Origin: Parachryseolinea silvisoli
GTDB taxonomy: Bacteria; Bacteroidota; Bacteroidia; Cytophagales; Cyclobacteriaceae
Direction: 5' to 3'
Assembly: GCF_021190955.1 (NCBI RefSeq)
Contig: NZ_JAIOAO010000001.1
Coordinates: forward strand, 1,426,001-1,490,000
DNA: 64,000 nucleotides
Shown: one piece after another, positions 1 to 64,000 of the stretch
How positions within the stretch are numbered: the stretch's first letter is position 1
Layout: each line of letters opens with the position of its first letter
Notes under the pieces: generated by a model
Seen by the model: only the letters and a program-made list of their open reading frames with translations
Databases searched by the model: none
What the model was told of the DNA's origin: nothing
Translations under genes and position numbers: made by a program

Positions 1-449
1 TTGTCCATTTTAATGCGCTCCAACTCGGTACCTACTTGCTGGTTCTGGTAACTTTGCTGCACCATGTGCAGGAACATATAGAAGGTCAGGTTGACCAGGA
101 TGCCACGGATTTCGATCATCAGCATCATGGAGCCAAAGTGCAGGTGCGACAATAAATATTGCTGTGCACATGCGAGCAGGAACATCACCACCATGCCCAC
201 TCCCAGGCTTTTGATCAACCGCATAGCAGAGAAGCCGTGGGCCACGTCGCTCGACGTGTACGCCGGCATGGTCGCGATGTTGTAATACCATATAAAGATG
301 GCAAACAGGGCCGTGATGACGGCGTTGATCAGCGCCTCGTAGGGATTAAAATGATGCTCGGCAAACTTGGGCACCGACGTCAGTATACCCAGGCAGATGG
401 AGCTGAGCCAGATAACTTTGTGCGATATCTTAAAAGACTTTGTATTCAT
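1..449 (-). CDS. LytS-family sensor histidine kinase, N-terminal part (partial)
   Basis: The reading frame opens with ATG at 449 and runs off the left edge, giving the first 149 residues. They begin MNTKSFKISHKVIWLSS and contain four hydrophobic segments (about residues 12-27, 36-50, 72-90 and 100-125) followed by a charged stretch (YQNQQVGTELERIKMD) that looks like the linker helix before a His_kinase (PF06580) domain. This is the layout of the LytS-type membrane kinases common in Bacteroidota, and a complete homologue lies at 43826-44896. The catalytic His and the ATPase domain lie outside the window, so the assignment rests on membrane topology and linker only. Its partner regulator would be expected downstream, beyond position 1. 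Confidence 0.6.
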   Translation of the reverse strand, partial: MNTKSFKISHKVIWLSSICLGILTSVPKFAEHHFNPYEALINAVITALFAIFIWYYNIATMPAYTSSDVAHGFSAMRLIKSLGVGMVVMFLLACAQQYLLSHLHFGSMMLMIEIRGILVNLTFYMFLHMVQQSYQNQQVGTELERIKMD

Positions 450-765
450 TCGGATGGTTGTACCTGCGGTGCCGTAGGCCCGGACCTGCAAATATTTGCT
501 AAAAATACCGTACAGAGCACCATTATTCAACATGCGCGGGGCCGGATCCGGCAATATCAACGGCGAATCCGGCGTGGATTACCGCCAACCGGACAGGTCT
601 GGAGCAGGCCAGCTTGCCGCAGGTCGTTGTCTAACTCACCCCCCGATTTGCCTACCCCACGGGAATTCTATCAACCTGGGCAGCGCCGGCGCGTTCTCTT
701 TGCAGCACCAACGCAATAAGCGACGGTAACAGAACCAAAAAAATACAATTTAACTTATACACTTT
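450..765. other. divergent intergenic region without a supported gene
   Basis: This 316-bp stretch separates the leftward kinase gene from the rightward Ohr gene and must hold both promoters. It contains a perfect 12-bp palindrome GCCGGATCCGGC around 541-552 and several short GC-rich inverted repeats. The last 40 bp before the Ohr gene are AT-rich. I could not place a convincing -33/-7 promoter pair. Open frames crossing it have no recognisable protein character. Confidence 0.5.
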
Positions 766-1218
766 ATGGAAACCATTAAACATTATTCACTCTCTTCGGG
801 TATCACCCCCATTGAAAACGTACTCTATACCGGCAAGACCCACACCACTGGCGGCCGTGACGGTGCAGCACACAGCGACGACGGTCACCTGGACATTAAA
901 CTGTCACCTCCCGGCAGCAAAGGCCTGGGCACAAACCCCGAGCAGTTATTCGCCGCCGGCTGGTCCGCTTGTTTTATCGGTGCCATCGGCCACGCCGCCC
1001 GTACCCTGCACATCGCCTTACCAAAAGACGTTGCCGTCGACGCAGAAGTAGACCTCGGCACCGCCAACAATGCATTCTTCCTGCAAGCACGATTATACGT
1101 AAGCCTGCCCGGCCTGGAAACAGAAACTGCCGTACAACTGATCGAAGCTGCTCACCAAACATGTCCTTACTCTAAAGCTACACGCGGCAACATCGCCGTA
1201 ACCATCGAATTAGTATAA
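766..1218 (+). CDS. ohr: organic hydroperoxide resistance protein (Ohr/OsmC family)
   Basis: A 150-residue protein, the usual length for Ohr. Ohr enzymes reduce organic hydroperoxides in the cytoplasm with a pair of reactive cysteines, usually recycled by lipoylated proteins. The sequence shows the peroxidatic Cys69 in WSACF, the resolving Cys133 in TCPYSKATRGN, the conserved Arg31 in GGRDG and Glu59 in NPEQL, so the active site is complete. The C-terminal CPYSKATRGN-type motif favours the Ohr branch over OsmC. The gene stands alone, 42 bp before the TlpA-like gene, and no MarR-type OhrR regulator is adjacent. It starts at the first ATG, 19 residues before the first core strand. Confidence 0.93.
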   Translation: METIKHYSLSSGITPIENVLYTGKTHTTGGRDGAAHSDDGHLDIKLSPPGSKGLGTNPEQLFAAGWSACFIGAIGHAARTLHIALPKDVAVDAEVDLGTANNAFFLQARLYVSLPGLETETAVQLIEAAHQTCPYSKATRGNIAVTIELV

Positions 1219-1259
1219 CGGACGCCGAAAAGTATATTAACCATCACAAACCTGCTACC

Positions 1260-2486
1260 ATGATCCGTCACGCAATATTCCTTGGACTTTTGTTAAGCCT
1301 ATCTTTGACCACGCTCGCCCAAACCGACCTCAAACCCGGCCACTGGCGCGCCACACTGCAACGCAAAGACGGCCGCACCATACCGTTCCTATTCGAAGTC
1401 GTTCGCCAATCAAACAAAACCAGCCTCTACATTGTAAACGGCACCGAGCGCATCAAAACCGAAGACCCGGTATTCACGCAAGACTCGGTGGTCATCCGAA
1501 TGCCGGTGTTTGAGTCGTACTTCAAAGCCCGTGTAACACAACGCGAGAGCCTACGCGGCGTTTGGGTGTCAGGGAGTGCGACGGGAGAAACGACGATGCC
1601 GTTTACGGCATCAGCCGGCGGCAGTCGCTTTCCCGTAGCCACGGCAGCACTGCGTCCAGCCCAGGGGAAATGGAAGATCGAGTTCACCCGTGCCAACCAA
1701 ACAAAACGTCACGCTATCGGCGACTTCACGCAACAGGGCAATGCCCTGGCTGGTTCGGTGCTAACACCTTCAGCCGACTATCGCTACCTCGACGGTGTTG
1801 TCTCCGGCGACTCGCTGTTCCTCTCGACCTTCGACGGCAGTCACGCGTTACTGCTGCGCGCCAAGATCAACTCTGACCACATGGCCGGTGTGTTTTACAA
1901 CGGTGACGCTGTTGCCGAAACCTGGCTGGCGGTAAAAGATGCCAACGTAGCGCTTACGCCACACGTGACCACTGTCAAGAAAGGCAATGACGGCAAGCTG
2001 GCCTTCAGCTTCCGGGACCTGGACGGTAACACGGTATCGCTGCCCAGCAACCGCTTCAAAGGTAAAGTAGTGATCGTCCAGATCATAGGCTCGTGGTGCC
2101 CGAACTGTATGGACGAGATGGCGTTCTTAAGCGACTACTACAAACGCAACCGCGATCGCGGTGTCGAGATCGTAGCCCTTGCGTATGAGCTAAGCACCGA
2201 CCCGGTCCGCTCACAAAAGAGCCTGCGTAAGTTCCAAACAAAGTTTGATGTACAATACCCGCTGCTGATCACCGGCGCTACTGCGAACGACCCGCAACGC
2301 ACACAAAAAACATTACCCCAATTAACCGACCTGAAGACATTTCCCACCACCATCATGCTCGACAAAAACGGCGTGGTGCGCGACATTCAAACTTCTTTCT
2401 ACGGTCCCGGCGCGGGCGAATACCACACCCGGTATAAAGCAACCTTTGAAGCCGCCATCAACGCGTTGCTAAACGAGACGCTGTAA
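1260..2486 (+). CDS. TlpA-like thioredoxin-fold protein, exported
   Basis: A 408-residue protein with a signal peptide (residues 1-20, cleavage near TLAQ), a beta-rich N-terminal half (about 25-235) and a C-terminal TlpA/ResA-like thioredoxin domain (about 245-405). The redox motif is Cys280-Pro-Asn-Cys283 in GSWCPNC. A TFPTTIMLDKNG segment supplies the cis-Pro loop typical of the fold. Members of this group reduce disulfides in the periplasm, often of apocytochromes. The gene is followed after 10 bp by a CxxCH-bearing haem protein and then a P460-like lipoprotein, which suggests a joint role in exported haem/redox chemistry. The exact substrate cannot be read from the sequence. Confidence 0.85.
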   Translation: MIRHAIFLGLLLSLSLTTLAQTDLKPGHWRATLQRKDGRTIPFLFEVVRQSNKTSLYIVNGTERIKTEDPVFTQDSVVIRMPVFESYFKARVTQRESLRGVWVSGSATGETTMPFTASAGGSRFPVATAALRPAQGKWKIEFTRANQTKRHAIGDFTQQGNALAGSVLTPSADYRYLDGVVSGDSLFLSTFDGSHALLLRAKINSDHMAGVFYNGDAVAETWLAVKDANVALTPHVTTVKKGNDGKLAFSFRDLDGNTVSLPSNRFKGKVVIVQIIGSWCPNCMDEMAFLSDYYKRNRDRGVEIVALAYELSTDPVRSQKSLRKFQTKFDVQYPLLITGATANDPQRTQKTLPQLTDLKTFPTTIMLDKNGVVRDIQTSFYGPGAGEYHTRYKATFEAAINALLNETL

Positions 2487-2496
2487 TTCCGTTCCC

Positions 2497-3438
2497 ATGA
2501 AACGCATCACCCGCTCACGTTCTAAAACCCTGCTCCTGGCAGGTCCGTTGATAGCGGTTACAATCCTCCTGCTGCAATTCACCACGCCGGAGATTGTCAA
2601 CCCACCGGTTACCGGCCCGTTCGCCGGCCCCGATTCTGTCACGACTATCTTTCAACATGCCTGCTACGATTGTCATTCCAACGAAAGCAACGTCCGCTGG
2701 TACGACAAGATCGCCCCGATATCCTGGAAGGTGGCCGCCGATGTTGCCGAAGCCCGCGCACACCTCAACTTTTCGCAGTGGGACAGTCTCTCCCACGGCG
2801 AGCAGCTCAGTAAACTGTGGTATATCGTCAACATGGTCGACCAGGGCCGCATGCCGCTGCCAAGCTATACAGCGGTACACCCCTCGGCCCGCGTAACCGA
2901 TGAGGAGATCAATACGCTTAAACGCTATGTGACTGCATTGACCAGTCAGCCGAAACCGGCCGTGATAAAGCCGGTAGCGCATACTACTGCCACACGCTCC
3001 GCGAAGTCAGCCGCGCCAACATCAATCAATGGCATTGCCTACTTTGACGACTACAAAAGCTGGAAAGTGATTGCGTCTACTAACCGGTTCGACAACGGCA
3101 CCATGCGATTGATCTATGGCAACGACATTGCCGTCAAGGCCCTCGAAAAGAATGCCATTAATCCGTGGCCGGACGGTGCGAAGATTGTGAAGGTCGTATG
3201 GGATAAGCAGCCGGTGGACAGCGTTGGAAATGTACATGCGGGCAAGTTTAACAACGTGCAGCTAATGATTCACGACAGCAAGAAATTCCGGGAAACCGGC
3301 GGCTGGGGCTTTGCACGGTTCAACACACCGCAACTGATTCCGTATGGCAGGGCGATGACGTTCGCGGTCGAGTGTTACGAGTGCCACAAGCTGGCGTCTT
3401 CGAATGGTTTTGTGTTCGACATTCCTACGAAAGAATAA
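2497..3438 (+). CDS. haem-binding domain / cytochrome P460 fusion protein
   Basis: A 313-residue exported protein with an N-terminal anchor or signal helix (residues 11-28). The first half resembles the Bacteroidota haem-binding domain (Haem_bd type): Cys56-Tyr-Asp-Cys59-His60 in HACYDCHSN, then W.Y...P.SW and a GRMPLPSY segment with a possible distal Met. The second half (about 175-313) resembles cytochrome P460, with YKSWKVIASTNR, IYGND, INPWPDGA and a second haem-attachment motif Cys293-Tyr-Glu-Cys296-His297. Two c-type haems are therefore expected. P460 proteins oxidise small nitrogen compounds in some bacteria, but the catalytic Lys crosslink cannot be judged by eye. It is the middle gene of a three-gene operon. 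Confidence 0.82.
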   Translation: MKRITRSRSKTLLLAGPLIAVTILLLQFTTPEIVNPPVTGPFAGPDSVTTIFQHACYDCHSNESNVRWYDKIAPISWKVAADVAEARAHLNFSQWDSLSHGEQLSKLWYIVNMVDQGRMPLPSYTAVHPSARVTDEEINTLKRYVTALTSQPKPAVIKPVAHTTATRSAKSAAPTSINGIAYFDDYKSWKVIASTNRFDNGTMRLIYGNDIAVKALEKNAINPWPDGAKIVKVVWDKQPVDSVGNVHAGKFNNVQLMIHDSKKFRETGGWGFARFNTPQLIPYGRAMTFAVECYECHKLASSNGFVFDIPTKE

Positions 3439-3450
3439 TCCGGATATAGT

Positions 3451-3915
3451 ATGCGATATTTACTAAAGATGAGAACTATACTTTTTCTTTTTCCCTTCCT
3501 TTTGTTACAGGCATGCAACTCTTCGGACAGGCCGGTGTTGGCCCCCGAAGCTATTTATGCGGAACCCGGTATGGCGATTATTACCACATTATTTAATACA
3601 GAGGCACAGACAACGTCAGTGCTGTATGGCAATGCGCTGGCGGTGGCTGCTGCACACGATGCTGTAGGAGTACATCAGCCAGGGGAAGAGTACCGGTTAG
3701 TGACCTGGCGACAAAAAGGAAACCCGCTGTGGTTTGGTGGAAATATCAATGATAGTATTCAAGTGGTGGAACGCGTACGTGCGGTAGCTCTCGGCAGCGC
3801 GGTGGATATGCGGTATGATGTGGTAATGGGGAATATGACCGAAGCTTTCGAGAAACGGGTACAATTCATTCTGACATTGAGGGGACTAGAATTTCCGTCA
3901 GTAGAACAAAACTGA
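3451..3915 (+). CDS. small lipoprotein resembling a haem-less cytochrome P460 domain
   Basis: A 154-residue protein with a lipobox ending LLLQAC, lipidated at Cys22 (an in-frame ATG at 3469 would shorten the signal by six residues). The mature part contains TSVLYGNALAVAAA, then a YRLVTWRQKGNPLWFGGNI segment, which matches by eye the pattern of P460-family domains (LYGN..A...A, then LVTW.Q..DP.WFG). There is no CxxCH, so no covalent c-type haem is expected. It lies 12 bp downstream of the P460 fusion gene and probably shares its transcript. It may be an accessory or sensing partner. Family placement is my reading of motif order and needs a profile search. Confidence 0.6.
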   Translation: MRYLLKMRTILFLFPFLLLQACNSSDRPVLAPEAIYAEPGMAIITTLFNTEAQTTSVLYGNALAVAAAHDAVGVHQPGEEYRLVTWRQKGNPLWFGGNINDSIQVVERVRAVALGSAVDMRYDVVMGNMTEAFEKRVQFILTLRGLEFPSVEQN

Positions 3916-3940
3916 CATAGCACGCTTGCGGCGTGAGGCG

Positions 3941-3978
3941 GCCGTCCAAGACTGCAACCATTACAGCCTTGGACTGGC
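3941..3978 (-). terminator. hairpin between convergent lipoprotein and alcohol dehydrogenase genes
   Basis: Arms 3944-3954 and 3964-3974 (GTCCAAGACTG / CAGCCTTGGAC) pair over 11 bp with one G-U on the minus-strand transcript and an A-C mismatch on the plus-strand one. Flanking GCC/GGC can extend the stem past a one-base bulge. It lies 15 bp after the alcohol dehydrogenase stop. There is no strong U tract, so termination is likely but unproven. Confidence 0.55.
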
Positions 3979-3992
3979 GCGATCACCCTTGC

Positions 3993-5030
3993 CTATGGTG
4001 CAGCAATCTCTAACACACGACGCCCCTCAATCTCGCCTTTCTTCATATCGTCAAAGATCGTATTGATATCCTCCAATCGCGACGCATCCACCGTAGCTTT
4101 AACTTTTCCTTCGATCGCGAACTCAAGCGCCTCCTGCAAGTCCTTACGCGTACCTACAATGGAGCCCCGAATGGTATGACGGTTCAGGACGGTTTGGAAG
4201 ATAGGAAGCTCGAAGCTGCCTGGCGGCAGGCCGTTGAGCGCCAGCGTGCCCTTGCGGCGCATAACAGACAGCCCTTGCTTGAAAGCTATGGTTGACACCG
4301 CGGTTACCAGCACGCCATGTACGCCGCCTTGCGTTTCCTTTTTGATATATTCGCCAGGGTCCTGCTGACGCGCATTGACAACGATGTCCGCACCTAGCTT
4401 TTTCGCCAGCGACAGCTTGTCATCTGCTATATCGATCGCAGCAACGTGCATGCCCATAGCCTTGGCGTACTGTACGGCGACGTGGCCCAGTCCTCCGATG
4501 CCCGAAATAGCCACCCATTGTCCGGGTTTAACTTCAGTCTCTTTTAGTCCTTTGTATACTGTTACTCCCGCACACAGGATGGGCGCCATCTCGGTAAAAT
4601 TAATCCCCGCAGGCAGGTGCCCCACATACCGGGCATCTGCCACCACGTATTCGGCATAGCTTCCGTCAACACTATAACCTCCATTCTGCTGACTTTCACA
4701 TAACGTTTCCCAGCCGGTAATACAATGTTCACAGTGACCGCAGGCGCTGTAGAGCCAGGGCACGCCGACAATGTCTCCTTCCTTTATATAGTCGACGCCC
4801 TCTCCTACCGCGGCGACGTACCCTAATCCTTCGTGACCCGGTATAAGCGGCAGCTTGGGCTTAACCGGCCAGTCGCCACTGGCGGCATGCAGATCCGTAT
4901 GACACACGCCGCTGGTGATGATCTTTACCAGGATCTCATTTCTACCGGGACGTTTCACCGGCATTTCTTCGATGGTAAGGGGTTGGCCGAATTCCCGTAC
5001 GACGGCGGCCTTCATTTTGTTTGGTAGCAT
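3993..5030 (-). CDS. adhP: zinc-dependent alcohol dehydrogenase (AdhP type)
   Basis: A 345-residue medium-chain dehydrogenase that interconverts primary alcohols and aldehydes with NAD(H) in the cytoplasm. Catalytic zinc ligands are visible: Cys43 in GVCHTD, His66-Glu67 in PGHEG and Cys153. The structural zinc site is Cys97, Cys100, Cys103 and Cys111 in SACGHCEHC...LC. The Rossmann motif GIGGLG sits at about 177-182. Length and motif spacing are normal for AdhP. ATG at 5030 is preferred; a TTG two codons upstream and an ATG at 5015 are alternatives. It is monocistronic and convergent with the P460 operon. Confidence 0.93.
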
Positions 5031-5089
5031 AGACAATAGCAGTTAAATTACTCGTAGCTCGTACGTCGAGCGCGTGATGCTAAAGTAAC

Positions 5090-5109
5090 GCCTGTTGAAA
5101 ACAACAGGC
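5090..5109. terminator. short perfect hairpin between dehydrogenase genes
   Basis: GCCTGTTG, an AAAA loop and CAACAGGC form a perfect 8-bp stem, 65 bp beyond the stop of the leftward short-chain dehydrogenase and 60 bp upstream of the adhP start. It could end the SDR transcript or sit in the adhP leader or promoter. No U tract follows on either strand. Confidence 0.4.
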
Positions 5110-5173
5110 TTGCGAATCGTCAGTACGCGGAATGACTTTAATCAGGATATCCCCTCATCACTACACCAAATCC

Positions 5174-5779
5174 TCACGAATACACCTTCAAGATCCTCCC
5201 GTTCACTGCGCCCTCCACACTCAAAACATAAGCATTCACCAACTTGTCCATCGGCACCAAATTATACCCAGGAAAGAATGCCCCATACCGCTCGCGGCTA
5301 TCCTCCACCAACCCGGGGCTCACGACATTCACCCGTCGCTCCTCTGTCATTTCCTGCGCAGCACCCAATACAAAACTATTCACCGCCCCATTGATCATCG
5401 CCACACATGTGCCATTGCGCGCCGGGTGTTGGGCAGCAATGCCTGACGTGAGTGTAAACGAACCTCCTCTATTTAGATATTGCATACCTGTCAACACCAG
5501 GTCTACCTGTCCCAACAACTTCCCTTGAATGCCCGGCATCATCATCTCCGTTGTCATCGTAGCAAAGGGACCGTAATAGCCGGTGCCCGCGGTACAGATA
5601 CAAGCATCGATTACGCCCACGCGCTCGAACATCGCGACGATAGAGGCATGCTGTGCGATATCCACGGATATCGCACCACTGTTTCTGCCGGCAACAACAA
5701 CCTCGTGTCCACGTGCCCCAAAAGTGGTGACGACTTTTTTTCCGATGGTGCCACTACCACCGATCACTAAGATCTTCAT
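5174..5779 (-). CDS. short-chain dehydrogenase/reductase (atypical, no YxxxK)
   Basis: A 201-residue SDR-fold protein beginning MKILVIGGSGTIG with the nucleotide-binding Gly pattern at residues 7-13, followed by an SVDI segment and a STAG-like element (CTAGTGYYG). The SFTLTSG strand carries the expected Ser, but the usual Tyr-x-x-x-Lys is replaced by CVAMINGA, so the classical catalytic Tyr is missing; I recall the same pattern in close relatives of this short SDR subgroup. The open frame extends upstream to 5986 but would run far into the AraC gene, and the nucleotide-binding strand begins at the ATG at 5779. It lies 55 bp downstream of the AraC gene on the same strand, so that regulator probably controls it. 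Confidence 0.85.
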   Translation of the reverse strand: MKILVIGGSGTIGKKVVTTFGARGHEVVVAGRNSGAISVDIAQHASIVAMFERVGVIDACICTAGTGYYGPFATMTTEMMMPGIQGKLLGQVDLVLTGMQYLNRGGSFTLTSGIAAQHPARNGTCVAMINGAVNSFVLGAAQEMTEERRVNVVSPGLVEDSRERYGAFFPGYNLVPMDKLVNAYVLSVEGAVNGRILKVYS

Positions 5780-5834
5780 GTGTTTTTTATACAAAGGTCG
5801 CGGTAGCGGTAGCAGCAGGGTTAGCCGTAATGGC

Positions 5835-6698
5835 TCATTCGATAACAATTTTGGCTCGCCAGGAAGCGGGGGTGGCGCCGTATTCGGTTTTAAAGAGGCG
5901 GATGAAGTACGAGGTGTTGTCAAAGCCACAGGCGTCGGCGACCGTGGCAATGGGCTGGTCAGTGTTTTCCAGCAGCATGCGGGCATGTTTCAGGCGCTGC
6001 TGATTGATCCATGTACGCGGCGCACACTGGTGACGTTGCTGGAAGTCGCGCTTAAACTTGGCGAGGCTGCAGTTGGAAAGCGCGGCCAGCTCAGCAATGG
6101 TAACGGGCTGGAGTAAGTATTGCTGGACGATGAAGTCGATATCGCCCGGCTCCTGGCTGGCGGCGGTATAAATAAACTCCTGCACTTTAGTGCCATGGGG
6201 ACCGGACAACAACAGCAGTAAGATTTCCTGTTGTTTGAGTGGCAACAGCTGGTCCGCGTGAGCTGGACGTTGTTGGAAGAATTTATAGAAGCCTTCCTTA
6301 AAGCCGTCGATCCAGCCTGTGGCCGGAAAGACGACGCAATGATCGTTGGTAGGCGTATAACCTTTGCGTCCGTGATGGGTGAAGCCTTGCAGTAATTTAG
6401 TAGAGAGGAATAACATCATGGCTTCAAAGTCCACGCCTTCTTCAATATACTCTGCCATGACATAAATGCCTTTTCGCAGCAGCACCACATCGCCCGGCGA
6501 GGCGGTAACGGTTTGATCCGGCAAGTGCAGCAGCTTCATACCTTTAAGCACAAAGATCAGCGTATGCTCCGTCATGAGCACCGTGCGCTGGCCGGGCTTG
6601 CGTTCACGCTTCAGCTTGGCAAACACCTCGTGCTTTCCCGTCAGGAAGGAATTATCCTGGGCAGCTTCGGCCGGCGTCGGTGGAAAGCGATACAGCAT
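5835..6698 (-). CDS. AraC-family transcriptional regulator
   Basis: A 287-residue regulator. The N-terminal ligand-type cupin region (about 20-120) includes HTLIFVLKG and a GDVVLLRKGIY turn. The C-terminal double helix-turn-helix (about 185-285) is recognisable by TIAELAALSNCSLAKFKRDF, a QRLKHARMLL linker helix and the second motif IATVADACGFDNTSYFIRLFK...G.TPASWR. The effector is unknown. It is followed on the same strand by the SDR gene, its most likely target. A possible -7 element (GACCTTTG on the minus strand) lies just upstream of the ATG, implying a very short leader. Confidence 0.92.
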   Translation of the reverse strand: MLYRFPPTPAEAAQDNSFLTGKHEVFAKLKRERKPGQRTVLMTEHTLIFVLKGMKLLHLPDQTVTASPGDVVLLRKGIYVMAEYIEEGVDFEAMMLFLSTKLLQGFTHHGRKGYTPTNDHCVVFPATGWIDGFKEGFYKFFQQRPAHADQLLPLKQQEILLLLLSGPHGTKVQEFIYTAASQEPGDIDFIVQQYLLQPVTIAELAALSNCSLAKFKRDFQQRHQCAPRTWINQQRLKHARMLLENTDQPIATVADACGFDNTSYFIRLFKTEYGATPASWRAKIVIE

Positions 6699-6836
6699 CG
6701 GGGCAAAGGTCGGAATATTTTGGCCAAGTTACCGACCATTGCCTACAGAAAGCGGGGAGATCGTTCGTGGAATCTACCAATCTAGCACCTGATAACCAAT
6801 ACTTTACAACAATAACCAGTTATCCGACCCATCACA

Positions 6837-6880
6837 TTCTACAAACATGAAACATATCAATTACTTTCACGTTTGTAGAA
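6837..6880. promoter_or_regulatory. 10-bp inverted repeat upstream of the permease-padR operon
   Basis: TTCTACAAAC (6837-6846) and GTTTGTAGAA (6871-6880) are perfect inverted copies with centres 34 bp apart, about three helical turns. The ATG at 6847 falls between the arms, while the ATG at 6886 lies just after them. PadR proteins bind inverted repeats and usually repress their own operon, so this is a candidate operator. Confidence 0.5.
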
Positions 6881-6885
6881 CAAGC

Positions 6886-9522
6886 ATGGCACAAACATCT
6901 CCGCCCAAATGGCCCAACCGCTTCCTGGAGTGGTACTGCAATCCCGCCCTGCTGGAAGAAATCCAGGGCGATGCCTATGAAATGTATTTCCGCACGCGGA
7001 AGATGCACAGCCGTACGCTGGCGAACCTCCAGTTTACCTGGAACGTCCTCCGCTTCTTCCGCTGGTCTAATATTAAACGTTCACGAACCTCTTCCCCCTC
7101 CTCGCTTATGATGCTACACAATTACTTCTCGGTATTTAAACGGGGCTTCATTAAACAAAAAGGATATTCCTTCCTCAACATTTTCGGATTGGGGATTGGG
7201 ATTGCTTGCTTTATCCTGATCAGCCTCTATATCCGCGACGAGTATAGTTTTGATCGGATGCACAGCAAGGCGGATCGCATCTATCGCATACATGAGATTT
7301 TCGAGTCGGACGGCATTGGGGAGCGCTCAGCGAGTCAGCCATTTCCTGTGGGCGAAGCGTTGTTGAACGACTACGGTGCACAGATCGAGCAAGCCGTGCG
7401 TTTCTACAACTTTCAAGCCCCCACACTAGCCGTGGCGACGATCGACGACAAAAACAAAAAAGAATTTAACGAAACGCGATTATTTTTTACGGAACCTTCC
7501 TTCTTTGATGTCTTCGACTTTCCATTGGTCAAAGGTAATCGTAATACGGCCCTAGACGATACGCACACCATGGTGCTGACCGAAAGCGCGGCGCGCAAAT
7601 ATTTCGGAGATGAAGACCCCGTTGGAAAGTATCTGAAATTCCAGGGCAACACCAACCTGCTAATCACCGGCGTACTAAAAGATATCCCACCCAACACGCA
7701 CTTCCAATTCGATTTCCTCGTATCCTTTGAAACGCTCAAGTCATTTTACGAGGGACACTTGCCCCAGAGCTGGTATTGGAATCCGTGCTGGACGTACCTG
7801 CTCTTAAAAGACCCCGGTTCCGTACACACGCTGCATGCTGCGATGCCGGCCTTTGTACAAAAATATTTCCCCGACATGGTGCGTAACGACGTTACGATGG
7901 AATTCATGGCGCTGCCAGACATTCACCTGCACTCGCACATGGACTATGAGATCCAGCCCAATAGCCGCGAGTCTACCATCTATATCTTCGGTTCCATTGC
8001 CGTGTTTGTATTGCTAATCGCCTGTATCAACTTCATTAACCTCAGTACGGCACGCGCAGCGAAGCGCGCCAAAGAAGTGGGCATGCGTAAAACGCTGGGC
8101 AGTCCACGCGGCCAATTGGTCACGCAGTTCCTGATGGAATCGATCTTGTTGTGTTTGTTGGGAGCTATGTTCGCCGTGGTACTGGTCGTTATTGCGCTGC
8201 CCTTCTTTAATGCCTTTGCCGAAAAAGCAATTCCCACGCACACGCTGCTGGAGTCCTTCTATCTGGCGTTGTTCTTGGGTCTGCCGCTGGGCGTCGGCAT
8301 ACTGGCCGGCCTGTACCCGGCCGTGGTATTATCATCGTTTTTACCGATCACCGCGCTGAAGGCCAACGTAAGCCGGGAGAAGGGTGCTATATTTCGCAAG
8401 GCACTGGTAACTTTACAATTTACATTGTCGATCATGCTGCTGATCGGCACCGGTGTAGCGATTGATCAACTCAACATGCTGCAAAAAAGTGACACCGGCT
8501 TTGCACGCGAGAATGTGATCATGGTACCCGTCATGCTCACGCCTGTCGCCGAAAAGTATGAAGCCCTGCGCACCGAGTTCCGTCGAAACGCGAATGTCAT
8601 CAGTGTTACTGCGATGGAAGAAATACTCGGCTCTAAACATCAGGTGGGTAATTTTATATTCGAGGGGATGCCCGAGTCTAAACCGTTTCCCCGGATGAAT
8701 GTGCGGCACGACTTTCTTAAAACATTCGATATACCCATCGTCGCAGGCCGCGACTATTCGGAAGAGGTCGGCACCGACGACACGCTCTCATTGCTGGTCA
8801 ACGAGACGCTGGTGAAACAAATGGGATGGGGCTCCAACGAAGCAGCTGTCGGCAAGAAATTCGGAACCCGCCCCAACCGTACCATCATTGGCGTGGTAAA
8901 AGATTTCAACTTTGCTTCGCGGCATCAGTCCATCCGCCCCCTGGTCATGGACCTGAATCTCAACAGCAAGGCGTTTGAGATCTTTATGAAATACATGGCC
9001 GTACGCATCACCGGCAACGATGTCCCAGGGACCATTGCCTCCCTGGAACAACAATGGAAAGCCCAAATACCCGGCTGGCCGTTCGAGTATTTCTTTCTCG
9101 ACAACAACCTGGAAAAATTATACCACGCCGAAAGCAAAATGAGCACGATTACGCTGATCTTTTCAGGCCTCTCGATGCTCGTAGCGTGCCTGGGTTTGTT
9201 TGGCTTGTCCACCTTTACCGCCGAGCAGCGTAAAAAAGAAATGAGCATCCGCAAGGTCATGGGCAGCTCCAACACACAGATTTTCCTGCTGTTCTCAAAG
9301 CGGTTCTTCAGTCTCATCTTGCTGGCCAACGTCCTGGCATTTCCCCTGGCGTGGTTCCTGCTGAAGCAATGGCTGGCAGGATTTGCCTACCAGGTAAACA
9401 TTGATTTTAGTCTATTTGTATTGGCCGGAGGCGCGGCGGCAGCGATTGCCTTTGTCACCATCGGCTACCAGGCCTGGCGTGCCGCGCACAGCAACCCGGC
9501 CGAAGTATTAAAGAATGAATAA
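6886..9522 (+). CDS. FtsX-type ABC transporter permease with N-terminal prefix domain
   Basis: An 878-residue integral membrane protein of the MacB/FtsX permease superfamily. The first ~70 residues (PPKWPNRFLEWYC, LLEEIQGDAYE) match the 'permease prefix domain' found in Cytophagales. Then come a transmembrane helix near residue 90-110, a MacB-type periplasmic domain (with SERSASQPFP, YNFQAPTLAV), three helices around 365-490, a second periplasmic domain and three final helices ending NPAEVLKNE. No ATPase gene is nearby, as is usual for this group. The start at 6886 is preferred over ATG 6847 because the prefix domain begins directly after it and 6847 lies inside an inverted repeat. The padR gene follows after 20 bp. 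Substrate unknown. Confidence 0.88.
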   Translation: MAQTSPPKWPNRFLEWYCNPALLEEIQGDAYEMYFRTRKMHSRTLANLQFTWNVLRFFRWSNIKRSRTSSPSSLMMLHNYFSVFKRGFIKQKGYSFLNIFGLGIGIACFILISLYIRDEYSFDRMHSKADRIYRIHEIFESDGIGERSASQPFPVGEALLNDYGAQIEQAVRFYNFQAPTLAVATIDDKNKKEFNETRLFFTEPSFFDVFDFPLVKGNRNTALDDTHTMVLTESAARKYFGDEDPVGKYLKFQGNTNLLITGVLKDIPPNTHFQFDFLVSFETLKSFYEGHLPQSWYWNPCWTYLLLKDPGSVHTLHAAMPAFVQKYFPDMVRNDVTMEFMALPDIHLHSHMDYEIQPNSRESTIYIFGSIAVFVLLIACINFINLSTARAAKRAKEVGMRKTLGSPRGQLVTQFLMESILLCLLGAMFAVVLVVIALPFFNAFAEKAIPTHTLLESFYLALFLGLPLGVGILAGLYPAVVLSSFLPITALKANVSREKGAIFRKALVTLQFTLSIMLLIGTGVAIDQLNMLQKSDTGFARENVIMVPVMLTPVAEKYEALRTEFRRNANVISVTAMEEILGSKHQVGNFIFEGMPESKPFPRMNVRHDFLKTFDIPIVAGRDYSEEVGTDDTLSLLVNETLVKQMGWGSNEAAVGKKFGTRPNRTIIGVVKDFNFASRHQSIRPLVMDLNLNSKAFEIFMKYMAVRITGNDVPGTIASLEQQWKAQIPGWPFEYFFLDNNLEKLYHAESKMSTITLIFSGLSMLVACLGLFGLSTFTAEQRKKEMSIRKVMGSSNTQIFLLFSKRFFSLILLANVLAFPLAWFLLKQWLAGFAYQVNIDFSLFVLAGGAAAAIAFVTIGYQAWRAAHSNPAEVLKNE

Positions 9523-9542
9523 GCCCTGAAGTTTATACGATC

Positions 9543-9881
9543 ATGAAAGGAACCTACATCGGCGAACTCGAAGAACTGATCCTCCTAACCGTCGGCATCC
9601 TCTACAAGCAAGCCTACGGCGTAGCCGTCATGGACGAGATCGAACGCCAAACCGGCCGCAGCCTCAACATCAGCGCCGTCCATGCCGTCCTCAAACGCCT
9701 TGAAGAAAAAGGTCTCGTCACTTCCCAAATGAGCGACCCCACCCAGGAACGCGGTGGCCGGAGGAAACGCATCTTCTTTCTGACCGCCACCGGCAAAAGG
9801 GAACTGGAAGAAGCGAATGCACTGCGAAACCAGTTGTTTAATCAGATTCCGAAAGTAGCGCTGCAGTTTAAACTGGCGTAG
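9543..9881 (+). CDS. PadR-family transcriptional regulator
   Basis: A 112-residue winged-helix protein, the normal length for short PadR regulators. It begins MKGTYIGELEELILLTV, with the winged helix over about residues 8-85: GVAVMDEIERQTGRSLNISAVHAVLKRLEEKGLV, then a basic wing GGRRKRIFFLT and a C-terminal dimerisation helix (KRELEEANALRNQLF). It is 20 bp downstream of the prefix-domain permease, a pairing typical of Cytophagales in which the regulator senses envelope stress or a compound exported by the permease. The inverted repeat at 6837-6880 is its most likely operator. Confidence 0.92.
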   Translation: MKGTYIGELEELILLTVGILYKQAYGVAVMDEIERQTGRSLNISAVHAVLKRLEEKGLVTSQMSDPTQERGGRRKRIFFLTATGKRELEEANALRNQLFNQIPKVALQFKLA

Positions 9882-9890
9882 CGTCAAGGA

Positions 9891-10727
9891 TTAACTCAAC
9901 TTAAAATGAATCGGCAGCACAAACTTAGTTTTTACCGGCTTCCCCCGAAACACGGCAGGCTCCCAGGCGCTTAACTTCTCCATCCGCTTGACCGTCTTTT
10001 CTTCAAAATTATAGCCGGTATTGTTCAGCGGCTTAAACTCTGTCAGCTTTCCGGTTTTGTCGACCACGAATTGTATGTATATACGCGCTTCCCTTCGGTT
10101 AATCTGCGCTGCGCCCGGATATTTGATATATTTTGTCAGCTCTTGTACAAACCTCTGGTAACCGCCCTCCGGCATCGCTGCCTTATCATAGGTGCCATAG
10201 ATCGTGTCTTTCTCGGCAAGCCTCACAGTATATTGCTCAGACAACACGCTGTCAGCATAGTATTCGTACACGTTGCATTCGGCCAATTGCTGGGTATAGA
10301 TACCATTGCCATTCGTTAACACGGGTGTACCCGCATCATCCCAAATTTGCCCATAAAACATTTTCGCGTCATGCGAAATGATCCTCCTATACAGCTTGCC
10401 ACCGTTATAAACGTCAATGTCGCACCGCATACTTTTAAATTCCTCTTTGAACTTGTACGGATTACAATCACCCTTCACAAACTCGACCATTTTGAGGGCC
10501 AGATCCGGATGCTCACCCACATTGACACGTCCCTTTGCAAGGACTGTATCACGGCGCATGTCGATGAAAACCACCGCTGCCCCATCCTTCTCCAGCGTCC
10601 GGGAATACGTTGTCGGCTTTTCCGAAACTGCCTGAAAAAATTTATCATAATAGATCGTTTGCTGTGCAGAAACAGCACAAGACCACGGCATCAACGCCAA
10701 AAAGAAGATTTTTTTATACATCATCAT
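9891..10727 (-). CDS. exported energy-transducer TonB-like protein
   Basis: A 278-residue protein with a signal peptide (FFLALMPWSCAVSAQQ) and a C-terminal TonB-type domain (about 190-278: GGYQRFVQELTKYIKYP, a VDKTGKLTEFKPL strand pair and WEPAVFRGKPVKTKFVLPIHFKL). The middle part contains hydrophobic-polar beta repeats resembling YwqK/MORN-like modules. Unlike TonB itself it has a cleavable signal rather than an anchor and Pro-rich spacer, so it may not transduce energy. A paralogue with the same ending lies at 19721-20593. A TTG at 10742 is in frame, but ATG 10727 is favoured. It may share a transcript with the upstream small gene at 10776-11042. Confidence 0.78.
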   Translation of the reverse strand: MMMYKKIFFLALMPWSCAVSAQQTIYYDKFFQAVSEKPTTYSRTLEKDGAAVVFIDMRRDTVLAKGRVNVGEHPDLALKMVEFVKGDCNPYKFKEEFKSMRCDIDVYNGGKLYRRIISHDAKMFYGQIWDDAGTPVLTNGNGIYTQQLAECNVYEYYADSVLSEQYTVRLAEKDTIYGTYDKAAMPEGGYQRFVQELTKYIKYPGAAQINRREARIYIQFVVDKTGKLTEFKPLNNTGYNFEEKTVKRMEKLSAWEPAVFRGKPVKTKFVLPIHFKLS

Positions 10728-10775
10728 AGAGTAATTTTTCAAAGATAGAACTTTACTAAAACATCGGTAGTGGCG

Positions 10776-11042
10776 CTATGGTCGACTGAATATCTTTTGC
10801 GAGATGCTATACACCTCTTCCGCATTGTTCGCATGATAATAGCGTCCACCCGTAAGTCTGGCCATTGTTTTAAAGTCGGTATCGGTAAAGGTATCCTCTA
10901 TATATATTGGGATTTCCTTGCTCATCCCGCCCAAGGGGAACAAGTCCCCGGGTGCCAATGCCGCGGAATCTTCCGATTTTTTCTGTCCATAGACCGATAC
11001 CATTGACAACACGCTTAGAAAGAGCAGAAAACAACGTCTCAT
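10776..11042 (-). CDS. small exported protein resembling the tail of a VWA domain
   Basis: An 88-residue product starting MRRCFLLFLSVLSMVSVYGQ, a signal peptide. The mature ~68 residues include KEIPIYIEDTF and MARLTGGRYYHANN followed by a helix, which is how the last strands of Bat-type von Willebrand A domains look (LTGG.YY.A......I). The MIDAS metal-binding front half is absent. It could be a remnant of a larger VWA gene or a genuine mini-protein; the intact signal peptide argues for the latter. It is 48 bp upstream of the TonB-like gene start. Confidence 0.5.
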   Translation of the reverse strand: MRRCFLLFLSVLSMVSVYGQKKSEDSAALAPGDLFPLGGMSKEIPIYIEDTFTDTDFKTMARLTGGRYYHANNAEEVYSISQKIFSRP

Positions 11043-11135
11043 AGCCGCTAAGATCGCAAAAAAAATATATTTCCATCCCTGTGACCAACAGAAAAATCCG
11101 GAGTATATTGTTACCATACCCTACCCATTACACCT

Positions 11136-13520
11136 ATGCTCAAAAACTACTTCGTTGCCGCTATCCGCAACCTGTACAAAAACAAGGGGTTTTCCATTAT
11201 CAATATTCTGGGACTCTCCATTGGCCTGGCCTCGTTTATGGTGATCGCGCTCTATGTATACCACGAGAGCAGCTTTGACCGCTATCACAAGAATGCAAAC
11301 CGCATTTACCGCATCGTTGAGAACTTAAAGACCGAAAATGAACTGTTATTCCAGGCCGCGAGCTCGCCGCCGATGGGACCGGCCATGCAACGTGATTTTC
11401 CGGAAGTAGAGTCCTATGTGCGATTTGTGGGCGGTGACATGGTGGTACGACGCGGCGATGTGGTTTTTATAGAATCTACATGCCTCCTTGCTGACTCTAC
11501 GGTCTTTCAGGTATTTAGCTGGCCATTGATTGCCGGCGATGCACGCACCGCGCTCACGGAACCAAAGAGTGTAGTATTAACCCGTGAGACTGCTATACGT
11601 TACTTCGGGAACGATGATCCCATCGGCCAAACATTGGACGTAGACGGCGACATGTGTAAAGTCACGGGTGTGATGGAAGATGTACCGGAAAACTCGCATT
11701 TTCCATTCACCTTGCTGATGTCGTTTAGCACGTGGAGTATCGATAATAAAGGCGCCGAACGCACTGCCTGGTTCTGGAACAGTTTTAACACCTATCTTTT
11801 ATTGCGCGAAGGTGCCGACGTCACCGGCCTGCGCGCCAAGATGAAAGACTTCATCGACCGCAACGTCGAAAAGGGCGCCATGTATTATGAAGACCTCCCG
11901 TTGCAGGCGCTAACCGACATCTATATGAAAGAAACCCCTCGCTCGTGGGAAAGAGGCAAACGCGGCAGCCTAAGCAACCTGTATATCCTCTCGTTCATCG
12001 GGCTGTTTATTCTGCTGATTGCCTGCTTCAATTATGTAAACCTGGCCACGGCGCGTGCGTCAAGGCGGTTGAAAGAAGTAGGACTACGCAAAGTCTTGGG
12101 AGCTCATCGCCGCTCACTGATCGCACAATTTCTCAGCGAGTCCCTGATTGTGAGCTTGCTTGCCACCGTCCTGGGCGTGGGCATCGGTTGGGCAGCGCTG
12201 CCGTTATTCAATACCCTGCTGGATACCACACTGAGCCTGTCCATGGTACCGACGTATTATATTGTTGGAGGTCTCGCTGCGTTGACCGTATTGCTGGGTA
12301 TTGTTTCGGGCATATATCCGGCGTTGATCATTTCGGGGTTCTCGCCGCTGGAAATCTTTCGCCCTTCGCTGCGCGGTTTCTTCAGCCACCAGTTTTTCCG
12401 CCGCGTGCTGGTATCGGTACAGTTTGTCATTTCAATTACGCTGATCGCGGGTACGTTGCTGGTGTTTAGTCAGCTCGAGCTGGTCCGTACCCGCAGCCTG
12501 GGCTTTCACAAGGATGCCACGTTGCTGGTGCGCCTGAATGGCAACAATGACGTACGCGAACGCATAGACGTCGTAAAAGATCAGTTTTCGAAACTTCCCG
12601 GCGTTGTTTCGGTTACCGCGTCCAACCGCGTTCCAGGTGAAGCCACGACCAACCTGTTCGGACAATTGGAAACCAAAGAAGGGAACCTATCCCCTACCAA
12701 CATCAACACCAACTTTATCGACCACGACTTCCTGCCGGCGTATGGTATACCGATGGTAACCGGTCGTAACTTCTCGCGCGACTTCCCGGCCGACGACACT
12801 ATCGCGTTTATCGTCAACGAAACAGCCATGAAAGATTTTGGCTGGACCTTGCAGACTGCCCTTGGCAAACGGATCGAGCACAGTGGCAAGAAGGGCACGG
12901 TCATCGGCGTATGCAAAGACTTTCACTACCGCTCCTTACACCAAACCATCGAGCCATTGCTGCTCACCCTGCGACGCCAGGCATATAACACGATCTCCCT
13001 GAAGGTCCAGTCGGAAAATACCCCGGCGCTGGTATCGGACGTCGAGAAATTGTGGAAGCAGATCGCACCCGCCTATCCATTCACTTACTCCTTCCTGGAG
13101 GAAGACTATAATAACTTATACCAGGCAGATGCACAGCTGGGAAAAGTAGCCGGCGTATTTAGTGGCCTGGCTATCTTTGTAGGCTGCCTGGGCTTGTTTG
13201 GCCTGACATCATTTGCCGTCGCCCGCCGTGTGAAAGAAATGAGCATCCGCAAAGTGTTGGGCGCCTCTGTGAGCCAAATCATCCTGATCCTCTCGCGCGA
13301 ATTTATTGCACTGATTGCGATTGCCTTTGCAGTCTCCATCCCGATCACGTATTATCTGGTATCACGTTGGCTCATCAACTTCACCGAGCGCATCGATATA
13401 GGTCCCATGAGCTTTATTATCGCCGGCGTATCGGTATTGGCGTTAGCTTGGTGTACGGTAAGCTTTCTCTCCTTCCGCGCAGCCACCGCTAATCCCAGCG
13501 ACGCGTTGCGACAGGAGTAG
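11136..13520 (+). CDS. FtsX-type ABC transporter permease
   Basis: A 794-residue permease of the MacB/FtsX superfamily without a prefix domain. It starts MLKNYFVAAIRNLYKNKGFS, then the first membrane helix (about 19-43), a MacB-type periplasmic domain (TETAIRYFG-like element RETAIRYFGNDDPIGQ), helices near 280-390, a second soluble domain and three helices at the end closing with NPSDALRQE. EVGLRKVLGA and EMSIRKVLGA are the conserved cytoplasmic coupling helices. There is no ATPase or regulator beside it. It is divergent from the TonB-like/VWA-tail pair and paralogous to the permeases at 6886 and 41177. Substrate unknown. Confidence 0.9.
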   Translation: MLKNYFVAAIRNLYKNKGFSIINILGLSIGLASFMVIALYVYHESSFDRYHKNANRIYRIVENLKTENELLFQAASSPPMGPAMQRDFPEVESYVRFVGGDMVVRRGDVVFIESTCLLADSTVFQVFSWPLIAGDARTALTEPKSVVLTRETAIRYFGNDDPIGQTLDVDGDMCKVTGVMEDVPENSHFPFTLLMSFSTWSIDNKGAERTAWFWNSFNTYLLLREGADVTGLRAKMKDFIDRNVEKGAMYYEDLPLQALTDIYMKETPRSWERGKRGSLSNLYILSFIGLFILLIACFNYVNLATARASRRLKEVGLRKVLGAHRRSLIAQFLSESLIVSLLATVLGVGIGWAALPLFNTLLDTTLSLSMVPTYYIVGGLAALTVLLGIVSGIYPALIISGFSPLEIFRPSLRGFFSHQFFRRVLVSVQFVISITLIAGTLLVFSQLELVRTRSLGFHKDATLLVRLNGNNDVRERIDVVKDQFSKLPGVVSVTASNRVPGEATTNLFGQLETKEGNLSPTNINTNFIDHDFLPAYGIPMVTGRNFSRDFPADDTIAFIVNETAMKDFGWTLQTALGKRIEHSGKKGTVIGVCKDFHYRSLHQTIEPLLLTLRRQAYNTISLKVQSENTPALVSDVEKLWKQIAPAYPFTYSFLEEDYNNLYQADAQLGKVAGVFSGLAIFVGCLGLFGLTSFAVARRVKEMSIRKVLGASVSQIILILSREFIALIAIAFAVSIPITYYLVSRWLINFTERIDIGPMSFIIAGVSVLALAWCTVSFLSFRAATANPSDALRQE

Positions 13521-13595
13521 ATCTGTGGGCCAGAGGGTGCCGTGTTACGTTGAAGACCGGTGCGGCATCCTTTTTTCAAAAAGTCCGAATAGTAG

Positions 13596-13621
13596 TATAT
13601 TTCCAGAATTCCGGAAATATA
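13596..13621. promoter_or_regulatory. 26-bp near-perfect palindrome before an AraC gene
   Basis: The left half TATATTTCCAGAA is the inverse of the right half TTCCGGAAATATA at 12 of 13 pairs, centred on GAATTC. It ends 19 bp before the ATG at 13641. It may be a protein-binding site or, in RNA, a start-proximal hairpin. A partial direct echo (ATTCCCGGA) follows at about 13621. Confidence 0.5.
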
Positions 13622-13640
13622 TTCCCGGATTCCCCAACAT

Positions 13641-14501
13641 ATGGATCCTACGCTGCCGGTCATTCAATCGTATGTGCCCACCGGGCCGCTGAAGGAGCTT
13701 GTATATGCTATCCTATACGTGCGCGGGCTGGGCACCGGATTGGCGTTGCAGCGGGTGTATCAAAATATTATTATTAACGTAGGCGGCAATTTCCACACCT
13801 CCAGTCCCTTTGAAGACGACACACCGACAGAGAACAAGGCAACGGTTTGGATCAACGGAAAGCATGAGACGCCATTCTATCTCGGCCACAACGGCACACC
13901 AGAGTTTTATATTCTGGCGGTAAAACAGGGCATGCTTCCATTTTTCACCTCCGTGCCCGTCCGTGACACAAACGAAACGGCACTACCGGCAGAAGTGTGG
14001 GGCCCGACATCAATCATCGCGTTGCAGCAAGAACTGCAAATGTCTAATGACGTGGCCTCCAACTTTGCCGCCATCGAACGCCATTTTACACATGAAGTCC
14101 CAGAGCCCTCCGCCGGGGTGCTAAAAAAAATAGCCTTTCTGGCAGACGCGCTGCCGACCCATACAGTAACACAACTATGCCATGTCACCGGCTATACCCG
14201 AAAACGCCTTTGGCAGGAAGTATTAAAACACTTTGGCTCGTCGATAAAGGAAATGCAAGGCATTATCCGGTTTGACAATCATCTAAAGGCCATATCAGAA
14301 AATACCCAAAAAAACTTCAGCGCACTGCATACTTTCTACGACCAGGCACATTTCATTCATGACTTCAAAAGCCGCACACGGCTAACGCCTAACCAATATC
14401 GGCTACTGTGTAACCACTATACCCAAATCCGCCGTCACCCGAATTTTATTCCAATTAACAAGGAAACATTTTTACAATTTTACTATACGGGGGTGCTTTA
14501 G
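13641..14501 (+). CDS. AraC-family transcriptional regulator (DUF6597-like N-terminus)
   Basis: A 286-residue regulator. The N-terminal part (ending near residue 110) has the PTGPLKELVYAILY...INVGGNFHT pattern seen in DUF6597-type sensory halves. The C-terminal part has a weakened double helix-turn-helix: TVTQLCHVTGYTRKRLWQEVLKHFG, IRFDNHLKAI, then FYDQAHFIHDFKSRTRLTPNQYR. The final motif is clear; the first is degenerate. Ligand and targets are unknown. The start follows a 26-bp palindrome by 19 bp. Confidence 0.85.
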   Translation: MDPTLPVIQSYVPTGPLKELVYAILYVRGLGTGLALQRVYQNIIINVGGNFHTSSPFEDDTPTENKATVWINGKHETPFYLGHNGTPEFYILAVKQGMLPFFTSVPVRDTNETALPAEVWGPTSIIALQQELQMSNDVASNFAAIERHFTHEVPEPSAGVLKKIAFLADALPTHTVTQLCHVTGYTRKRLWQEVLKHFGSSIKEMQGIIRFDNHLKAISENTQKNFSALHTFYDQAHFIHDFKSRTRLTPNQYRLLCNHYTQIRRHPNFIPINKETFLQFYYTGVL

Positions 14502-14526
14502 CTTTGCCTGAACAAAAAACACTGTC

Positions 14527-14928
14527 ATGCAAAAATTACTCTTAACCTTCTTTTTTCTTTATACTATGAGCACAGCCATCTCCTCCACCGCACAAAGTTT
14601 CGAAGGCGTCTGGATTCCCGTCAAACAAGAGCTGAACGGACAACCCTTGCCGGCGGATCCCCAGAGCAAACTCACGATACAGGGTGGCACGTATACCTTT
14701 GAAACCGCACATGCCACCGACCAGGGCGAAGCAACCTACGGCGATGGAAAAATGGACATTTATAGCCGCGAAGGCGCGAACAAAGGAAAACATTTTAAAG
14801 CCATCTATACGTTGGAGGAAAACCAGTTAACCGTTTGCTACAACCTTGCCGGCGACCGTTACCCCGAAAACTTTGAAACACAAGGCAATGCGCTGTTTTT
14901 CTTGTGCGTGTTTCAGCGACAACAGTAA
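14527..14928 (+). CDS. exported TIGR03067-like domain protein
   Basis: A 133-residue protein with a signal peptide (MQKLLLTFFFLYTMSTAISSTAQ) and one small beta-barrel-like domain: FEGVWIPVKQELNGQPLP, LTIQGGTYTFE and IYTLEENQLTVCYN..GDRYPENFET. This follows the TIGR03067 pattern (G.W......DG..L, then YTL..D.L.LCY). Function of the family is unknown. It is 25 bp after the AraC gene and 18 bp before the next regulator, so it may share a transcript with one or both. Confidence 0.72.
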   Translation: MQKLLLTFFFLYTMSTAISSTAQSFEGVWIPVKQELNGQPLPADPQSKLTIQGGTYTFETAHATDQGEATYGDGKMDIYSREGANKGKHFKAIYTLEENQLTVCYNLAGDRYPENFETQGNALFFLCVFQRQQ

Positions 14929-14946
14929 AATTCGCTATTTTGCCAC

Positions 14947-15933
14947 ATGCTCGAAAATGTTGTATTTGTTCTCAGTTGCCTGGGTATCGTACAAGCGCTC
15001 TTCCTGTGTGCCTACCTCTTTTCCCTGCGCGACAAAAGAGGCAATATCTTCCTGGCATGGCTACTGGTGGCACTGATCCTTCTAACCAGCAAGTCCGTGA
15101 TCGATAACTACGCCTGGCTACCGTCATGGCTACGCGTACTGGGTATTTCCGGCAAACTACTGGCAGGCCCATTCCTCTGGCTATACGGCCAGGCATTATT
15201 CGAGAAGAAAGATTTCGACCGTCGCGCGCATCTACACGTCATTCCCTTCGCGCTAGTCGCATTATTATGTTGGATCATCCCAAACGGCGCCGACCTGTTC
15301 TCCTACGCCATCGCAACGTTGATCTTTCTGCACCTGGCCCTATACCTCACCCTCTGCTGGCACTACATCGCCACACGTCTGCAAGACGCCCGGTTAAAGC
15401 CATGGTACCGGAACATCACGATCGGCGTCACCTGCATCTGGGCAGTCTATGCGGGAATCTTTACGGGCATTATTCCGGTCTATATCCTGGGTGCAGTATT
15501 CTTCTCCTTCCTGATCTATATTTTTTCGTTTCTCCTGTTAAAGCGACACGTCTTTGCATTAGAGAAATACAGCAGTTCGCCGATAAGCCAAGGCACGGCA
15601 AGGCAACTGCTGCAACAAGTGAAAGATCTATTTGAAACGCAGCAAGTATACCTCGAGAGCACCATTACGCTGAAGAGCATCGCCAACAGTTTGTCAACGA
15701 GTCCCCGCGAGCTGTCGCAGGTTATCAACGAGGGAGCACAGATGAACTTCTCAGAATTTGTAAATCACTACCGGATTGCAAAAGCGAAAGCACTCCTCAC
15801 GGACCCGCAGTATGGGCAAGAAAAGATTGAGACCATTGCCTACGACTGCGGCTTTGGCACGGTGACCGCCTTCAACATAGCCTTCAAATCGACTACGCAA
15901 ATGACGCCGTCGCAGTATCGCAAGTCAGTTTGA
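14947..15933 (+). CDS. membrane-anchored AraC-family regulator
   Basis: A 328-residue protein with about seven hydrophobic segments in residues 1-200 (starting MLENVVFVLSCLGIVQALFLCAYL and ending SFLIYIFSFLLLK) joined to a C-terminal AraC-type double helix-turn-helix (about 225-328): TLKSIANSLSTSPRELSQVIN, KAKALLTDP and IETIAYDCGFGTVTAFNIAFK, then TPSQYRK. This one-component membrane design is frequent in Bacteroidota; the membrane part presumably senses an envelope signal. A near-consensus -7 element (TATTTTG) ends only a few bases before the ATG. Confidence 0.9.
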   Translation: MLENVVFVLSCLGIVQALFLCAYLFSLRDKRGNIFLAWLLVALILLTSKSVIDNYAWLPSWLRVLGISGKLLAGPFLWLYGQALFEKKDFDRRAHLHVIPFALVALLCWIIPNGADLFSYAIATLIFLHLALYLTLCWHYIATRLQDARLKPWYRNITIGVTCIWAVYAGIFTGIIPVYILGAVFFSFLIYIFSFLLLKRHVFALEKYSSSPISQGTARQLLQQVKDLFETQQVYLESTITLKSIANSLSTSPRELSQVINEGAQMNFSEFVNHYRIAKAKALLTDPQYGQEKIETIAYDCGFGTVTAFNIAFKSTTQMTPSQYRKSV

Positions 15934-15975
15934 TCACAAGACTGAAAGTTATTGGGGCGCTTACTAAGATACTAT

Positions 15976-16551
15976 TTAAAAAAACAATAAAAATGACCCG
16001 CTTTCCCACAGAATAAAAATACCGAGCCCAAACAGTACGAGCGGCGTAATAATATTCCCAAACCGATCCAGGTAGCTGGCAACCACGGGATGGCGGGCCA
16101 GATAACGCGCCGCCATACACCATACATAGGTCATCATAGCAAAGACAACAACCATATACACCTTCGCTACTACCGTCATGGTTGTGAGCAAGGGTACATA
16201 TACGCCGATATTGTCACCTCCGTTGGCGATGGTTACGCCGGCGATGGCGATGATACCCGCGCCGGTCCGCAGGGGGACTTCATCGTTCCAATTCCCCTGC
16301 TGCTGCACATTCTTCAGGGCCAGGTATATTGGAAATAACCCCAGCAGTCCGATATACTTCTGATCAATTAAACTTCCAATCGCCGCGCCGACAAAAGACA
16401 CCAGCACCAGGGTGCCAATGCCCAGGTATTGCCCCAGCACGATATCGATAGGCTTTTGTTTGCGCCGACCATAGAACAACATCAGGATAAAGATGTCATC
16501 GATGTTCGTCGAAACAAAAGCCAATAGAGATGTTATGATGTTTTCGAGCAT
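15976..16551 (-). CDS. cadD: CadD-family cadmium resistance transporter
   Basis: A 191-residue membrane protein with five to six hydrophobic helices. Conserved CadD features are STNIDDIFIL near the N-terminus and TIANGGDNIGVYVPL in the middle, each placing acidic residues in a membrane segment, as expected for metal-ion transport. CadD proteins confer modest cadmium resistance in Gram-positive bacteria and are widespread elsewhere. No CadC/ArsR-type regulator is present. Instead it follows an SMI1/KNR4-like gene by 9 bp on the same strand, so the two are probably co-transcribed. Transport substrate is inferred from the family only. Confidence 0.82.
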   Translation of the reverse strand: MLENIITSLLAFVSTNIDDIFILMLFYGRRKQKPIDIVLGQYLGIGTLVLVSFVGAAIGSLIDQKYIGLLGLFPIYLALKNVQQQGNWNDEVPLRTGAGIIAIAGVTIANGGDNIGVYVPLLTTMTVVAKVYMVVVFAMMTYVWCMAARYLARHPVVASYLDRFGNIITPLVLFGLGIFILWESGSFLLFF

Positions 16552-16560
16552 GAATGGCCG

Positions 16561-17961
16561 TTACAACCATTGGGCAAACACCTTTTCAAACGCCGGCGCC
16601 GCCTTGTCAACATTCTCCCAGCTGTCGTTGTCCACCGTGGGATCGTCGTGACCGAAAGGCCCACGATGTGAACCAAATATCTTGATCAGGTCGGCGGTAA
16701 TCCAGAGGCCCGCCATGTTGTGAGACCACTGATAGGCCGTACGGCGCAAACCGGGTTTATCTATGAGGTGGCTATCCCACAGGCCGCGCGGCAGTGCAGC
16801 CTTCAGTAGGTCCGAACCCAGTGCCTGACGGCTTTTTACTTTCGCCAGCAGGTCTGCGTGTTGCGCGAAGCGTATTTCGTCCAGCAGGCCGCGGGTGGCC
16901 GCCCAGCCGAGGAAGAGATGTGTGCTGACCACGGGATATTCTTGCAGTGCCAGCGACGACATCACCCTGACTACGAAGCCCAGTCCATCATCAGATTCTA
17001 TTTCTACGACAACATCCGCAGCAGCGTCTACCACGCGGTGCCAATACGCCACCGTAGGATCGTTGTCGCTCATAAAGGCAGGCTCATAGCCATCCGGATC
17101 GCCGAGCAATTTAATAACATCGGCTTCTGTACCTTTCTTGACGTCGATACCAAACACCGGCTCGCCGATCTTCTCGCGGATCCACGCGTACGACAGATAC
17201 GGTATAAACGAGCGTGCGCTCTTGCTGATGGGCGGATATTTTTCATTGCGTACGTTGTGCGAGAAAACCAGTTCAATACCGACCTTCGGCGCCGAAACGT
17301 TCACGCTATCGGAAGAAGTATGCTTGGGCGCTTTTTTACCAAGCGTGTTGGTTACCCAGTCGATCAGCGCCTCGTCATCGGCCCGGCGCCCCATCATGTC
17401 GACGAGCTTGCGCACATGAGGCCCAAGTTTTTCGTAGTCAGCAGTAGGCTGACGGTGGGCGGCTTCAGCCGCGGGCGCAGCGCTAGCTGTGTCACCGGCA
17501 AGCCAGGCTCCAAAATCGAAGTCTGCCGCTTTGGGAGTCTTTATCTTGCGGCTTTTGATCCAGGCAGCCAGGCTAGCACGCCCTTCAATCTCTTCGTCAT
17601 CGAGGTCGTAGACATCTGTTTCGCCTTTCGACCACAATACCAGAAATTCTTCCAGGCTGTTGCCAATTGTATGATGCTCACCTTCCGAGCCCAGAAACAC
17701 CACGGCCGGTGGCGCGCCCGTTACATCCGTGTTTAATAACACTACCATCGAGCCATCCGCCAATTCCAAGAATGAAAATCCATGGGTATTCAGACGCTCA
17801 GCTGCGGCAGGCTCCCACTGCGGCGGAATTTCGCGCGGGCCGAAGGTATCGAACCAGCCCAGGCTTCCGTGAGGCTGTGTGCCAATAAAGGTCATCAAAT
17901 CAATAAATAGAGTTGGTACTGTGGGCTTAACGGCTTCTTGCCGGATCTCGTATGTTGACAT
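16561..17961 (-). CDS. hypothetical protein with an SMI1/KNR4-like N-terminus
   Basis: A 466-residue cytoplasmic protein with no signal or membrane helix. Residues 15-125 recall SMI1/KNR4 (SUKH) proteins: FGPREIPPQW, SFLELADGSMVVLLN and VVFLGSEGEHHTIGNSLEEFLVLW. An Ala-rich, low-complexity link (about 155-170) leads to a C-terminal half that I do not recognise; it contains GIELVFSHNVRNEKYPP and a 'DPTVAYWHRVVDAAADVVVEIESDDG' type acidic region. SUKH proteins include many immunity factors to nuclease toxins, but no toxin gene is adjacent here. It precedes cadD by 9 bp in a likely two-gene operon. Confidence 0.6.
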   Translation of the reverse strand: MSTYEIRQEAVKPTVPTLFIDLMTFIGTQPHGSLGWFDTFGPREIPPQWEPAAAERLNTHGFSFLELADGSMVVLLNTDVTGAPPAVVFLGSEGEHHTIGNSLEEFLVLWSKGETDVYDLDDEEIEGRASLAAWIKSRKIKTPKAADFDFGAWLAGDTASAAPAAEAAHRQPTADYEKLGPHVRKLVDMMGRRADDEALIDWVTNTLGKKAPKHTSSDSVNVSAPKVGIELVFSHNVRNEKYPPISKSARSFIPYLSYAWIREKIGEPVFGIDVKKGTEADVIKLLGDPDGYEPAFMSDNDPTVAYWHRVVDAAADVVVEIESDDGLGFVVRVMSSLALQEYPVVSTHLFLGWAATRGLLDEIRFAQHADLLAKVKSRQALGSDLLKAALPRGLWDSHLIDKPGLRRTAYQWSHNMAGLWITADLIKIFGSHRGPFGHDDPTVDNDSWENVDKAAPAFEKVFAQWL

Positions 17962-18464
17962 AAAATACTGTTCAATCTTTTATTATGGGGCCTCAATATC
18001 CGGACAATCATGATACTTGTCAAACTCTGTCCCCAAACAATGCAACCTGGTGCAATTAACCAAAAAGACCGGTCCGTTAATTTCCTCGCCTGTACCACGA
18101 GCCCCACCGTAGTGTGCTACCATTTATCCGCAAAAACAACATTTTTTCGTACAATATACTTTGCATATTCCCGCGGTGTTGTAAATTGTGTATGCTATAA
18201 CATTGTTCGAATTGCCGTAACAGTTATCGTGTGTCAGTATAAACGTTATACCCATAACCATTGTAGTATTTATGAAGACCGAACCAATTTTTTTACCCAA
18301 AGGACTCCCTCCAGTTCACCTGCTGTTGTTCACACGACCCGAACCGTAGGCTAAACACTGTTTCCTTAAAAGGCCTTCTCTATTTTTTAATTTCATACCG
18401 GAAGCCCCTCTGGTCCGATGTTGTATTGCGCCTTTCGCAATGCAACCGACAGGCCGGAAGCAAC
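17962..18464. other. AT-rich intergenic region
   Basis: About 500 bp upstream of the SMI1-like gene and downstream of sdhC, both leftward. It is AT-richer than its surroundings, holds the promoter of the SMI1-like operon and the sdhC terminator candidate at 18421-18445. A 114-codon open frame on the plus strand (18010-18354) has no coding character. I see no RNA gene or repeat family in it. Confidence 0.5.
18421..18445 (-). terminator. hairpin downstream of sdhC
   Basis: TTGTATTGCG (18421-18430) pairs with CGCAATGCAA (18436-18445) over 10 bp with one weak T-G/A-C position and a 5-base loop. It lies 20 bp past the sdhC stop. An A/T-rich stretch follows on the minus strand further down. Likely a terminator. 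Confidence 0.45.
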
Positions 18465-19139
18465 CTATCCTAGCCAATGAAAATAAACCGAGACCGGCAT
18501 CATCGCGAAAAGCAGTGATATCACAACGGAGAACACGACCCCACTCACCACAATCAGCTTGTCATACTTTGCATGCTTTAACCCCAGTGACTGAAAGGAG
18601 CTTTGAAACCCATGCAACAAATGCCAAAAGAGCGAAAAGCATCCGAGCAAATAAATTATCACCTCGACTGGATTTTGAAACGTGACCAAAATCATCTGGT
18701 ACAATGGCAACTCCTCGCCTGTCATAAATTGATGCTTTCGGTTCGGAATCCAAAAGTTAGATGTATGGATCACTAAAAAAAGCAGGATCAGCGTCCCGAG
18801 CAAGGTCATACTTCGGCTATACCAACGGCTTTGCTGGGGCGGTGTCACAACGTGATATCGCACCGCGCCCCGTGCCGTCCGGTTTTGCTTCCACAACAAT
18901 AAGCCTTGTGCAATATGGAACAAAAAGCCGAGCACCAGTACAATCTCCAGTGTCCGGATAATGGGATTGGTCGCCATAAAATGCGCCCAGTGCGTGAAGG
19001 TGGCGCCGCGGTCATCGATAAAGATCATGGCATTAATAGCGGCATGCACCACTAAAAAGCTGATCAGGAATAGCCCCGTCAGCGCCATCACGATTTTCTT
19101 GCCAATAGAGCTTGTTAAAGCGCGGGAAAACCAGTTCAT
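18465..19139 (-). CDS. sdhC: succinate dehydrogenase cytochrome b subunit (b558 type), orphan
   Basis: A 224-residue membrane protein with five helices, matching the succinate dehydrogenase cytochrome b558 family. These subunits anchor SdhA/SdhB to the inner membrane, bind two b haems and exchange electrons with quinone. Candidate haem ligands are His32 (VVHAAIN), His75 (LFHIAQG), His125 (VIHTSNF) and His173/His176 (FWHLLHGFQS), so both haem sites look intact. Length and N-terminus (MNWFSRALTSSIGKK) are typical. The normal sdhA and sdhB partners are not downstream; the next 500 bp are non-coding. It may be a second, stand-alone copy or the operon may have been broken. Confidence 0.88.
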   Translation of the reverse strand: MNWFSRALTSSIGKKIVMALTGLFLISFLVVHAAINAMIFIDDRGATFTHWAHFMATNPIIRTLEIVLVLGFLFHIAQGLLLWKQNRTARGAVRYHVVTPPQQSRWYSRSMTLLGTLILLFLVIHTSNFWIPNRKHQFMTGEELPLYQMILVTFQNPVEVIIYLLGCFSLFWHLLHGFQSSFQSLGLKHAKYDKLIVVSGVVFSVVISLLFAMMPVSVYFHWLG

Positions 19140-19305
19140 AATTCATACGTTTTAAAGAGAACAATCGAATTTCCTATATTGGACGTTCCGGGGCAACTAT
19201 TTTTACGCCGATCTACTTCACCCGGCGCAAGGGCAATGGGGTACCTGCGGCAAGCGATGGGGTATTTGACAAAAAATTCCACGCGTTTGCAAAAAATGGG
19301 CTGCA

Positions 19306-19563
19306 TTGCCAGACATTCCCAACGTGGTGCAGGCTACTTCGGGGCGTGTGACGGGGGTGTTGTCGAAGTCGGATAAGAATAGTCCTTCGGGGAATGGAAC
19401 GGTAGTATATATTAATACGAGCCTATCGCTTCAAACGGTACTCGATAGGGTGGAGAAGGCAGGTGGAAAGATTTTAACGGGGAAGATTGCTATACCGGCG
19501 GGGTTTATTGCGATGATATTGGATTCGGAGGGGAATAAGGTTGGGCTTCATGCGGAGGTGTAG
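19306..19563 (+). pseudogene. truncated glyoxalase/VOC-family gene
   Basis: An 85-codon frame whose second half (GNGTVVYINTSLSLQTVLDRVEKAGGKIL, then IPAGFIAMILDSEGNKVGLH) matches the C-terminal module of VOC/glyoxalase-type proteins, including the metal-ligand-like Glu in DSEGN. The N-terminal module, which should supply another ~55 residues, is absent: the only start is a TTG at 19306, and an in-frame stop lies at 19267-19269. The gene keeps its own terminator at 19634-19669. I read it as a decayed gene; expression of the fragment cannot be excluded. Confidence 0.65.
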
Positions 19564-19633
19564 TTCCGCTGCCGCAAACACAGCGATGACGACTTTATTG
19601 TGTTGAACTAACCGTTCTACCATTTCTATATAG

Positions 19634-19669
19634 AAACGAGACTGTCGTGTTGGGGCAGCCTCGTTTTTC
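19634..19669 (+). terminator. rho-independent terminator after the VOC fragment
   Basis: AAACGAG (19634-19640) pairs with CTCGTTT (19660-19666), extended by CTG/CAG past one mismatch, and runs into TTTTT. It is a good intrinsic terminator for the rightward VOC fragment and insulates the TonB-like gene. Confidence 0.75.
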
Positions 19670-19720
19670 CTACCATTGCCAGAGCATAATTTATTGCTAA
19701 TTTTGTTTGAATTGCCGCCC

Positions 19721-20593
19721 ATGAAAACATCTGTCTTGCTCCTGTTTATCATACTAAGCATCCACTTTACACACGCTCAGTTGCAGGAAAAGAGGATTGC
19801 CTATCTATCAAAAGACCGCAAGGTGGTTTATGGTTCGAACGGCGCTGCCTTTTATCGCACGATACAAGAAGCTGGCGAAGGCTTTATCTTGCGCGAGTAT
19901 TACATGCCTTCCGGCAAGGTGCGGCTGATTGCCGAATGCCTCGAATATGAACCCGATATCATCTATCACGGAAAGGTAAAACACTACTACGAAAGCGGTA
20001 CGCTACAGAAAGAAGGGCAATACGACGACGATTATGCTACCGGCGTCTTTGTGGAGTATTATGAAACAGGGGGCATACGCCAACGTAAGGAGTATCAGTC
20101 CGGTGACAAAGAGCTCATTCTTCAATATTATACCCCTGACGGTCAGGAGCAATTATCAAATGGCAACGGACTTATCAGTACCGTCGTTGAAACCGGCGAG
20201 ACTTCTAACTCGGAGATCAAGGATTATATATTGGTGAACAGCTACCGTGTAAAAGCGGGTGATACCGTATATACGGTAGTAGAAAAGCCTGCCGAGTATC
20301 CGGGCGGTATGAAAGCGATGATGCAATATCTTCAAAGCACGGTCAGATATCCTGCCGATGCCCGGCAGAGCGGCATACAAGGGAGCGTCTTTACCTCGTT
20401 TGACGTCGACAAAAAAGGCAAGATTTCTGACTTGACAACGGTAAAAGGTGTAAGTCCGGATATTGATGCCGAAGCCTTCCGCGTCATCACCGCCATGCCC
20501 CCATGGCAACCCGCCCGCGTACGGGGCAAAGCTGTAAAAAGCCGTTTTGTCCTGCCGATTAAATTCAAGCTCTCGACCGGCAGCAGACGCTAG
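19721..20593 (+). CDS. exported TonB-like protein with YwqK/MORN-like repeats
   Basis: A 290-residue protein with a signal peptide (MKTSVLLLFIILSIHFTHAQ). Residues 60-145 carry short repeats of the KHYYESGTLQKEGQYDD / EYYETGGIRQRKEYQSGD kind, as in YwqK-type MORN-like proteins. The C-terminus (about 205-290) is a TonB-type domain: YPGGMKAMMQYLQSTVRYP, VDKKGKISD, WQPARVRGKAVKSRFVLPIKFKL. It is a paralogue of 9891-10727. There are no TonB-dependent receptors beside it. The open frame starts at 19676, but the ATG at 19721 opens a clean signal peptide. Confidence 0.8.
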   Translation: MKTSVLLLFIILSIHFTHAQLQEKRIAYLSKDRKVVYGSNGAAFYRTIQEAGEGFILREYYMPSGKVRLIAECLEYEPDIIYHGKVKHYYESGTLQKEGQYDDDYATGVFVEYYETGGIRQRKEYQSGDKELILQYYTPDGQEQLSNGNGLISTVVETGETSNSEIKDYILVNSYRVKAGDTVYTVVEKPAEYPGGMKAMMQYLQSTVRYPADARQSGIQGSVFTSFDVDKKGKISDLTTVKGVSPDIDAEAFRVITAMPPWQPARVRGKAVKSRFVLPIKFKLSTGSRR

Positions 20594-20640
20594 AAGACAG
20601 TGTGCGTGTGGGAGCGAGGGCGAATACGGGCGCTCTATCG

Positions 20641-22371
20641 CTAACCGAAGTTAAAATTATATCCCACAGTCACGGTAAGATCGTGCGTAGACGCACGCTC
20701 CGAACTGTTTCTCAGCTGATTCAATACATTCAGCATAAGCGCATGCCGCTTGAGCACATTGTACACGGCGTTACACCGGATGTTTAGTACTCGGGTATCC
20801 CACGCATTATCGGTCTTGCTCGCATTGTACGATATGCTGGTGCCGGTCGTAAGCTTTTTCTTGAATAGCTTCGCGTTTGCTCCCACGGTAGGCCCCAGTG
20901 TAATAAAGTCGTTTCTACCGATGGTGTTATAGGTAACGTTAAAGGCAGCTAAAACATTAAATCCCTGGGCAAGCTGCATAAAGTTATATTGTACGGAGCC
21001 ATTGTAAAACCGTGAGCCGTTGCCGTTGCGTACAACACCGCCCTGTTTGTCGCCGGTCTCCTGGAAGCTGACGTCAAACGTCAACATGCGCATGACTGCA
21101 TCGGTTTGTTTCAGGGTGTAGCTCAGTGTGCCGCTGGCATTTTGCGATGTCTGTGTGTAGTCCAGTGTATCCAGCTGCTGGAAGTTGTCGAGTTGATTGA
21201 TGGTCTGGAACTGCGGCCGGATACGCATGAAGGTCTGAAAGTTGGAGTAGTTCAGCACAGCCGATATTTTAGTCGTCGGTATATATGAAACATTCAGGGC
21301 GCCGATGGCCCGGGTCGAAGAACCGGACTTATTACCATCCAGGTTGTCACGCTGAAAGCCTGCATTCATGGCGATCTGTACTTTTCCGTTGAACAACGGC
21401 TGGGCTGCATTGACGGTGATATTCTCCAGATCATTGTTGATATAATAGGCGCCCAGGGTCTGGTACCCGGGATCAACACGTTCGTACCCCACGCCGAGGA
21501 CAGTGTTCTGCAAGGTGTATTGCAGCGCTGTTTTGAATGCATTGTAAAATCCTGTCGAAGCCTTACTATCAACAAGCGGACCGAGGATTCCTCTGCCCGT
21601 AGCATCTTCCGCGCGAATGTCGCGCGTGAGGGCGCTGGTAGCATACTCCACCGACAGGTCGAGGTTCTTCACGACCTCCAGGCCTCCGTTTACGCTGACT
21701 ACCGTATTTTCCATGGGATAGATACCGAGGCTATCCGGGGCATTCCGGAGGGAGTGTGGGTCGTCCCACGCCCGGAAGACGATCAGGCCGGCGCGGTATT
21801 TCCCTTGCTGAAATTGCAGGCGCGCTCCAAATCCCTTGCGTTCATACGCCGCAGGCACAGTGTGATTGGCCGTATCATATTCATTTGCCTTCTGCAACCG
21901 TCCGTGGATTACGCTGCCTTTAAAGGGCCCTTCGGGCTCGACATCCACTCCTGCTCCGCGGAACAGATAACCGTTGAGTGTATAGGGAGAGAAGGTCATA
22001 GCGATGTCGCCGATGTGGCCGGTTACGGATTTATAGGATGGGTGTATGCTGAACCGGTTAGATGGAATGGGGTAGGTGTAGTTTCCACCAAAGTCCGACA
22101 GGGTAAACGTGAACGGCAGATTGACGACATTGTACAGGTTCATGTTGATGCTTCCGTTTACAAAATAGGAAAACGGGCTTCGTCCATACCCTCCGTTACC
22201 ATCATAGAATATGCCGTTGGCGGCCAGGCCTCCACTGAAGCGAATGGGCTTGCCGTTGCCGAATTGTTCTTTGAGGTTGTCTAGCCGGACCGATTGAGCT
22301 GTTGCCTGAAACACAATGCCGGGCAAAAGGATCAACAGTAGCGCAGAGAGGATGCGTAGAAGTGGTCTCAA
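20641..22371 (-). CDS. probable outer-membrane beta-barrel protein, last gene of the surface operon
   Basis: A 576-residue exported protein (signal peptide MRPLLRILSALLLILLPG...ATAQ). The body is rich in alternating amphipathic strands with aromatic girdle residues (SGGLAANGIFYDG, YAGLIVFRAW-like, VLGVGYERVDPGYQTLGAYY) and ends in a Tyr/Phe strand VTVGYNFNFG, as in outer-membrane barrels. The start is TTG at 22371, whose last bases overlap the TGA of the upstream PKD gene, so translation is coupled. Being encoded with a SprB-repeat, T9SS-sorted protein, it might anchor or export other products of the operon, as SprF does for SprB, but it is longer than PorP/SprF proteins and I do not place it in that family. 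Confidence 0.7.
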   Translation of the reverse strand: MRPLLRILSALLLILLPGIVFQATAQSVRLDNLKEQFGNGKPIRFSGGLAANGIFYDGNGGYGRSPFSYFVNGSINMNLYNVVNLPFTFTLSDFGGNYTYPIPSNRFSIHPSYKSVTGHIGDIAMTFSPYTLNGYLFRGAGVDVEPEGPFKGSVIHGRLQKANEYDTANHTVPAAYERKGFGARLQFQQGKYRAGLIVFRAWDDPHSLRNAPDSLGIYPMENTVVSVNGGLEVVKNLDLSVEYATSALTRDIRAEDATGRGILGPLVDSKASTGFYNAFKTALQYTLQNTVLGVGYERVDPGYQTLGAYYINNDLENITVNAAQPLFNGKVQIAMNAGFQRDNLDGNKSGSSTRAIGALNVSYIPTTKISAVLNYSNFQTFMRIRPQFQTINQLDNFQQLDTLDYTQTSQNASGTLSYTLKQTDAVMRMLTFDVSFQETGDKQGGVVRNGNGSRFYNGSVQYNFMQLAQGFNVLAAFNVTYNTIGRNDFITLGPTVGANAKLFKKKLTTGTSISYNASKTDNAWDTRVLNIRCNAVYNVLKRHALMLNVLNQLRNSSERASTHDLTVTVGYNFNFG

Positions 22372-23711
22372 GGTTTTTGTATTTTGATATCAACGACGAT
22401 ATACGATTGGAGCGCGTCGCGGTGGAACTCTTTGATTTTGATGGCGCCCTTGCGGTCGTCTTTCGTTCGGAAGAGCACGATGCGCGGAAGCTGGCTGTCG
22501 GTAAAAGGCTTGAGCCCGGTAGCCCGCGATGTGATGTTCAAATTGCGCAACGGTACATCGGTCTCCATCTGGTCGAAGTCGGCTTCGGTAAAGGTTATAC
22601 CACAGCCGCACGTTTCTTGTGTATTGATGAAATGTGTGGTCTGTGCCTGTGTGAGTGCCTCGAACGTATACTGCTGTACTGAGTCGGGTGAGACAAAGCG
22701 ATTGAATGCAAAGGTTGCATTCAAGCCGAAGAAGGCGATGTCCACATACTGGTCGATCGAATCGGGATCATCCTTGTGCATAACACGTCTCAGAAATGTA
22801 GAATAGAAGCTGCCCACGGTACTGTGCGCGGTGTTGACGCCCAGCATGATGTCGTGGTGCGTGCGCAAGCCGGTGTTGGGCTTCACGACAATCTCCCGGT
22901 TAATGCTTTGCGTCACTTTGCCGTTGTCGGCGGTGAGTGTTATGGTGTATGTACCGGGCTGTGCAAAATGAACGGACGTCTGCTCTGCCGTTGATTGCTG
23001 AATGTCGCCGCCGGTACTGGTCCACTTCCAGGTAAGGCCGCCGATGGTGCTGTTTATCAGCGATGCGGTGAGCGGCGCTTCGTAGTCTTCGTCCTGGAAC
23101 GACGGCTCGATGGCAAAGTCCATGGCCAACGCGGGCAATACGGTAATGGTCTTGGCGATGGAATCTATTTCATCGCCGTTCTCTACTACCAGCGTGATGG
23201 TGTGTTCGCCGGGTATAGTATATTCTACTACCGGTGGATCGTGGCCGGTAAACGACGCAGGCATACCTTCCGGAAACGTCCAGTGATAGGCGGTGCCACC
23301 GATCGTGGTGTTGGTGAGCGTTACCTGCACAGGTGAAATGCTATTGGTGGCAATACTTGTTTCAAAGTCGGGCGAGAACGTACCCAGAATGCGCAGGGAA
23401 ATTTCCTTCGTTTGGCGGTCATCGCCGTTCCAGGCTTCCAGGCGTACGGTGTAGGTACCGCTGGCGGTATAGCGCACAGCGCCCGGATTGTACTTGTCGG
23501 ACGTCTCGGGGTCGCCGCCTTCAAAAGTCCACAGGTAGTGCTCAGCGCCGGTGGTTTTGTTCTCGAAGGTTACTTCCACGGGTATGGAATAGTCTTCGTT
23601 TACCACCTGGTAGGCAAAGCTCACCGCAGCCGGTATGGCTTCTTCGTGAAAACAGGAGGCCAGCGGCAGCAATGCCGCGAAGATATAGTATGATAGGATC
23701 TTAGAATGCAT
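22368..23711 (-). CDS. lipoprotein with three PKD domains
   Basis: A 447-residue protein with a lipobox (LLPLASC, Cys20) and three PKD-type domains in tandem (about 30-110, 115-195, 200-285). Each carries a YLWTF/YHWTF/WKWTS strand and a GTYTVRLEAWNGD / GEHTITLVVENGD / GTYTITLTADNGK ending. The last ~150 residues are a separate unknown domain with QETCGCGITF and a VDIAFFG segment. PKD modules usually mediate protein or glycan contacts at the cell surface. In-frame ATGs at 23726 and 23735 would lengthen the overlap with the upstream HEAT-like gene. The stop overlaps the next gene's TTG start. Confidence 0.85.
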   Translation of the reverse strand: MHSKILSYYIFAALLPLASCFHEEAIPAAVSFAYQVVNEDYSIPVEVTFENKTTGAEHYLWTFEGGDPETSDKYNPGAVRYTASGTYTVRLEAWNGDDRQTKEISLRILGTFSPDFETSIATNSISPVQVTLTNTTIGGTAYHWTFPEGMPASFTGHDPPVVEYTIPGEHTITLVVENGDEIDSIAKTITVLPALAMDFAIEPSFQDEDYEAPLTASLINSTIGGLTWKWTSTGGDIQQSTAEQTSVHFAQPGTYTITLTADNGKVTQSINREIVVKPNTGLRTHHDIMLGVNTAHSTVGSFYSTFLRRVMHKDDPDSIDQYVDIAFFGLNATFAFNRFVSPDSVQQYTFEALTQAQTTHFINTQETCGCGITFTEADFDQMETDVPLRNLNITSRATGLKPFTDSQLPRIVLFRTKDDRKGAIKIKEFHRDALQSYIVVDIKIQKP

Positions 23712-24639
23712 CGCGTATGATTTCATACTTTCCATTCTGCTGTTTAAACCAGGCCCGCGTGGTTTCCAGGGCTTGGGGATAATTGTTCGTAGCTACACCA
23801 CCACCGGCGGTGGCTGCTACCGGGTAATCTTTGATGACCGGTGCCAGCAACTCCATGACGCGGTAGGCACACGTCATTTTCTGACGTGACTCGGCGCTCG
23901 GCGCGCCGCACTTCCGTTCATCACTGAACAGAACTTCTTCCAGGTAGTGTATGGCGCGGTAGCTGCGGGTATAGACCAGGTCGGGAAAGAGCTCATAGAC
24001 AGCATCGTCGTTTACGCCAAACATGCGGACGCGGTTCAGAATCACGTCAACAGCTTGCTGATCGCCCAGGCGTGCCAGGGCGATATAGCCTGCCCAGCGG
24101 TCCTGAGCGCGCAGCGCCGGCGCTTCTTCTTCCACATAGGATTTGATTTTCAGTGCAAGATCTTGTAGTTGCAAATAGCCCACGAGCCTAAACAAGGCGC
24201 CGGGGCTGGAAGGAAGTCTTCGCACCCGGCTGCGGACAGAATCGAGCGCAGCGCGGTCAAAGTCCTGGGATTGAAAACGTGCCAGTCCGTTGTCGACCAG
24301 ACGCTGAATGCCTTTGTCCTTATCCTGCCAGCCGCGGATTAAAACACTCACAACGCGCTTGCGGGTGCTCTTTTGCTTTGTCTTCGTTCCCAGTTGGCAC
24401 AATAGATAATAGGCCTCTGCACGCAGCGATGAAACCGTGTCCTGCAAGTAGGCGGTCAGTGGCGCGATATACTGATCTTCTTTTTTTGCTTCAAAGGAAA
24501 GTGACGTTACCGCCTGCTTGTCGCGCATGGCCGTAAAGTGGGCATCGACTTCACGCTTTTGTGCGGAAGCCTGCAAGCCGAGGACAAGTAGTAATATGGT
24601 CGTCGTGTGTAGCAACGACAGAGAGGATATTTTTATCAT
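23701..24639 (-). CDS. exported HEAT-like repeat protein
   Basis: A 312-residue protein with a signal peptide (MIKISSLSLLHTTTILLLVLGLQASAQ). The mature part is almost all helical, with repeat-like blocks such as YIAPLTAYLQDTVSSLRAEAYYLLCQLG, RWAGYIALARLGDQQAVDVIL and RAIHYLEEVLF that follow the HEAT/Armadillo pattern. Such solenoids act as scaffolds. The start codon at 24639 overlaps the TGA of the preceding gene in an ATGA, so this start is strongly favoured over the upstream in-frame codons. The function is not known. Confidence 0.72.
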   Translation of the reverse strand: MIKISSLSLLHTTTILLLVLGLQASAQKREVDAHFTAMRDKQAVTSLSFEAKKEDQYIAPLTAYLQDTVSSLRAEAYYLLCQLGTKTKQKSTRKRVVSVLIRGWQDKDKGIQRLVDNGLARFQSQDFDRAALDSVRSRVRRLPSSPGALFRLVGYLQLQDLALKIKSYVEEEAPALRAQDRWAGYIALARLGDQQAVDVILNRVRMFGVNDDAVYELFPDLVYTRSYRAIHYLEEVLFSDERKCGAPSAESRQKMTCAYRVMELLAPVIKDYPVAATAGGGVATNNYPQALETTRAWFKQQNGKYEIIRDAF

Positions 24640-25616
24640 AGGTAATTTTCGATAACAACACGGTTCACCCACAGGACCAGCTCCCGGTTTTGCTCCCACC
24701 ATTGGCGAACGATTTGTACGTTCTTTTTCTTGATGGCTTCGTCTTCCGTCGCGGGCGGTTTGGTGAGGATCATGCCCGTAATCCGCTGAAACTCTTCGCC
24801 GGCCTGCGTGCGGCGGGTGATGTCGCTACCGTCCAGCGCCTTCAGGATGGCGGCGATGCGCCGGCTGTAGTCTAGGTTACGGTATTCCGGCCGTTGTAAG
24901 GTTGCCTCCACTTTTAGAATGACGTCTTTGTTGCCATTCCACCAGTTGCGGATCGAGGGCGCCAGCTGCGGTTCGTCTGCCGGCCGCACCAACCGATCCT
25001 TTACGCGATCTCCCGTGAGGTAGGTAATGATCTGAAAGGGCGAGATATGTCCATGCTGGGTATTGCTGTTCTGCATATAGTCGAGCATGCGCGGAACGAC
25101 GCTTTCATAGTTCAGCACTACATCGAACTTTACCGAGTCTTTGATTTGCCATTCGTAGGCTACACACAGCATGTATTTACCGGGATAGGTAAATTCTTCC
25201 AGCAGGTCGTTGAGTTCGAATTTACGGGTACGCGTATCGCCGGTATGCAGGGTGGTTTTTGTTTGGGTGAACTGGTCCAACCGAAGCTGGCCCGACGCAC
25301 TCATGCTATAGCGATAGGTACCGCCCAGTGCACGGTACCAGCCTTGCTCTTCAATCGCCACGTACCGACCCTTTTCATACTTCTTCAGTTGAAAAAAGAG
25401 CCAGCCAGTTTCCAGGTCGAATGTTTCCACATTGCGTTTTGCTTCCAGCGTGACCGTGAGCGGAATGGCATCACCAAAGGCAGCACGGGTATTGGACAGT
25501 TTGACCTCCAGATGCAGGTCTCCGCCCGTCAATGTCAGTGCTGACTTCAGTTCCTGCGCCAGGGCTGTTACACCCGACAGTATAACAGCCGAAAAAATAC
25601 ACACTACTCTTTTCAT
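24636..25616 (-). CDS. exported protein of unknown function with a duplicated WW..N motif
   Basis: A 326-residue protein with a signal peptide (MKRVVCIFSAVILSGVTALAQ). The N-terminal half is beta-rich and Ig-like (LHLEVKLSNTRAAFGDAIPLTVTLE, FTYPGKYMLCVAYEW). The C-terminal half is helical and carries two copies of one motif: RNWWNGNKDVILKV and RQWWEQNRELVLWV, separated by about 80 residues. I do not recognise a family. Both ends overlap their neighbours by four bases (ATGA), so it is coupled to the TANFOR-like gene before it and the HEAT-like gene after it. Protection against or folding of the protease-like neighbour is a possible role. Confidence 0.6.
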   Translation of the reverse strand: MKRVVCIFSAVILSGVTALAQELKSALTLTGGDLHLEVKLSNTRAAFGDAIPLTVTLEAKRNVETFDLETGWLFFQLKKYEKGRYVAIEEQGWYRALGGTYRYSMSASGQLRLDQFTQTKTTLHTGDTRTRKFELNDLLEEFTYPGKYMLCVAYEWQIKDSVKFDVVLNYESVVPRMLDYMQNSNTQHGHISPFQIITYLTGDRVKDRLVRPADEPQLAPSIRNWWNGNKDVILKVEATLQRPEYRNLDYSRRIAAILKALDGSDITRRTQAGEEFQRITGMILTKPPATEDEAIKKKNVQIVRQWWEQNRELVLWVNRVVIENYL

Positions 25617-28600
25617 CGTTCTCTTCCCCGAAGCTTATTGATACTTTCTGCGCTGAACTCGGGATTTCCTATCTGGTTAAAAAATGTCATCCCCCCGGAG
25701 GGACTCATGAGTCCTTCTTCGGCATGATCCTCACCGGCTTTGAAAACACCAAAATTAGTGTGATCACTACGGTGGCCGATCTCATGCCTTCCCGCGATTT
25801 GAAGTCGCTTTTCACCTTTCTTCGCCGTATTCTTGAAAAACCATGCGATATTGAACTGTTCCGATCCGTCGATCGCGCCCCAATCTCCATCGGCACTGAT
25901 GCTGATGGGTTGTGTAGACGTGCCAACATTAATCAGAATAAAGGGAGGATAATAGTTCGTTTTCCCCGTGGTCTCATCACCATCATGTTTGGGATGCAAG
26001 TACCGGACGCTAACGCTGGATGGCCGCTGGATACCATTGTCCTTTGCAAATTTTTCCAGTTGCACGTCAATATGGCGTTGGTTGGCATCATACCATGCCT
26101 GCGCCTTCACTTTCATGCGGCTCTCGGCAGCGTCCTGCGCCGGTTTGTTATACGTTGTGAAAGCATCCAGGTCCGCTTTGGAGGGAAGCTGTTCGGGCGT
26201 CGGATCCAACAGCGTGGCTACAAATTCTTTCGCGCTGGTAGCCGCTAGTTTGACGACACTCTTTGCCGCAGTGTAATCGGTGCATCCATCTTTCGAGAAC
26301 GCCGGGTCAATGCTTGCCTTGCTCATGACCTGCGTCATATTCAGCGAACCGGGCATCTCGTAAACATAATCGTTTGTTACGTTCTTCCGCACGGTCCAGA
26401 TACCCGTTCGGCCGCTCTTCAACACGCTAGCATTTTTACCCACTACTTCCGCCACGACGATATAGTTATCGCCGGCAATGGCAGACGAAACAAACTTCTT
26501 GAGACTTTTGCCTTTGTTCTCACCATCACCGGCTGTGGTCGCCCACTGCTTTTCCTGGGTTGTTAGCAGGCCATATCCTGAACCCTGCGGTAGCTTCCAG
26601 CCCGCGGCAATACCACCATCCGATATACTCGTATTGTCATTACCTTCCGGACCGTTGCGGTCAATGATTCGTTTTGCGTCGTTGGCAACATCGTCAGGAT
26701 CTTCAAAACGCCACTGCACTGTAAGTGGCAACGCTGTGGCTACCCCCTGCCCTTTTTTATTCCGGATCCTAACCAATGCCTGGACATCTGTCAGAATCTC
26801 TTTGGCATTACGGTCCGGCTTGACGATGCTCAGCGCACCACCCGGCGTTAGCGTAACCGACTCGACCTCTACACCAACTTCCTTTTCATCCGAATAGCTC
26901 GTACTGAATTTTTCATCCATGCCCACGGTCAGTTTCACTTTATAGGGTGAGTCAACGATATCAATATAAGAACTATAGCTGCTGCCATTCGTCTTGCCAT
27001 CCCAGGAAATCTTCACGTTCTTTCCTTTCGCAGCAATCTTCGTATCCACGTATACCGGTACCGAGCCTCCCTTAGCAAATACTTCCAGCTTGGCATACTT
27101 CCACTCGCCGGACTTGCCGGGGGTAACATCGTAGGTGATATCCAGGTTTTCTTCCGACGGGGCAAAGAATTTGTCGGTCGTCAGTTTAATATATGCGGTT
27201 TTGATTGTCACTTTGGCTTTGGCTGGACCCGCCGCCACTGTCACAACTCTTTCGTCCGGCCTTGTATCATCCATATCCACGACGGCATTCGTACCGGTAC
27301 CTTCCGCACCCTGCCAGGTAACATTTTCCGCATCCAGTGCTACAGAAGGCACATCACAGACCACGCGCAACGCCAGCTCGTCTTCCGCGTCGGTTACATA
27401 AATGCATTCGCCGTCTTTATATTGAACATTGTTGTAGACAACCAGTAGGTCGAACGATGCAAATCTTTCTATTACTTTCAGACAGACAACACCTTCCAGT
27501 ATCGATTCGTCCGTCAGGTCGAATACTTCATCTTTAACAGTTTGTACAAATGCCTCCAGGGTATCGTTGTCTGCCAGAATATTGTCAATGACACGCTCGA
27601 TACCGGCCGCCTGTTTTTCCTGCGATTCGAAACAGTCTTTCAAAACGCCTTTACCGGAGACAAAGTCCTGAATATTGACCTGATATCCTTTTAAAAGCAT
27701 AAGCACTTTCGCTGCAATTAGATCTTCGGGCTTCACCTCAGGTGGGGCGTCAACCCCGGTCGGCTGGTCGCCATCTGTTTCCACATTGGTCTTCGGGAAC
27801 AGTGTCAGCATAAACGGTGGGTTGTGAATGAGGTCCCACTGGGCTTTACTGAGTGTCTCTCCACCAGCATAATCCATTAAATTATCGGTTCCGTTCATGG
27901 GCAGCCCTTCCTCGAATGTATGCAGCAACCGGAAAGCACCGTGGCCGATCTCGTGGGCGATGGTGTGGGTAAAATCACCAGCATTCTTTTTGGCGTCATC
28001 ATGCATAAAGATAAATGCAGCCTGACGCTTATAGGGATTGTAACCCGACGCCTTGTCGGTCTCCGCCTTCGACACGAGGAAAGCATAGTGTGCCTCGGGG
28101 TCGAACGGCTGCCGGGCGGCATAGTCTTGCAGCACCAGGGTCATTTCCGTTGTATAGAGATAATTAACCTGATCAAAATTATCCTGCATGCCGTTTTTAT
28201 CCAGGTCATAGTGGCTTGTGAGCGATGGTTGCATTTCCACACTCCATTCCACAACGGCCTGACGGTAAATCTCATTCATGCGTTTCTGAACATCTGCGAC
28301 CGTGCAAGGCATGGTTTCGCCGTTGACCGGTACGATAATCAACTTACGGTATACACGCGGGTAGCTTACTACATTCAATTTGCCGCGGGCGACGGGCACG
28401 TCTTTACCATTCATTTTCCGTTTCTCATAGGCAATAACCGGATTGATTTCTCCTTCCGCATAGCCATATACCTTTACCTCATAGTGTGTCGGGGGCACTT
28501 TCTGGGTCGTGAGCGGCCCCGTATCCGAACGCACGAACATGCTATCCGGCAGCGGGTCTGCCGGGTTTATCGGCACCGCCCGTACCCGATCGGACTCTCC

Positions 28601-30517
28601 AAGTGGTACTGATTTCCAGGGTATATAATAATCGTCTATCGATTGCTTTACTTTTTCATAGTCGGAAGGATCCAGGGGCGTGGTGTACGCATCCAACCCG
28701 TACTGTGTTTGATTGGCCAGCTTGTCGAACCGAAGTATGTACAGGTCGTTCATCACAGCATCCTTATCGGCGCCATCAAAACGGCTCTTTATTTCGTCAA
28801 AATTCTTCTTCGCCTCTTCTACTTCTTTTTTCAGTTCCTCTTTCTTCGGATCACCTTCCGGCAGCACGTTGTAGGCATCTTTGGCTTTATCGTATGTGTC
28901 TTTGGCATTTAACAGATCTTTCGCGTCATTTTTAACTTTGTCCGCCTCCTCGCGTGGCAATTCCTTCTCAGCATTTTCCACTACTCTGTCCAGTACTTTG
29001 TCAAGATCGTCGCGATCTGTATCGGCCGTCATTCCCTGCAAGCGCGATACGATGCCCTGATACCCCTTGAAGATGTCGAGCCCTTCGTCGATGTCGATGA
29101 CACTGCCCTCGCCTGTGTTGTATGACGTGATGACCGCGCCGGCGATGAGCTGTTTGTCGGTATTCACCTGAATATTTTCAAAGGTTACCTGCACCTTCGC
29201 TCTGCCTAAAAACGGTACGGTTACATAGCCGCGACCGCTGAAGGAGCCTGAGCCACTTACGTTCGAAAGCTTCACAGGGAAGCTACCAGCCGTAATGACG
29301 TCGCTCTGTTGCAACACGGTGAGCGCTGTGCGATTGGTAATCTGCGGGTCGGGCACGATGCGGCAATTCACGAAGTTGTCTGACTCGCGTGCCGGGAGGG
29401 TAACGGTGTGTATTTCGCCGAGTACAGGCTGATCTGTTTTACAAAATCCGCCGACGCGATACTCATAGGTCTTGCCGGCTTGTACGTCGTACACCAGGGC
29501 CGAGGTTGTTGCCGATTGCTGGTCAAACCACACGGCGCCGTCTTTATCTTTCTCGCGGTACGTAACCATATAGCCGGTGTGGCGGCTGTTAGGTACCCAC
29601 GAAAACTCCAGGTTACCAAACGTACCGTTTCTGGCCGAAACACCCGTGGGTGCCGGACAGACATCCTGGAAGGTCAACCAGTAAATTTCGCTATAGCCCT
29701 GGTTTCGAAATACATCTGAAGCATCGACGCCATTCTGCACGCGGGCGCGCACCCGCCAGCCATACCGATGGCCGGGCAACAGCAATGGCTGTGACGGACC
29801 GTATAGCAGCGTAGTGGTACGTGTCGTCGTTTCATACAAAGGCTGCGCGGACTGAAAGGCTACTTCCGGCGCCAGGGTGTTATCCCAGAACTCCACCAGT
29901 TGAAAGTCATATTCGGTAACGAAAGCAGCGTTGGGCGAGTTGAGGTGCCGGGGTGTCCACTGGAAGATGATATTCTGCGGTTCCTTCTGCGCGATGGCTT
30001 CGCCCTTGCGCGGAACATTCAACAGCGGCGGGTCACTCAGGCTCATCCAGGCCATGCCGCAGCTGCGCGCACTGGCTACCTGGCTGGTCGAAACTTCGAT
30101 GGCTTCAAAGCAGAATTGATAAAAGCCCTCCGGCAGTTTTGCCTGCATCATGTATTCTGCGCGCGAGATGCCGGCGAAGTCGAGGTTCTCCAGGTTGAAA
30201 TACGGCGCCAGGTCGCTTAACGACAGGCGCAACGGCACCCCTGCTTCCAGCGATAGGATGGGAAACGCCGCATAGTCACGCGTGCGCAGCTGTACGGTCT
30301 GGCTCTCGATGCTCATGCGCAGACGCACCTGCAACACGGGCTTGTTCAGGTCGCGGTTGGTCAACACCACGACAAGCTTCTCTTGCGTCGAAGCATAGTA
30401 GTCGCTCAGTTGCAGTGTATAGGGCGGTCGCAATAATGTTGTAACCTGCACGGGTTGCTGGGCGAAGGCCGCAAGGCCCGCCAGGCAAAAGACACACAAC
30501 AAGAGATTCTTCTTCAT
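25613..30517 (-). CDS. TANFOR-like giant protein with two HExxH metallopeptidase-like motifs
   Basis: A 1634-residue exported protein (signal MKKNLLLCVFCLAGLAAFAQ). Residues ~20-270 match the TANFOR pattern (RPPYTLQLSDYY, LPEGFYQFCFEA, NIIFQWTPRH). An FN3-type domain follows (about 285-365). A highly charged, probably coiled-coil helix region lies at about 495-580. A metallopeptidase-like domain has HEIGH at 855-859, His866 in LLH and NLMDY as a possible Met-turn. Several beta domains come next (about 1000-1350), and a second HEIGH motif lies near residue 1578, followed by DH.AEEGLMSP, then the C-terminus. There is no T9SS sorting domain. The architecture suggests a surface or secreted protein with effector or protease activity. 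The TGA overlaps the ATG of the next gene. Confidence 0.75.
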   Translation of the reverse strand: MKKNLLLCVFCLAGLAAFAQQPVQVTTLLRPPYTLQLSDYYASTQEKLVVVLTNRDLNKPVLQVRLRMSIESQTVQLRTRDYAAFPILSLEAGVPLRLSLSDLAPYFNLENLDFAGISRAEYMMQAKLPEGFYQFCFEAIEVSTSQVASARSCGMAWMSLSDPPLLNVPRKGEAIAQKEPQNIIFQWTPRHLNSPNAAFVTEYDFQLVEFWDNTLAPEVAFQSAQPLYETTTRTTTLLYGPSQPLLLPGHRYGWRVRARVQNGVDASDVFRNQGYSEIYWLTFQDVCPAPTGVSARNGTFGNLEFSWVPNSRHTGYMVTYREKDKDGAVWFDQQSATTSALVYDVQAGKTYEYRVGGFCKTDQPVLGEIHTVTLPARESDNFVNCRIVPDPQITNRTALTVLQQSDVITAGSFPVKLSNVSGSGSFSGRGYVTVPFLGRAKVQVTFENIQVNTDKQLIAGAVITSYNTGEGSVIDIDEGLDIFKGYQGIVSRLQGMTADTDRDDLDKVLDRVVENAEKELPREEADKVKNDAKDLLNAKDTYDKAKDAYNVLPEGDPKKEELKKEVEEAKKNFDEIKSRFDGADKDAVMNDLYILRFDKLANQTQYGLDAYTTPLDPSDYEKVKQSIDDYYIPWKSVPLGESDRVRAVPINPADPLPDSMFVRSDTGPLTTQKVPPTHYEVKVYGYAEGEINPVIAYEKRKMNGKDVPVARGKLNVVSYPRVYRKLIIVPVNGETMPCTVADVQKRMNEIYRQAVVEWSVEMQPSLTSHYDLDKNGMQDNFDQVNYLYTTEMTLVLQDYAARQPFDPEAHYAFLVSKAETDKASGYNPYKRQAAFIFMHDDAKKNAGDFTHTIAHEIGHGAFRLLHTFEEGLPMNGTDNLMDYAGGETLSKAQWDLIHNPPFMLTLFPKTNVETDGDQPTGVDAPPEVKPEDLIAAKVLMLLKGYQVNIQDFVSGKGVLKDCFESQEKQAAGIERVIDNILADNDTLEAFVQTVKDEVFDLTDESILEGVVCLKVIERFASFDLLVVYNNVQYKDGECIYVTDAEDELALRVVCDVPSVALDAENVTWQGAEGTGTNAVVDMDDTRPDERVVTVAAGPAKAKVTIKTAYIKLTTDKFFAPSEENLDITYDVTPGKSGEWKYAKLEVFAKGGSVPVYVDTKIAAKGKNVKISWDGKTNGSSYSSYIDIVDSPYKVKLTVGMDEKFSTSYSDEKEVGVEVESVTLTPGGALSIVKPDRNAKEILTDVQALVRIRNKKGQGVATALPLTVQWRFEDPDDVANDAKRIIDRNGPEGNDNTSISDGGIAAGWKLPQGSGYGLLTTQEKQWATTAGDGENKGKSLKKFVSSAIAGDNYIVVAEVVGKNASVLKSGRTGIWTVRKNVTNDYVYEMPGSLNMTQVMSKASIDPAFSKDGCTDYTAAKSVVKLAATSAKEFVATLLDPTPEQLPSKADLDAFTTYNKPAQDAAESRMKVKAQAWYDANQRHIDVQLEKFAKDNGIQRPSSVSVRYLHPKHDGDETTGKTNYYPPFILINVGTSTQPISISADGDWGAIDGSEQFNIAWFFKNTAKKGEKRLQIAGRHEIGHRSDHTNFGVFKAGEDHAEEGLMSPSGGMTFFNQIGNPEFSAESINKLRGRER

Positions 30518-30532
30518 GAAAATTCTATTCAC

Positions 30533-30590
30533 ACGTTTCTTACTAGATCAGCCCTTTTACCAGGGCAGTACCGCTCGCGGCTGCTAACAT
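30533..30590 (-). promoter_or_regulatory. intra-operon spacer with alternative hairpins
   Basis: This spacer between the SprB-repeat gene and the TANFOR-like gene is the longest in the operon. GCCCT/AGGGC (30551-30566) forms one small hairpin, and GCAG..CCGC/GCGG CTGC (30565-30584) another that shares two bases with the first. They could attenuate or process the transcript. No U tract is present. Confidence 0.35.
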
Positions 30591-33500
30591 TTACTGGATT
30601 ACCACTTTCAACAGTGCATCTCCGTTTGTCGATTCCAACAATAACAGGTACGTACCGGCTGCGAGGTTCACCATATAAGGCAACACATATTCATTGCTGC
30701 CCTGCGCCGTACGTTCGTCCACCAGTCTATTGTCGCCCAGGGCAATTAGCCGCAACTGGATCCGCGACGACTCCTTCATCTTCACCGTTACCGTAAAGGG
30801 TCCGTTCGAAGGAACCGGCGATGCCGTGAACGTTTCGATGAACGATGTTGCCGTTGGCGGGTTGACCACAAAGGAAGTTCCCAGCACGGTAATGGTCTTG
30901 GAAAACACCGCTTCACAACCCTGGCGGTACGCCTTCATATAGAGTGTGTAAACACCTTCTTCGGAGAATGCTACTACTGCTTTATTATCTTCCCGCAGCG
31001 AGAATTGTTCGGCGAGGGGATCGGAGGTCCACCACTGTACACTGTCGGAAGGCGTACTGCTGATGTTCAGCAGCGTAACGTCGGTGGCGGAAAAGCCTTG
31101 TGTACTAACGACAAACTCGGCGTTAATATCCAATGTCTGACGCTGTACAACCAGTTCATCTTCTCCGTCACAGCCGTTCGCATCGGTGACCAATACGTGG
31201 TAGGTGCCGGCTTGTGTGATCGTGATGATGCCCGTGGTCGCGGTAAATCCGGCAGGGCCGGTCCACTGATACTGTGCTCCTTCGTCATTCAACGAAGCGT
31301 CTGCTTCGTAGTGCTGGCTGTTACAGAGGAAGCGCGTTTGCCCCAGATCAACTAAGACCGGCGCGGGATCGACGAGTGTATAGGTGTGTACGCTCTTGCA
31401 GTTATTGCCGTCGGTAATTACGACTTCGTAGGTTCCTTCCGTCAGTCCTGCCATATCTTCGGTTGTGGCCCCGGTGCTCCAGGCATACTGATATGGCGCT
31501 GTGCCGTTGGCAACGGTCAGGTCGATGGCGCCATTGTTATAGCCAAAGCATTGGGGAGCGCGCAGCACGCTGTCTACCTGTATCGGGAACGGTGATTCCA
31601 CTTTGCCGGAGGCGGTGGTAGTACAACCACGGACGTCGGCCACAAACACAAAGTAGGTACCTGCCGCCAGGTTGCCGGTTTGCTGCAGGGTTGTTCCGTC
31701 CGACCACTCATACACGTAAGGCAGAGTTCCACCTTGCACGGTAGCCAGGGCGGTACCATCCGCGCCAGAGTCGCAGCTCACGGGTGTTCCGGTTATCTGT
31801 GCTGCGAGTACATCGGGTTGCACGAGGAAGAAGGGACTCGAAAGTTTTTGTACGCGGTTCTTGTCTGTGATCCGGATGCGGTATGTGCCCGAACGCAACC
31901 TTATGGCGATACTATCGTCCTGGTTAATGGGGCGTGTGCCGGCATCTTCGACAATCAACCATTCATACTGGTACGGCAGGGGGCCGGTCATCTGAACGCC
32001 GCCCTGCGCACTTGCCAGTACTTCGCCGTCGTCAAAGCCGTTACAGGTTACGTAGTGATATTCCGAGAGGGTTACCACAATCGGCGGCGGTTGGATAACG
32101 TGAAAGATTTCACTCGCCACATAACAGCCCGCGCGATGATCAGGATGTGCCAGGGTGTATTGGCTGTCGAAGGCCCTGAGGATATATGATCCATCGCCAA
32201 TGCTATCCAGGTTGGCTTTATATCCTTCGGACAATGGCGCATTGTTATACAGGACATCCGACACGAGGTCTGTCGGGTTGTACCACTCGGTGGTATAGTG
32301 CTTATCCGGATACGGCGTGCCGCCGGTCAGAATCGTTTCGATGTAGCCGTCTTCATAGCCATAGCCCAGCGGATGGGTTATGGCCGAGTAGCCTATGCGC
32401 AGGGCCGCGTTGGGTTGGTGAACGACCATGGTCTTGACACCGTTCTGGTCTTTACACCGATTGGCATCGCGCAGCATGACATAGTATGTAGCGGGTGGAA
32501 GCAGCGACAGTACTGCTTCCGTTTCAACTCCCAGTGAGAGGTGAAGGGAGTCTTCCGTTCCCGCCACGACATAATCAAAAACAAAGTTCCCCACTCCCCC
32601 ACGTGCCTGGAGGTTGATCTTACCATCGCTGCCACCATAACAATGCACATCCTCTGCCGCAACGACCGAAGAAACCGGCTGGGGTCGGACAAGCGCTACG
32701 TTGGCATAGTGAAACTGGCGGTTGCCGGTATAACCAAATGTACCGAGGTAGGTATCGAGCAGGGTGATTTCATATTCCTTGTCCGATTGCAGACGGCGTG
32801 GCCAGGTGAAGCTGTTTTGCGCATCGAGTGTTACGTCGATAACCTGGTCGGGCGGGTTGGTATTGCTCAAGTCGCGTACAAGAATGGTGAGCTGCTCACG
32901 GTTGCCATTCTCATCCACCAACAACGGGCGACGGAATGTAATGGTAAAGGCGCCGTCGCGCGGTCTGTCAAAACAACGATCGTGCAGCGGTGCTACGCCT
33001 ACGATCTGCGGCGCAGAGATTCTACCCGAAAGCGTCAGCACGCTTGACTCGCCGCCGTTACAGTCGATGATCAGTTTAATGAAGCGATTGGCTACAGGGT
33101 TTTTCATGAACTCCTCACCTTCCAGGTCATAGCCCGAAATTTGTAACCGGTGTTTGCCCTGAAACTGCGCGGGAAAATCTTTCCAGTTGATGCCATCCAA
33201 ACTATATACCCAATGGTAAAAAGAGGCCGGGTTCCAGGCGGGCGCCAGCACCGTCACGCGCGAATCGTACGGTAGAATGTTTGTATTGTCCGGGCCATAT
33301 TTAATGGGAAATGAATATCCTGTAGTAGTGATCCTAAGTTGACTGGTCGTGGCACCGGGGAACAACACATACGGAACGGAGACGGTGCCGGGCACCAGAA
33401 TATCGGGTAGTGGTATATCGATCGAAGCCGCCTGGGGTCGTGCAGCAATCGGTATGAAGTAACTGTTGCCATTTTCGTCGGTCCAGTTCTGGCCCAGCCA

Positions 33501-34265
33501 GGCATTGCCACTGGCGCTAACGTTGATCGACGTTGGTTTTTTCCACGCGCCGTCGTATATAATCGTTTGCCTTACGATCGGGTCGGGGCCAATTTCTGTA
33601 TAGCCATCGTAGGCTTCCGCCAGCAGCTGCGAATTACCTTGCGGGCCTACGGCTGTAATGGTATACCGAAAGTCTGTTTTGGCAGGACTCAGGCGCAGGC
33701 CCTGCGGATCGTTCAGATCGATCGCCGGATCGTTAGCCAGGTTCTCGTTGCTGTTATTCCGCAGATCGGAATCGACCACCAGCCGCACACTGCTTTTGCT
33801 GAAGGGGATGATCTCGACGTTGACTTCCGAACGGCCATCCAGGTACGGAAACTTCCCCAGGTATTTTTGCTTGTGACACGGATAGCTGGCGGTGGTATCC
33901 AGTTGGATAAACGCCGTGCCCTCTCCAATCTTTCGACGACGGCAAGACTGCGTCCAGTTGCCTTGCCGGTGTGCCCGCGCGAAGCACTCGACGCTTTTGA
34001 TCTTGTTTTTACTATCGAACGGGAGGTCGATGGCAAAGTTGTGCTGACCGCCCCCGTGCTGACCTCCATAGACTTGCCTGCGCTGGCCGCCCTGATAATT
34101 TACATAGATATCAATGCGACTTCCGCAGCCCTCGCTAAGGTCGCCGTTATACAGGGCGAACCCCCGAAGTCTGATCAGGTATTGACTCGAAAAATCACTC
34201 TGTGATACAGCCTGCGTGGTAATCAATGCTACCAGCAGAAATGCTCCAACCAGTTTTTTCATCAT
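30591..34265 (-). CDS. SprB-repeat surface protein with T9SS type A sorting domain
   Basis: A 1224-residue protein with a signal peptide (MKKLVGAFLLVALITTQAVSQ). Residues 20-520 hold unknown beta domains. About 535-960 carry SprB-type repeats, with Cys-Tyr/Asn-Gly..DG starts and GTY.V.V.D..GC ends (HCYGGSDGKINL, QCFGYNNGAIDLTV, GTYEVVITDGNNC). A PKD-like stretch follows. The last ~75 residues are a T9SS type A sorting domain (SPVPSNGPFTV, LAAGTYLLLLES, LKVVIQ). It should be secreted by the type IX system and attached to or released from the surface. SprB itself is the mobile gliding adhesin; this protein is far smaller and is probably an adhesin or assembly component. ATGs at 34262 and 34265 are equivalent. 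Confidence 0.83.
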   Translation of the reverse strand: MMKKLVGAFLLVALITTQAVSQSDFSSQYLIRLRGFALYNGDLSEGCGSRIDIYVNYQGGQRRQVYGGQHGGGQHNFAIDLPFDSKNKIKSVECFARAHRQGNWTQSCRRRKIGEGTAFIQLDTTASYPCHKQKYLGKFPYLDGRSEVNVEIIPFSKSSVRLVVDSDLRNNSNENLANDPAIDLNDPQGLRLSPAKTDFRYTITAVGPQGNSQLLAEAYDGYTEIGPDPIVRQTIIYDGAWKKPTSINVSASGNAWLGQNWTDENGNSYFIPIAARPQAASIDIPLPDILVPGTVSVPYVLFPGATTSQLRITTTGYSFPIKYGPDNTNILPYDSRVTVLAPAWNPASFYHWVYSLDGINWKDFPAQFQGKHRLQISGYDLEGEEFMKNPVANRFIKLIIDCNGGESSVLTLSGRISAPQIVGVAPLHDRCFDRPRDGAFTITFRRPLLVDENGNREQLTILVRDLSNTNPPDQVIDVTLDAQNSFTWPRRLQSDKEYEITLLDTYLGTFGYTGNRQFHYANVALVRPQPVSSVVAAEDVHCYGGSDGKINLQARGGVGNFVFDYVVAGTEDSLHLSLGVETEAVLSLLPPATYYVMLRDANRCKDQNGVKTMVVHQPNAALRIGYSAITHPLGYGYEDGYIETILTGGTPYPDKHYTTEWYNPTDLVSDVLYNNAPLSEGYKANLDSIGDGSYILRAFDSQYTLAHPDHRAGCYVASEIFHVIQPPPIVVTLSEYHYVTCNGFDDGEVLASAQGGVQMTGPLPYQYEWLIVEDAGTRPINQDDSIAIRLRSGTYRIRITDKNRVQKLSSPFFLVQPDVLAAQITGTPVSCDSGADGTALATVQGGTLPYVYEWSDGTTLQQTGNLAAGTYFVFVADVRGCTTTASGKVESPFPIQVDSVLRAPQCFGYNNGAIDLTVANGTAPYQYAWSTGATTEDMAGLTEGTYEVVITDGNNCKSVHTYTLVDPAPVLVDLGQTRFLCNSQHYEADASLNDEGAQYQWTGPAGFTATTGIITITQAGTYHVLVTDANGCDGEDELVVQRQTLDINAEFVVSTQGFSATDVTLLNISSTPSDSVQWWTSDPLAEQFSLREDNKAVVAFSEEGVYTLYMKAYRQGCEAVFSKTITVLGTSFVVNPPTATSFIETFTASPVPSNGPFTVTVKMKESSRIQLRLIALGDNRLVDERTAQGSNEYVLPYMVNLAAGTYLLLLESTNGDALLKVVIQ

Positions 34266-34280
34266 GATAGTATTCAACCA

Positions 34281-36347
34281 TTAATAATTTACGACGACCC
34301 ATTTTACCCGGCTCATTTCGCCGGTGCGCGTTACAACGCGAATACCATATGTGTATTCCGTGTTGATGGTGGGTGCGTTGTCTATAAGATGTTTTTCGTT
34401 TTTAACGATCTTCCACAGGGTGGCAGGCTCGCCGGCTTTCTTTTTGTAGAGCTGATATTCTTCTACGTTCTTGAGGTTGTCCGTCCAGAACAGGTCGATG
34501 ATGTGTTTTTCCCGATCGACGTAGGCGTTGAAAATGTTTACCGTCAGATCGTCAGGATTGCCGGGTATCTTCAGTGTAACCGGGTGGGCCGGTTTTGATT
34601 CCAGGCGGCTGGAGTCCTGGCTAATCAACGTGTAGGTATAGGCATGTCCGCGCAGCACATCGCTGTCTGTGTACTGCCCCGGCGTTGTGGCTTTGTATTG
34701 CTGCACGGCCTGCCAGTTTTGTTCGTTATCGGTTTTGCGGTAAAGCGTGTGGGCGGCAACGTCGGCATCGCGTGCATCGGCCCACGTAAGTTTTATTTTA
34801 TAGTCCACCAGCTCGTAGCGCGTAATGAGCGGCGACGTCGGGGGCACGACATCGGGCTTCAGGGCCGCCAGACGCGGTGAGAATGCCGACTGGTTATAGC
34901 GTTTGTCCAGGGCGGTAACTGCATAGAAAATCTTGCGGTTGCTCATGCGCATGCTAACGGTGTCGGTATAGGATGTACCGAAGAACACGGAGTCCGTGAG
35001 GGACGTAAGCTCCGCATTTTTTACATAGGCGCGAAACACCTTGTAGCCCAGCAGGTCTTTTTCAGCGTTTGGCGTCCACGACACTTTCACCACGCCGGCC
35101 GAGTCGATCATCACCTTCAGGCCTGTGGGCGGCGCGGGTGCGATGCTGTCCACCGGTTGTACCAACACGGGCATAGACGTGCGTGATTCACCTTCGCGCG
35201 CATCGGCGGTAATGGTGAAGTAGTTTGTTTCGAATAATTTATCATAGCGCACCGAGCGCTGGCCCGGGGCAATGGCTTTTATCACTGGAAAGAAGGGCCC
35301 CCGCTCCGTCTGCGACTGATTTATTGTGAACCCTTTAATCAATGCGTTGCCGGCGCCTTCAAACTCCCAGCTCAGTTCTACACTACCAGCCTCGGTCATC
35401 AAAGCCCGACTGATGTGCGGAACGTATGCCAGCAATTTCTTACCGACGCCGGAGACTTCTGCCGAAGGGGGACCTGTCTCTCCAAAGGGTGTAACACCCA
35501 CTACACGATAATAGTATGTAACGTTTCGCATACCCACGGTGTCGATGTAGTGCACGCGCGAGGGCATATTCTTTGTAGGCGGCTCGCCGATTTGCGCCAC
35601 GGGACGCTCGGTAACACGATAAAAGTTTCGTCCGTCAGAAGAACGTTCGATGAAATAAGCGTTGTAATAATCTTTCAGTCCGTCGTAGTCCCAACTTAAC
35701 ATGGCGTTCTTGTCGGTAAAGGCCACGTTTAGGTCTGACACAGCCGGCAGCGGCCGATGATTTTCCAGGCCTATAAATACACCCGTCGAGTCGATCGGCA
35801 TTTGTCCGTTGGGGGCAGCCGAGGTAATGCGATACAGGTATTTTTCGTTGGTCTTTACGTCGGTGTCGACAAGCCCCCACCCCGCCAGCAGCGCGGCGTC
35901 GAAGCTGCGGTCGGCGGCGTATAGGGACAACGTAAAGCGCTGCTCTGACTCTTGGGACTGGTTGACGGCAGACAGTATACCCTTCTGATCTGTACCCGAC
36001 ACCTCGAAGCTTTCACCATAGAGGGCCTGGGCAATGATGGCGGCGTATTCGTCGCGGTTTACGGCGGCTTCCCACGACGCCTGCGGCGCCGGTTTAAACA
36101 CACCGAGCTTTTTCGGTTCGGGGGTTTTCAGCATGGCCTTGTCCCGAATTACCGTAAAGCGTGTTACTTCAAACCCGTAGCGGTTTGACAGTTTCCATGC
36201 TTGTGCGTTCGTCACGCCCCAGCGGATCAGGATTTGTCGCGGTTGTGCCCGGCCGACTGCACGCACGGCGGCCACCCGCTGTGCAAACGAAGGTGTACAC
36301 AGCAGGGCCAGCAAGAGAAGAACTATTATCTTAGAGAGGGGACGCAT
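34281..36347 (-). CDS. exported fibronectin type III repeat protein
   Basis: A 688-residue protein with a signal peptide (MRPLSKIIVLLLLALLCTPSFAQ). The region around residues 160-650 contains four or five FN3-type domains, recognised by PPTGLKVMIDSAGVVKVSWTP, GYKVFRAYVKN, IKLTWADARDADVAAHTLYRK and YRVVGVTPFGETGPPS. The N-terminal ~160 residues (VRAVGRAQPRQILIRWG) may be another divergent one. FN3 arrays act as spacers or binding modules in surface proteins. No sorting domain or lipobox is visible, so it may be periplasmic or rely on a partner. It starts four bp after the giant gene ends and is followed by the SprB-repeat gene within 15 bp. Confidence 0.82.
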   Translation of the reverse strand: MRPLSKIIVLLLLALLCTPSFAQRVAAVRAVGRAQPRQILIRWGVTNAQAWKLSNRYGFEVTRFTVIRDKAMLKTPEPKKLGVFKPAPQASWEAAVNRDEYAAIIAQALYGESFEVSGTDQKGILSAVNQSQESEQRFTLSLYAADRSFDAALLAGWGLVDTDVKTNEKYLYRITSAAPNGQMPIDSTGVFIGLENHRPLPAVSDLNVAFTDKNAMLSWDYDGLKDYYNAYFIERSSDGRNFYRVTERPVAQIGEPPTKNMPSRVHYIDTVGMRNVTYYYRVVGVTPFGETGPPSAEVSGVGKKLLAYVPHISRALMTEAGSVELSWEFEGAGNALIKGFTINQSQTERGPFFPVIKAIAPGQRSVRYDKLFETNYFTITADAREGESRTSMPVLVQPVDSIAPAPPTGLKVMIDSAGVVKVSWTPNAEKDLLGYKVFRAYVKNAELTSLTDSVFFGTSYTDTVSMRMSNRKIFYAVTALDKRYNQSAFSPRLAALKPDVVPPTSPLITRYELVDYKIKLTWADARDADVAAHTLYRKTDNEQNWQAVQQYKATTPGQYTDSDVLRGHAYTYTLISQDSSRLESKPAHPVTLKIPGNPDDLTVNIFNAYVDREKHIIDLFWTDNLKNVEEYQLYKKKAGEPATLWKIVKNEKHLIDNAPTINTEYTYGIRVVTRTGEMSRVKWVVVNY

Positions 36348-36351
36348 GTTG

Positions 36352-39300
36352 TTACTTGATCGGATTAAAGTACGAGAACACTCCCGATGAACCTTTGCTA
36401 CCGTCGGGCAGCATATACTGGAAGTGTACCTTGTAGGGCCCATAGCGCATCATGGGATAGGTGCCCATAATGATATAGGCGTATTGGCTTTGCTGCGATG
36501 TGCCCAGGAATCTGTTCACGATCTGTGCCTGCAGGTCGATGAAGTCGCGCTGGTAGGTGCGCGTGAGGTCGTAGGTATACGGCATACGCGTGGCCGGGTG
36601 TGGACTCGACTCATCGCTCAGTGCGTTTACATAGAACTGCTGCACCGGCAGAGCACGGCGCGGGTATAAGCCCAGCTCGGTTGTATCGCGGTTGGTCAGC
36701 ACAATGTTTTGCGCCACCGGATAGTATCTGTACAACAGCGGGTAAATATCCTGACGGTAATGCTCGTCGTCGGGAATGGCGTTGACAATTACCAGCGGCG
36801 ACTCATGCGTATAACTTGTACCGGTAATCTCATGCACATCGAACGGCTCGTAGCTGGCCATGAGGGGCTGCAGGTTGATGACATCCGACGAAACCTTGCC
36901 TACATACGGCTCGCGAATCGACAGGCCTTTTACCTTGTCGGCAAAGCGCGTGTGCTTGCTGGTGTGGAACGAGTAGTCGATCAGGCTTTTGCCTAAGCCT
37001 ACCTGCAACACGTCGGCCGCCTGGTTGTTTTTAACGGTCAGGTCGCCGTCTTCTGTTTGAATGCGTTGCTCGGGTGTTGCACCAGGCTGCTGTGCCTTGC
37101 CCGGGTCGGTCGGCACGGCGACAAGGCCCATGAAATAGGTATTCGACAATTCCAGTGTGGGGATGGTAAAGTCAATGCGCTTCTCAGCAACGTTATAGAC
37201 TACCGTCTGTTTACCATATACTTTGCCGGTTTGGCCCATGCGGATTTCGTAGTTCCAATCGGTCGGGAACAGATAGGACTGACCACGTTTCAGCTGGATA
37301 TACCCCGCCGGGCTTTCATCGCGGTAATAGTTACGTTGGTCCACCACCGGGTAGGCATACTCGACGTTGGACAACGGAATGTTGTCGGGTGCTGTACCGG
37401 TCACAAAGGTTACCTCTTTTGACTCGACGGCTTTCTGGCCCTGGTCCATTACTTGTTGCCACGTTTCACCGCGTTGTATTTCAAAGCTTACCCGCACACG
37501 TGCTTTCAGCTCTTTCTGCGGCGGCAGTACTTCGGTAGAATAGAAGGTGGCAATGTCCTGGTTGTTATTCCACACCAGCTTGCCGGGCACAGCCTGACCG
37601 TTTTCGGTTACGGTAAATTCTTCCAGGCGGATGCGATAGGTCTTCGTGCCCTCGTCGTCGTCGATGTAGAATGGTTGCTCCATGCGCATGTTAAAAGCTG
37701 CCTGTGGCGCGGCGAATACGTCTACTGCTTTAGATTGATCCACCGGTTTGAGGTCGGAGATTACGTTCAGTACCAGCGGGCTGCCCGAATCGTTTACAAT
37801 ATGGCAATCGTCACCCAGTGATATCTTCAGGCGGAAGCTACCGCTGACCAATCCTCCCAGCACATCCACACGCACGGCCAGGTAGCCTTTAAAGGCGGTG
37901 GGATTGGGCAACTTGGCTTGCAGCAGCACGGCGGCGCCGCCACTCATGACCGAGAACTTTTTCTTGATACCAAACAGGCGAATCGATACGCCCACTTCAC
38001 CCTGTAAATACGCATAAGCCTGCCCGTTGGCATACCAGCCGCTGATACCGATGGGGTCGTTTGACCCTTCGCAATGAGCGGAGCCATAGTCGCGCAGCAT
38101 GATATCGAAACCGGCTCCTGCTTCAAAGTTTGCGTAGAGTATCAGGAAGTTGATGTCGCCGGTGGAGACGCTAAAGTCTGTACCGAATGCAAAGCCGCGG
38201 CCATCGGCCAGTGCGTTGAGGTCACGCATGTAGTCGAGCTTTTTAAGTTCGATGCCGAGGATGTCGGCCACCATGCTGGGTGGCGGGGGTGCGTCCAGCA
38301 CTTTGCTGCCCGCCATGAAGTAGGCACCGGTCTTCATGCTCATGCTGCCAAGGCCAAATTGTATGCCCATGCGGTCGACGGGCGTACCCATGTGTACGTA
38401 CCACTCGCCCTGACCGATGTGCATAACCGACCAGCCGGCGCGGTTGTTGGCACCGGTGCCGCGTAACAAACCGCCGGCTACGTTTACATATACATCAAAC
38501 GTAGAGTGGAATGTTTTTTCCGAAAAATCCATGAGCATGCCGACGTGTGCCGATATCATGCCGCTGGAACCGATCTTGTTCAAATCGCCCATGATTGCCT
38601 GGGCAGCACGCGAGGGCTCTTCCATCTTCATGCGGTCCAGCTGTTTGGCTAGCAACGGGTTGTCTTTCAGATACGCTTCTTCATATTTTGCCAGCGTCTC
38701 TTTTTGTTCGTTGACAAACTCTTCTATATTTTCCGTACCGGGTATCTTACCCATGAACTTGGCGTCGCCAAAGATGCCGATGTAGTTGATACCAAAATTT
38801 TTATTGAAGCCTATTTCGAATGAGGCTTCGCCATCGATCAGGCTGCGGGTGGCGATGTTAAACAATACAGCGGCTTTAATGCCGAAGTAGGTCTTGGCAT
38901 CGGGCACGTAGCTCATGTTATTGGCTATGCTTCGCTTCATGTGGTACGACGCACCGCCACCAAAGCCGTGGATGCGCAACGGGCCCACCACGGGTATACC
39001 GTCGCCATACGACACCGAGCCGTCTACAAACCAATAGCGGAATTCTTTCGAGCCGAACATGGCCCGAGCCTTTACTTCTACATTAATCGGAATAAAGGTT
39101 GCCTGCAACTGACCAGCCACGCCATTGCCGTATATCGGATCGTCTTCCATGATGACGATCGAGCCGTCGATTTTCAGCGTGCCGCTGATCGTGGCGTGTA
39201 TAGTAATGGCGCTAATGCCGATACCATCGTACTTCCACGACTGGTTGCCGTGCTCATCGCGCCGCAACGCGCTCTTTACCTGTAGCCGGGTGGTGGCGCC

Positions 39301-41001
39301 AAACTGCGACTCCATGAGGTTCAGTTTGATGGTAAAGCCCAGTGCTGCCTTGCCGTTCTGCGCGGTAACAGCAATATTTTCCAGCGACACGGGAAAGCTG
39401 GCAAACTTTACTTCGCCGGCATAGCCAAAGTATTCTACTTCGAGGTAGGGCGCTTCGGTCATGATGTGCAGGGAGCGAAATTCAAGGCCATCAAATTTTC
39501 CGAGGGAGCTGCCACCACCGTCGCTGCTGCTGATGCCCATGCTCATCCGCCCGTGCAGCATGGCTTCCGGGCGGAAGTGATCGTCTTTGAGGTGAAGCTG
39601 TACCCACGAGTTGGGATCTATCTCGACTTTGGCTTTCCATAACGTGAAGTCGAGTTTGTTGCGTGTTTCTACCCGCAGCATGTAGTCGTCGGGCATCATG
39701 ACAGCCGTGTAGGCAAACAGATCGTCTTCGGCTACGGGCAGGCCGATCAATCCTTTAAAGGATGCACCGGTAAGGTTGTTTGCCTCCAGGGCAATGCCGA
39801 TTTCATCCACGGAGAATTTCCATCCCGATGCCGTTCCATTCTCAATGGGCAGTACACTTTTCTCCGCGAAATAACCCGACAATCCGTTGTTGTCGATCAG
39901 CATGTTCATGCCTGTAAACGAAATGCGTTTGCCAGGATCTGCGCTATCTTCAAACTGCTTCGGCAACGTGATGCCTACCGTTTTTGCGTATACACCACGC
40001 CAAAGCTCGGGACTGCCCGGCGTCATGTAATTCGTCTCGTAGTTGCGCGGGTAAATTATATTGGGACTGTTGCGTATATCGCTCAGGTCGAGCACTGCGC
40101 CGCGAAGCTGAAAGACGATGTCGTTTAAGTACGGTATTTGAAAATCGGGAAGGTTCAACTCGATGAGCATATCGCTCCAGTCGGCTACCACCGTGGCAAA
40201 CGACCCTTTTACGCGTTTGTTGGGATCTTCAATACGCTCGCCTGTTGCGTTTACGGGAATCAGAAGGCTTCGGGGAAACTCCACATCCGCGGCAATGCCC
40301 AACTCTTTAAAACCATTGCAATCAAAGGTCAGGTATGTGCGCGAGCCCGTGGAAGCGGACCCGGCCAGGTTATTCTCTCCTTTTAATAAGAGTGCACTGC
40401 TGCCACCGTTGATGCGCACGGGTATATCGCCCAGCAACACCAATTTCGCATCGCCTACGATTCCCCCATCATACGAGAGCTTGATACCTTCCAGGCCAAA
40501 AAAGAGCTCTTTCGGTTCTTGTGGTATTTCGATGCGGGCAAAGGCGGTGAGCTCGGCATATGTCGCCTGAAACTTTACCTGGCTGATCGCGATAATAATG
40601 TTCCGGCCATTGACCTCCTTTTTCATTCCCAGCGGAAGCTGAAACAATCCATCGGGGCGAAGCTCACCGACAAAGTTGTTGATGTCGATCAGCTTTTCGA
40701 TCACGTCCTGTGCGCGCTGCTTCAACGACTCGGCTGCGGTTTGCTGGCCTACATAGTGCTGAAGATATTCCTGTGTCAGCTCGCTGGTATGGTTGTCGAA
40801 CAGAAATTCTTGTGACAACAACTGATTGAGTTGTGGAAAATTTCTGATATCGCCAACGGACGGGACGGGCGCATCGGCGGCGGTGGAATCCGTAGGATCG
40901 GTGGATGCAACGCTATACGCGGGAAGAGAACAAACAACCAACGCAAGGCAAAGCCCTAACAGATACAAGATCCTGCGTTTCGCGGGAGAAGTTAAACACA
41001 T
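36352..41001 (-). CDS. giant exported beta-rich protein of unknown family, first gene of the surface operon
   Basis: A 1549-residue protein with a signal peptide (residues 9-31, LLGLCLALVVCSLPAYS). Residues 90-740 and 810-1080 are mainly long beta strands with few Cys (FFGLEGIKLSYDGGIVGDAKLVLLG, AVLLQAKLPNPTAFKGYLAVRVDVLGG-like), suggesting a repetitive fold. A charged helical stretch (about 750-800: EEFVNEQKETLAKYEEAYL) divides the two parts. The C-terminus (about 1090-1549) includes Ig/FN-like domains. I recognise no family, catalytic motif or sorting domain. As the lead gene it is closest to the operon promoter and possibly the most abundant product. A structural or shell role is conceivable. 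Confidence 0.7.
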   Translation of the reverse strand: MCLTSPAKRRILYLLGLCLALVVCSLPAYSVASTDPTDSTAADAPVPSVGDIRNFPQLNQLLSQEFLFDNHTSELTQEYLQHYVGQQTAAESLKQRAQDVIEKLIDINNFVGELRPDGLFQLPLGMKKEVNGRNIIIAISQVKFQATYAELTAFARIEIPQEPKELFFGLEGIKLSYDGGIVGDAKLVLLGDIPVRINGGSSALLLKGENNLAGSASTGSRTYLTFDCNGFKELGIAADVEFPRSLLIPVNATGERIEDPNKRVKGSFATVVADWSDMLIELNLPDFQIPYLNDIVFQLRGAVLDLSDIRNSPNIIYPRNYETNYMTPGSPELWRGVYAKTVGITLPKQFEDSADPGKRISFTGMNMLIDNNGLSGYFAEKSVLPIENGTASGWKFSVDEIGIALEANNLTGASFKGLIGLPVAEDDLFAYTAVMMPDDYMLRVETRNKLDFTLWKAKVEIDPNSWVQLHLKDDHFRPEAMLHGRMSMGISSSDGGGSSLGKFDGLEFRSLHIMTEAPYLEVEYFGYAGEVKFASFPVSLENIAVTAQNGKAALGFTIKLNLMESQFGATTRLQVKSALRRDEHGNQSWKYDGIGISAITIHATISGTLKIDGSIVIMEDDPIYGNGVAGQLQATFIPINVEVKARAMFGSKEFRYWFVDGSVSYGDGIPVVGPLRIHGFGGGASYHMKRSIANNMSYVPDAKTYFGIKAAVLFNIATRSLIDGEASFEIGFNKNFGINYIGIFGDAKFMGKIPGTENIEEFVNEQKETLAKYEEAYLKDNPLLAKQLDRMKMEEPSRAAQAIMGDLNKIGSSGMISAHVGMLMDFSEKTFHSTFDVYVNVAGGLLRGTGANNRAGWSVMHIGQGEWYVHMGTPVDRMGIQFGLGSMSMKTGAYFMAGSKVLDAPPPPSMVADILGIELKKLDYMRDLNALADGRGFAFGTDFSVSTGDINFLILYANFEAGAGFDIMLRDYGSAHCEGSNDPIGISGWYANGQAYAYLQGEVGVSIRLFGIKKKFSVMSGGAAVLLQAKLPNPTAFKGYLAVRVDVLGGLVSGSFRLKISLGDDCHIVNDSGSPLVLNVISDLKPVDQSKAVDVFAAPQAAFNMRMEQPFYIDDDEGTKTYRIRLEEFTVTENGQAVPGKLVWNNNQDIATFYSTEVLPPQKELKARVRVSFEIQRGETWQQVMDQGQKAVESKEVTFVTGTAPDNIPLSNVEYAYPVVDQRNYYRDESPAGYIQLKRGQSYLFPTDWNYEIRMGQTGKVYGKQTVVYNVAEKRIDFTIPTLELSNTYFMGLVAVPTDPGKAQQPGATPEQRIQTEDGDLTVKNNQAADVLQVGLGKSLIDYSFHTSKHTRFADKVKGLSIREPYVGKVSSDVINLQPLMASYEPFDVHEITGTSYTHESPLVIVNAIPDDEHYRQDIYPLLYRYYPVAQNIVLTNRDTTELGLYPRRALPVQQFYVNALSDESSPHPATRMPYTYDLTRTYQRDFIDLQAQIVNRFLGTSQQSQYAYIIMGTYPMMRYGPYKVHFQYMLPDGSKGSSGVFSYFNPIK

Positions 41002-41176
41002 AATGAGAGGTAAAGACCTGCTTTTCTACGTCACAAAGATGGGATATGGACGGTACGGTTTGTGGCGCGGCGGTACTACAAATGGTCTACAGAAGTGTCT
41101 GAAACGCCGTTGCTTAAAATTGTAGATGCATTTTTGAATTGAATTGAGGGTTTTGTAGACACCCTGTCGCCGAACG
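41002..41176 (-). promoter_or_regulatory. probable promoter region of the surface operon
   Basis: This 175-bp gap follows the leftward FtsX permease (ending 41177) and precedes the leftward surface operon, so the operon promoter should lie in it. On the minus strand CATCTTTG (41034-41041) is one base off the Bacteroidota -7 consensus TAnnTTTG and would give a leader of about 25 bases. No matching -33 element is clear. Confidence 0.35.
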
Positions 41177-43582
41177 TCATTCTGAGCGGAGAGACTGCAC
41201 GGGGTTAATTCTTGACACTGCGTAGGATTTGTAGCCCACGGCAACCACCGCCACCGCCGTAACCAGTAACGAGGCCAGCAAAAAGATTCCGCAGGGCAGG
41301 TTAATGCGATACGCATAGCCCGACAACCACCGCGTCATCGTAAACCACGCAAACGGAAGGGCTACCAGCACCGCCGCGCCCAGTAATTTCAGGTAATAGG
41401 AAAGCATTAAGGCAACGACCTGGCCGGTCGAACTCCCGAGCACTTTGCGAATCGATACTTCGCGCTTGCGCTGATCGGTGTGAAAAGACGCCAGCCCGAA
41501 CAGCCCCAAACACGCCACGGCTACGGCCAACAGTGAAAAGGCTGTGGATACTTTAATAAGATTGGCTTCTGAGGCATAGCTATTGTTGAGGGTATGGTCC
41601 AAAAAGAAATATTCGAATGGACGGCCGGGTAGAAATTTTTGCCACAGCGCCTCTAGCGCGGCAAGCGACTGCTGCTGTGTACCGGGCTTGATGCGCACGG
41701 CAAGGTATTTCAGGCTAAGGTCAAAGGCCGTGGGGGCATTGTTTAACTGAAGTACGAGCGGCGCAATCGGTTGTTGTTTTGAGGTGAAGTTAAAATCCTG
41801 TACGACGCCAATGATCTGCGCACGAAAACGGCCTACCTGGCAGAACCGGCCGATGGCTTCTTCGGGCGTCCATTTAAATCTTTTTACGAGTGTTTCATTC
41901 ACTACAACGGACACGGTATCGTCAGCGCGATTGTCGAGGATGTAATCCCGCCCGGCCAGCAGCGGAATTTGGAAGGTTTTTGTAAAGTCGTGCCGCACCT
42001 TGAGACGCGGAAAGAGCTGTGATTTCTCCATGCCTTCAAACCTATAACTTCCCCCCTGGTGCTTGGCTCCCACTATTTCCTCTACGGCCGTAACGGACTC
42101 GATAGACGACTGCCGCAGAGCCTCTTCTACCATAGTTTGATAGTGTTGCGCGATGGGTGTGCGAATGACCGGAATCATCACGACATTGTCTTTTGCAAAC
42201 CCGAGTGATCCACCCCTCAAAAAGTTGACTTGCTTCACAGCCACGCCGGTAACAATAATCAATACAATGGAGATGACGAACTGAAACGTTACCAGTACTT
42301 CGCGAAGCGATATTCCCTTCCCAAGTGTCTTACCGGCTTTCATGGCTTTTGCCGGCTGAAAGGAGCTGAGGATCCACGCGGGATGTATGGACGACAACCA
42401 GGCCACCATCGCTCCTGTTATAAACAATCCTCCCAGCAGCAGCGGATCCAGTATGTTGAACGTCAGCTTCTTTCCGGTGAAATGGTTGAAGTATGGTAAA
42501 GCGAATACGATCAGGGCCACAGCCATGGCAACGGACAGTATACCGATCATGGCCGATTCAATCATGAACTGCCCGATGAGCTGGGCTCGTGATGCGCCGA
42601 TGGTTTTGCGCAGGCTTACTTCTTTGGCACGCCGTACCGACTGCGCGGTGGAAAGGTTCATGAAATTGATACACGCTATCAGCAACACGAATAAGGCGAT
42701 GCCGGCGAGAATATAAATATCGTCTGCGTTTCCATTGGCTTCTATTTCAAATTCGAGGTGTGATTTCAGGTGAATGTCTGTTAGCGCCTGCAAGCGTAAG
42801 CTTACTTCGTCGCGAAAACTTTCGGGAAGGTGTTTCTTTACGAATGCCGGCAGGTGTGCTTCGAGGACTTTCGGTTGAACGTTATCGTTTACTAACACGT
42901 ACGTCCAGCATGGATTCCAGTGCCAGCTCTGCGGATAGTCTCCTTCATAAAAGCTCTTGAGTGTTGAAAACGATGCTATAAAATCGGGGTGCATGTGGGC
43001 ATTATAGGGCGCATCCTGGTATACTCCAGTCACGATCAGGCTCTCGCGGTTCTGAAACAGCAGCAGCTTTCCCAGCGGTGCCTCCTCTCCAAAATACCTG
43101 CGGGCGGTGGATGCCGACAGCATAACCGCATGGGAGTTGTTCAGGGCTGTGCTGCTATTTCCTGCGAGCATGATCAGGTCGAAAACACGGCTATAGGTTG
43201 AATCGGCAAAGAAAAAATTACGCTCATTGAAGACCCGATCGGTCGGCTCGTGGGCTACGGTGAGTATCGGCGATTGAAAATTATACAACCGCACGACTTC
43301 CTCTACCAGGTTATCATAGTCGAGCCTTAATGCATCGGCCATGGGAAAGGGAATGCTGGCGGAGCGTTCACTCACCACACCTCCTGTTGCAAAAAACTCG
43401 TTTACACGATAAATGCGTTTTGCCTTTTGATGAAACCGATCGTAGCTCACTTCGTAGCGCACGTACAAATAGATGAGTGCGCCACAGGCAAGACCGACGG
43501 CCAACCCCGCCATATTGATGAGGGAATAAAATTGCCGTTTACTGAAATTGCGCCAGGCGGCGGTTAGGTAGTTTTTTAGCAT
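41177..43582 (-). CDS. FtsX-type ABC transporter permease
   Basis: An 801-residue MacB/FtsX-superfamily permease without prefix domain. It starts MLKNYLTAAWRNFSKRQFYS and follows the usual plan: helix at about 20-44, periplasmic domain (SERSASIPFPMADALRLDY, YNFQSPILTV), helices near 285-400, second soluble domain, three final helices and a C-terminal NPVQSLRSE. Over the first soluble domain it is clearly closer to the prefix-domain permease at 6886 than to that at 11136. There is no ATPase or PadR gene beside it. An inverted repeat lies 15-33 bp upstream of the start. Substrate unknown. Confidence 0.9.
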   Translation of the reverse strand: MLKNYLTAAWRNFSKRQFYSLINMAGLAVGLACGALIYLYVRYEVSYDRFHQKAKRIYRVNEFFATGGVVSERSASIPFPMADALRLDYDNLVEEVVRLYNFQSPILTVAHEPTDRVFNERNFFFADSTYSRVFDLIMLAGNSSTALNNSHAVMLSASTARRYFGEEAPLGKLLLFQNRESLIVTGVYQDAPYNAHMHPDFIASFSTLKSFYEGDYPQSWHWNPCWTYVLVNDNVQPKVLEAHLPAFVKKHLPESFRDEVSLRLQALTDIHLKSHLEFEIEANGNADDIYILAGIALFVLLIACINFMNLSTAQSVRRAKEVSLRKTIGASRAQLIGQFMIESAMIGILSVAMAVALIVFALPYFNHFTGKKLTFNILDPLLLGGLFITGAMVAWLSSIHPAWILSSFQPAKAMKAGKTLGKGISLREVLVTFQFVISIVLIIVTGVAVKQVNFLRGGSLGFAKDNVVMIPVIRTPIAQHYQTMVEEALRQSSIESVTAVEEIVGAKHQGGSYRFEGMEKSQLFPRLKVRHDFTKTFQIPLLAGRDYILDNRADDTVSVVVNETLVKRFKWTPEEAIGRFCQVGRFRAQIIGVVQDFNFTSKQQPIAPLVLQLNNAPTAFDLSLKYLAVRIKPGTQQQSLAALEALWQKFLPGRPFEYFFLDHTLNNSYASEANLIKVSTAFSLLAVAVACLGLFGLASFHTDQRKREVSIRKVLGSSTGQVVALMLSYYLKLLGAAVLVALPFAWFTMTRWLSGYAYRINLPCGIFLLASLLVTAVAVVAVGYKSYAVSRINPVQSLRSE

Positions 43583-43596
43583 CTTCTGTCAGAATG

Positions 43597-43615
43597 GTAT
43601 ACTATTCAAGTATAC
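43597..43615. promoter_or_regulatory. inverted repeat upstream of the permease gene
   Basis: GTATACT (43597-43603) and AGTATAC (43609-43615) form a perfect 7-bp inverted repeat with a 5-base spacer, 15 bp before the leftward permease start. It is a candidate operator or leader hairpin. Confidence 0.4.
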
Positions 43616-43807
43616 GGGGTGTACCCTACTGCTATTGCCTTCAGGCGACGTTTACCCGGTAACGGCCTGGTATTGGATGCCAACCATCGACGAATGGGTT
43701 GGCCTGCCTGTTCCTATCATTCGTCGACCGTTGCATTCAATTCGTCCTTCGTTGTCACGCTTTGATGGCCGGTGGTGCGCCGGGTGCCACAAACCGATCG
43801 TAAATAC

Positions 43808-43815
43808 TATCTTTG
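43808..43815 (+). promoter_or_regulatory. -7 promoter element of the LytS/LytTR operon
   Basis: TATCTTTG matches the Bacteroidota -7 consensus TAnnTTTG exactly and ends 10 bases before the kinase ATG, so the transcript would be almost leaderless. No TTTG is found at the expected -33 distance. Confidence 0.5.
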
Positions 43816-43825
43816 AATCAGATCT

Positions 43826-44896
43826 ATGCTTGACAAAATTCCTTCCATCACAGGCCGTATCGTGGTCCCCCGGATTGTATGGCACAGCCTTTTTTGGGTC
43901 GCCGTCCTGGTATATGGTCTTGTGGAAAACTGGACCGGTTCAGAAAACAAAGATGCGATCCTGGAGGTGTACCTCACCAAGCTACCCGTACAAATCCTCA
44001 TTGCCTATTTCGTCACCTACTTCCTGCTGCCACGATTTTTGATGCGGGGGAAATACATTCCGTTTATTGTCATCCTACTCGTCTCTGCTTACATCGTATC
44101 GATCGGGAATTCGTATTACAGGGCGTTCTACGCCGAACCGAAATATCCCACCTATTATAGAAGTCATACGGTGCACTCGGCGACCATGTATCTTTCCTTT
44201 TCGAAATTCCTGATGTACATCACGTCCTTCTACACACCGGCTGTCATCATGGGCCTGATCAAGCTCGTGCGGATACAACACAAAAAAGAACGACAACGCG
44301 AGGCGATCGAAAAGCAGATGTTGTTAGCCGAAATGACATTCCTGAAAAACCAGTTGAATCCGCACTTCCTCTTCAACACGTTGAACAACCTGTATATGCT
44401 CACGCTAAAGGCATCGCCGCAGGCGCCCGAGGTCGTCGCGAGGCTATCCGAAACGCTCGATTACATGCTATACCGGTGTAGCGACCATGCTGTGCCGGTA
44501 CAGGGTGAAGTACAACTGATCGAGAACTACCTGGCCCTCGAAAGGCTACGGATAAACGATGATGTAAGCATAAAATTCAACGCGCCTGCTAACTCCGGTA
44601 CTGCTACAGTAGCCCCTTTGATTATGCTTTCACTTGTCGAAAATGCTTTTAAGCACGGTGTGAGCAGAGGCATCGGAAAGGCTACTATCGATATCGACCT
44701 GCAAGTGATTGAATCGAAACTGACCTTTTCGGTGAGCAATACCAAGGCTGCTGCCCTGGGCGACAACACTCCACCCGGTATTGGCTTAAAAAATATCCGC
44801 CGGCAGCTGGAGCTTATGTATTCCGGGAAACACACCTTATCGATCGACGATAACACAAATCAGTACAAGGTCGAGTTACAGATCATACTACACTAA
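43826..44896 (+). CDS. LytS-family sensor histidine kinase
   Basis: A 356-residue membrane kinase. Four hydrophobic helices (about 16-34, 54-70, 79-95, 126-148) are followed by a coiled linker, the His_kinase domain with phosphoacceptor His180 in LNPHFLFNTLNN, and a GHKL ATPase domain with VENAFKHG (N box) and PGIGLKNIRRQL (G box). It phosphorylates the LytTR regulator encoded 11 bp downstream. The signal is unknown; there is no large extracellular sensor domain. The start ATG fits a -7 element ten bases upstream. It is a homologue of the partial gene at 1-449. Confidence 0.93.
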   Translation: MLDKIPSITGRIVVPRIVWHSLFWVAVLVYGLVENWTGSENKDAILEVYLTKLPVQILIAYFVTYFLLPRFLMRGKYIPFIVILLVSAYIVSIGNSYYRAFYAEPKYPTYYRSHTVHSATMYLSFSKFLMYITSFYTPAVIMGLIKLVRIQHKKERQREAIEKQMLLAEMTFLKNQLNPHFLFNTLNNLYMLTLKASPQAPEVVARLSETLDYMLYRCSDHAVPVQGEVQLIENYLALERLRINDDVSIKFNAPANSGTATVAPLIMLSLVENAFKHGVSRGIGKATIDIDLQVIESKLTFSVSNTKAAALGDNTPPGIGLKNIRRQLELMYSGKHTLSIDDNTNQYKVELQIILH

Positions 44897-44907
44897 AACC
44901 GAGACGG

Positions 44908-45621
44908 ATGGATACAGTAAAATGCCTGGTAGTGGATGACGAGCCCCTTGCCCGCGAGTTGGTAGAGAGTCATCTGGCCAAGCTCGATCAGTTCGAGCAT
45001 ACGGCGTCATGTAACAACGCGCTGGCAGCCTTTAGCATTCTCAATAGCCAGGACATCGACCTGATGTTCCTCGACATCCAAATGCCTATGATCACGGGCC
45101 TCGACTTTATCCGGAATTTAAAAAGCCCGCCGAAAGTCATCATCACTTCTGCCTTTCGTCACTACGCCATTGATGGGTTTGATCTTGACGTGGTTGACTA
45201 CTTACTAAAACCCATTACATTTGAACGATTTCTCAAGGCTATTGAAAAGTATCTGCAATTGGCACGTCCGGTGAAGGTCATTGAGCGGGTGCCCGAAAAA
45301 CCGGCGCTGGATTTTGTCTACTTGCGATCGAACAAAAAGCACCATAAGGTGGATGTAGCGGAGATCTTGTATATCGAAAGTAATAAGGATTATATCACGG
45401 TGCACATGACGGGGCGGGAGCTGGTTGTGAAGCAGCCTATTTCGGAAGTGGAAGGTATGCTCGATGAAAAAAGGTTTCTTCGGATACATCGTTCTTATCT
45501 GGTGAACGTTGATAAGATCACGGCTTTTACTGCCAGTGATATTGAGATTAATGCGGTGGAATTGCCGATTGGGACGAATTATAAGAAGGTTATTGCGGCG
45601 GCTTTAAACATTAAAGAATAA
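44908..45621 (+). CDS. LytTR-type response regulator
   Basis: A 237-residue regulator with an N-terminal receiver domain (phosphoacceptor Asp56 in MFLDIQMP, acidic pair Asp10-Asp11, Lys at the LLKPI motif) and a C-terminal LytTR DNA-binding domain (about 135-235: KKHHKVDVAEILYIESNKDYITVHM, FLRIHRSYLVNVDKI). It is the cognate partner of the kinase directly upstream. LytTR regulators bind imperfect direct repeats upstream of their targets; those targets are not evident. The stop is 26 bp before the AraC gene. Confidence 0.94.
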   Translation: MDTVKCLVVDDEPLARELVESHLAKLDQFEHTASCNNALAAFSILNSQDIDLMFLDIQMPMITGLDFIRNLKSPPKVIITSAFRHYAIDGFDLDVVDYLLKPITFERFLKAIEKYLQLARPVKVIERVPEKPALDFVYLRSNKKHHKVDVAEILYIESNKDYITVHMTGRELVVKQPISEVEGMLDEKRFLRIHRSYLVNVDKITAFTASDIEINAVELPIGTNYKKVIAAALNIKE

Positions 45622-45636
45622 CGGTAAAAAATGTCA

Positions 45637-45644
45637 TAGCTTTG
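45637..45644 (+). promoter_or_regulatory. -7 promoter element of an AraC gene
   Basis: TAGCTTTG fits TAnnTTTG and ends three bases before the ATG at 45648, so the mRNA would be leaderless or nearly so. A -33 element is not evident. Confidence 0.4.
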
Positions 45645-45647
45645 GGT

Positions 45648-46538
45648 ATGCAAGTAATCCAGGCCAATCTGGCGATACCGGTACTTCCGCTGGAACCGGA
45701 CGAGATCACCGGCAACAAACAGTTCAGGGTGTATAATTACGAGGGTAACTTTCCCAATCCGGCGGAGTTTCTGATTCCTCATCGCAAGGATCACTACCTG
45801 CTTGTCTTTGTCAAGCGTGGCACGGGCCGTCATTGGGTAGACATGACGCCGTATGTGCTCAAAAAGAATGCTGTGTACTTTTTACGCCCGGGCCAGATCA
45901 TTGTCAAAGAGGAAGCAAAACAAGTATGGAGTACGGGCGTAGCTTTTACTCCCGAATTCTTGTCGTTGCAAAACGCTTCTATAAGCACGCTGCCGCTCAT
46001 TCAGGATTATCATAACAGGCATGCGCTGCAGCTCGCTCCTGCCGATGCGCTTATAGTAGAGGATACATTGCAAAAGATCCACACAGAATATCTGCACCCC
46101 GGTGAGTGGCAACAGCGAATGCTGGCCGCACACCTTACGGTACTGCTTACCTATTTAAGTCGTCTGTATACCGAGCAATTTCAGGAAGACGATACCGTGA
46201 CAATCGACAAACAACTATTTGCGCAGTTCCAGGCAAAGATCAATGAGCGTTTTCAACAGCTGCACGAAGTGAGCGATTATGCGTCGCTCCTGAATATTTC
46301 CGCCGGACACCTGAGCGAGGTAGTAAAGAACCAGAGTGGTAAGCCGGCGATCAAACACATCCACGACCGCCTGGTAATGGAGGCGCGGCGCATGCTGGTG
46401 CACACCAACCACCCGCTGAAAGAGATTGCCTTCGACCTGGGCTTTTCAGACGCATCTTACTTCAATCGATTTTTTAAGCGGGAAACCGGTGTGACACCCG
46501 CGGGCTACCGGACCAACATCCGGAAAATGTACCATTAA
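45648..46538 (+). CDS. AraC-family transcriptional regulator
   Basis: A 296-residue regulator with a cupin-type N-terminal domain (about 20-130: EFLIPHRKDHYLLVFVKRGTGRHWVDM, VYFLRPGQI) and a C-terminal double helix-turn-helix (about 200-296): YASLLNISAGHLSEVVKNQSG, MEARRMLVHTNHPLKEIAFDLGF, SYFNRFFKRETGVTPAGYR. It precedes an SDR gene by 67 bp on the same strand and probably controls it. ATG at 45648 is preferred to the in-frame TTG at 45642, which lies inside the -7 element. Confidence 0.93.
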   Translation: MQVIQANLAIPVLPLEPDEITGNKQFRVYNYEGNFPNPAEFLIPHRKDHYLLVFVKRGTGRHWVDMTPYVLKKNAVYFLRPGQIIVKEEAKQVWSTGVAFTPEFLSLQNASISTLPLIQDYHNRHALQLAPADALIVEDTLQKIHTEYLHPGEWQQRMLAAHLTVLLTYLSRLYTEQFQEDDTVTIDKQLFAQFQAKINERFQQLHEVSDYASLLNISAGHLSEVVKNQSGKPAIKHIHDRLVMEARRMLVHTNHPLKEIAFDLGFSDASYFNRFFKRETGVTPAGYRTNIRKMYH

Positions 46539-46577
46539 CACCGACGAATGTGTCACTGCCGGGTTGGCAGAGCCTTG

Positions 46578-46585
46578 TACTTTTG
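46578..46585 (+). promoter_or_regulatory. -7 promoter element of an SDR gene
   Basis: TACTTTTG matches TAnnTTTG, 20 bases before the ATG at 46606. It is embedded in the palindrome GTACTTTTGTAC, which may be an operator for the AraC regulator just upstream. Confidence 0.4.
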
Positions 46586-46605
46586 TACTGTTACAAACTC
46601 AAATT

Positions 46606-47343
46606 ATGAAAACAGTACTGATAACAGGGGCAAACAAAAGCATTGGCCTCGAAACCGCCAGACAACTGCTGCAGCAAGGATATTATGTATACCTGGGCTG
46701 CCGCGATCTGCAGAAAGGCCAACAAGCAGTTGACCAGCTAAAATCCGAAGGGCTGCAGCACACAGAACCGATCATCATTGACGTCGATACCCTGGACTCT
46801 ATCCAGGAAGCACGCAAAATATTGGGAACCAAAACGAAGTCATTGGATGTACTGATCAACAACGCGGGCATTAGCGGCAGCTTTCCGCAAACGTCGCTGA
46901 ATACCGATCCCAAGGTCTTTAGACAAGTTTTTGAGACTAACTTCTTTGGTGTGATTAATACCACCCAGGCTTTCATTGACCTGCTACGGCAGTCACCGGA
47001 GCCTCGTATTGTGAACGTTACCTCGGGTTTGGGCTCTCTGACACTTCACAACGATCCAACCTGGAAATATTACCACGTGAAGGGCGCTGCTTATACGTCT
47101 TCCAAAGCCGCGCTCAATGCGTATACTATTGTATTGGCTTATGACTTGCGCGATACCGCCTTTAAGGTAAACGTGGTAGACCCGGGTTATACAGCGACGG
47201 ACTTTAACCATCACTCCGGGACGGGCACTGTGCCGGATGCAGCTATCCGCGTGGTGAAAGCCGCTACGCTTGAGCCAGACGGCCCAACGGGGCAGTTCTT
47301 TAGTGATGACAATTCGCCGGAAACGGGTATCAGCCCCTGGTAA
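46606..47343 (+). CDS. short-chain dehydrogenase/reductase
   Basis: A 245-residue classical SDR that should reduce a carbonyl or oxidise an alcohol with NAD(P)(H). Visible motifs are the nucleotide-binding TGANKSIG (residues 7-14), NNAG at 85-88, catalytic Ser140 in VTSG, and Tyr163 and Lys167 in YTSSK. The C-terminal DPGYTATDFNHHSG and TGQFFSDDN are common in carbonyl-reductase-like members. It is 67 bp downstream of an AraC gene and probably its target. The open frame could begin at 46564, but the ATG at 46606 opens the first strand directly. Confidence 0.93.
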   Translation: MKTVLITGANKSIGLETARQLLQQGYYVYLGCRDLQKGQQAVDQLKSEGLQHTEPIIIDVDTLDSIQEARKILGTKTKSLDVLINNAGISGSFPQTSLNTDPKVFRQVFETNFFGVINTTQAFIDLLRQSPEPRIVNVTSGLGSLTLHNDPTWKYYHVKGAAYTSSKAALNAYTIVLAYDLRDTAFKVNVVDPGYTATDFNHHSGTGTVPDAAIRVVKAATLEPDGPTGQFFSDDNSPETGISPW

Positions 47344-47363
47344 TATCGGTTTGGCCTATTTAT

Positions 47364-47394
47364 TTTGACAATACCCAGGCACGGAATATATTTG
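47364..47394 (+). promoter_or_regulatory. Bacteroidota-type promoter
   Basis: TTTG (47364-47367) and TATATTTG (47387-47394) are separated by 19 bp, matching the Bacteroidota -33/-7 layout TTTG-N~19-TAnnTTTG. Both elements fit exactly. It lies 48 bp upstream of the gene at 47443 and is the best promoter match in the window. Confidence 0.65.
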
Positions 47395-47442
47395 CTGCTG
47401 ATTTTCACAGCGCTCACGAGTACGTGATTACAGCAGCATCTT

Positions 47443-47934
47443 ATGATAAGCAACCTACAAAAAGCCGTCGTTGACCTATTCTATGGCGTTAACCGAGCAA
47501 AGAAAAATTATCAACGACTAAATCCTTCGGAGAAAGTACTTGCTGCCGACGGCGCAAAAGGAATTAAAACGCAAGGCGATAAAGAGATCGAGACCGGCGC
47601 ACAATGGATTGGGGCCAAAAGAGCCGTGGTGATGCTCACGGACCAAAGAATAAAATGCGGAGACTGGAATATTTTGTTGGATACGATCAAGACTGCGAAT
47701 CTTTTAAAAATCGGTTCTCTATTCGGACAAGGGCAAATACTAAAGATCCAGACTAACGACAGTCAGTATTATCAATTCGGTATGCAATTTAATCCGGAGT
47801 GGATAAACCAGGATGTTCTTCCTCTGGCGATCGAAGAAGCAAAATTGAAGGTCTCCACTTTTAGTTGGATTGTAAGGGGGTTGGCATTGGGATATATTGT
47901 TTATCGGTTGTTGCGGGCATTTGACATAGTCTAA
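47443..47934 (+). CDS. hypothetical protein, PH-like domain with a C-terminal membrane helix
   Basis: A 163-residue protein. Residues 50-120 (AKRAVVMLTDQRIKCGDWNILLDTIKTANLLKI, GQILKIQTNDSQYYQFGM) resemble the alternating strands of bacterial PH/GRAM-like domains, and the last 25 residues (WIVRGLALGYIVYRLLRAF) form a membrane helix. I cannot name its function. It has its own promoter at 47364-47394 and converges with the subtilisin-like protease gene 22 bp downstream. Confidence 0.65.
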   Translation: MISNLQKAVVDLFYGVNRAKKNYQRLNPSEKVLAADGAKGIKTQGDKEIETGAQWIGAKRAVVMLTDQRIKCGDWNILLDTIKTANLLKIGSLFGQGQILKIQTNDSQYYQFGMQFNPEWINQDVLPLAIEEAKLKVSTFSWIVRGLALGYIVYRLLRAFDIV

Positions 47935-47955
47935 TTTTTTGCGCCCCGCTGCGTA

Positions 47956-50523
47956 TCAGCGTTTAATAAACTTTCCCCCGTATACAATCTTACCCGCCGG
48001 GTCCTGAAACTGGTAGAGGTATAAACCCGGACGAAGCGCGGGAAGATTAATAACATCGAGGACATCCAGCAGTCTCTGGCTATGCACAGCGCTGCCCATG
48101 TTATCGAATATTGTGATTGTAAATCCAGCACCCTCGGAGAGTATAGTAAGTGGCTCGCCCGCAGAAACGGGGTTGGGAAAAAGAATCGCCTTTCCTTTTG
48201 TCTCGATGTTTAGAGTCGACGGATCGGACAAGATCGCAGTACCGTCTTGTAATACAACCTCTGCTTGATACTGCATGGTGCCCGCGATGAGCTGATCGTC
48301 AAACCATTGAAAGTCCAGGGAACTACCCGGCACCTGGGTGGCTAATACCTGCTCCTGATCTGTCGTCTTATAGATCGTAATGTGATCGATGTTGACAACT
48401 GTGCCGAGGTCGAGCCGAATCTTTACGTGCTCGGCATCGTATCGGGTCGCTTCAAAGAGATTGATGTAGCATTGTACACCCTGTAGGGTGTAGTCTATCG
48501 TTTGACTTTTCAGAGATGTCGTGTTGCCCAACACAGGAGCCACGGCAAAGAACTTCCCCGCAGATGTTTTGGTAAGTATGACAAGGGTGTCGGTTGTAAT
48601 GAGGAGCTTTTCAAGATATCGTTCGCCCATGGTATAGAGTTCGTATTGCTGCGCGCCACGAATTGGGTTCCACGTCAGGGCAAAGTCGTTATTGCAATGG
48701 AAGGCTACCTTCATTCGCGGCTGGGGAGATATTGTAAATTCATCGGATATAAAGTCTTCGGCGCCCACGGTCATCTTTAACCGCGCGGTGCCCAACGTAT
48801 CGGGCACATGCCATGAGAAGTCACCCTGGAGAATAACATTTTGTTGTATAACATTCCAGTCGCCGTGATTTATCTGTAACGATAGGGTGCCCGCGAGTGT
48901 GCTATTCCCTTTCCAGAAAATTTTTATATTCTTATCCGACTGCAGGATTTCCTCTGCCACAGGATAATCCCATTCAAATGTCTTTTCTTTTTCCCACCAG
49001 TATGCTATGGCGACCGGCTGGCCGGCCGTGAGTAGCGGCGCGGTAATGACTAGGTCGTATGACCCTTCGGGGGGGGCGGCGAGCGTGATGTACTCCACCG
49101 TGTTGAGAGAATCCTTTTTCCTTTTGGCGGGAGCCGCCAGTGAGTCGGCGTGAGGATATGAATTTAGTACCCAGGGATACCATATATTATCCGCGCGCGA
49201 CAGGTAAGCATCTATGTTGTTTAGGAGGGCCTGGGGGCTGCCGGGTTTTGCGGCGGGATCACTCCACGTGACTGCGATTTGCAGTGTCGTGGTATTTGGT
49301 GGAACGGTAATGGATATGGTATGTTGTTGCCGGCTATCGAGTGTTATCGTGTGGGTTTGTTTCGCATAAATAGTTTGCAATGCCTGGTAGGTGTTAATAC
49401 TTCCGTAGCCATAGGTGAAGTCGATTCCTCTCGGGCCTGTGTCGTCGGCGCTGGCAAGGAGAATCGCTTTGAGGGCGGCGGCTGATGGGTGGGTGTTGTA
49501 GACGTCGTAATATGCTTGCTGTAACAAGGCCGTTATGCCCGTGGCGAGTGCGCAGGCATCGGACGTTCCGTCCTGACCGAAGGCAGTGAGCTCGGGTTTG
49601 AGGCGGCCGTCGTATGCCGGGCCGCGCGAGTTTAATACGTTTACGGTAAGGGTCGTATCCACGGCGTTTAGGGTGAGCGGGTTCTTGGCTTGTTTAAAAT
49701 TTCCGGAAAGGTTAGCCAGGTTCATGCCGCTGTAGATTCCGTGGTCGGGCGACTGTGCACCCAGATTTCCCACGGAGAACAAATGCATAAGCTCCGGATT
49801 TACCATCATTTGCTGATCGTATGCGGCGGCTTCGTTTCCGTAGTAGTTTTCAATGTCCACGCCATAGGAGTGATTCTGCAGGCGGATGTTGTATTCGGTA
49901 AAGATCGCATCGGGATCCGGAAGTAGATTTTCAAAGTTCGCGGATGTAATGCGCGCCGCCGGTGCTACTCCCTTCCCGGTTGGGCCGGTGTTTTCACCAC
50001 CTGCGATGAGCGTTGCCATGGTTGTGGCATGCTGCGACATGGAGGATGATGTCAATGGTGTTTCGAACGAGCGGTCTGCAAGGTCGATATCGGCCGTATC
50101 AAAGCGTTGTTCTTTGATCGAGACAGAGATACTTTCTCCACGCAAGTCCGGGAAAACTCTATGCGCTTTCTCTATTCTATTATAAGCTTGATCGGCGTAG
50201 TCGGTTCCTGCTTCAGTCTTCGGCATTTGCTGAATATCCACAAAGACAACGTTTGCATCTGCCTCCATCGCTTTCGCCACTGCATAGCGAGTCTTTATTC
50301 GAAATGTGTTTGTTGCCGGATAATGATACAGCAGCCTGGCATTGGCAGCATATTTCTGTTTAAAGACCGCGCTGTCTTTACACGTGACCGAAAAGATGAT
50401 TTCCTGATTACCAATACGCGTACTCTGGTTGATGAATTTTGGCGACAGCTTAGGCTGAGCATATAATGAATTGATATTTAACGCTAAAAAAATCAAATAC
50501 AGACAAATATTGCAGCGACTCAT
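47956..50523 (-). CDS. subtilisin-like (S8) serine protease with T9SS sorting domain
   Basis: An 855-residue secreted protease with a signal peptide (residues 5-22, LYLIFLALNINSLYA). The catalytic domain (about 110-385) shows Asp142 in RFDTADIDL, His165 in QHATTMATLIAGG, Asn253 in SVGN (oxyanion hole) and Ser321 in DGTSDACALATG. The motifs are recognisable but depart from the classical GTSMAAP. Beta domains follow, and a C-terminal T9SS type A sorting domain (FPNPVSAGEPLTI, LPALRPGLYLYQF, GGKFIKR) directs export. It should degrade extracellular protein. The gene is divergent from the M57 protease gene at 50749. Confidence 0.87.
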   Translation of the reverse strand: MSRCNICLYLIFLALNINSLYAQPKLSPKFINQSTRIGNQEIIFSVTCKDSAVFKQKYAANARLLYHYPATNTFRIKTRYAVAKAMEADANVVFVDIQQMPKTEAGTDYADQAYNRIEKAHRVFPDLRGESISVSIKEQRFDTADIDLADRSFETPLTSSSMSQHATTMATLIAGGENTGPTGKGVAPAARITSANFENLLPDPDAIFTEYNIRLQNHSYGVDIENYYGNEAAAYDQQMMVNPELMHLFSVGNLGAQSPDHGIYSGMNLANLSGNFKQAKNPLTLNAVDTTLTVNVLNSRGPAYDGRLKPELTAFGQDGTSDACALATGITALLQQAYYDVYNTHPSAAALKAILLASADDTGPRGIDFTYGYGSINTYQALQTIYAKQTHTITLDSRQQHTISITVPPNTTTLQIAVTWSDPAAKPGSPQALLNNIDAYLSRADNIWYPWVLNSYPHADSLAAPAKRKKDSLNTVEYITLAAPPEGSYDLVITAPLLTAGQPVAIAYWWEKEKTFEWDYPVAEEILQSDKNIKIFWKGNSTLAGTLSLQINHGDWNVIQQNVILQGDFSWHVPDTLGTARLKMTVGAEDFISDEFTISPQPRMKVAFHCNNDFALTWNPIRGAQQYELYTMGERYLEKLLITTDTLVILTKTSAGKFFAVAPVLGNTTSLKSQTIDYTLQGVQCYINLFEATRYDAEHVKIRLDLGTVVNIDHITIYKTTDQEQVLATQVPGSSLDFQWFDDQLIAGTMQYQAEVVLQDGTAILSDPSTLNIETKGKAILFPNPVSAGEPLTILSEGAGFTITIFDNMGSAVHSQRLLDVLDVINLPALRPGLYLYQFQDPAGKIVYGGKFIKR

Positions 50524-50748
50524 AGTGAATAAATATAATACATAACTACCAACCTTACATATCCGGTATTAGCAAATCATAAATACCTCATATATCCGGT
50601 ATCCAATATATATAACAGATCAAAAATTATATACTTTCGATAATTCGACAAAGAGTCATGGTGATTATTTTCATAAGTGACAGATTAATGATACTTTCAA
50701 TTGCGCTCTAGAGTCGGCGCATTATTCGTTAACCTAAATTTTAAACCA
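50524..50748. promoter_or_regulatory. AT-rich divergent region with a repeated ATATCCGGTAT
   Basis: The gap between the two divergent protease genes contains ATATCCGGTAT at 50559-50569 and again at 50592-50602, 33 bp apart (three helical turns); flanking bases are also partly shared. The repeated unit is close to palindromic around CCGG. It may be a shared operator. The rest is AT-rich without a sure -33/-7 pair. Confidence 0.4.
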
Positions 50749-51573
50749 ATGAAAAAGTATCTTTCAATTACCCCATTATTACTGGCCCTGCTAATCACCG
50801 TTGACTCCTGCCAGGAGTCTGAAAACGAAGCTCCGCTAAAAAAAAGCGAAGTATCCAAAGAGGTGCTGGCTAAGCTTGTCGAGCTCGGCTTTGATGTTAC
50901 CGATAAAGCTCCTTTTAAGTTTGAAGACGGTTACCTGGTCGAGGGTGATATTTACCTGACCCAGGCAGACCTGGCCGAGATGAAACCCGGCCAGTCGCTG
51001 CCCACCGCAGAGCAATACAGTACCAACAACCTGGTAAGCGGCAGCCGTAACATATCGGTTTATATCGGTACAAACTTTAGTTCTACCTATGTAACGGCGT
51101 TGAATACAGCCATTGCGCGCTATAATGCAGAAGGTTTGAGACTTACCTTCTCCAGGACAACCAGCAGCAATGGTGCTACGATCCGCATCACACGTTTGTC
51201 GTCGTCACAGGAAAACAGTGGTGTGCTGGGCTCGGCTGGTTTCCCGACGTCTTCGGGAAATCCGTACAGCGCCATTCAAATGAGTGGTATTCTGCAAAGC
51301 ACCTATGGACTGTCTGCCAATGGCATCGCCACCATCCTTGCGCATGAGATGGGCCACTGCATTGGTTTACGTCACACAGATTATTTCAACCGTGCGATCA
51401 GCTGCGGCGGCTCGGCTTCTAATGAAGGCACTGCCGGTGTGGGTGCTAACCACATCCCCAATACGCCGACAGGCGCGACGGCGGCAGCCAGATCATACAT
51501 GCTGGCCTGTACCGATGGCAGCGACAGACCATTCAACCCGGCCGATAAAATCGCGCTGCAGTATCTCTATTAA
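50749..51573 (+). CDS. secreted M57-type zinc metalloprotease lipoprotein
   Basis: A 274-residue protein with a lipobox-like end of the signal (LLITVDSCQES, Cys21). The catalytic motif is HEMGHCIGLRHTD with His199, Glu200, His203 and His209 as zinc ligands and general base (metzincin spacing HExxHxxGxxH). Upstream strands (ISVYIGTNFSSTYVTALNTAIARYN) are typical of M57 peptidases. The C-terminal region has paired Cys (ISCGG, YMLACTDGSDRPFNPADKIALQYLY). It likely digests extracellular protein together with the divergent S8 protease. The open frame starts at 50701, but the ATG at 50749 begins the signal peptide. A strong terminator follows. Confidence 0.9.
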   Translation: MKKYLSITPLLLALLITVDSCQESENEAPLKKSEVSKEVLAKLVELGFDVTDKAPFKFEDGYLVEGDIYLTQADLAEMKPGQSLPTAEQYSTNNLVSGSRNISVYIGTNFSSTYVTALNTAIARYNAEGLRLTFSRTTSSNGATIRITRLSSSQENSGVLGSAGFPTSSGNPYSAIQMSGILQSTYGLSANGIATILAHEMGHCIGLRHTDYFNRAISCGGSASNEGTAGVGANHIPNTPTGATAAARSYMLACTDGSDRPFNPADKIALQYLY

Positions 51574-51602
51574 TTAAACATTGCCGACTTTTCAGAGCCT
51601 AT

Positions 51603-51643
51603 GGAAAGCGCCACGAGTAATTCGTGGTGCTTTCCTATTTTTT
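51603..51643 (+). terminator. strong rho-independent terminator after the M57 protease
   Basis: A 14-bp stem, GGAAAGCGCCACGA with TCGTGGTGCTTTCC (51603-51616 and 51622-51635), one G-U pair, a GTAAT loop and a T-rich run to 51643. It is 30 bp after the stop and is the best intrinsic terminator in the window. Confidence 0.9.
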
Positions 51644-51757
51644 TATGGGGATTTAGGGTATCCGCGAGTTTCATTTACTATTATTGTATTGGCTGCACTT
51701 GTGTGAATTGTGATTGCTGTTGCGCCGGCCGGCTGATTATCCTGAATAAGTCAAAAT

Positions 51758-51967
51758 ATGATAGCATACATCGGAAACAACTATTTTGCGTACACCTTGG
51801 CACTAGCCTGGGTGGCCTTCTTTATCTTGACGATTATCGACATATTTAGCGGATCCTTCAGAGAGCAGTCTAACCGGATCCTGTGGCTTCTCTTCGTCCT
51901 GTTTATTCCCGGGTTGGGTGTACTTCTCTACTGGGCCTGGGGGCGCACGACGAAAGTACCGAGATAA
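51758..51967 (+). CDS. small PLDc_N-type membrane protein
   Basis: A 69-residue protein with two hydrophobic helices (about 8-30 and 40-62: LALAWVAFFILTIIDIFSG and ILWLLFVLFIPGLGVLLYWAWGR) in the arrangement of the phospholipase-D-nuclease N-terminal (PLDc_N) family, recognisable by the FIPGLG..LYW motif. These small proteins are of unknown role; in larger relatives the module precedes cardiolipin synthases. It is preceded by the terminator at 51603-51643, so it has its own promoter. It converges with the pectinesterase gene, whose stop is 7 bp away. Confidence 0.8.
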   Translation: MIAYIGNNYFAYTLALAWVAFFILTIIDIFSGSFREQSNRILWLLFVLFIPGLGVLLYWAWGRTTKVPR

Positions 51968-51974
51968 CGGTACT

Positions 51975-52919
51975 TCAATCCAGCGCGGCGGCCTTCCAAT
52001 CGCCAAAGATATTTTCCAGCGTATAGACGTTGACCTCTGCTGCTGTAAGCTGGTGCGACCAGGGAGCGCGCGTCGTCGGGCTGGCGCCGGCACCAGTAGA
52101 CTTATATTCGGCATAAAATGATGTGCCCTCCGCATCTGGCTTACTCCAGTTATGCCAGCCTTCCGGCAAAATGCTCGCGCTCAGGTTACACTCGATAAAA
52201 ACAGTTTTTGCATAGGGGCGCCAGGGCCGGCCGAGGTAAAGCTTTGTTGTTTCAGGCGATGTCGTGATGGTGCAATTTCTGAACACAAAGCCAAAACGCT
52301 GTCGCTGTGGCGTAGAGGCTGCCGTGATGTACGAGTTTTTCTTTCCATGAATATGGCATCCATCAAATACTACGGTGGCTGAGCCGAAGATAAAATCGGT
52401 GGTACCTTCTATGTAACAGTTTTGATAGTATTGACGACTGTTGTCGACACCGGCATATAGCGTGTCCTGGTTGGCGACTATCTTGCAGTTTACGAACACA
52501 CAGCGGTCTGCCTCCACGTGTAACGCGACGGCCTGCCCTACCCCGGTACCCGCCGAGTTCTCGAACGTGATGTTCTCCGCCCGGAAATCGTTTCCTTGCA
52601 CCAACACCGTGTACGAGGTGAAGGTATTGATCTCACCTTTGCCGGAATAGTCATTCCAGATAATGATGGTATGCTCTTTATCCTCGCCCTTTAACATGAT
52701 GTTTGTCTTCCAGGAAGGTATCACCAGCTTTTCGTTATAGGTACCTTTCTTTACCAGGATTACGATGCGGGTTTGCGAATGATTGGCCGAGGCGTTGACG
52801 GCCTCCTGGATGGTACGAAAATTGCCGGTGCCGTCCTGTGCTACGCTCACCACTTGTTGTTGCGCATGCAGCAATAGAACCGCAATCAGCATTCCGAATA
52901 CCAGCACGAGCTTTCGCAT
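51975..52919 (-). CDS. pectin methylesterase (CE8)
   Basis: A 314-residue secreted enzyme with signal MRKLVLVFGMLIAVLLLHAQ that removes methyl groups from homogalacturonan, releasing methanol and exposing carboxylates for pectate lyase. Catalytic motifs are complete: Gln129 in GQAVAL, Asp152 in QDTLY, Asp175 in DFIFG and Arg231 in LGRPW. The fold is a right-handed beta helix. Length is normal for CE8. ATG 52919 opens a standard signal; ATGs at 52934 and 52952 are in frame (the latter would overlap the upstream gene's end). It is the last gene of the pectin PUL, directly after the pectate lyase. Confidence 0.92.
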   Translation of the reverse strand: MRKLVLVFGMLIAVLLLHAQQQVVSVAQDGTGNFRTIQEAVNASANHSQTRIVILVKKGTYNEKLVIPSWKTNIMLKGEDKEHTIIIWNDYSGKGEINTFTSYTVLVQGNDFRAENITFENSAGTGVGQAVALHVEADRCVFVNCKIVANQDTLYAGVDNSRQYYQNCYIEGTTDFIFGSATVVFDGCHIHGKKNSYITAASTPQRQRFGFVFRNCTITTSPETTKLYLGRPWRPYAKTVFIECNLSASILPEGWHNWSKPDAEGTSFYAEYKSTGAGASPTTRAPWSHQLTAAEVNVYTLENIFGDWKAAALD

Positions 52920-52938
52920 GCCAGCCGTCAGCATCGTG

Positions 52939-54276
52939 TTACGGAATAACATCTTTCACCAGCTCGTTAAGATAGCATTCTATATACGTATACGTCGAGT
53001 CCGCAGCTGTCGTTATTGCGTCCAAAGGATCGGTGGCATTGAGGCGATGTTTTTTCTCCCACGCATCGGGCAGTCCGTCGGCGTCGGTATCTTTACATGC
53101 GGGCGCTGATTGCAACACCGGCCATCCGTCTACATCACGTTGCGAGTCAATAATACCGTCGTGGGCCTGGCCGAAGGTGGCTGTACCGGTTTTCACTTCT
53201 TGTACAATGCGTTTATCCACCGCATCACGCTTCAGGCTGGCGCCGGCGTATTTTATCACATCGGCGAACGCCGCCTGTGCGGATTGTACTTTGATAGCCT
53301 CCACCTCAAATGGAGTCCCGACGCGTGTTGAGTCGGGATGCTCGGCTTTTACACCGCCCTTCCAATTGTCGGCCGATACCGTTTCGTTTCCGTGATAGAC
53401 GTTGCCCTCAACATAAAAGCGACCATAGGGCGCACTGGGATTGAGCATCCAGTTGCTCTTTGGTTTGGTGGCGGGTCCTGCTTTATAGTAGTTATTTACT
53501 ACGTTGTATTTACCACGCTCGCCCCCGTAGGTGTTGTTGCCGCCCCAGTTGTAAATAACGTTGTTTCGAAAATCAACAAGCTCGTCGGGGGGATTAGGCG
53601 TTGTAGACGATCCGCTGAACCGCGGCAGACGGCTGGTATGGTGTGCCAGCAAATTGTGATGAAACGATGCACCCATTCCGCCCCAAATGCCGCCGTAGCC
53701 ATGCTCGCCTTTCGTATGCACCGACTTATTGAGGCTTTCGGATATAATGCACCATTGCAGCGTAAAGTTACGATTTCGATAGAACGAAGCACATTCGTCG
53801 GTCGCCCAGCTAACAGAGCAGTGATCGATGATAATATGCTCCGAATACTTTGCACCTCCAAAAGCATCGGTTTCCTGACCCGCCAGATCGCCCAGCCGGA
53901 AGCGAAGGAAACGAATGATGACGTTGTTGGCCTGGATGGATACAGACTGATTTTGAATGCAAATGCCATCGCCGGGCGCCGACTGACCAGCGATGGTCAC
54001 CTCACCATGATGAATGGTGATGGGTGACTTCAATTCGATATTGCCTGAGACGGCAAATACAATGATCCGCTTTTCTTTTGCCTTGACGGCTTCGCGAAAG
54101 CTGCCAGGCCCGTCATCTTGCAATGTTGTAACGATATAGATCTTCCCACCACGCCCGCCGCTGGTAAACTTTCCAAAACCGTCTGCCCCAGGAAACGCCA
54201 GTGTCTTTTGCTGCGCCAAAGCGGCACTATACGTTAGCACGACCAAGGCTACGATGACCATTTTTAGAACCTTCAT
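52939..54276 (-). CDS. secreted pectate lyase (PL1-like)
   Basis: A 445-residue enzyme with signal peptide MKVLKMVIVALVVLTYSAALAQ. It cleaves polygalacturonate by beta-elimination, using Ca2+. The parallel beta-helix shows FPGADGFGKFTSGGRGGKIY at the start, then VTIAGQSAPGDGICI, HIIIDHCSVSWATDE, ASFHHNLLAHHTSRLPRF and FRNNVIYNWGG, the pattern of PL1-type lyases. The C-terminus carries an EF-hand-like Ca2+ loop DTDADGLPDAWE. The ATG at 54276 is preferred over 54336 because the signal peptide begins there. It lies 4-19 bp before the methylesterase, depending on that gene's start; a strong hairpin (54301-54331) separates it from the upstream surface-protein gene. Confidence 0.9.
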   Translation of the reverse strand: MKVLKMVIVALVVLTYSAALAQQKTLAFPGADGFGKFTSGGRGGKIYIVTTLQDDGPGSFREAVKAKEKRIIVFAVSGNIELKSPITIHHGEVTIAGQSAPGDGICIQNQSVSIQANNVIIRFLRFRLGDLAGQETDAFGGAKYSEHIIIDHCSVSWATDECASFYRNRNFTLQWCIISESLNKSVHTKGEHGYGGIWGGMGASFHHNLLAHHTSRLPRFSGSSTTPNPPDELVDFRNNVIYNWGGNNTYGGERGKYNVVNNYYKAGPATKPKSNWMLNPSAPYGRFYVEGNVYHGNETVSADNWKGGVKAEHPDSTRVGTPFEVEAIKVQSAQAAFADVIKYAGASLKRDAVDKRIVQEVKTGTATFGQAHDGIIDSQRDVDGWPVLQSAPACKDTDADGLPDAWEKKHRLNATDPLDAITTAADSTYTYIECYLNELVKDVIP

Positions 54277-54300
54277 ATATTCTCTCTTCAATAGTACAGG

Positions 54301-54331
54301 AAAGAGGTGTGTTTTACAAACACACCTCTTT
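54301..54331 (-). terminator. strong hairpin inside the pectin PUL
   Basis: AAAGAGGTGTGTTT (54301-54314) and AAACACACCTCTTT (54318-54331) form a perfect 14-bp stem with a 3-base loop. It lies between the surface lipoprotein gene (ending 54340) and the pectate lyase gene. It could act as partial terminator or as 3'-end protection of the susCD-lipoprotein mRNA. Confidence 0.7.
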
Positions 54332-54339
54332 TCCATGAT

Positions 54340-55911
54340 TTAGTCCCTCCAGCGTGGATCTCCCACCTCTCTATCGATCAACGCCTGATTGCTAATGGTG
54401 AAGTCTCCCGTAGCGGCATTGGCAAAGCCTGGATCCAACGTGGTGTGGGTTCCAGATATATCAGTCTTCGCGCCGGCAACATATGCCTCTGTATAAAAAC
54501 CTGCGGCATTAAAATAATTATTATTGCTACAAGTAGGTTGTGATGAACCGGATTGGTTCGTATAGTATCCGTCTGTCGCGGCGATTAGCGTATTGCGAAT
54601 CTCCAGTGTATTGGTCGCGAAGCGTACGTACACGATCCGGTCCTGTGTATTGGATACGCCGTAGAGCGTGCAGTGATCAATCAATACCGCAGACGTTTTT
54701 CCGGTGCCGGAAAGTCCGGCCGCAGCATCGAGCCGAACAAAGTCCCTGCCTGGCGCACAGTAGTTGAATGTGCTGTTGGTTAGCGTCAGGTTAGCTACAT
54801 ACGCCGCACGGAAGTCAATGAAATCTGCCGACACCGTTAGGATGTCACTCACGATGCAATTATCAAAAGTAATACCCGGAATTTCAGTCACTACCGACGA
54901 GGAACCCGAGGCAAGCGATTTAGTATAGTCATGTATTTCACATCCCTTTACTGTCAGTGTACCATAGGTGCCCGAAGCACTGTAAACGAATGCATAGTCC
55001 AGTGATGTTTCGGGGCTGCCTTCTGTCGTGAGATACTTTCCATCCATACTCAGGTCGGTCACGATTACGTTACCACTACCCGGCTGCAATGCAAACTGCG
55101 TATGCACCACAGGCTTGTCGTATGGATAAAGCCCCCGGATAGCGATGGCCTTGTCGATATTGATTACGCCTGTATACGCTTTGTACTCACCCGGATATAG
55201 CACCAGCACATCGCCGGAGGCCGCGGCCGCGACGACTGCGCTCAAATCATCTTCCGGGTGCACCGGCGTGCCATCCACTAATGTTTCAAATGTTATCTGC
55301 CCACGTTGTTTGGTGGCATTATAGAGTGTAGCAGTATAGCGGGTCGCCTCCGACAACCCGGTTACCGTGACCGCTCCGGCCGCCACTTCGGCTTCGGTTA
55401 TATCGTGCCGTATGTCGCCAGGTTTGACCAGGATGTGCGTTGCCATACTGTTGGCGGGCCATCGCAATCTGGCGCTATTTTGATCGATCGCACCATTTTC
55501 AATTGGCAGAAAGATATTTTCCATGGCTGTCGCTATGGAAATTCCCGCCCATTTTGAATCTGACGCGCCGATGGCACTTACCGCCTTAACACGGGCAGAG
55601 TAGCGCGTCTCGCTGTCGAATGTTTCCAGTAAAGGCAGTTCGTTCGGTTCCACTGTTACTGTGCGGATAATAGATCCAAAGGACAGGCTGTCCTGACTGA
55701 ATTCCACGACATAATGATCAACGTCCGAACGCGTTTTCCACGCCAGCTCGATAGAGGTTAAATTTCGTATTTTGGCAGTCAGCTCGGTGGGCGTATAGGC
55801 CCTATCTAAGTCCAGCTCCTCCATGACCGGGTCTGCGAGGTCACCGCATGCCATACACGCGCAGGCAAAGAGACTCGAAAAAAGAGCCTTCTGTATATAT
55901 CTGTTTTTCAT
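54340..55911 (-). CDS. surface lipoprotein of the pectin PUL (FN3 plus DUF5123/DUF4957-like beta helix)
   Basis: A 523-residue lipoprotein (lipobox near ACMAC, Cys22). An FN3-type domain (about 40-125: LTAKIRNLTSIELAWKTRSDVDHYVVEFS) and a second beta domain (about 130-210) lead to a right-handed beta-helix (about 215-500) with the DUF4957/DUF5123 pattern (LSAVVAAAASGDVLVLYPGEY, IAIRGL, VTDLSMDG, GCEIHD, DHCTLYG, DPGFANAATGDFTIS). Such proteins act as surface glycan-binding proteins or non-catalytic helix proteins in pectin PULs. Which one this is, and whether the helix still cleaves pectin, cannot be told by eye. It is 16 bp after susD. Confidence 0.82.
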   Translation of the reverse strand: MKNRYIQKALFSSLFACACMACGDLADPVMEELDLDRAYTPTELTAKIRNLTSIELAWKTRSDVDHYVVEFSQDSLSFGSIIRTVTVEPNELPLLETFDSETRYSARVKAVSAIGASDSKWAGISIATAMENIFLPIENGAIDQNSARLRWPANSMATHILVKPGDIRHDITEAEVAAGAVTVTGLSEATRYTATLYNATKQRGQITFETLVDGTPVHPEDDLSAVVAAAASGDVLVLYPGEYKAYTGVINIDKAIAIRGLYPYDKPVVHTQFALQPGSGNVIVTDLSMDGKYLTTEGSPETSLDYAFVYSASGTYGTLTVKGCEIHDYTKSLASGSSSVVTEIPGITFDNCIVSDILTVSADFIDFRAAYVANLTLTNSTFNYCAPGRDFVRLDAAAGLSGTGKTSAVLIDHCTLYGVSNTQDRIVYVRFATNTLEIRNTLIAATDGYYTNQSGSSQPTCSNNNYFNAAGFYTEAYVAGAKTDISGTHTTLDPGFANAATGDFTISNQALIDREVGDPRWRD

Positions 55912-55927
55912 ATACTGCGTGATTGGA

Positions 55928-57715
55928 TTAATAATTGTAATCATTTACCAGTTTACCATTGCTCCCATCGAGAAAAATCTGCCAGATGGGCCAGTACTGT
56001 CGGGTATTCGGATCGCCGGTGTAGAGCGACTCAATCTTGGTATCTGCCAGTTCGGTCCAGTCCTTCAGCGTATAGCCCGACGGGGCACTGCCTGACTCGC
56101 CGCGATTTAATCCATACACCACCAGCGTTTCCTTATCTGCTGCGTATGTGAAATACAACGCGCCAGGTACATCTGCATAGTCACCTGTTTTATCCTGGAG
56201 TGCATGCATGTCGGCTTTTGCTTCGTCGAGCTTCGTTTTCAGCAGGTTCCAACGAATCAGGGCCTGCTTGCGCTCCATTTCGCCGGCGAACTCAAACTTA
56301 TGCTCTTCTACCAGGGCTTTAAACATATCCTCTTTTGTATTCAGCGCGTTGATGTAGGCATCTACCTTTGTTGGCCAGTCACTTGCAACAAAGGCGCGTT
56401 GACGAATCTGCTTCAGGTAGGGCGCGGCGGCAGCGGGACCATCCAATTCATTGGCTGTTTCAGCAGCCATGAACAATATCTCAGCATAGCGCATGTAGAG
56501 CTTGTTCACGCCGTCGTCGTTCGTGGATGTAACGTGGCGGCCCATCCATTCGTAACGGTATTTGCCAAAGAACCATGTATTGAGGTTTACCAATTCCTGC
56601 CTGGCAAATTTGGTGTCTTTGTCTGCCGTTCCGTATTGATACGGGACACAGGTAATGTCACGTCGTGTGTCTTTGAGGTCATAATCGTAAAACAGCGAGG
56701 GCACGGGACCAGCCTGCCCACCACGCGCCTGGTCGGTATGCTGATCTGCGCTCAGGTGGCGTACAGCAAAGGTAAACAGCATCCGTCCCCGGCCATCTGC
56801 AAACGGCAGCTCCCACAGTGTTTCGCCGCCAGCGGTTACGTTGTCCTGGTTGTTTTTCTTGAACACTGTCTCAAACAGCGGCTCCAACATGGCCGTACCG
56901 CTGTTGATCACGTCCTCGCACTCCTGGCGCGCGATGGGGTATAACGTGGAGACGGAAAGTGCCGGGTCGGTGCTTCTGTGAATACCATCCGGATATTGCG
57001 AATAGCCACTGGCCGCCAGACAAAGGCGGGCGCGGAGTCCTTTCACAAAGGCTTTGTTGATGCGCTCGACACTGGATGTAGCAGTAGTTTCATTGGGCCA
57101 GGGCACCAGCGTTGCGGCTTCTTCCAGGTCGGCGAGAAGCTGCTTATAGATCACGTCGCGGCTTGACTTCGGCAGGTATATGGTTTCCGTGGTGATCGGC
57201 TCAAAGCGTGCTACCACGTCGCCCCATGTTTTGACCAGGTCTGCGTATATAATCGCCCGCAATGTTAATGACTCACCCAATAGATAGCCCAATTCGGTAC
57301 CGGGCAGCGGATCGCCATATAAACGAAGACCGCGAATACATAGATTTGCCCGTTCGATGCCGGCGTACATCATGGCCCATGCATTGTTCTCTGTGTTCAT
57401 GTTGGTATTATTAGGTTTGGCATTATATACCGCCAGGTCGGCATTCTCACCCGCTGTCTGGGACGAGTTATACCACTCCACATCGGTGTTCATGCCATAC
57501 CAGGGCAGGAAACGGCCGCGGTAGGAGTTCGTTTCGCCTAAGGGAACCTTGATGCCATCCACGGCCCCCCTGGCCAGGTCAGGATCTGAAAAGATGACCG
57601 ACTCTCCAAGAGATGATTTCGTGGGTGTTTCCAGGTAATCGCTACACGATGTGCCCACGAGCCCGACGATCGCCACGGAAATGGTATAGAGTGTTTTTTG
57701 TATCATTGATTTCAT
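55928..57715 (-). CDS. susD: SusD/RagB-like surface glycan-binding lipoprotein
   Basis: A 595-residue lipoprotein (signal MKSMIQKTLYTISVAIVGLVGTSC, lipidated Cys24). The N-terminal TPR-like region (TKSSLGESVIFSDPDLARGAVDGI, AWAMMYAGIERANLC) and C-terminal RagB/SusD domain (YMRYAEILFMAAETANELDG, IRQRAFV, EEHKFEFAGEMERKQALIRW) are clear. SusD caps the SusC channel and captures oligosaccharides, here most likely pectin-derived galacturonides given the downstream lyase and esterase. It starts 3 bp after susC ends, the usual strict coupling. Confidence 0.95.
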   Translation of the reverse strand: MKSMIQKTLYTISVAIVGLVGTSCSDYLETPTKSSLGESVIFSDPDLARGAVDGIKVPLGETNSYRGRFLPWYGMNTDVEWYNSSQTAGENADLAVYNAKPNNTNMNTENNAWAMMYAGIERANLCIRGLRLYGDPLPGTELGYLLGESLTLRAIIYADLVKTWGDVVARFEPITTETIYLPKSSRDVIYKQLLADLEEAATLVPWPNETTATSSVERINKAFVKGLRARLCLAASGYSQYPDGIHRSTDPALSVSTLYPIARQECEDVINSGTAMLEPLFETVFKKNNQDNVTAGGETLWELPFADGRGRMLFTFAVRHLSADQHTDQARGGQAGPVPSLFYDYDLKDTRRDITCVPYQYGTADKDTKFARQELVNLNTWFFGKYRYEWMGRHVTSTNDDGVNKLYMRYAEILFMAAETANELDGPAAAAPYLKQIRQRAFVASDWPTKVDAYINALNTKEDMFKALVEEHKFEFAGEMERKQALIRWNLLKTKLDEAKADMHALQDKTGDYADVPGALYFTYAADKETLVVYGLNRGESGSAPSGYTLKDWTELADTKIESLYTGDPNTRQYWPIWQIFLDGSNGKLVNDYNY

Positions 57716-57718
57716 GGC

Positions 57719-60700
57719 TTAGAAGTTAAGGTTCAAACCAAAAACGAGCTGTCTGCTGCGGGGATACGCGGAGTAGTCAACGCCGGGTGTAACCGCGTAA
57801 TTCCTTCGTGTCGACACTTCGGGATCAAATCCGCTGTAGTTGGTGAGTATAAACACATTGTAGGCCGTGGCGAAAAGGCGCAAGCTTTGAATGTGCACGC
57901 GACTGGTGAACGACGAGGGAACGGTATAGCCCAGTGTCAGCGTATTCAGTCGCAGAAACGAGCCATCTTCTACCGCCCAGTCGCTGAACACATAGCGGGC
58001 CATGTAGGGTGACCACATCGTGGTATTGGCATTGAGGGCTGCCAGCGCCGTTGGATCTGTTACACGACTGCCGGTATTCGGGTCGATGTTCGTCCAGCGC
58101 TTGCCATCGGCCATGATCGCGCTGAGATTTCTGTACTGATAGCGTGGTGTGGACGATGTATATTCAATCTTATTGGCGTTGTAAATGTCATTGCCATAGC
58201 TCCAGCTGACGGCGGCCGACAAATCAAATCCGTAGGCATAACCGTTCAGGATGATACCGCCGGTGTGCTTGGGGTTAGCGTTACCGATAATTACGCGATC
58301 TTCGGCTTTCACGGCGCCATCGCCGGTGTTGTCTTTCAATTTCATCATGCCCGGGGCAGCCGCGCCGACAACGTCGGTTGCCGTTACCACGCCCTCTTTG
58401 GGAATCCAGGCTTTTTTGGTGACATCGTAACCTTCAAAATCAGACACTTCGTACCGACCGTCGGACAGGTAGCCGTACATCATGCCCACGGGCTGTCCTG
58501 TCTCCACCATATAGTCGTCGCCGATCTCGGTCGAGGCCCAGTTTGTATTCCGGCCAAAGTTATTCATCATTTCCAGTGACTTGACCTTGTTCCGGTTGAA
58601 GCTTACGTTGACGCTTACATCGAACCCATAATTTTGTTTCTCTACTACGATGTATTTCATCGAGGCCTCAAGTCCTTTATTTTCGGTTTCGCCCAGGTTT
58701 CGGTACTGGCTGGTGTAGCCCGTTCCCGGCACGGGAAACTCTACCAGCAGGCCTGTCGTGTTGTTCAGGTATACATCGAATGTACCCGTGACACGCCCCT
58801 GCAGGGTGCTGAAGTCCAACCCGATGTTGCGGGTATTTGTCTCTTCCCAACGCAGATCAGGATTGGCCAGTATTTTTGACGGAGCCCAATAACTCGTGAA
58901 ACCGCTCATCCATGTATTGACGCTTGATTCGAAAGTTTGCGCCGTCTGCCCAACCGGAATATTATTATTACCGGCTATTCCATAGCTCACCCGGAGCTTC
59001 AACTGATCGAGCCAGCCACTGGTACCCGCCATAAACTCTTCGCTTGAGATTTTCCAGGCGGCGGCGGCAGAAGGAAAGTATCCCCAACTGTTGTCACCGA
59101 GAAAGCGGCTGGATCCGTCAGCACGGTATGTGGCCGAGAGCAGATACTTGCCTTTAAATTCATAGTTGGCACGACCGAAGAGCGAAAACAGGTTGTCATC
59201 GGGACTTAAAAAGTTGTTCGTACTCTGCGACTTTCCTTGTGTGGTGAGCTTAAATGCCTGGCTGGCGTTGAACAATGTCGGGAAGCCATGTACGACGGAG
59301 GCAAAGGCTGAGTTCTTTGTATGGATCATTTCCTGGCCTACTAACAGATTCAGGTTATGATCCTGCCCGAGCAGGCCTTTGAAGTTATAGTTCAGGGTGT
59401 TGGCATTTCTAAACCGTTGCTGCTCGGTCTGCGTCATAATAACAGCCGGATGATTTTGGTTTTCGCTGGTGGGCGTATTTTGCACGTAATACGTCGTCAA
59501 CCCATAAAACCTGTTGTCGCGGGTGCGTACATTATCCAAGCCAATTTCTGACCGGAACTGCAGGTTATCAATTATATTCCACGATACGCTGCCCACCATA
59601 TTATAGTTTTTGCGGTTTTGCTCACGATCGTTGTCGTTGGTAGCGACGATGGGATTGATCATATAACTGGCTATTTCTTCGTTGGTGTCGTCGGTTGTGA
59701 TACCACCTAACGGAATAGGCGCATAGGTTACGGCATGCTTCAGGCGGGAGTCAGACGCAGAAGCTTCGTTTTGTTCGTTCGTACCGCCGCCATTAATTTT
59801 TGTATCTGAATAGCGCAGGGAAAACATGATTTCGACAGGCTCTACGGGCTTGCTATTAAACTTCATGGTGAGGTTATTCCGCTGGAAGTCGGAGCCGATC
59901 ATGATCGCCTTTTCGTCGTATAACGCATAGTTGGCGGAGTAAGAGAATTTATCGCCGCCGCCGCGTACGCTGAGATCGTGGCTAAAGACGTGACCGGTAC
60001 GACCGTACACCTGCTCTTGCCAATTGTTACCTTTCATGCCGTTAAACAAGTCGCGGTCGGCCCACGTGCCGAAGTAATCTTCGTACGACGCCAGGCCTTT
60101 CGGATCATTTTTCAGTACCGCATATTCGTATTGCCATTTAACATAGTCTTCTACGGGCAGTACGTCCAACGTTTTGGCGATGCGCTTGGCGCCGTAAAAG
60201 GTATTGTAGCTCACGGAGACTTTACCGGGCTTGCCGCTCTTAGTAGTTATAATGATTACGCCGTTGGCCCCACGTGATCCGTAGATGGCGGTGGAAGAGG
60301 CGTCTTTCAACACATCAATCGATTGGATGTCGGAAGGAGAAATGTCTGAGATAGCATTAACCTGAAACCCATCGACAATATAAAGCGGACTATTATCCTG
60401 TGTAATGGAACCCCCTCCGCGCACCCTGATTCGAATGTTAGCATCAGGAGAGCCTTCTGCGGAGGACACTTGCACACCTGCCAGGCGCCCCGTTAACGTC
60501 TCGGCTACATTTGAAACAGGAACTTTACGCAGGGCATCGCCGGTGACGGAAACAATAGAGCCTGTCAGATCGGATTTCTTGGCGGTACCGTAACCGATAA
60601 CGACTACTTCGTCTAACTGACTAACGTCGTGGTCCAGCACAACGTCCAGGAAGGTTTGATTGCCGACCTCTACGTCTTTTACGGCCATGCCGATGAAGGT

Positions 60701-60943
60701 AAATGTCAGCACTGCGCCGGGTGACACGGAGAGGGAAAACTTGCCGTCGACGTCGGAAGTCGTGCCGTTGCTGGTGCCTTTTTCAAAGATCGAAACGCCG
60801 GGCATTTGCACGCCGTCGGTGTCTTTGACCGTTCCCGTCACGACCTTGTTCTGTGCGTTGCCGTGCAAGGTTACGACAAGGCACAACAGGATAAGACCGG
60901 AACCCCTCGACACCCATCGCTTAACATGTGGATATGGATTCAT
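57719..60943 (-). CDS. susC: SusC/RagA TonB-linked outer-membrane receptor
   Basis: A 1074-residue TonB-dependent transporter. Signal peptide near the start (WVSRGSGLILLCLVVTLHGNAQ), a CarboxypepD_reg-like N-terminal domain (VVTGTVKDTDGVQMPGVSIFEKG to about 115), then the TonB box region (DEVVVIGYG), the plug domain (PVSNVAETLTGRLAGVQV, DASSTAIYGSRGANGVIIITTK) and a long barrel ending FGLNLNF. It imports oligosaccharides into the periplasm with SusD. The ATG at 60943 is chosen because the signal follows it; the open frame begins at 61030. It leads the pectin PUL and lies 47 bp downstream of a LacI-type operator-like palindrome. Confidence 0.96.
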   Translation of the reverse strand: MNPYPHVKRWVSRGSGLILLCLVVTLHGNAQNKVVTGTVKDTDGVQMPGVSIFEKGTSNGTTSDVDGKFSLSVSPGAVLTFTFIGMAVKDVEVGNQTFLDVVLDHDVSQLDEVVVIGYGTAKKSDLTGSIVSVTGDALRKVPVSNVAETLTGRLAGVQVSSAEGSPDANIRIRVRGGGSITQDNSPLYIVDGFQVNAISDISPSDIQSIDVLKDASSTAIYGSRGANGVIIITTKSGKPGKVSVSYNTFYGAKRIAKTLDVLPVEDYVKWQYEYAVLKNDPKGLASYEDYFGTWADRDLFNGMKGNNWQEQVYGRTGHVFSHDLSVRGGGDKFSYSANYALYDEKAIMIGSDFQRNNLTMKFNSKPVEPVEIMFSLRYSDTKINGGGTNEQNEASASDSRLKHAVTYAPIPLGGITTDDTNEEIASYMINPIVATNDNDREQNRKNYNMVGSVSWNIIDNLQFRSEIGLDNVRTRDNRFYGLTTYYVQNTPTSENQNHPAVIMTQTEQQRFRNANTLNYNFKGLLGQDHNLNLLVGQEMIHTKNSAFASVVHGFPTLFNASQAFKLTTQGKSQSTNNFLSPDDNLFSLFGRANYEFKGKYLLSATYRADGSSRFLGDNSWGYFPSAAAAWKISSEEFMAGTSGWLDQLKLRVSYGIAGNNNIPVGQTAQTFESSVNTWMSGFTSYWAPSKILANPDLRWEETNTRNIGLDFSTLQGRVTGTFDVYLNNTTGLLVEFPVPGTGYTSQYRNLGETENKGLEASMKYIVVEKQNYGFDVSVNVSFNRNKVKSLEMMNNFGRNTNWASTEIGDDYMVETGQPVGMMYGYLSDGRYEVSDFEGYDVTKKAWIPKEGVVTATDVVGAAAPGMMKLKDNTGDGAVKAEDRVIIGNANPKHTGGIILNGYAYGFDLSAAVSWSYGNDIYNANKIEYTSSTPRYQYRNLSAIMADGKRWTNIDPNTGSRVTDPTALAALNANTTMWSPYMARYVFSDWAVEDGSFLRLNTLTLGYTVPSSFTSRVHIQSLRLFATAYNVFILTNYSGFDPEVSTRRNYAVTPGVDYSAYPRSRQLVFGLNLNF

Positions 60944-60989
60944 ATAGGTTAGATTGGTTGAAAATTGGGTGAAATACGCATCATTATGC

Positions 60990-61160
60990 GCAATCGATTG
61001 CATATTTACGATTCCGATCAGACATTTCAAACAAACAATTACTATTTATGCAAACGATCGATAAACGTATATTTGGCCTATTCAGTCGCTCTTTTGATCC
61101 TGATACCTCTTTGTAATAGTGTGTGTGCGGAACCACGGGTATTTATGCGCAACCGATTAC
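60990..61160 (-). promoter_or_regulatory. LacI-type operator-like sites upstream of susC
   Basis: GCAATCGATTGC (60990-61001) is a perfect 12-bp palindrome with the central CG usual for LacI-family operators. GCAACCGATTAC (61149-61160) is a near copy; the 18-bp context TTATGCGCAA.CGATT.C at 60984 and 61143 differs at two positions. GCAAACG (61050-61056) may be a half-site. The copies lie about 47, 107 and 206 bp upstream of the susC start. No regulator gene is adjacent. Confidence 0.45.
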
Positions 61161-61347
61161 GCAGTCTGCCAAATATGTATTCCCGGCTTAACGCTCGCGC
61201 GGCAGCGGGCCCTGGATGGAGGAATTCCCTGCGTATGGGCGCGCAATATGACAGGGTTTCGACACGGGTCTGCCCCTTCGGGCGGGTTACAACGACAACC
61301 TGTGCTGGCAATCTTGGGATTAGTATGATATAATAGCCGGCTACGGA
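61031..61347. other. intergenic region upstream of the pectin PUL
   Basis: About 317 bp between the SUFU-like hypothetical gene (upstream) and susC. Besides the operator-like sites listed for 60990-61160 it holds GC-rich repeats around 61257-61300 with weak folding potential that might terminate the preceding gene. A plus-strand open frame crossing it has no coding character. No RNA gene is recognised. Confidence 0.45.
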
Positions 61348-62028
61348 TCAAATTACTGACTGTCGTTCCAGAAACGACTTGCTGGATTTCTCCTGCTGGA
61401 GCAATAGCTCCCCTAATTTGATTCTTCCTTCGGGGCCGTTTTGTACGATGTAGCTCAATTCTGGAAGCGTCAAGAGCTTTACGTTGACCATGCGTATATT
61501 TTCTATGCTTAACTGAACCCTGGAAGGAATGGTGGCTGATGGCAGTCCGATGAGTACGCCTATGCGCCCCTCCTCGTTGACAAGTTCTTCGGGTACGCCG
61601 TTACAGTCGTAGAGCTCAGTCGAAATATAGGTATACTCTTCGATGATGCCTACAATGTTTGGATTGCTGGCGGCTTGTTGCGCCATCTGATATAACACCT
61701 GGAACTGCCAGGAACTTTGGAACGCCTGGAAATCTTCGATCACCTCGTCGCACTCCAGGTAAAATTCACAGCCTATCCCGTTGTATGCCTGGTTGTTTGG
61801 ATTAGCATCGAAGTCGCTGTAGGGATCACTCAATCCGTCGCTGGCGACGATGGTGCCTTGTGGTGTATCTATTTTTATAAAAGCCTGCCGGATGGAAGGC
61901 CAGGCAGGTCCGCCCATAAAGGCAGGGTTAATGAAATGCGCCACTACGTCTTCATGCACCTTGCCAATCCCGGCCCAAAATTCATTCCGTAACTTTACCG
62001 AGCGATCAAAGTGTTCTTCGTAGTTCAT
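61348..62028 (-). CDS. hypothetical protein, possibly SUFU-like
   Basis: A 226-residue cytoplasmic protein without signal or membrane helix. The sequence has an acidic N-terminal half (WAGIGKVHEDVVAHFINPAFMGGPAWPSIRQAF, GIGCEFYLECDEVIEDFQAF) and a C-terminal beta-helix mix (RVQLSIENIRMVNVKLLTLPELSYIVQNG). The last segment recalls the LLPIT..E...... pattern of suppressor-of-fused (SUFU) domain proteins, but the match is weak. No neighbour suggests a role. ATG 62028 is preferred over the TTG at 62037. Confidence 0.5.
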   Translation of the reverse strand: MNYEEHFDRSVKLRNEFWAGIGKVHEDVVAHFINPAFMGGPAWPSIRQAFIKIDTPQGTIVASDGLSDPYSDFDANPNNQAYNGIGCEFYLECDEVIEDFQAFQSSWQFQVLYQMAQQAASNPNIVGIIEEYTYISTELYDCNGVPEELVNEEGRIGVLIGLPSATIPSRVQLSIENIRMVNVKLLTLPELSYIVQNGPEGRIKLGELLLQQEKSSKSFLERQSVI

Positions 62029-62134
62029 AATAGTCAATCGTAGCTATCCAAATCTACTTCAATTCTGTCGACTTAGCCACAGCCGGTCCGTGATTTTAGG
62101 TTCAGTTTTATTCTCGTTAATCCATTACCTCCTT

Positions 62135-62176
62135 ATCCAAGATTTAGCTAAATCAATCCAAGATTTGGCTAAATCT
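62135..62176. promoter_or_regulatory. tandem 21-bp operator-like repeats
   Basis: Two adjoining 21-bp units (62135-62155 and 62156-62176) differ at two positions. Each contains a palindrome: GATTTAGCTAAATC (62141-62154, perfect 14 bp) and GATTTGGCTAAATC (62162-62175, one mismatched pair). The centres are exactly two helical turns apart. They lie about 46 bp upstream of the epimerase-like gene and probably bind a dimeric repressor cooperatively. Confidence 0.65.
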
Positions 62177-62193
62177 GCGTTGGTACACTGCGC

Positions 62194-62220
62194 GATCTTT
62201 GTGTTGTAAAAAAACACAAA
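62194..62220 (+). promoter_or_regulatory. promoter/leader element with a start-proximal hairpin
   Basis: GATCTTTG (62194-62201) is one base off TAnnTTTG. TTTGTGTT (62198-62205) and AACACAAA (62213-62220) are perfect 8-bp inverted arms with a 7-base loop, ending one base before the ATG at 62222. If transcribed, the hairpin would abut the start codon. Confidence 0.45.
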
Positions 62221-62221
62221 C

Positions 62222-63115
62222 ATGAAAGTATTTGTCACAGGAGCTACAGGCTTCATTGGTTCTGCCCTTGTTAGGGAATTAACAGATGCCGGCCATCAGG
62301 TATTGGGACTGGCGCGGTCAGAGGCTTCTGCTCAGGCGCTTCTCGCGGCAGGCGCCCAGGTTCACCGGGGCGATCTTGAAAATCTGGAAAGTTTAAAAAG
62401 AGGAGCCGCCACCGCAGATGGCGTGATCCATGCTGGTTTCGTTCATGATTTTTCTCGATTCAAAGAGGTGTGCGAGATAGATCGCCGCGCGATTGAAGCC
62501 ATCGGCTCGGTGCTCGTTGGCTCGAACCGGCCATTCATTGTTACTTCTGGCACAGCGCTGGTCAGCCCAGGCCGCCTGGCCACCGAAAATATGGTCAGCG
62601 CACACGATCGGGAAAAGTTCCCGCGTGTTTCCGAAGATACAGGGCTGGCCTTCGTAGCGCAGGGTGTACGTGCTATGGTCATGAGGCTCTCTCCTTCCGT
62701 CCATGGTGAAGGCGACGTCCATGGTTTCGTGCCGATGTTCATCAACACGGCACGTGCAAAGGGTGTGGCTGCCTATATTGGCGAAGGCCTAAACTGCTGG
62801 AATGCCGTCCACCGTCTGGATGCTGTCCGACTCTACCGGTTAGCACTGGAGCGCGGCGAGGCAGGTGCGCGGTATCATGCTGTCGGCGACGAAGCGATTA
62901 CGCTCAAAGCCATCACGGAGGCAATAGGCGCAAAACTCAACATGCCAGTGGCGTCTATCGCTCCGGAGCAAGCATCTGCTCACTTTGGAACGTTTGCTCA
63001 TTTTGTCGGCATAGACTGTCCCGCCTCGAGCAAGATTACGCAGCAGCAATTAGGATGGCAGCCATCGCACGCGTCGCTTGCCGACGACCTGACTGGGAAA
63101 ATTTACGTCAAATAA
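62222..63115 (+). CDS. NAD(P)-dependent epimerase/SDR (extended type)
   Basis: A 297-residue Rossmann-fold protein beginning MKVFVTGATGFIG with the nucleotide-binding motif at residues 7-13. The rest follows extended SDRs: LVRELTDAGHQVLGLARSE, VHRGDLENLESL, GVIHAGFVHDFSRF, IVTSGTAL and GLNCWNAVHRLDAV. No clear Tyr-x-x-x-Lys is visible, which is common in the atypical 'NAD-dependent epimerase' group to which it seems to belong. The substrate is not known. Tandem operator-like repeats upstream suggest tight repression. An AraC regulator follows after 20 bp on the same strand. Confidence 0.85.
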   Translation: MKVFVTGATGFIGSALVRELTDAGHQVLGLARSEASAQALLAAGAQVHRGDLENLESLKRGAATADGVIHAGFVHDFSRFKEVCEIDRRAIEAIGSVLVGSNRPFIVTSGTALVSPGRLATENMVSAHDREKFPRVSEDTGLAFVAQGVRAMVMRLSPSVHGEGDVHGFVPMFINTARAKGVAAYIGEGLNCWNAVHRLDAVRLYRLALERGEAGARYHAVGDEAITLKAITEAIGAKLNMPVASIAPEQASAHFGTFAHFVGIDCPASSKITQQQLGWQPSHASLADDLTGKIYVK

Positions 63116-63135
63116 TTGCGTTACCTTGTGGTAGC

Positions 63136-64000
63136 ATGAACAAACAGGTCATACGCGTCAGGTCCATCAGCGAATTCCATGAACTTTTCAGGCTGCAAAA
63201 ACCTGAGCATCCGCTTATCACGATCATCGACCTGGAGGCGCTGGGGCCGCCGGTGGAGGGTTCCTATAGTAGGGTGTTCGATTTTTATTCAATCTCCTTA
63301 AAGAAGAACTTTTACCTAAAAATGTTGTATGGACAACAGCCGCATGACTTTGACGAGGGTGTGCTGCATTTTATGGCACCGGGTCAGGTGCTAACAATAC
63401 AGGTTGAAAAAGATTACGTACACAGCCCTTCCGGATGGATGATCTTATTCCATCCGGATCTGTTGTGGAATACACCGTTGGCCAAAACGATCAAACAATA
63501 TGAATATTTCGGCTATGCAGCAAACGAGGCCTTGCATCTTTCCGACAAAGAAGAGACGATGATCACTGCCATTGCCAAAAGTATGCAACAAGAGTATCAC
63601 AGTGCGATCGACAAGTTTAGCCAAAGCGTGATCATTGCACAGCTGGAGTTACTGCTAACCTATGGAGATCGATTTTATCAGCGCCAATTCATTACGCGCA
63701 AGATGTCCGGCCACGATATACTCAACCGACTGGAGGAATTGCTCGACCACCATTTTAATAGCGGTGCACTGATAGAAAAAGGGTTACCGACCGTTGTCGA
63801 CATTGCCGAATCGCTACACATTACGCCCGACTATTTGAGCAGCCTGCTAAAATCACTGACCGGGCAAAGTACACAACAGCATTTGCACAATAAACTGATT
63901 GAATTGGCCAAAGAAAAACTATCTACCACTGACTTATCGATCAGTGAAATTGCCTATCAGCTGGGCTTCGAACACCTGGCTTCCTTCAGCAAACTTTTCA
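63136..64000 (+). CDS. AraC-family transcriptional regulator (partial at window end)
   Basis: The frame opens with ATG at 63136 and runs off the window after 288 codons. A cupin-like N-terminal region (about 20-110: PLITIIDLEALG, VLHFMAPGQVLTI) is followed by a helical linker and a C-terminal double helix-turn-helix beginning VVDIAESLHITPDYLSSLLKSLTGQS, then a KLIELAKEKLS helix and SISEIAYQLGFEHLASFSKLF. Only the last ~15-20 residues should be missing. It starts 20 bp after the epimerase-like gene and may regulate it. A TACCTTG element near 63123 could be a weak -7. Confidence 0.9.
   Translation, partial: MNKQVIRVRSISEFHELFRLQKPEHPLITIIDLEALGPPVEGSYSRVFDFYSISLKKNFYLKMLYGQQPHDFDEGVLHFMAPGQVLTIQVEKDYVHSPSGWMILFHPDLLWNTPLAKTIKQYEYFGYAANEALHLSDKEETMITAIAKSMQQEYHSAIDKFSQSVIIAQLELLLTYGDRFYQRQFITRKMSGHDILNRLEELLDHHFNSGALIEKGLPTVVDIAESLHITPDYLSSLLKSLTGQSTQQHLHNKLIELAKEKLSTTDLSISEIAYQLGFEHLASFSKLF

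What the first reader, a model, noticed from the sequence alone, without database searches (positions are those of the whole stretch)
20641..41001. Eight-gene, 20-kb operon of only exported proteins: a candidate undescribed surface assembly
All eight genes are leftward. The spacing is 4 bp, 15 bp, 73 bp, then four successive start/stop overlaps: an ATGA at 25616, an ATGA at 24639, an overlap of about 10-35 bp at 23701-23735 and a TTGA at 22371. Every product has a signal peptide or lipobox. The order is: giant beta-rich protein, FN3 protein, SprB-repeat T9SS protein, TANFOR-like two-HExxH protein, WW-duplication protein, HEAT-like protein, triple-PKD lipoprotein and barrel-like protein. The coupling suggests fixed stoichiometry, as in a complex. 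Only one member has a T9SS sorting domain. I know of no described system with this composition.
Basis: partly seen in the sequence, partly recalled or inferred. Interest (0 to 1): 0.8.

Follow-up and report, generated by a model that had tools for sequence, protein, structure and literature searches.

The report
Toxin operon with conserved delivery chassis
These eight genes look like an antibacterial weapon of the Bacteroidota, a giant toxin with its antidote gene and a recurring set of surface proteins that includes a very large outer-membrane barrel whose link to such toxins I did not find in print.

Summary
The eight-gene leftward operon is real. It is not a purely structural assembly: g4 behaves like a polymorphic toxin of the TANFOR kind (Jana et al. 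2020, PMC7073777). Its first ~912 residues are conserved widely; its last ~720 are private, as is g5, the likely antidote. Among 30 relatives N-parts match in 435 of 435 pairs, tips in 47 of 435; next genes in 7 of 351 pairs of 27. Two 94%-identical relatives switch tip and next gene abruptly. Sister tips include AHH-nuclease and DNase domains. The other genes form a chassis that recurs in order, up to circular permutation: a large predicted outer-membrane barrel of 25-26 strands (g8), giant g1, FN3 protein g2, often SprB protein g3. In deep lineages g1 is fused to the TANFOR-like domain. I found no published mention of g8 or g1 as partners (open-access library). NCBI's TANFOR cut-off is not met (32 of 67 bits), so I call it a divergent variant of a known kind. 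Open and testable: whether g8 is a dedicated exit or an accessory of type IX secretion.

The parts
36352..41001 (-). g1, giant beta-rich protein, 1549 aa, first gene; chassis
   Evidence: No Pfam/NCBIfam family over cut-off; in 36 of 148 family genomes and 49 of 395 phylum genomes; fused to a TANFOR-like domain in deep lineages
34281..36347 (-). g2, FN3-type protein, 688 aa; chassis
   Evidence: In 48 of 49 g1 loci (some loci are the same place from two sources), 21 of 21 TANFOR-like loci, 8 of 8 deep-lineage loci
30591..34265 (-). g3, SprB-repeat protein with a weak T9SS-type tail, 1224 aa
   Evidence: PF13573 7.8e-25; Por_Secre_tail under both cut-offs; in 35 of 49 g1 loci
25613..30517 (-). 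g4, TANFOR-like polymorphic toxin, 1634 aa
   Evidence: N-part conserved, C-part private
30056..30451 (-). TANFOR-like domain of g4 (residues 23-154)
   Evidence: TIGR02542 1.3e-7, 31.7 of 67 bits; 7e-8, 32.5 bits with residues 1-907 alone
29453..29653 (-). FN3 domain of g4 (residues 289-355)
   Evidence: PF00041 8.2e-8, over cut-off
27920..27955 (-). mid zincin motif HEIGHGAFRLLH just before the variable part of g4; candidate release protease
   Evidence: Motif at the same place in relatives; weak zincin-family matches in single members only
25616..27781 (-). private C-terminal cargo of g4 (residues 913-1634)
   Evidence: GC3 0.535 against 0.60-0.66 in the other operon genes
25760..25786 (-). 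second zincin-like motif HEIGHRSDH near the end of g4
   Evidence: no Pfam family for this tip
24636..25616 (-). g5, exported antidote (immunity) candidate, 326 aa
   Evidence: ATGA coupling to g4; found in 1 of 148 family genomes, the own; same place as the varying next genes of relatives
23701..24639 (-). g6, HEAT-like exported protein, 312 aa; accessory chassis part
   Evidence: In all three own-genome copies, whose tips differ (window)
22368..23735 (-). g7, triple-PKD lipoprotein, up to 455 aa (start uncertain); accessory chassis part
   Evidence: PKD; also in L042, L043 and in G340a, G344, G457, G426
20641..22371 (-). g8, large outer-membrane beta-barrel, 576 aa, TTG start; chassis
   Evidence: AlphaFold2 model, 27 sequences, pLDDT 80.4, pTM 0.66, 25-26 strands; Foldseek finds large outer-membrane barrels; near TANFOR-like genes across the phylum

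Best explanation
A toxin/antidote pair with its own delivery chassis. (1) All products cross the inner membrane by Sec (signal sequences, by eye). (2) g8 forms a very large outer-membrane barrel (predicted structure). (3) g4 works like a TANFOR polymorphic toxin: its conserved N-part is the handle that couples it to the chassis, its private C-part is the cargo (split shown by comparison; coupling inferred). (4) The mid-protein zincin beside the variable part frees the cargo (inferred from place and conservation). (5) The cargo of this copy ends in a second zincin-like motif and probably acts as a metallopeptidase in the periplasm of rival cells; g5, exported and translationally coupled, is its antidote (inferred). 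(6) g1, g2 and g3, with g6 and g7, build the surface part that holds or presents the toxin (co-conservation and g1-TANFOR fusions shown; role inferred). (7) The way through the outer membrane is g8, the type IX secretion system, or both; this is open. The confidence given is for a toxin/antidote pair on a conserved chassis; for g8 as the main exit I give about 0.4.
For: Conserved N-part and private tip: 435 of 435 N-part pairs, 47 of 435 tip pairs (16 over at least 40% of the shorter) in 30 relatives; 7 of 351 pairs for 27 next genes; the window's tip and g5 match none. Tip swap between 94%-identical loci L033 and L034, with unlike next genes. C-part and g5 absent elsewhere in the family but for one 28% match over ~105 residues; last 260 residues own only in 355 genomes. 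Toxin-type sister tips: AHH nuclease over cut-off in the own C6 copy and in L124, VPA1263-type DNase match in L090 (3.6e-31 but under its whole-protein cut-off), weaker ADP-ribosyltransferase and TNT matches. Imm11-like next genes beside AHH tips, under cut-off. Array of eight paralogous small genes behind one toxin. Chassis. g8 model. T9SS translocon SprA in the genome. Published class.
Against: No toxicity, immunity, secretion or processing is shown here. Of ten tips scanned, five, this one included, had no Pfam match up to E 0.1. The TANFOR domain is under its curated cut-off. The own C7 copy has no separate antidote gene between g4 and g6. g5 has the GC3 of the other genes, not that of the tip. 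8 of 38 unfused g4 relatives looked at lack the mid zincin. In deep lineages the core stands without a recognisable toxin tip, so the chassis may have another first purpose.
Confidence: 0.8

Rival explanations
1. Same toxin, but it leaves through the type IX secretion system, as proposed in 2020; g8 is an accessory barrel in the manner of PorP/SprF and g3 the surface adhesin.
For: SprB and T9SS-tail neighbours are enriched around TANFOR genes and over 95% of TANFOR genomes have T9SS (PMC7073777); SprA in the own genome and in 14 of 14 core-bearing genomes tested.
Against: No T9SS sorting tail on g4, g1, g2 or g8 nor on ten C-termini from deep-lineage giants and g2 proteins; 25 of 27 g8 members...: no PorP/SprF match in any of 27 g8 sequences. 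SprA was not tested in a set without the core, so searches do not discriminate.
Confidence: 0.4
2. A structural surface assembly or adhesion organelle in which g4 is an enzyme part rather than a weapon.
For: Chassis genes are co-conserved over the phylum, and deep-lineage copies have g8, a TANFOR-like giant and g2 without a recognisable toxin tip; this copy's tip matches no known toxin family.
Against: Private tip and private next gene, tip swap between near relatives, known nuclease domains on sister tips, small-gene array.
Confidence: 0.12
3. Ordinary neighbouring genes for exported proteins without a joint function.
For: Exported-protein operons are common in Bacteroidota (general knowledge); no transcript data.
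Against: Recurring order and company in many genera.
Confidence: 0.01

Closest known systems
TANFOR-containing polymorphic toxins of Bacteroidetes (Jana, Salomon and Bosis 2020, PMC7073777; text parts 1-3 of 6 read)
   Same: N-terminal TANFOR-like domain with FN3, signal peptide, variable C-terminal toxin part, antidote gene directly downstream, neighbours with SprB repeats, FN3, PKD and a T9SS-type tail
   Different: Domain match under the curated cut-off; exported antidote candidate and zincin-like tip; constant partners g8 and g1, mid zincin and g1-TANFOR fusions, for which a term search of that paper's main text (metallo, peptidase, protease, barrel, HEAT, giant) found nothing
Two-partner secretion with CdiA/CdiB (recalled)
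   Same: Works alike in outline: outer-membrane barrel gene beside a giant exported protein with a swappable toxic end and an antidote gene
   Different: g8 has 25-26 predicted strands and no POTRA-like domain and no Omp85/TpsB-type Pfam match
F. johnsoniae SprB/SprF adhesin export (PMC10202324, passages seen)
   Same: SprB repeats and a barrel gene in one cluster
   Different: No PorP/SprF match in g8 relatives; toxin/antidote pair in the operon

Membership tests
TANFOR polymorphic toxins | N-terminal TANFOR domain at the curated cut-off (TIGR02542, 67 bits) | tested here: not met
   31.7 bits, E 1.3e-7, nearly full length. Of nine A1 members five match at 0.001, best E 1.2e-10; of eleven whole relatives scanned five match, 23.8-40.6 bits, none over 67
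TANFOR polymorphic toxins | Variable C-terminal part on a conserved N-part | tested here: met
TANFOR polymorphic toxins | C-terminal part is toxic | not testable with these tools
   Sister tips carry nuclease domains; this tip matches no family
TANFOR polymorphic toxins | Antidote gene directly downstream | tested here: inconclusive
   g5 is coupled and private; protection not tested
TANFOR polymorphic toxins | Sec signal peptide; SprB, FN3 and PKD neighbours | tested here: met
   (signal by eye)
T9SS substrate | C-terminal sorting domain on the toxin g4 | tested here: not met
   No match on g4; weak tail on g3 only
Two-partner secretion (TpsB/CdiB) | 16-strand Omp85-type barrel with POTRA domains | tested here: not met
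   25-26 strands from residue 43 on, no POTRA-like domain before them
PorP/SprF barrels | Match to the PorP/SprF profile | tested here: not met
   Pfam scan of 27 g8 members: four families matched in one member each, none of them PorP/SprF

The most novel reading that the evidence does not exclude
g8, the TANFOR-like handle, g1 and g2 are the core of an unrecognised outer-membrane export and display system found across the phylum and older than its use for toxins: g8 is a dedicated exit of about 26 strands for TANFOR-handled giants, which carry either the g1 shaft or, in later lineages, a zincin-released toxin.
Probability: 0.3. Interest if true: 0.85.

Novelty: new variant of a known kind. 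Interest (0 to 1): 0.62.

Why it matters
How TANFOR toxins leave the cell was left open in 2020. The constant partners seen here (barrel g8, giant g1, FN3 protein g2) turn that into a few gene deletions, and the g1-TANFOR fusions hint at a physical partnership. If g8 is the exit, Bacteroidota have a dedicated toxin exporter beside T9SS. The chassis order also gives a way to find toxin/antidote pairs that the curated TANFOR cut-off misses.

Tried and rejected
Chance cluster: rejected by conserved order in relatives. g6 (HEAT) as the antidote: not preferred, because it accompanies all three own-genome copies although their tips differ. g8 as Omp85/TpsB or PorP/SprF: not met. Phage or anti-phage system: no PHROGs match at 0.01 for the 4 of 8 proteins given (g4 as its C-part) and no PADLOC match for the 6 of 8 given.

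Led nowhere: AlphaFold2 of the g4 C-part alone, pLDDT 33.6; PDB sequence searches with the tip and with the g8 profile, no match; with the g4 N-part profile the 60 of 223 matches shown lie in or around the FN3 region; promoter and terminator scans; T9SS presence as a discriminator (no contrast set).

Limits. Genome searches score only a few candidates per genome, so counts are lower bounds. Its Fisher values ignore kinship. One search looked at 35 stretches and kept 30 ORFs with the mid-zincin motif, so there the motif is present by selection; 8 further unfused g4 relatives lack it (L064, L069, G340a first copy, G457, G426, G387; L146, L147). L042 (same place as L034), cut-off copies L056 and L058 and fused forms were not. 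No next gene was called for L032, L033 (at the end of the held stretch) and G340a; the one called for own_C7 is g6. One search printed only the last nine ORFs of each stretch and my ORF picker dropped overlapping ORFs; one search repeated the check on all frames and added g8 in L149 and g8 and g2 in L137.
Full report
Observation. The eight leftward genes, their order and the described overlaps are in the sequence. Two labels rest on matches under curated cut-offs: the T9SS tail of g3 and the TANFOR domain of g4. The window lies in a 7.9-Mb genome. A named relative of the locus is Ohtaekwangia koreensis DSM 25262 (L034); I take it to be the same place as G074, which is marked same genus, because the contig lengths agree.

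Conservation and order. g1 is found in 36 of 148 family genomes, at three loci in the own genome. Of 49 g1 loci held with their downstream side (some are the same place from two sources), 48 have g2, 35 have g3, 13 have g4 and 9 have g8 in the stretch. In O. koreensis the order g1, g2, g3, g4, a different small gene, g6, g7, g8 recurs. On the upstream side of g1, 16 of 20 fetched loci have g4, separate or fused, and 15 of 20 have g8, typically as g8, g4, next gene, often g6, then g1. Without g4 there are L150 (stretch ends at the contig end), L151, L152 and L155; the last has g8 on its other side (L066). In L153 g4 runs the other way. The window order is a circular permutation of the common one. 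The own genome has two more copies, on C6 and C7, in the common order.

Phylum. In 395 genomes the g4 N-part profile has matches in 148 (many cover only FN3), g1 in 49, g8 in 114 (weak tail included). With the stricter hand-picked rows (see limits) g8 and g4N share 64 genomes, 4 have g8 only, 9 g4N only, 318 neither; 46 of 86 g8 loci lie within 2 kb and 63 of 86 within 20 kb of a g4N locus on the same strand; 36 of 48 g1 loci lie within 20 kb of g4N, 12 do not. Twenty g8 loci have neither g4N nor g1 listed within 20 kb; for one of them, own C7, both were found later next to it. Around 21 strong TANFOR-like loci, g2 is present in 21; g8 in 19, and in G455, whose upstream side was not fetched, one search places g8 directly upstream; g1 stands alone in 14 (in one it is split by a stop), is fused to the TANFOR-like protein in 3 and was not detected in 4. 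In eight further loci chosen mostly from deep lineages, g8, a TANFOR-like giant and g2 are present in 8 of 8, and the giant also holds g1 in 5 of 8.

Polymorphic cargo. Comparison of the window's g4 with nine relatives stops by residue 923 of the ORF in every case. In 30 relatives with the mid zincin, N-parts match in 435 of 435 pairs and tips in 47 of 435 (16 over at least 40% of the shorter); 27 next genes match in 7 of 351 pairs; the window's tip and g5 match none. In 148 family genomes the g4 C-part is seen in the own genome and as one 28% match over about 105 residues in another, and g5 in the own genome alone; the last 260 residues are seen in the own genome alone in 355 phylum genomes. 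The C-part has lower GC3 (0.535) than the other operon genes (0.60-0.66); g5 (0.633) does not differ. L033 (a MAG) and L034 are 94% identical over 17.6 kb; the match ends inside g4 near codon 1090-1118 and the tails and next genes differ. The own C6 tip is an AHH nuclease over cut-off, as is that of L124; weaker matches are AHH in L096, TNT in L100 and ADP-ribosyltransferase in L032; five of ten tips scanned, the window's among them, had none. A DNase-effector model matches the tip in L090 at 3.6e-31, under its whole-protein cut-off. One locus has eight related genes of 125-153 aa behind the toxin (L057), as immunity arrays do.

This locus. The cargo has a second HExxH near its end and matches no family, so metallopeptidase action is inference. 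g5 has a signal peptide by eye, while most next genes printed do not; an exported antidote would fit a periplasmic target.

Barrel. The g8 model from 27 sequences (pLDDT 80.4, pTM 0.66) shows 26 strands, one of them very short, from residue 43 to the end. Foldseek's first rows by E-value include S-layer outer-membrane proteins (TM about 0.33 to the query), the Mtr-complex barrel (0.50, the best TM among the 50 rows shown), FimD ushers (up to 0.46) and TonB-type receptors (about 0.3-0.4). This is likeness of size class, not membership.

Known or not. Jana et al. (PMC7073777; parts 1-3 of 6 read) described TANFOR polymorphic toxins, a DNase tip tested with its antidote, enrichment of SprB, FN3, PKD and T9SS-tail neighbours, and proposed T9SS export. 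A term search of its main text for metallo, peptidase, protease, barrel, HEAT and giant found none. Library searches for TANFOR and for T9SS with polymorphic toxins listed no other paper on this class that I recognised (listings seen; supplements and subscription papers not searched). Passages and term counts of a 2023 review of T9SS effectors show no TANFOR and no polymorphic in its main text. A term search of a 2025 paper on a toxin-related superfamily found no TANFOR or SprB. So the class is known; the divergent branch, the constant partners g8 and g1 and the g1 fusions I did not find reported there.

Verdict. A toxin/antidote pair on a conserved delivery chassis. It works like a TANFOR polymorphic toxin; I do not file it as a formal member because the curated domain cut-off is not met. 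Whether g8, T9SS or both carry the toxin out is the open, testable point.

Noticed in passing
L057:8235 onwards: Eight related genes of 125-153 aa follow the toxin gene, like an immunity-gene array.
   Followed up: partly
L131:8565-15273: The own C7 copy of g4 (1806 aa) is followed after 112 bp by g6; no separate antidote gene was seen. By eye its tip resembles that of L060 (a nucleotidyltransferase-like stretch).
   Followed up: no
41177-43582: An 801-aa ABC-type permease (by eye) lies just upstream on the same strand; ORFs of the same cluster also lie near the g1 loci in L041 and L045.
   Followed up: no
L136, L137, L138, L139, L140: TANFOR-like domain and g1 in one ORF of about 1800-2300 aa, beside g8 and g2.
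   Followed up: partly
L089:2631-7484: A g1 relative split into two ORFs by a stop codon.
   Followed up: no
L105, L107, L109: One to five extra genes of about 390-570 aa that match the g3 profile stand between g2 and the large SprB gene.
   Followed up: no
own genome (G000): 27 matches to the CHU_C family PF13585, all over cut-off: many T9SS-type exported proteins.
   Followed up: no
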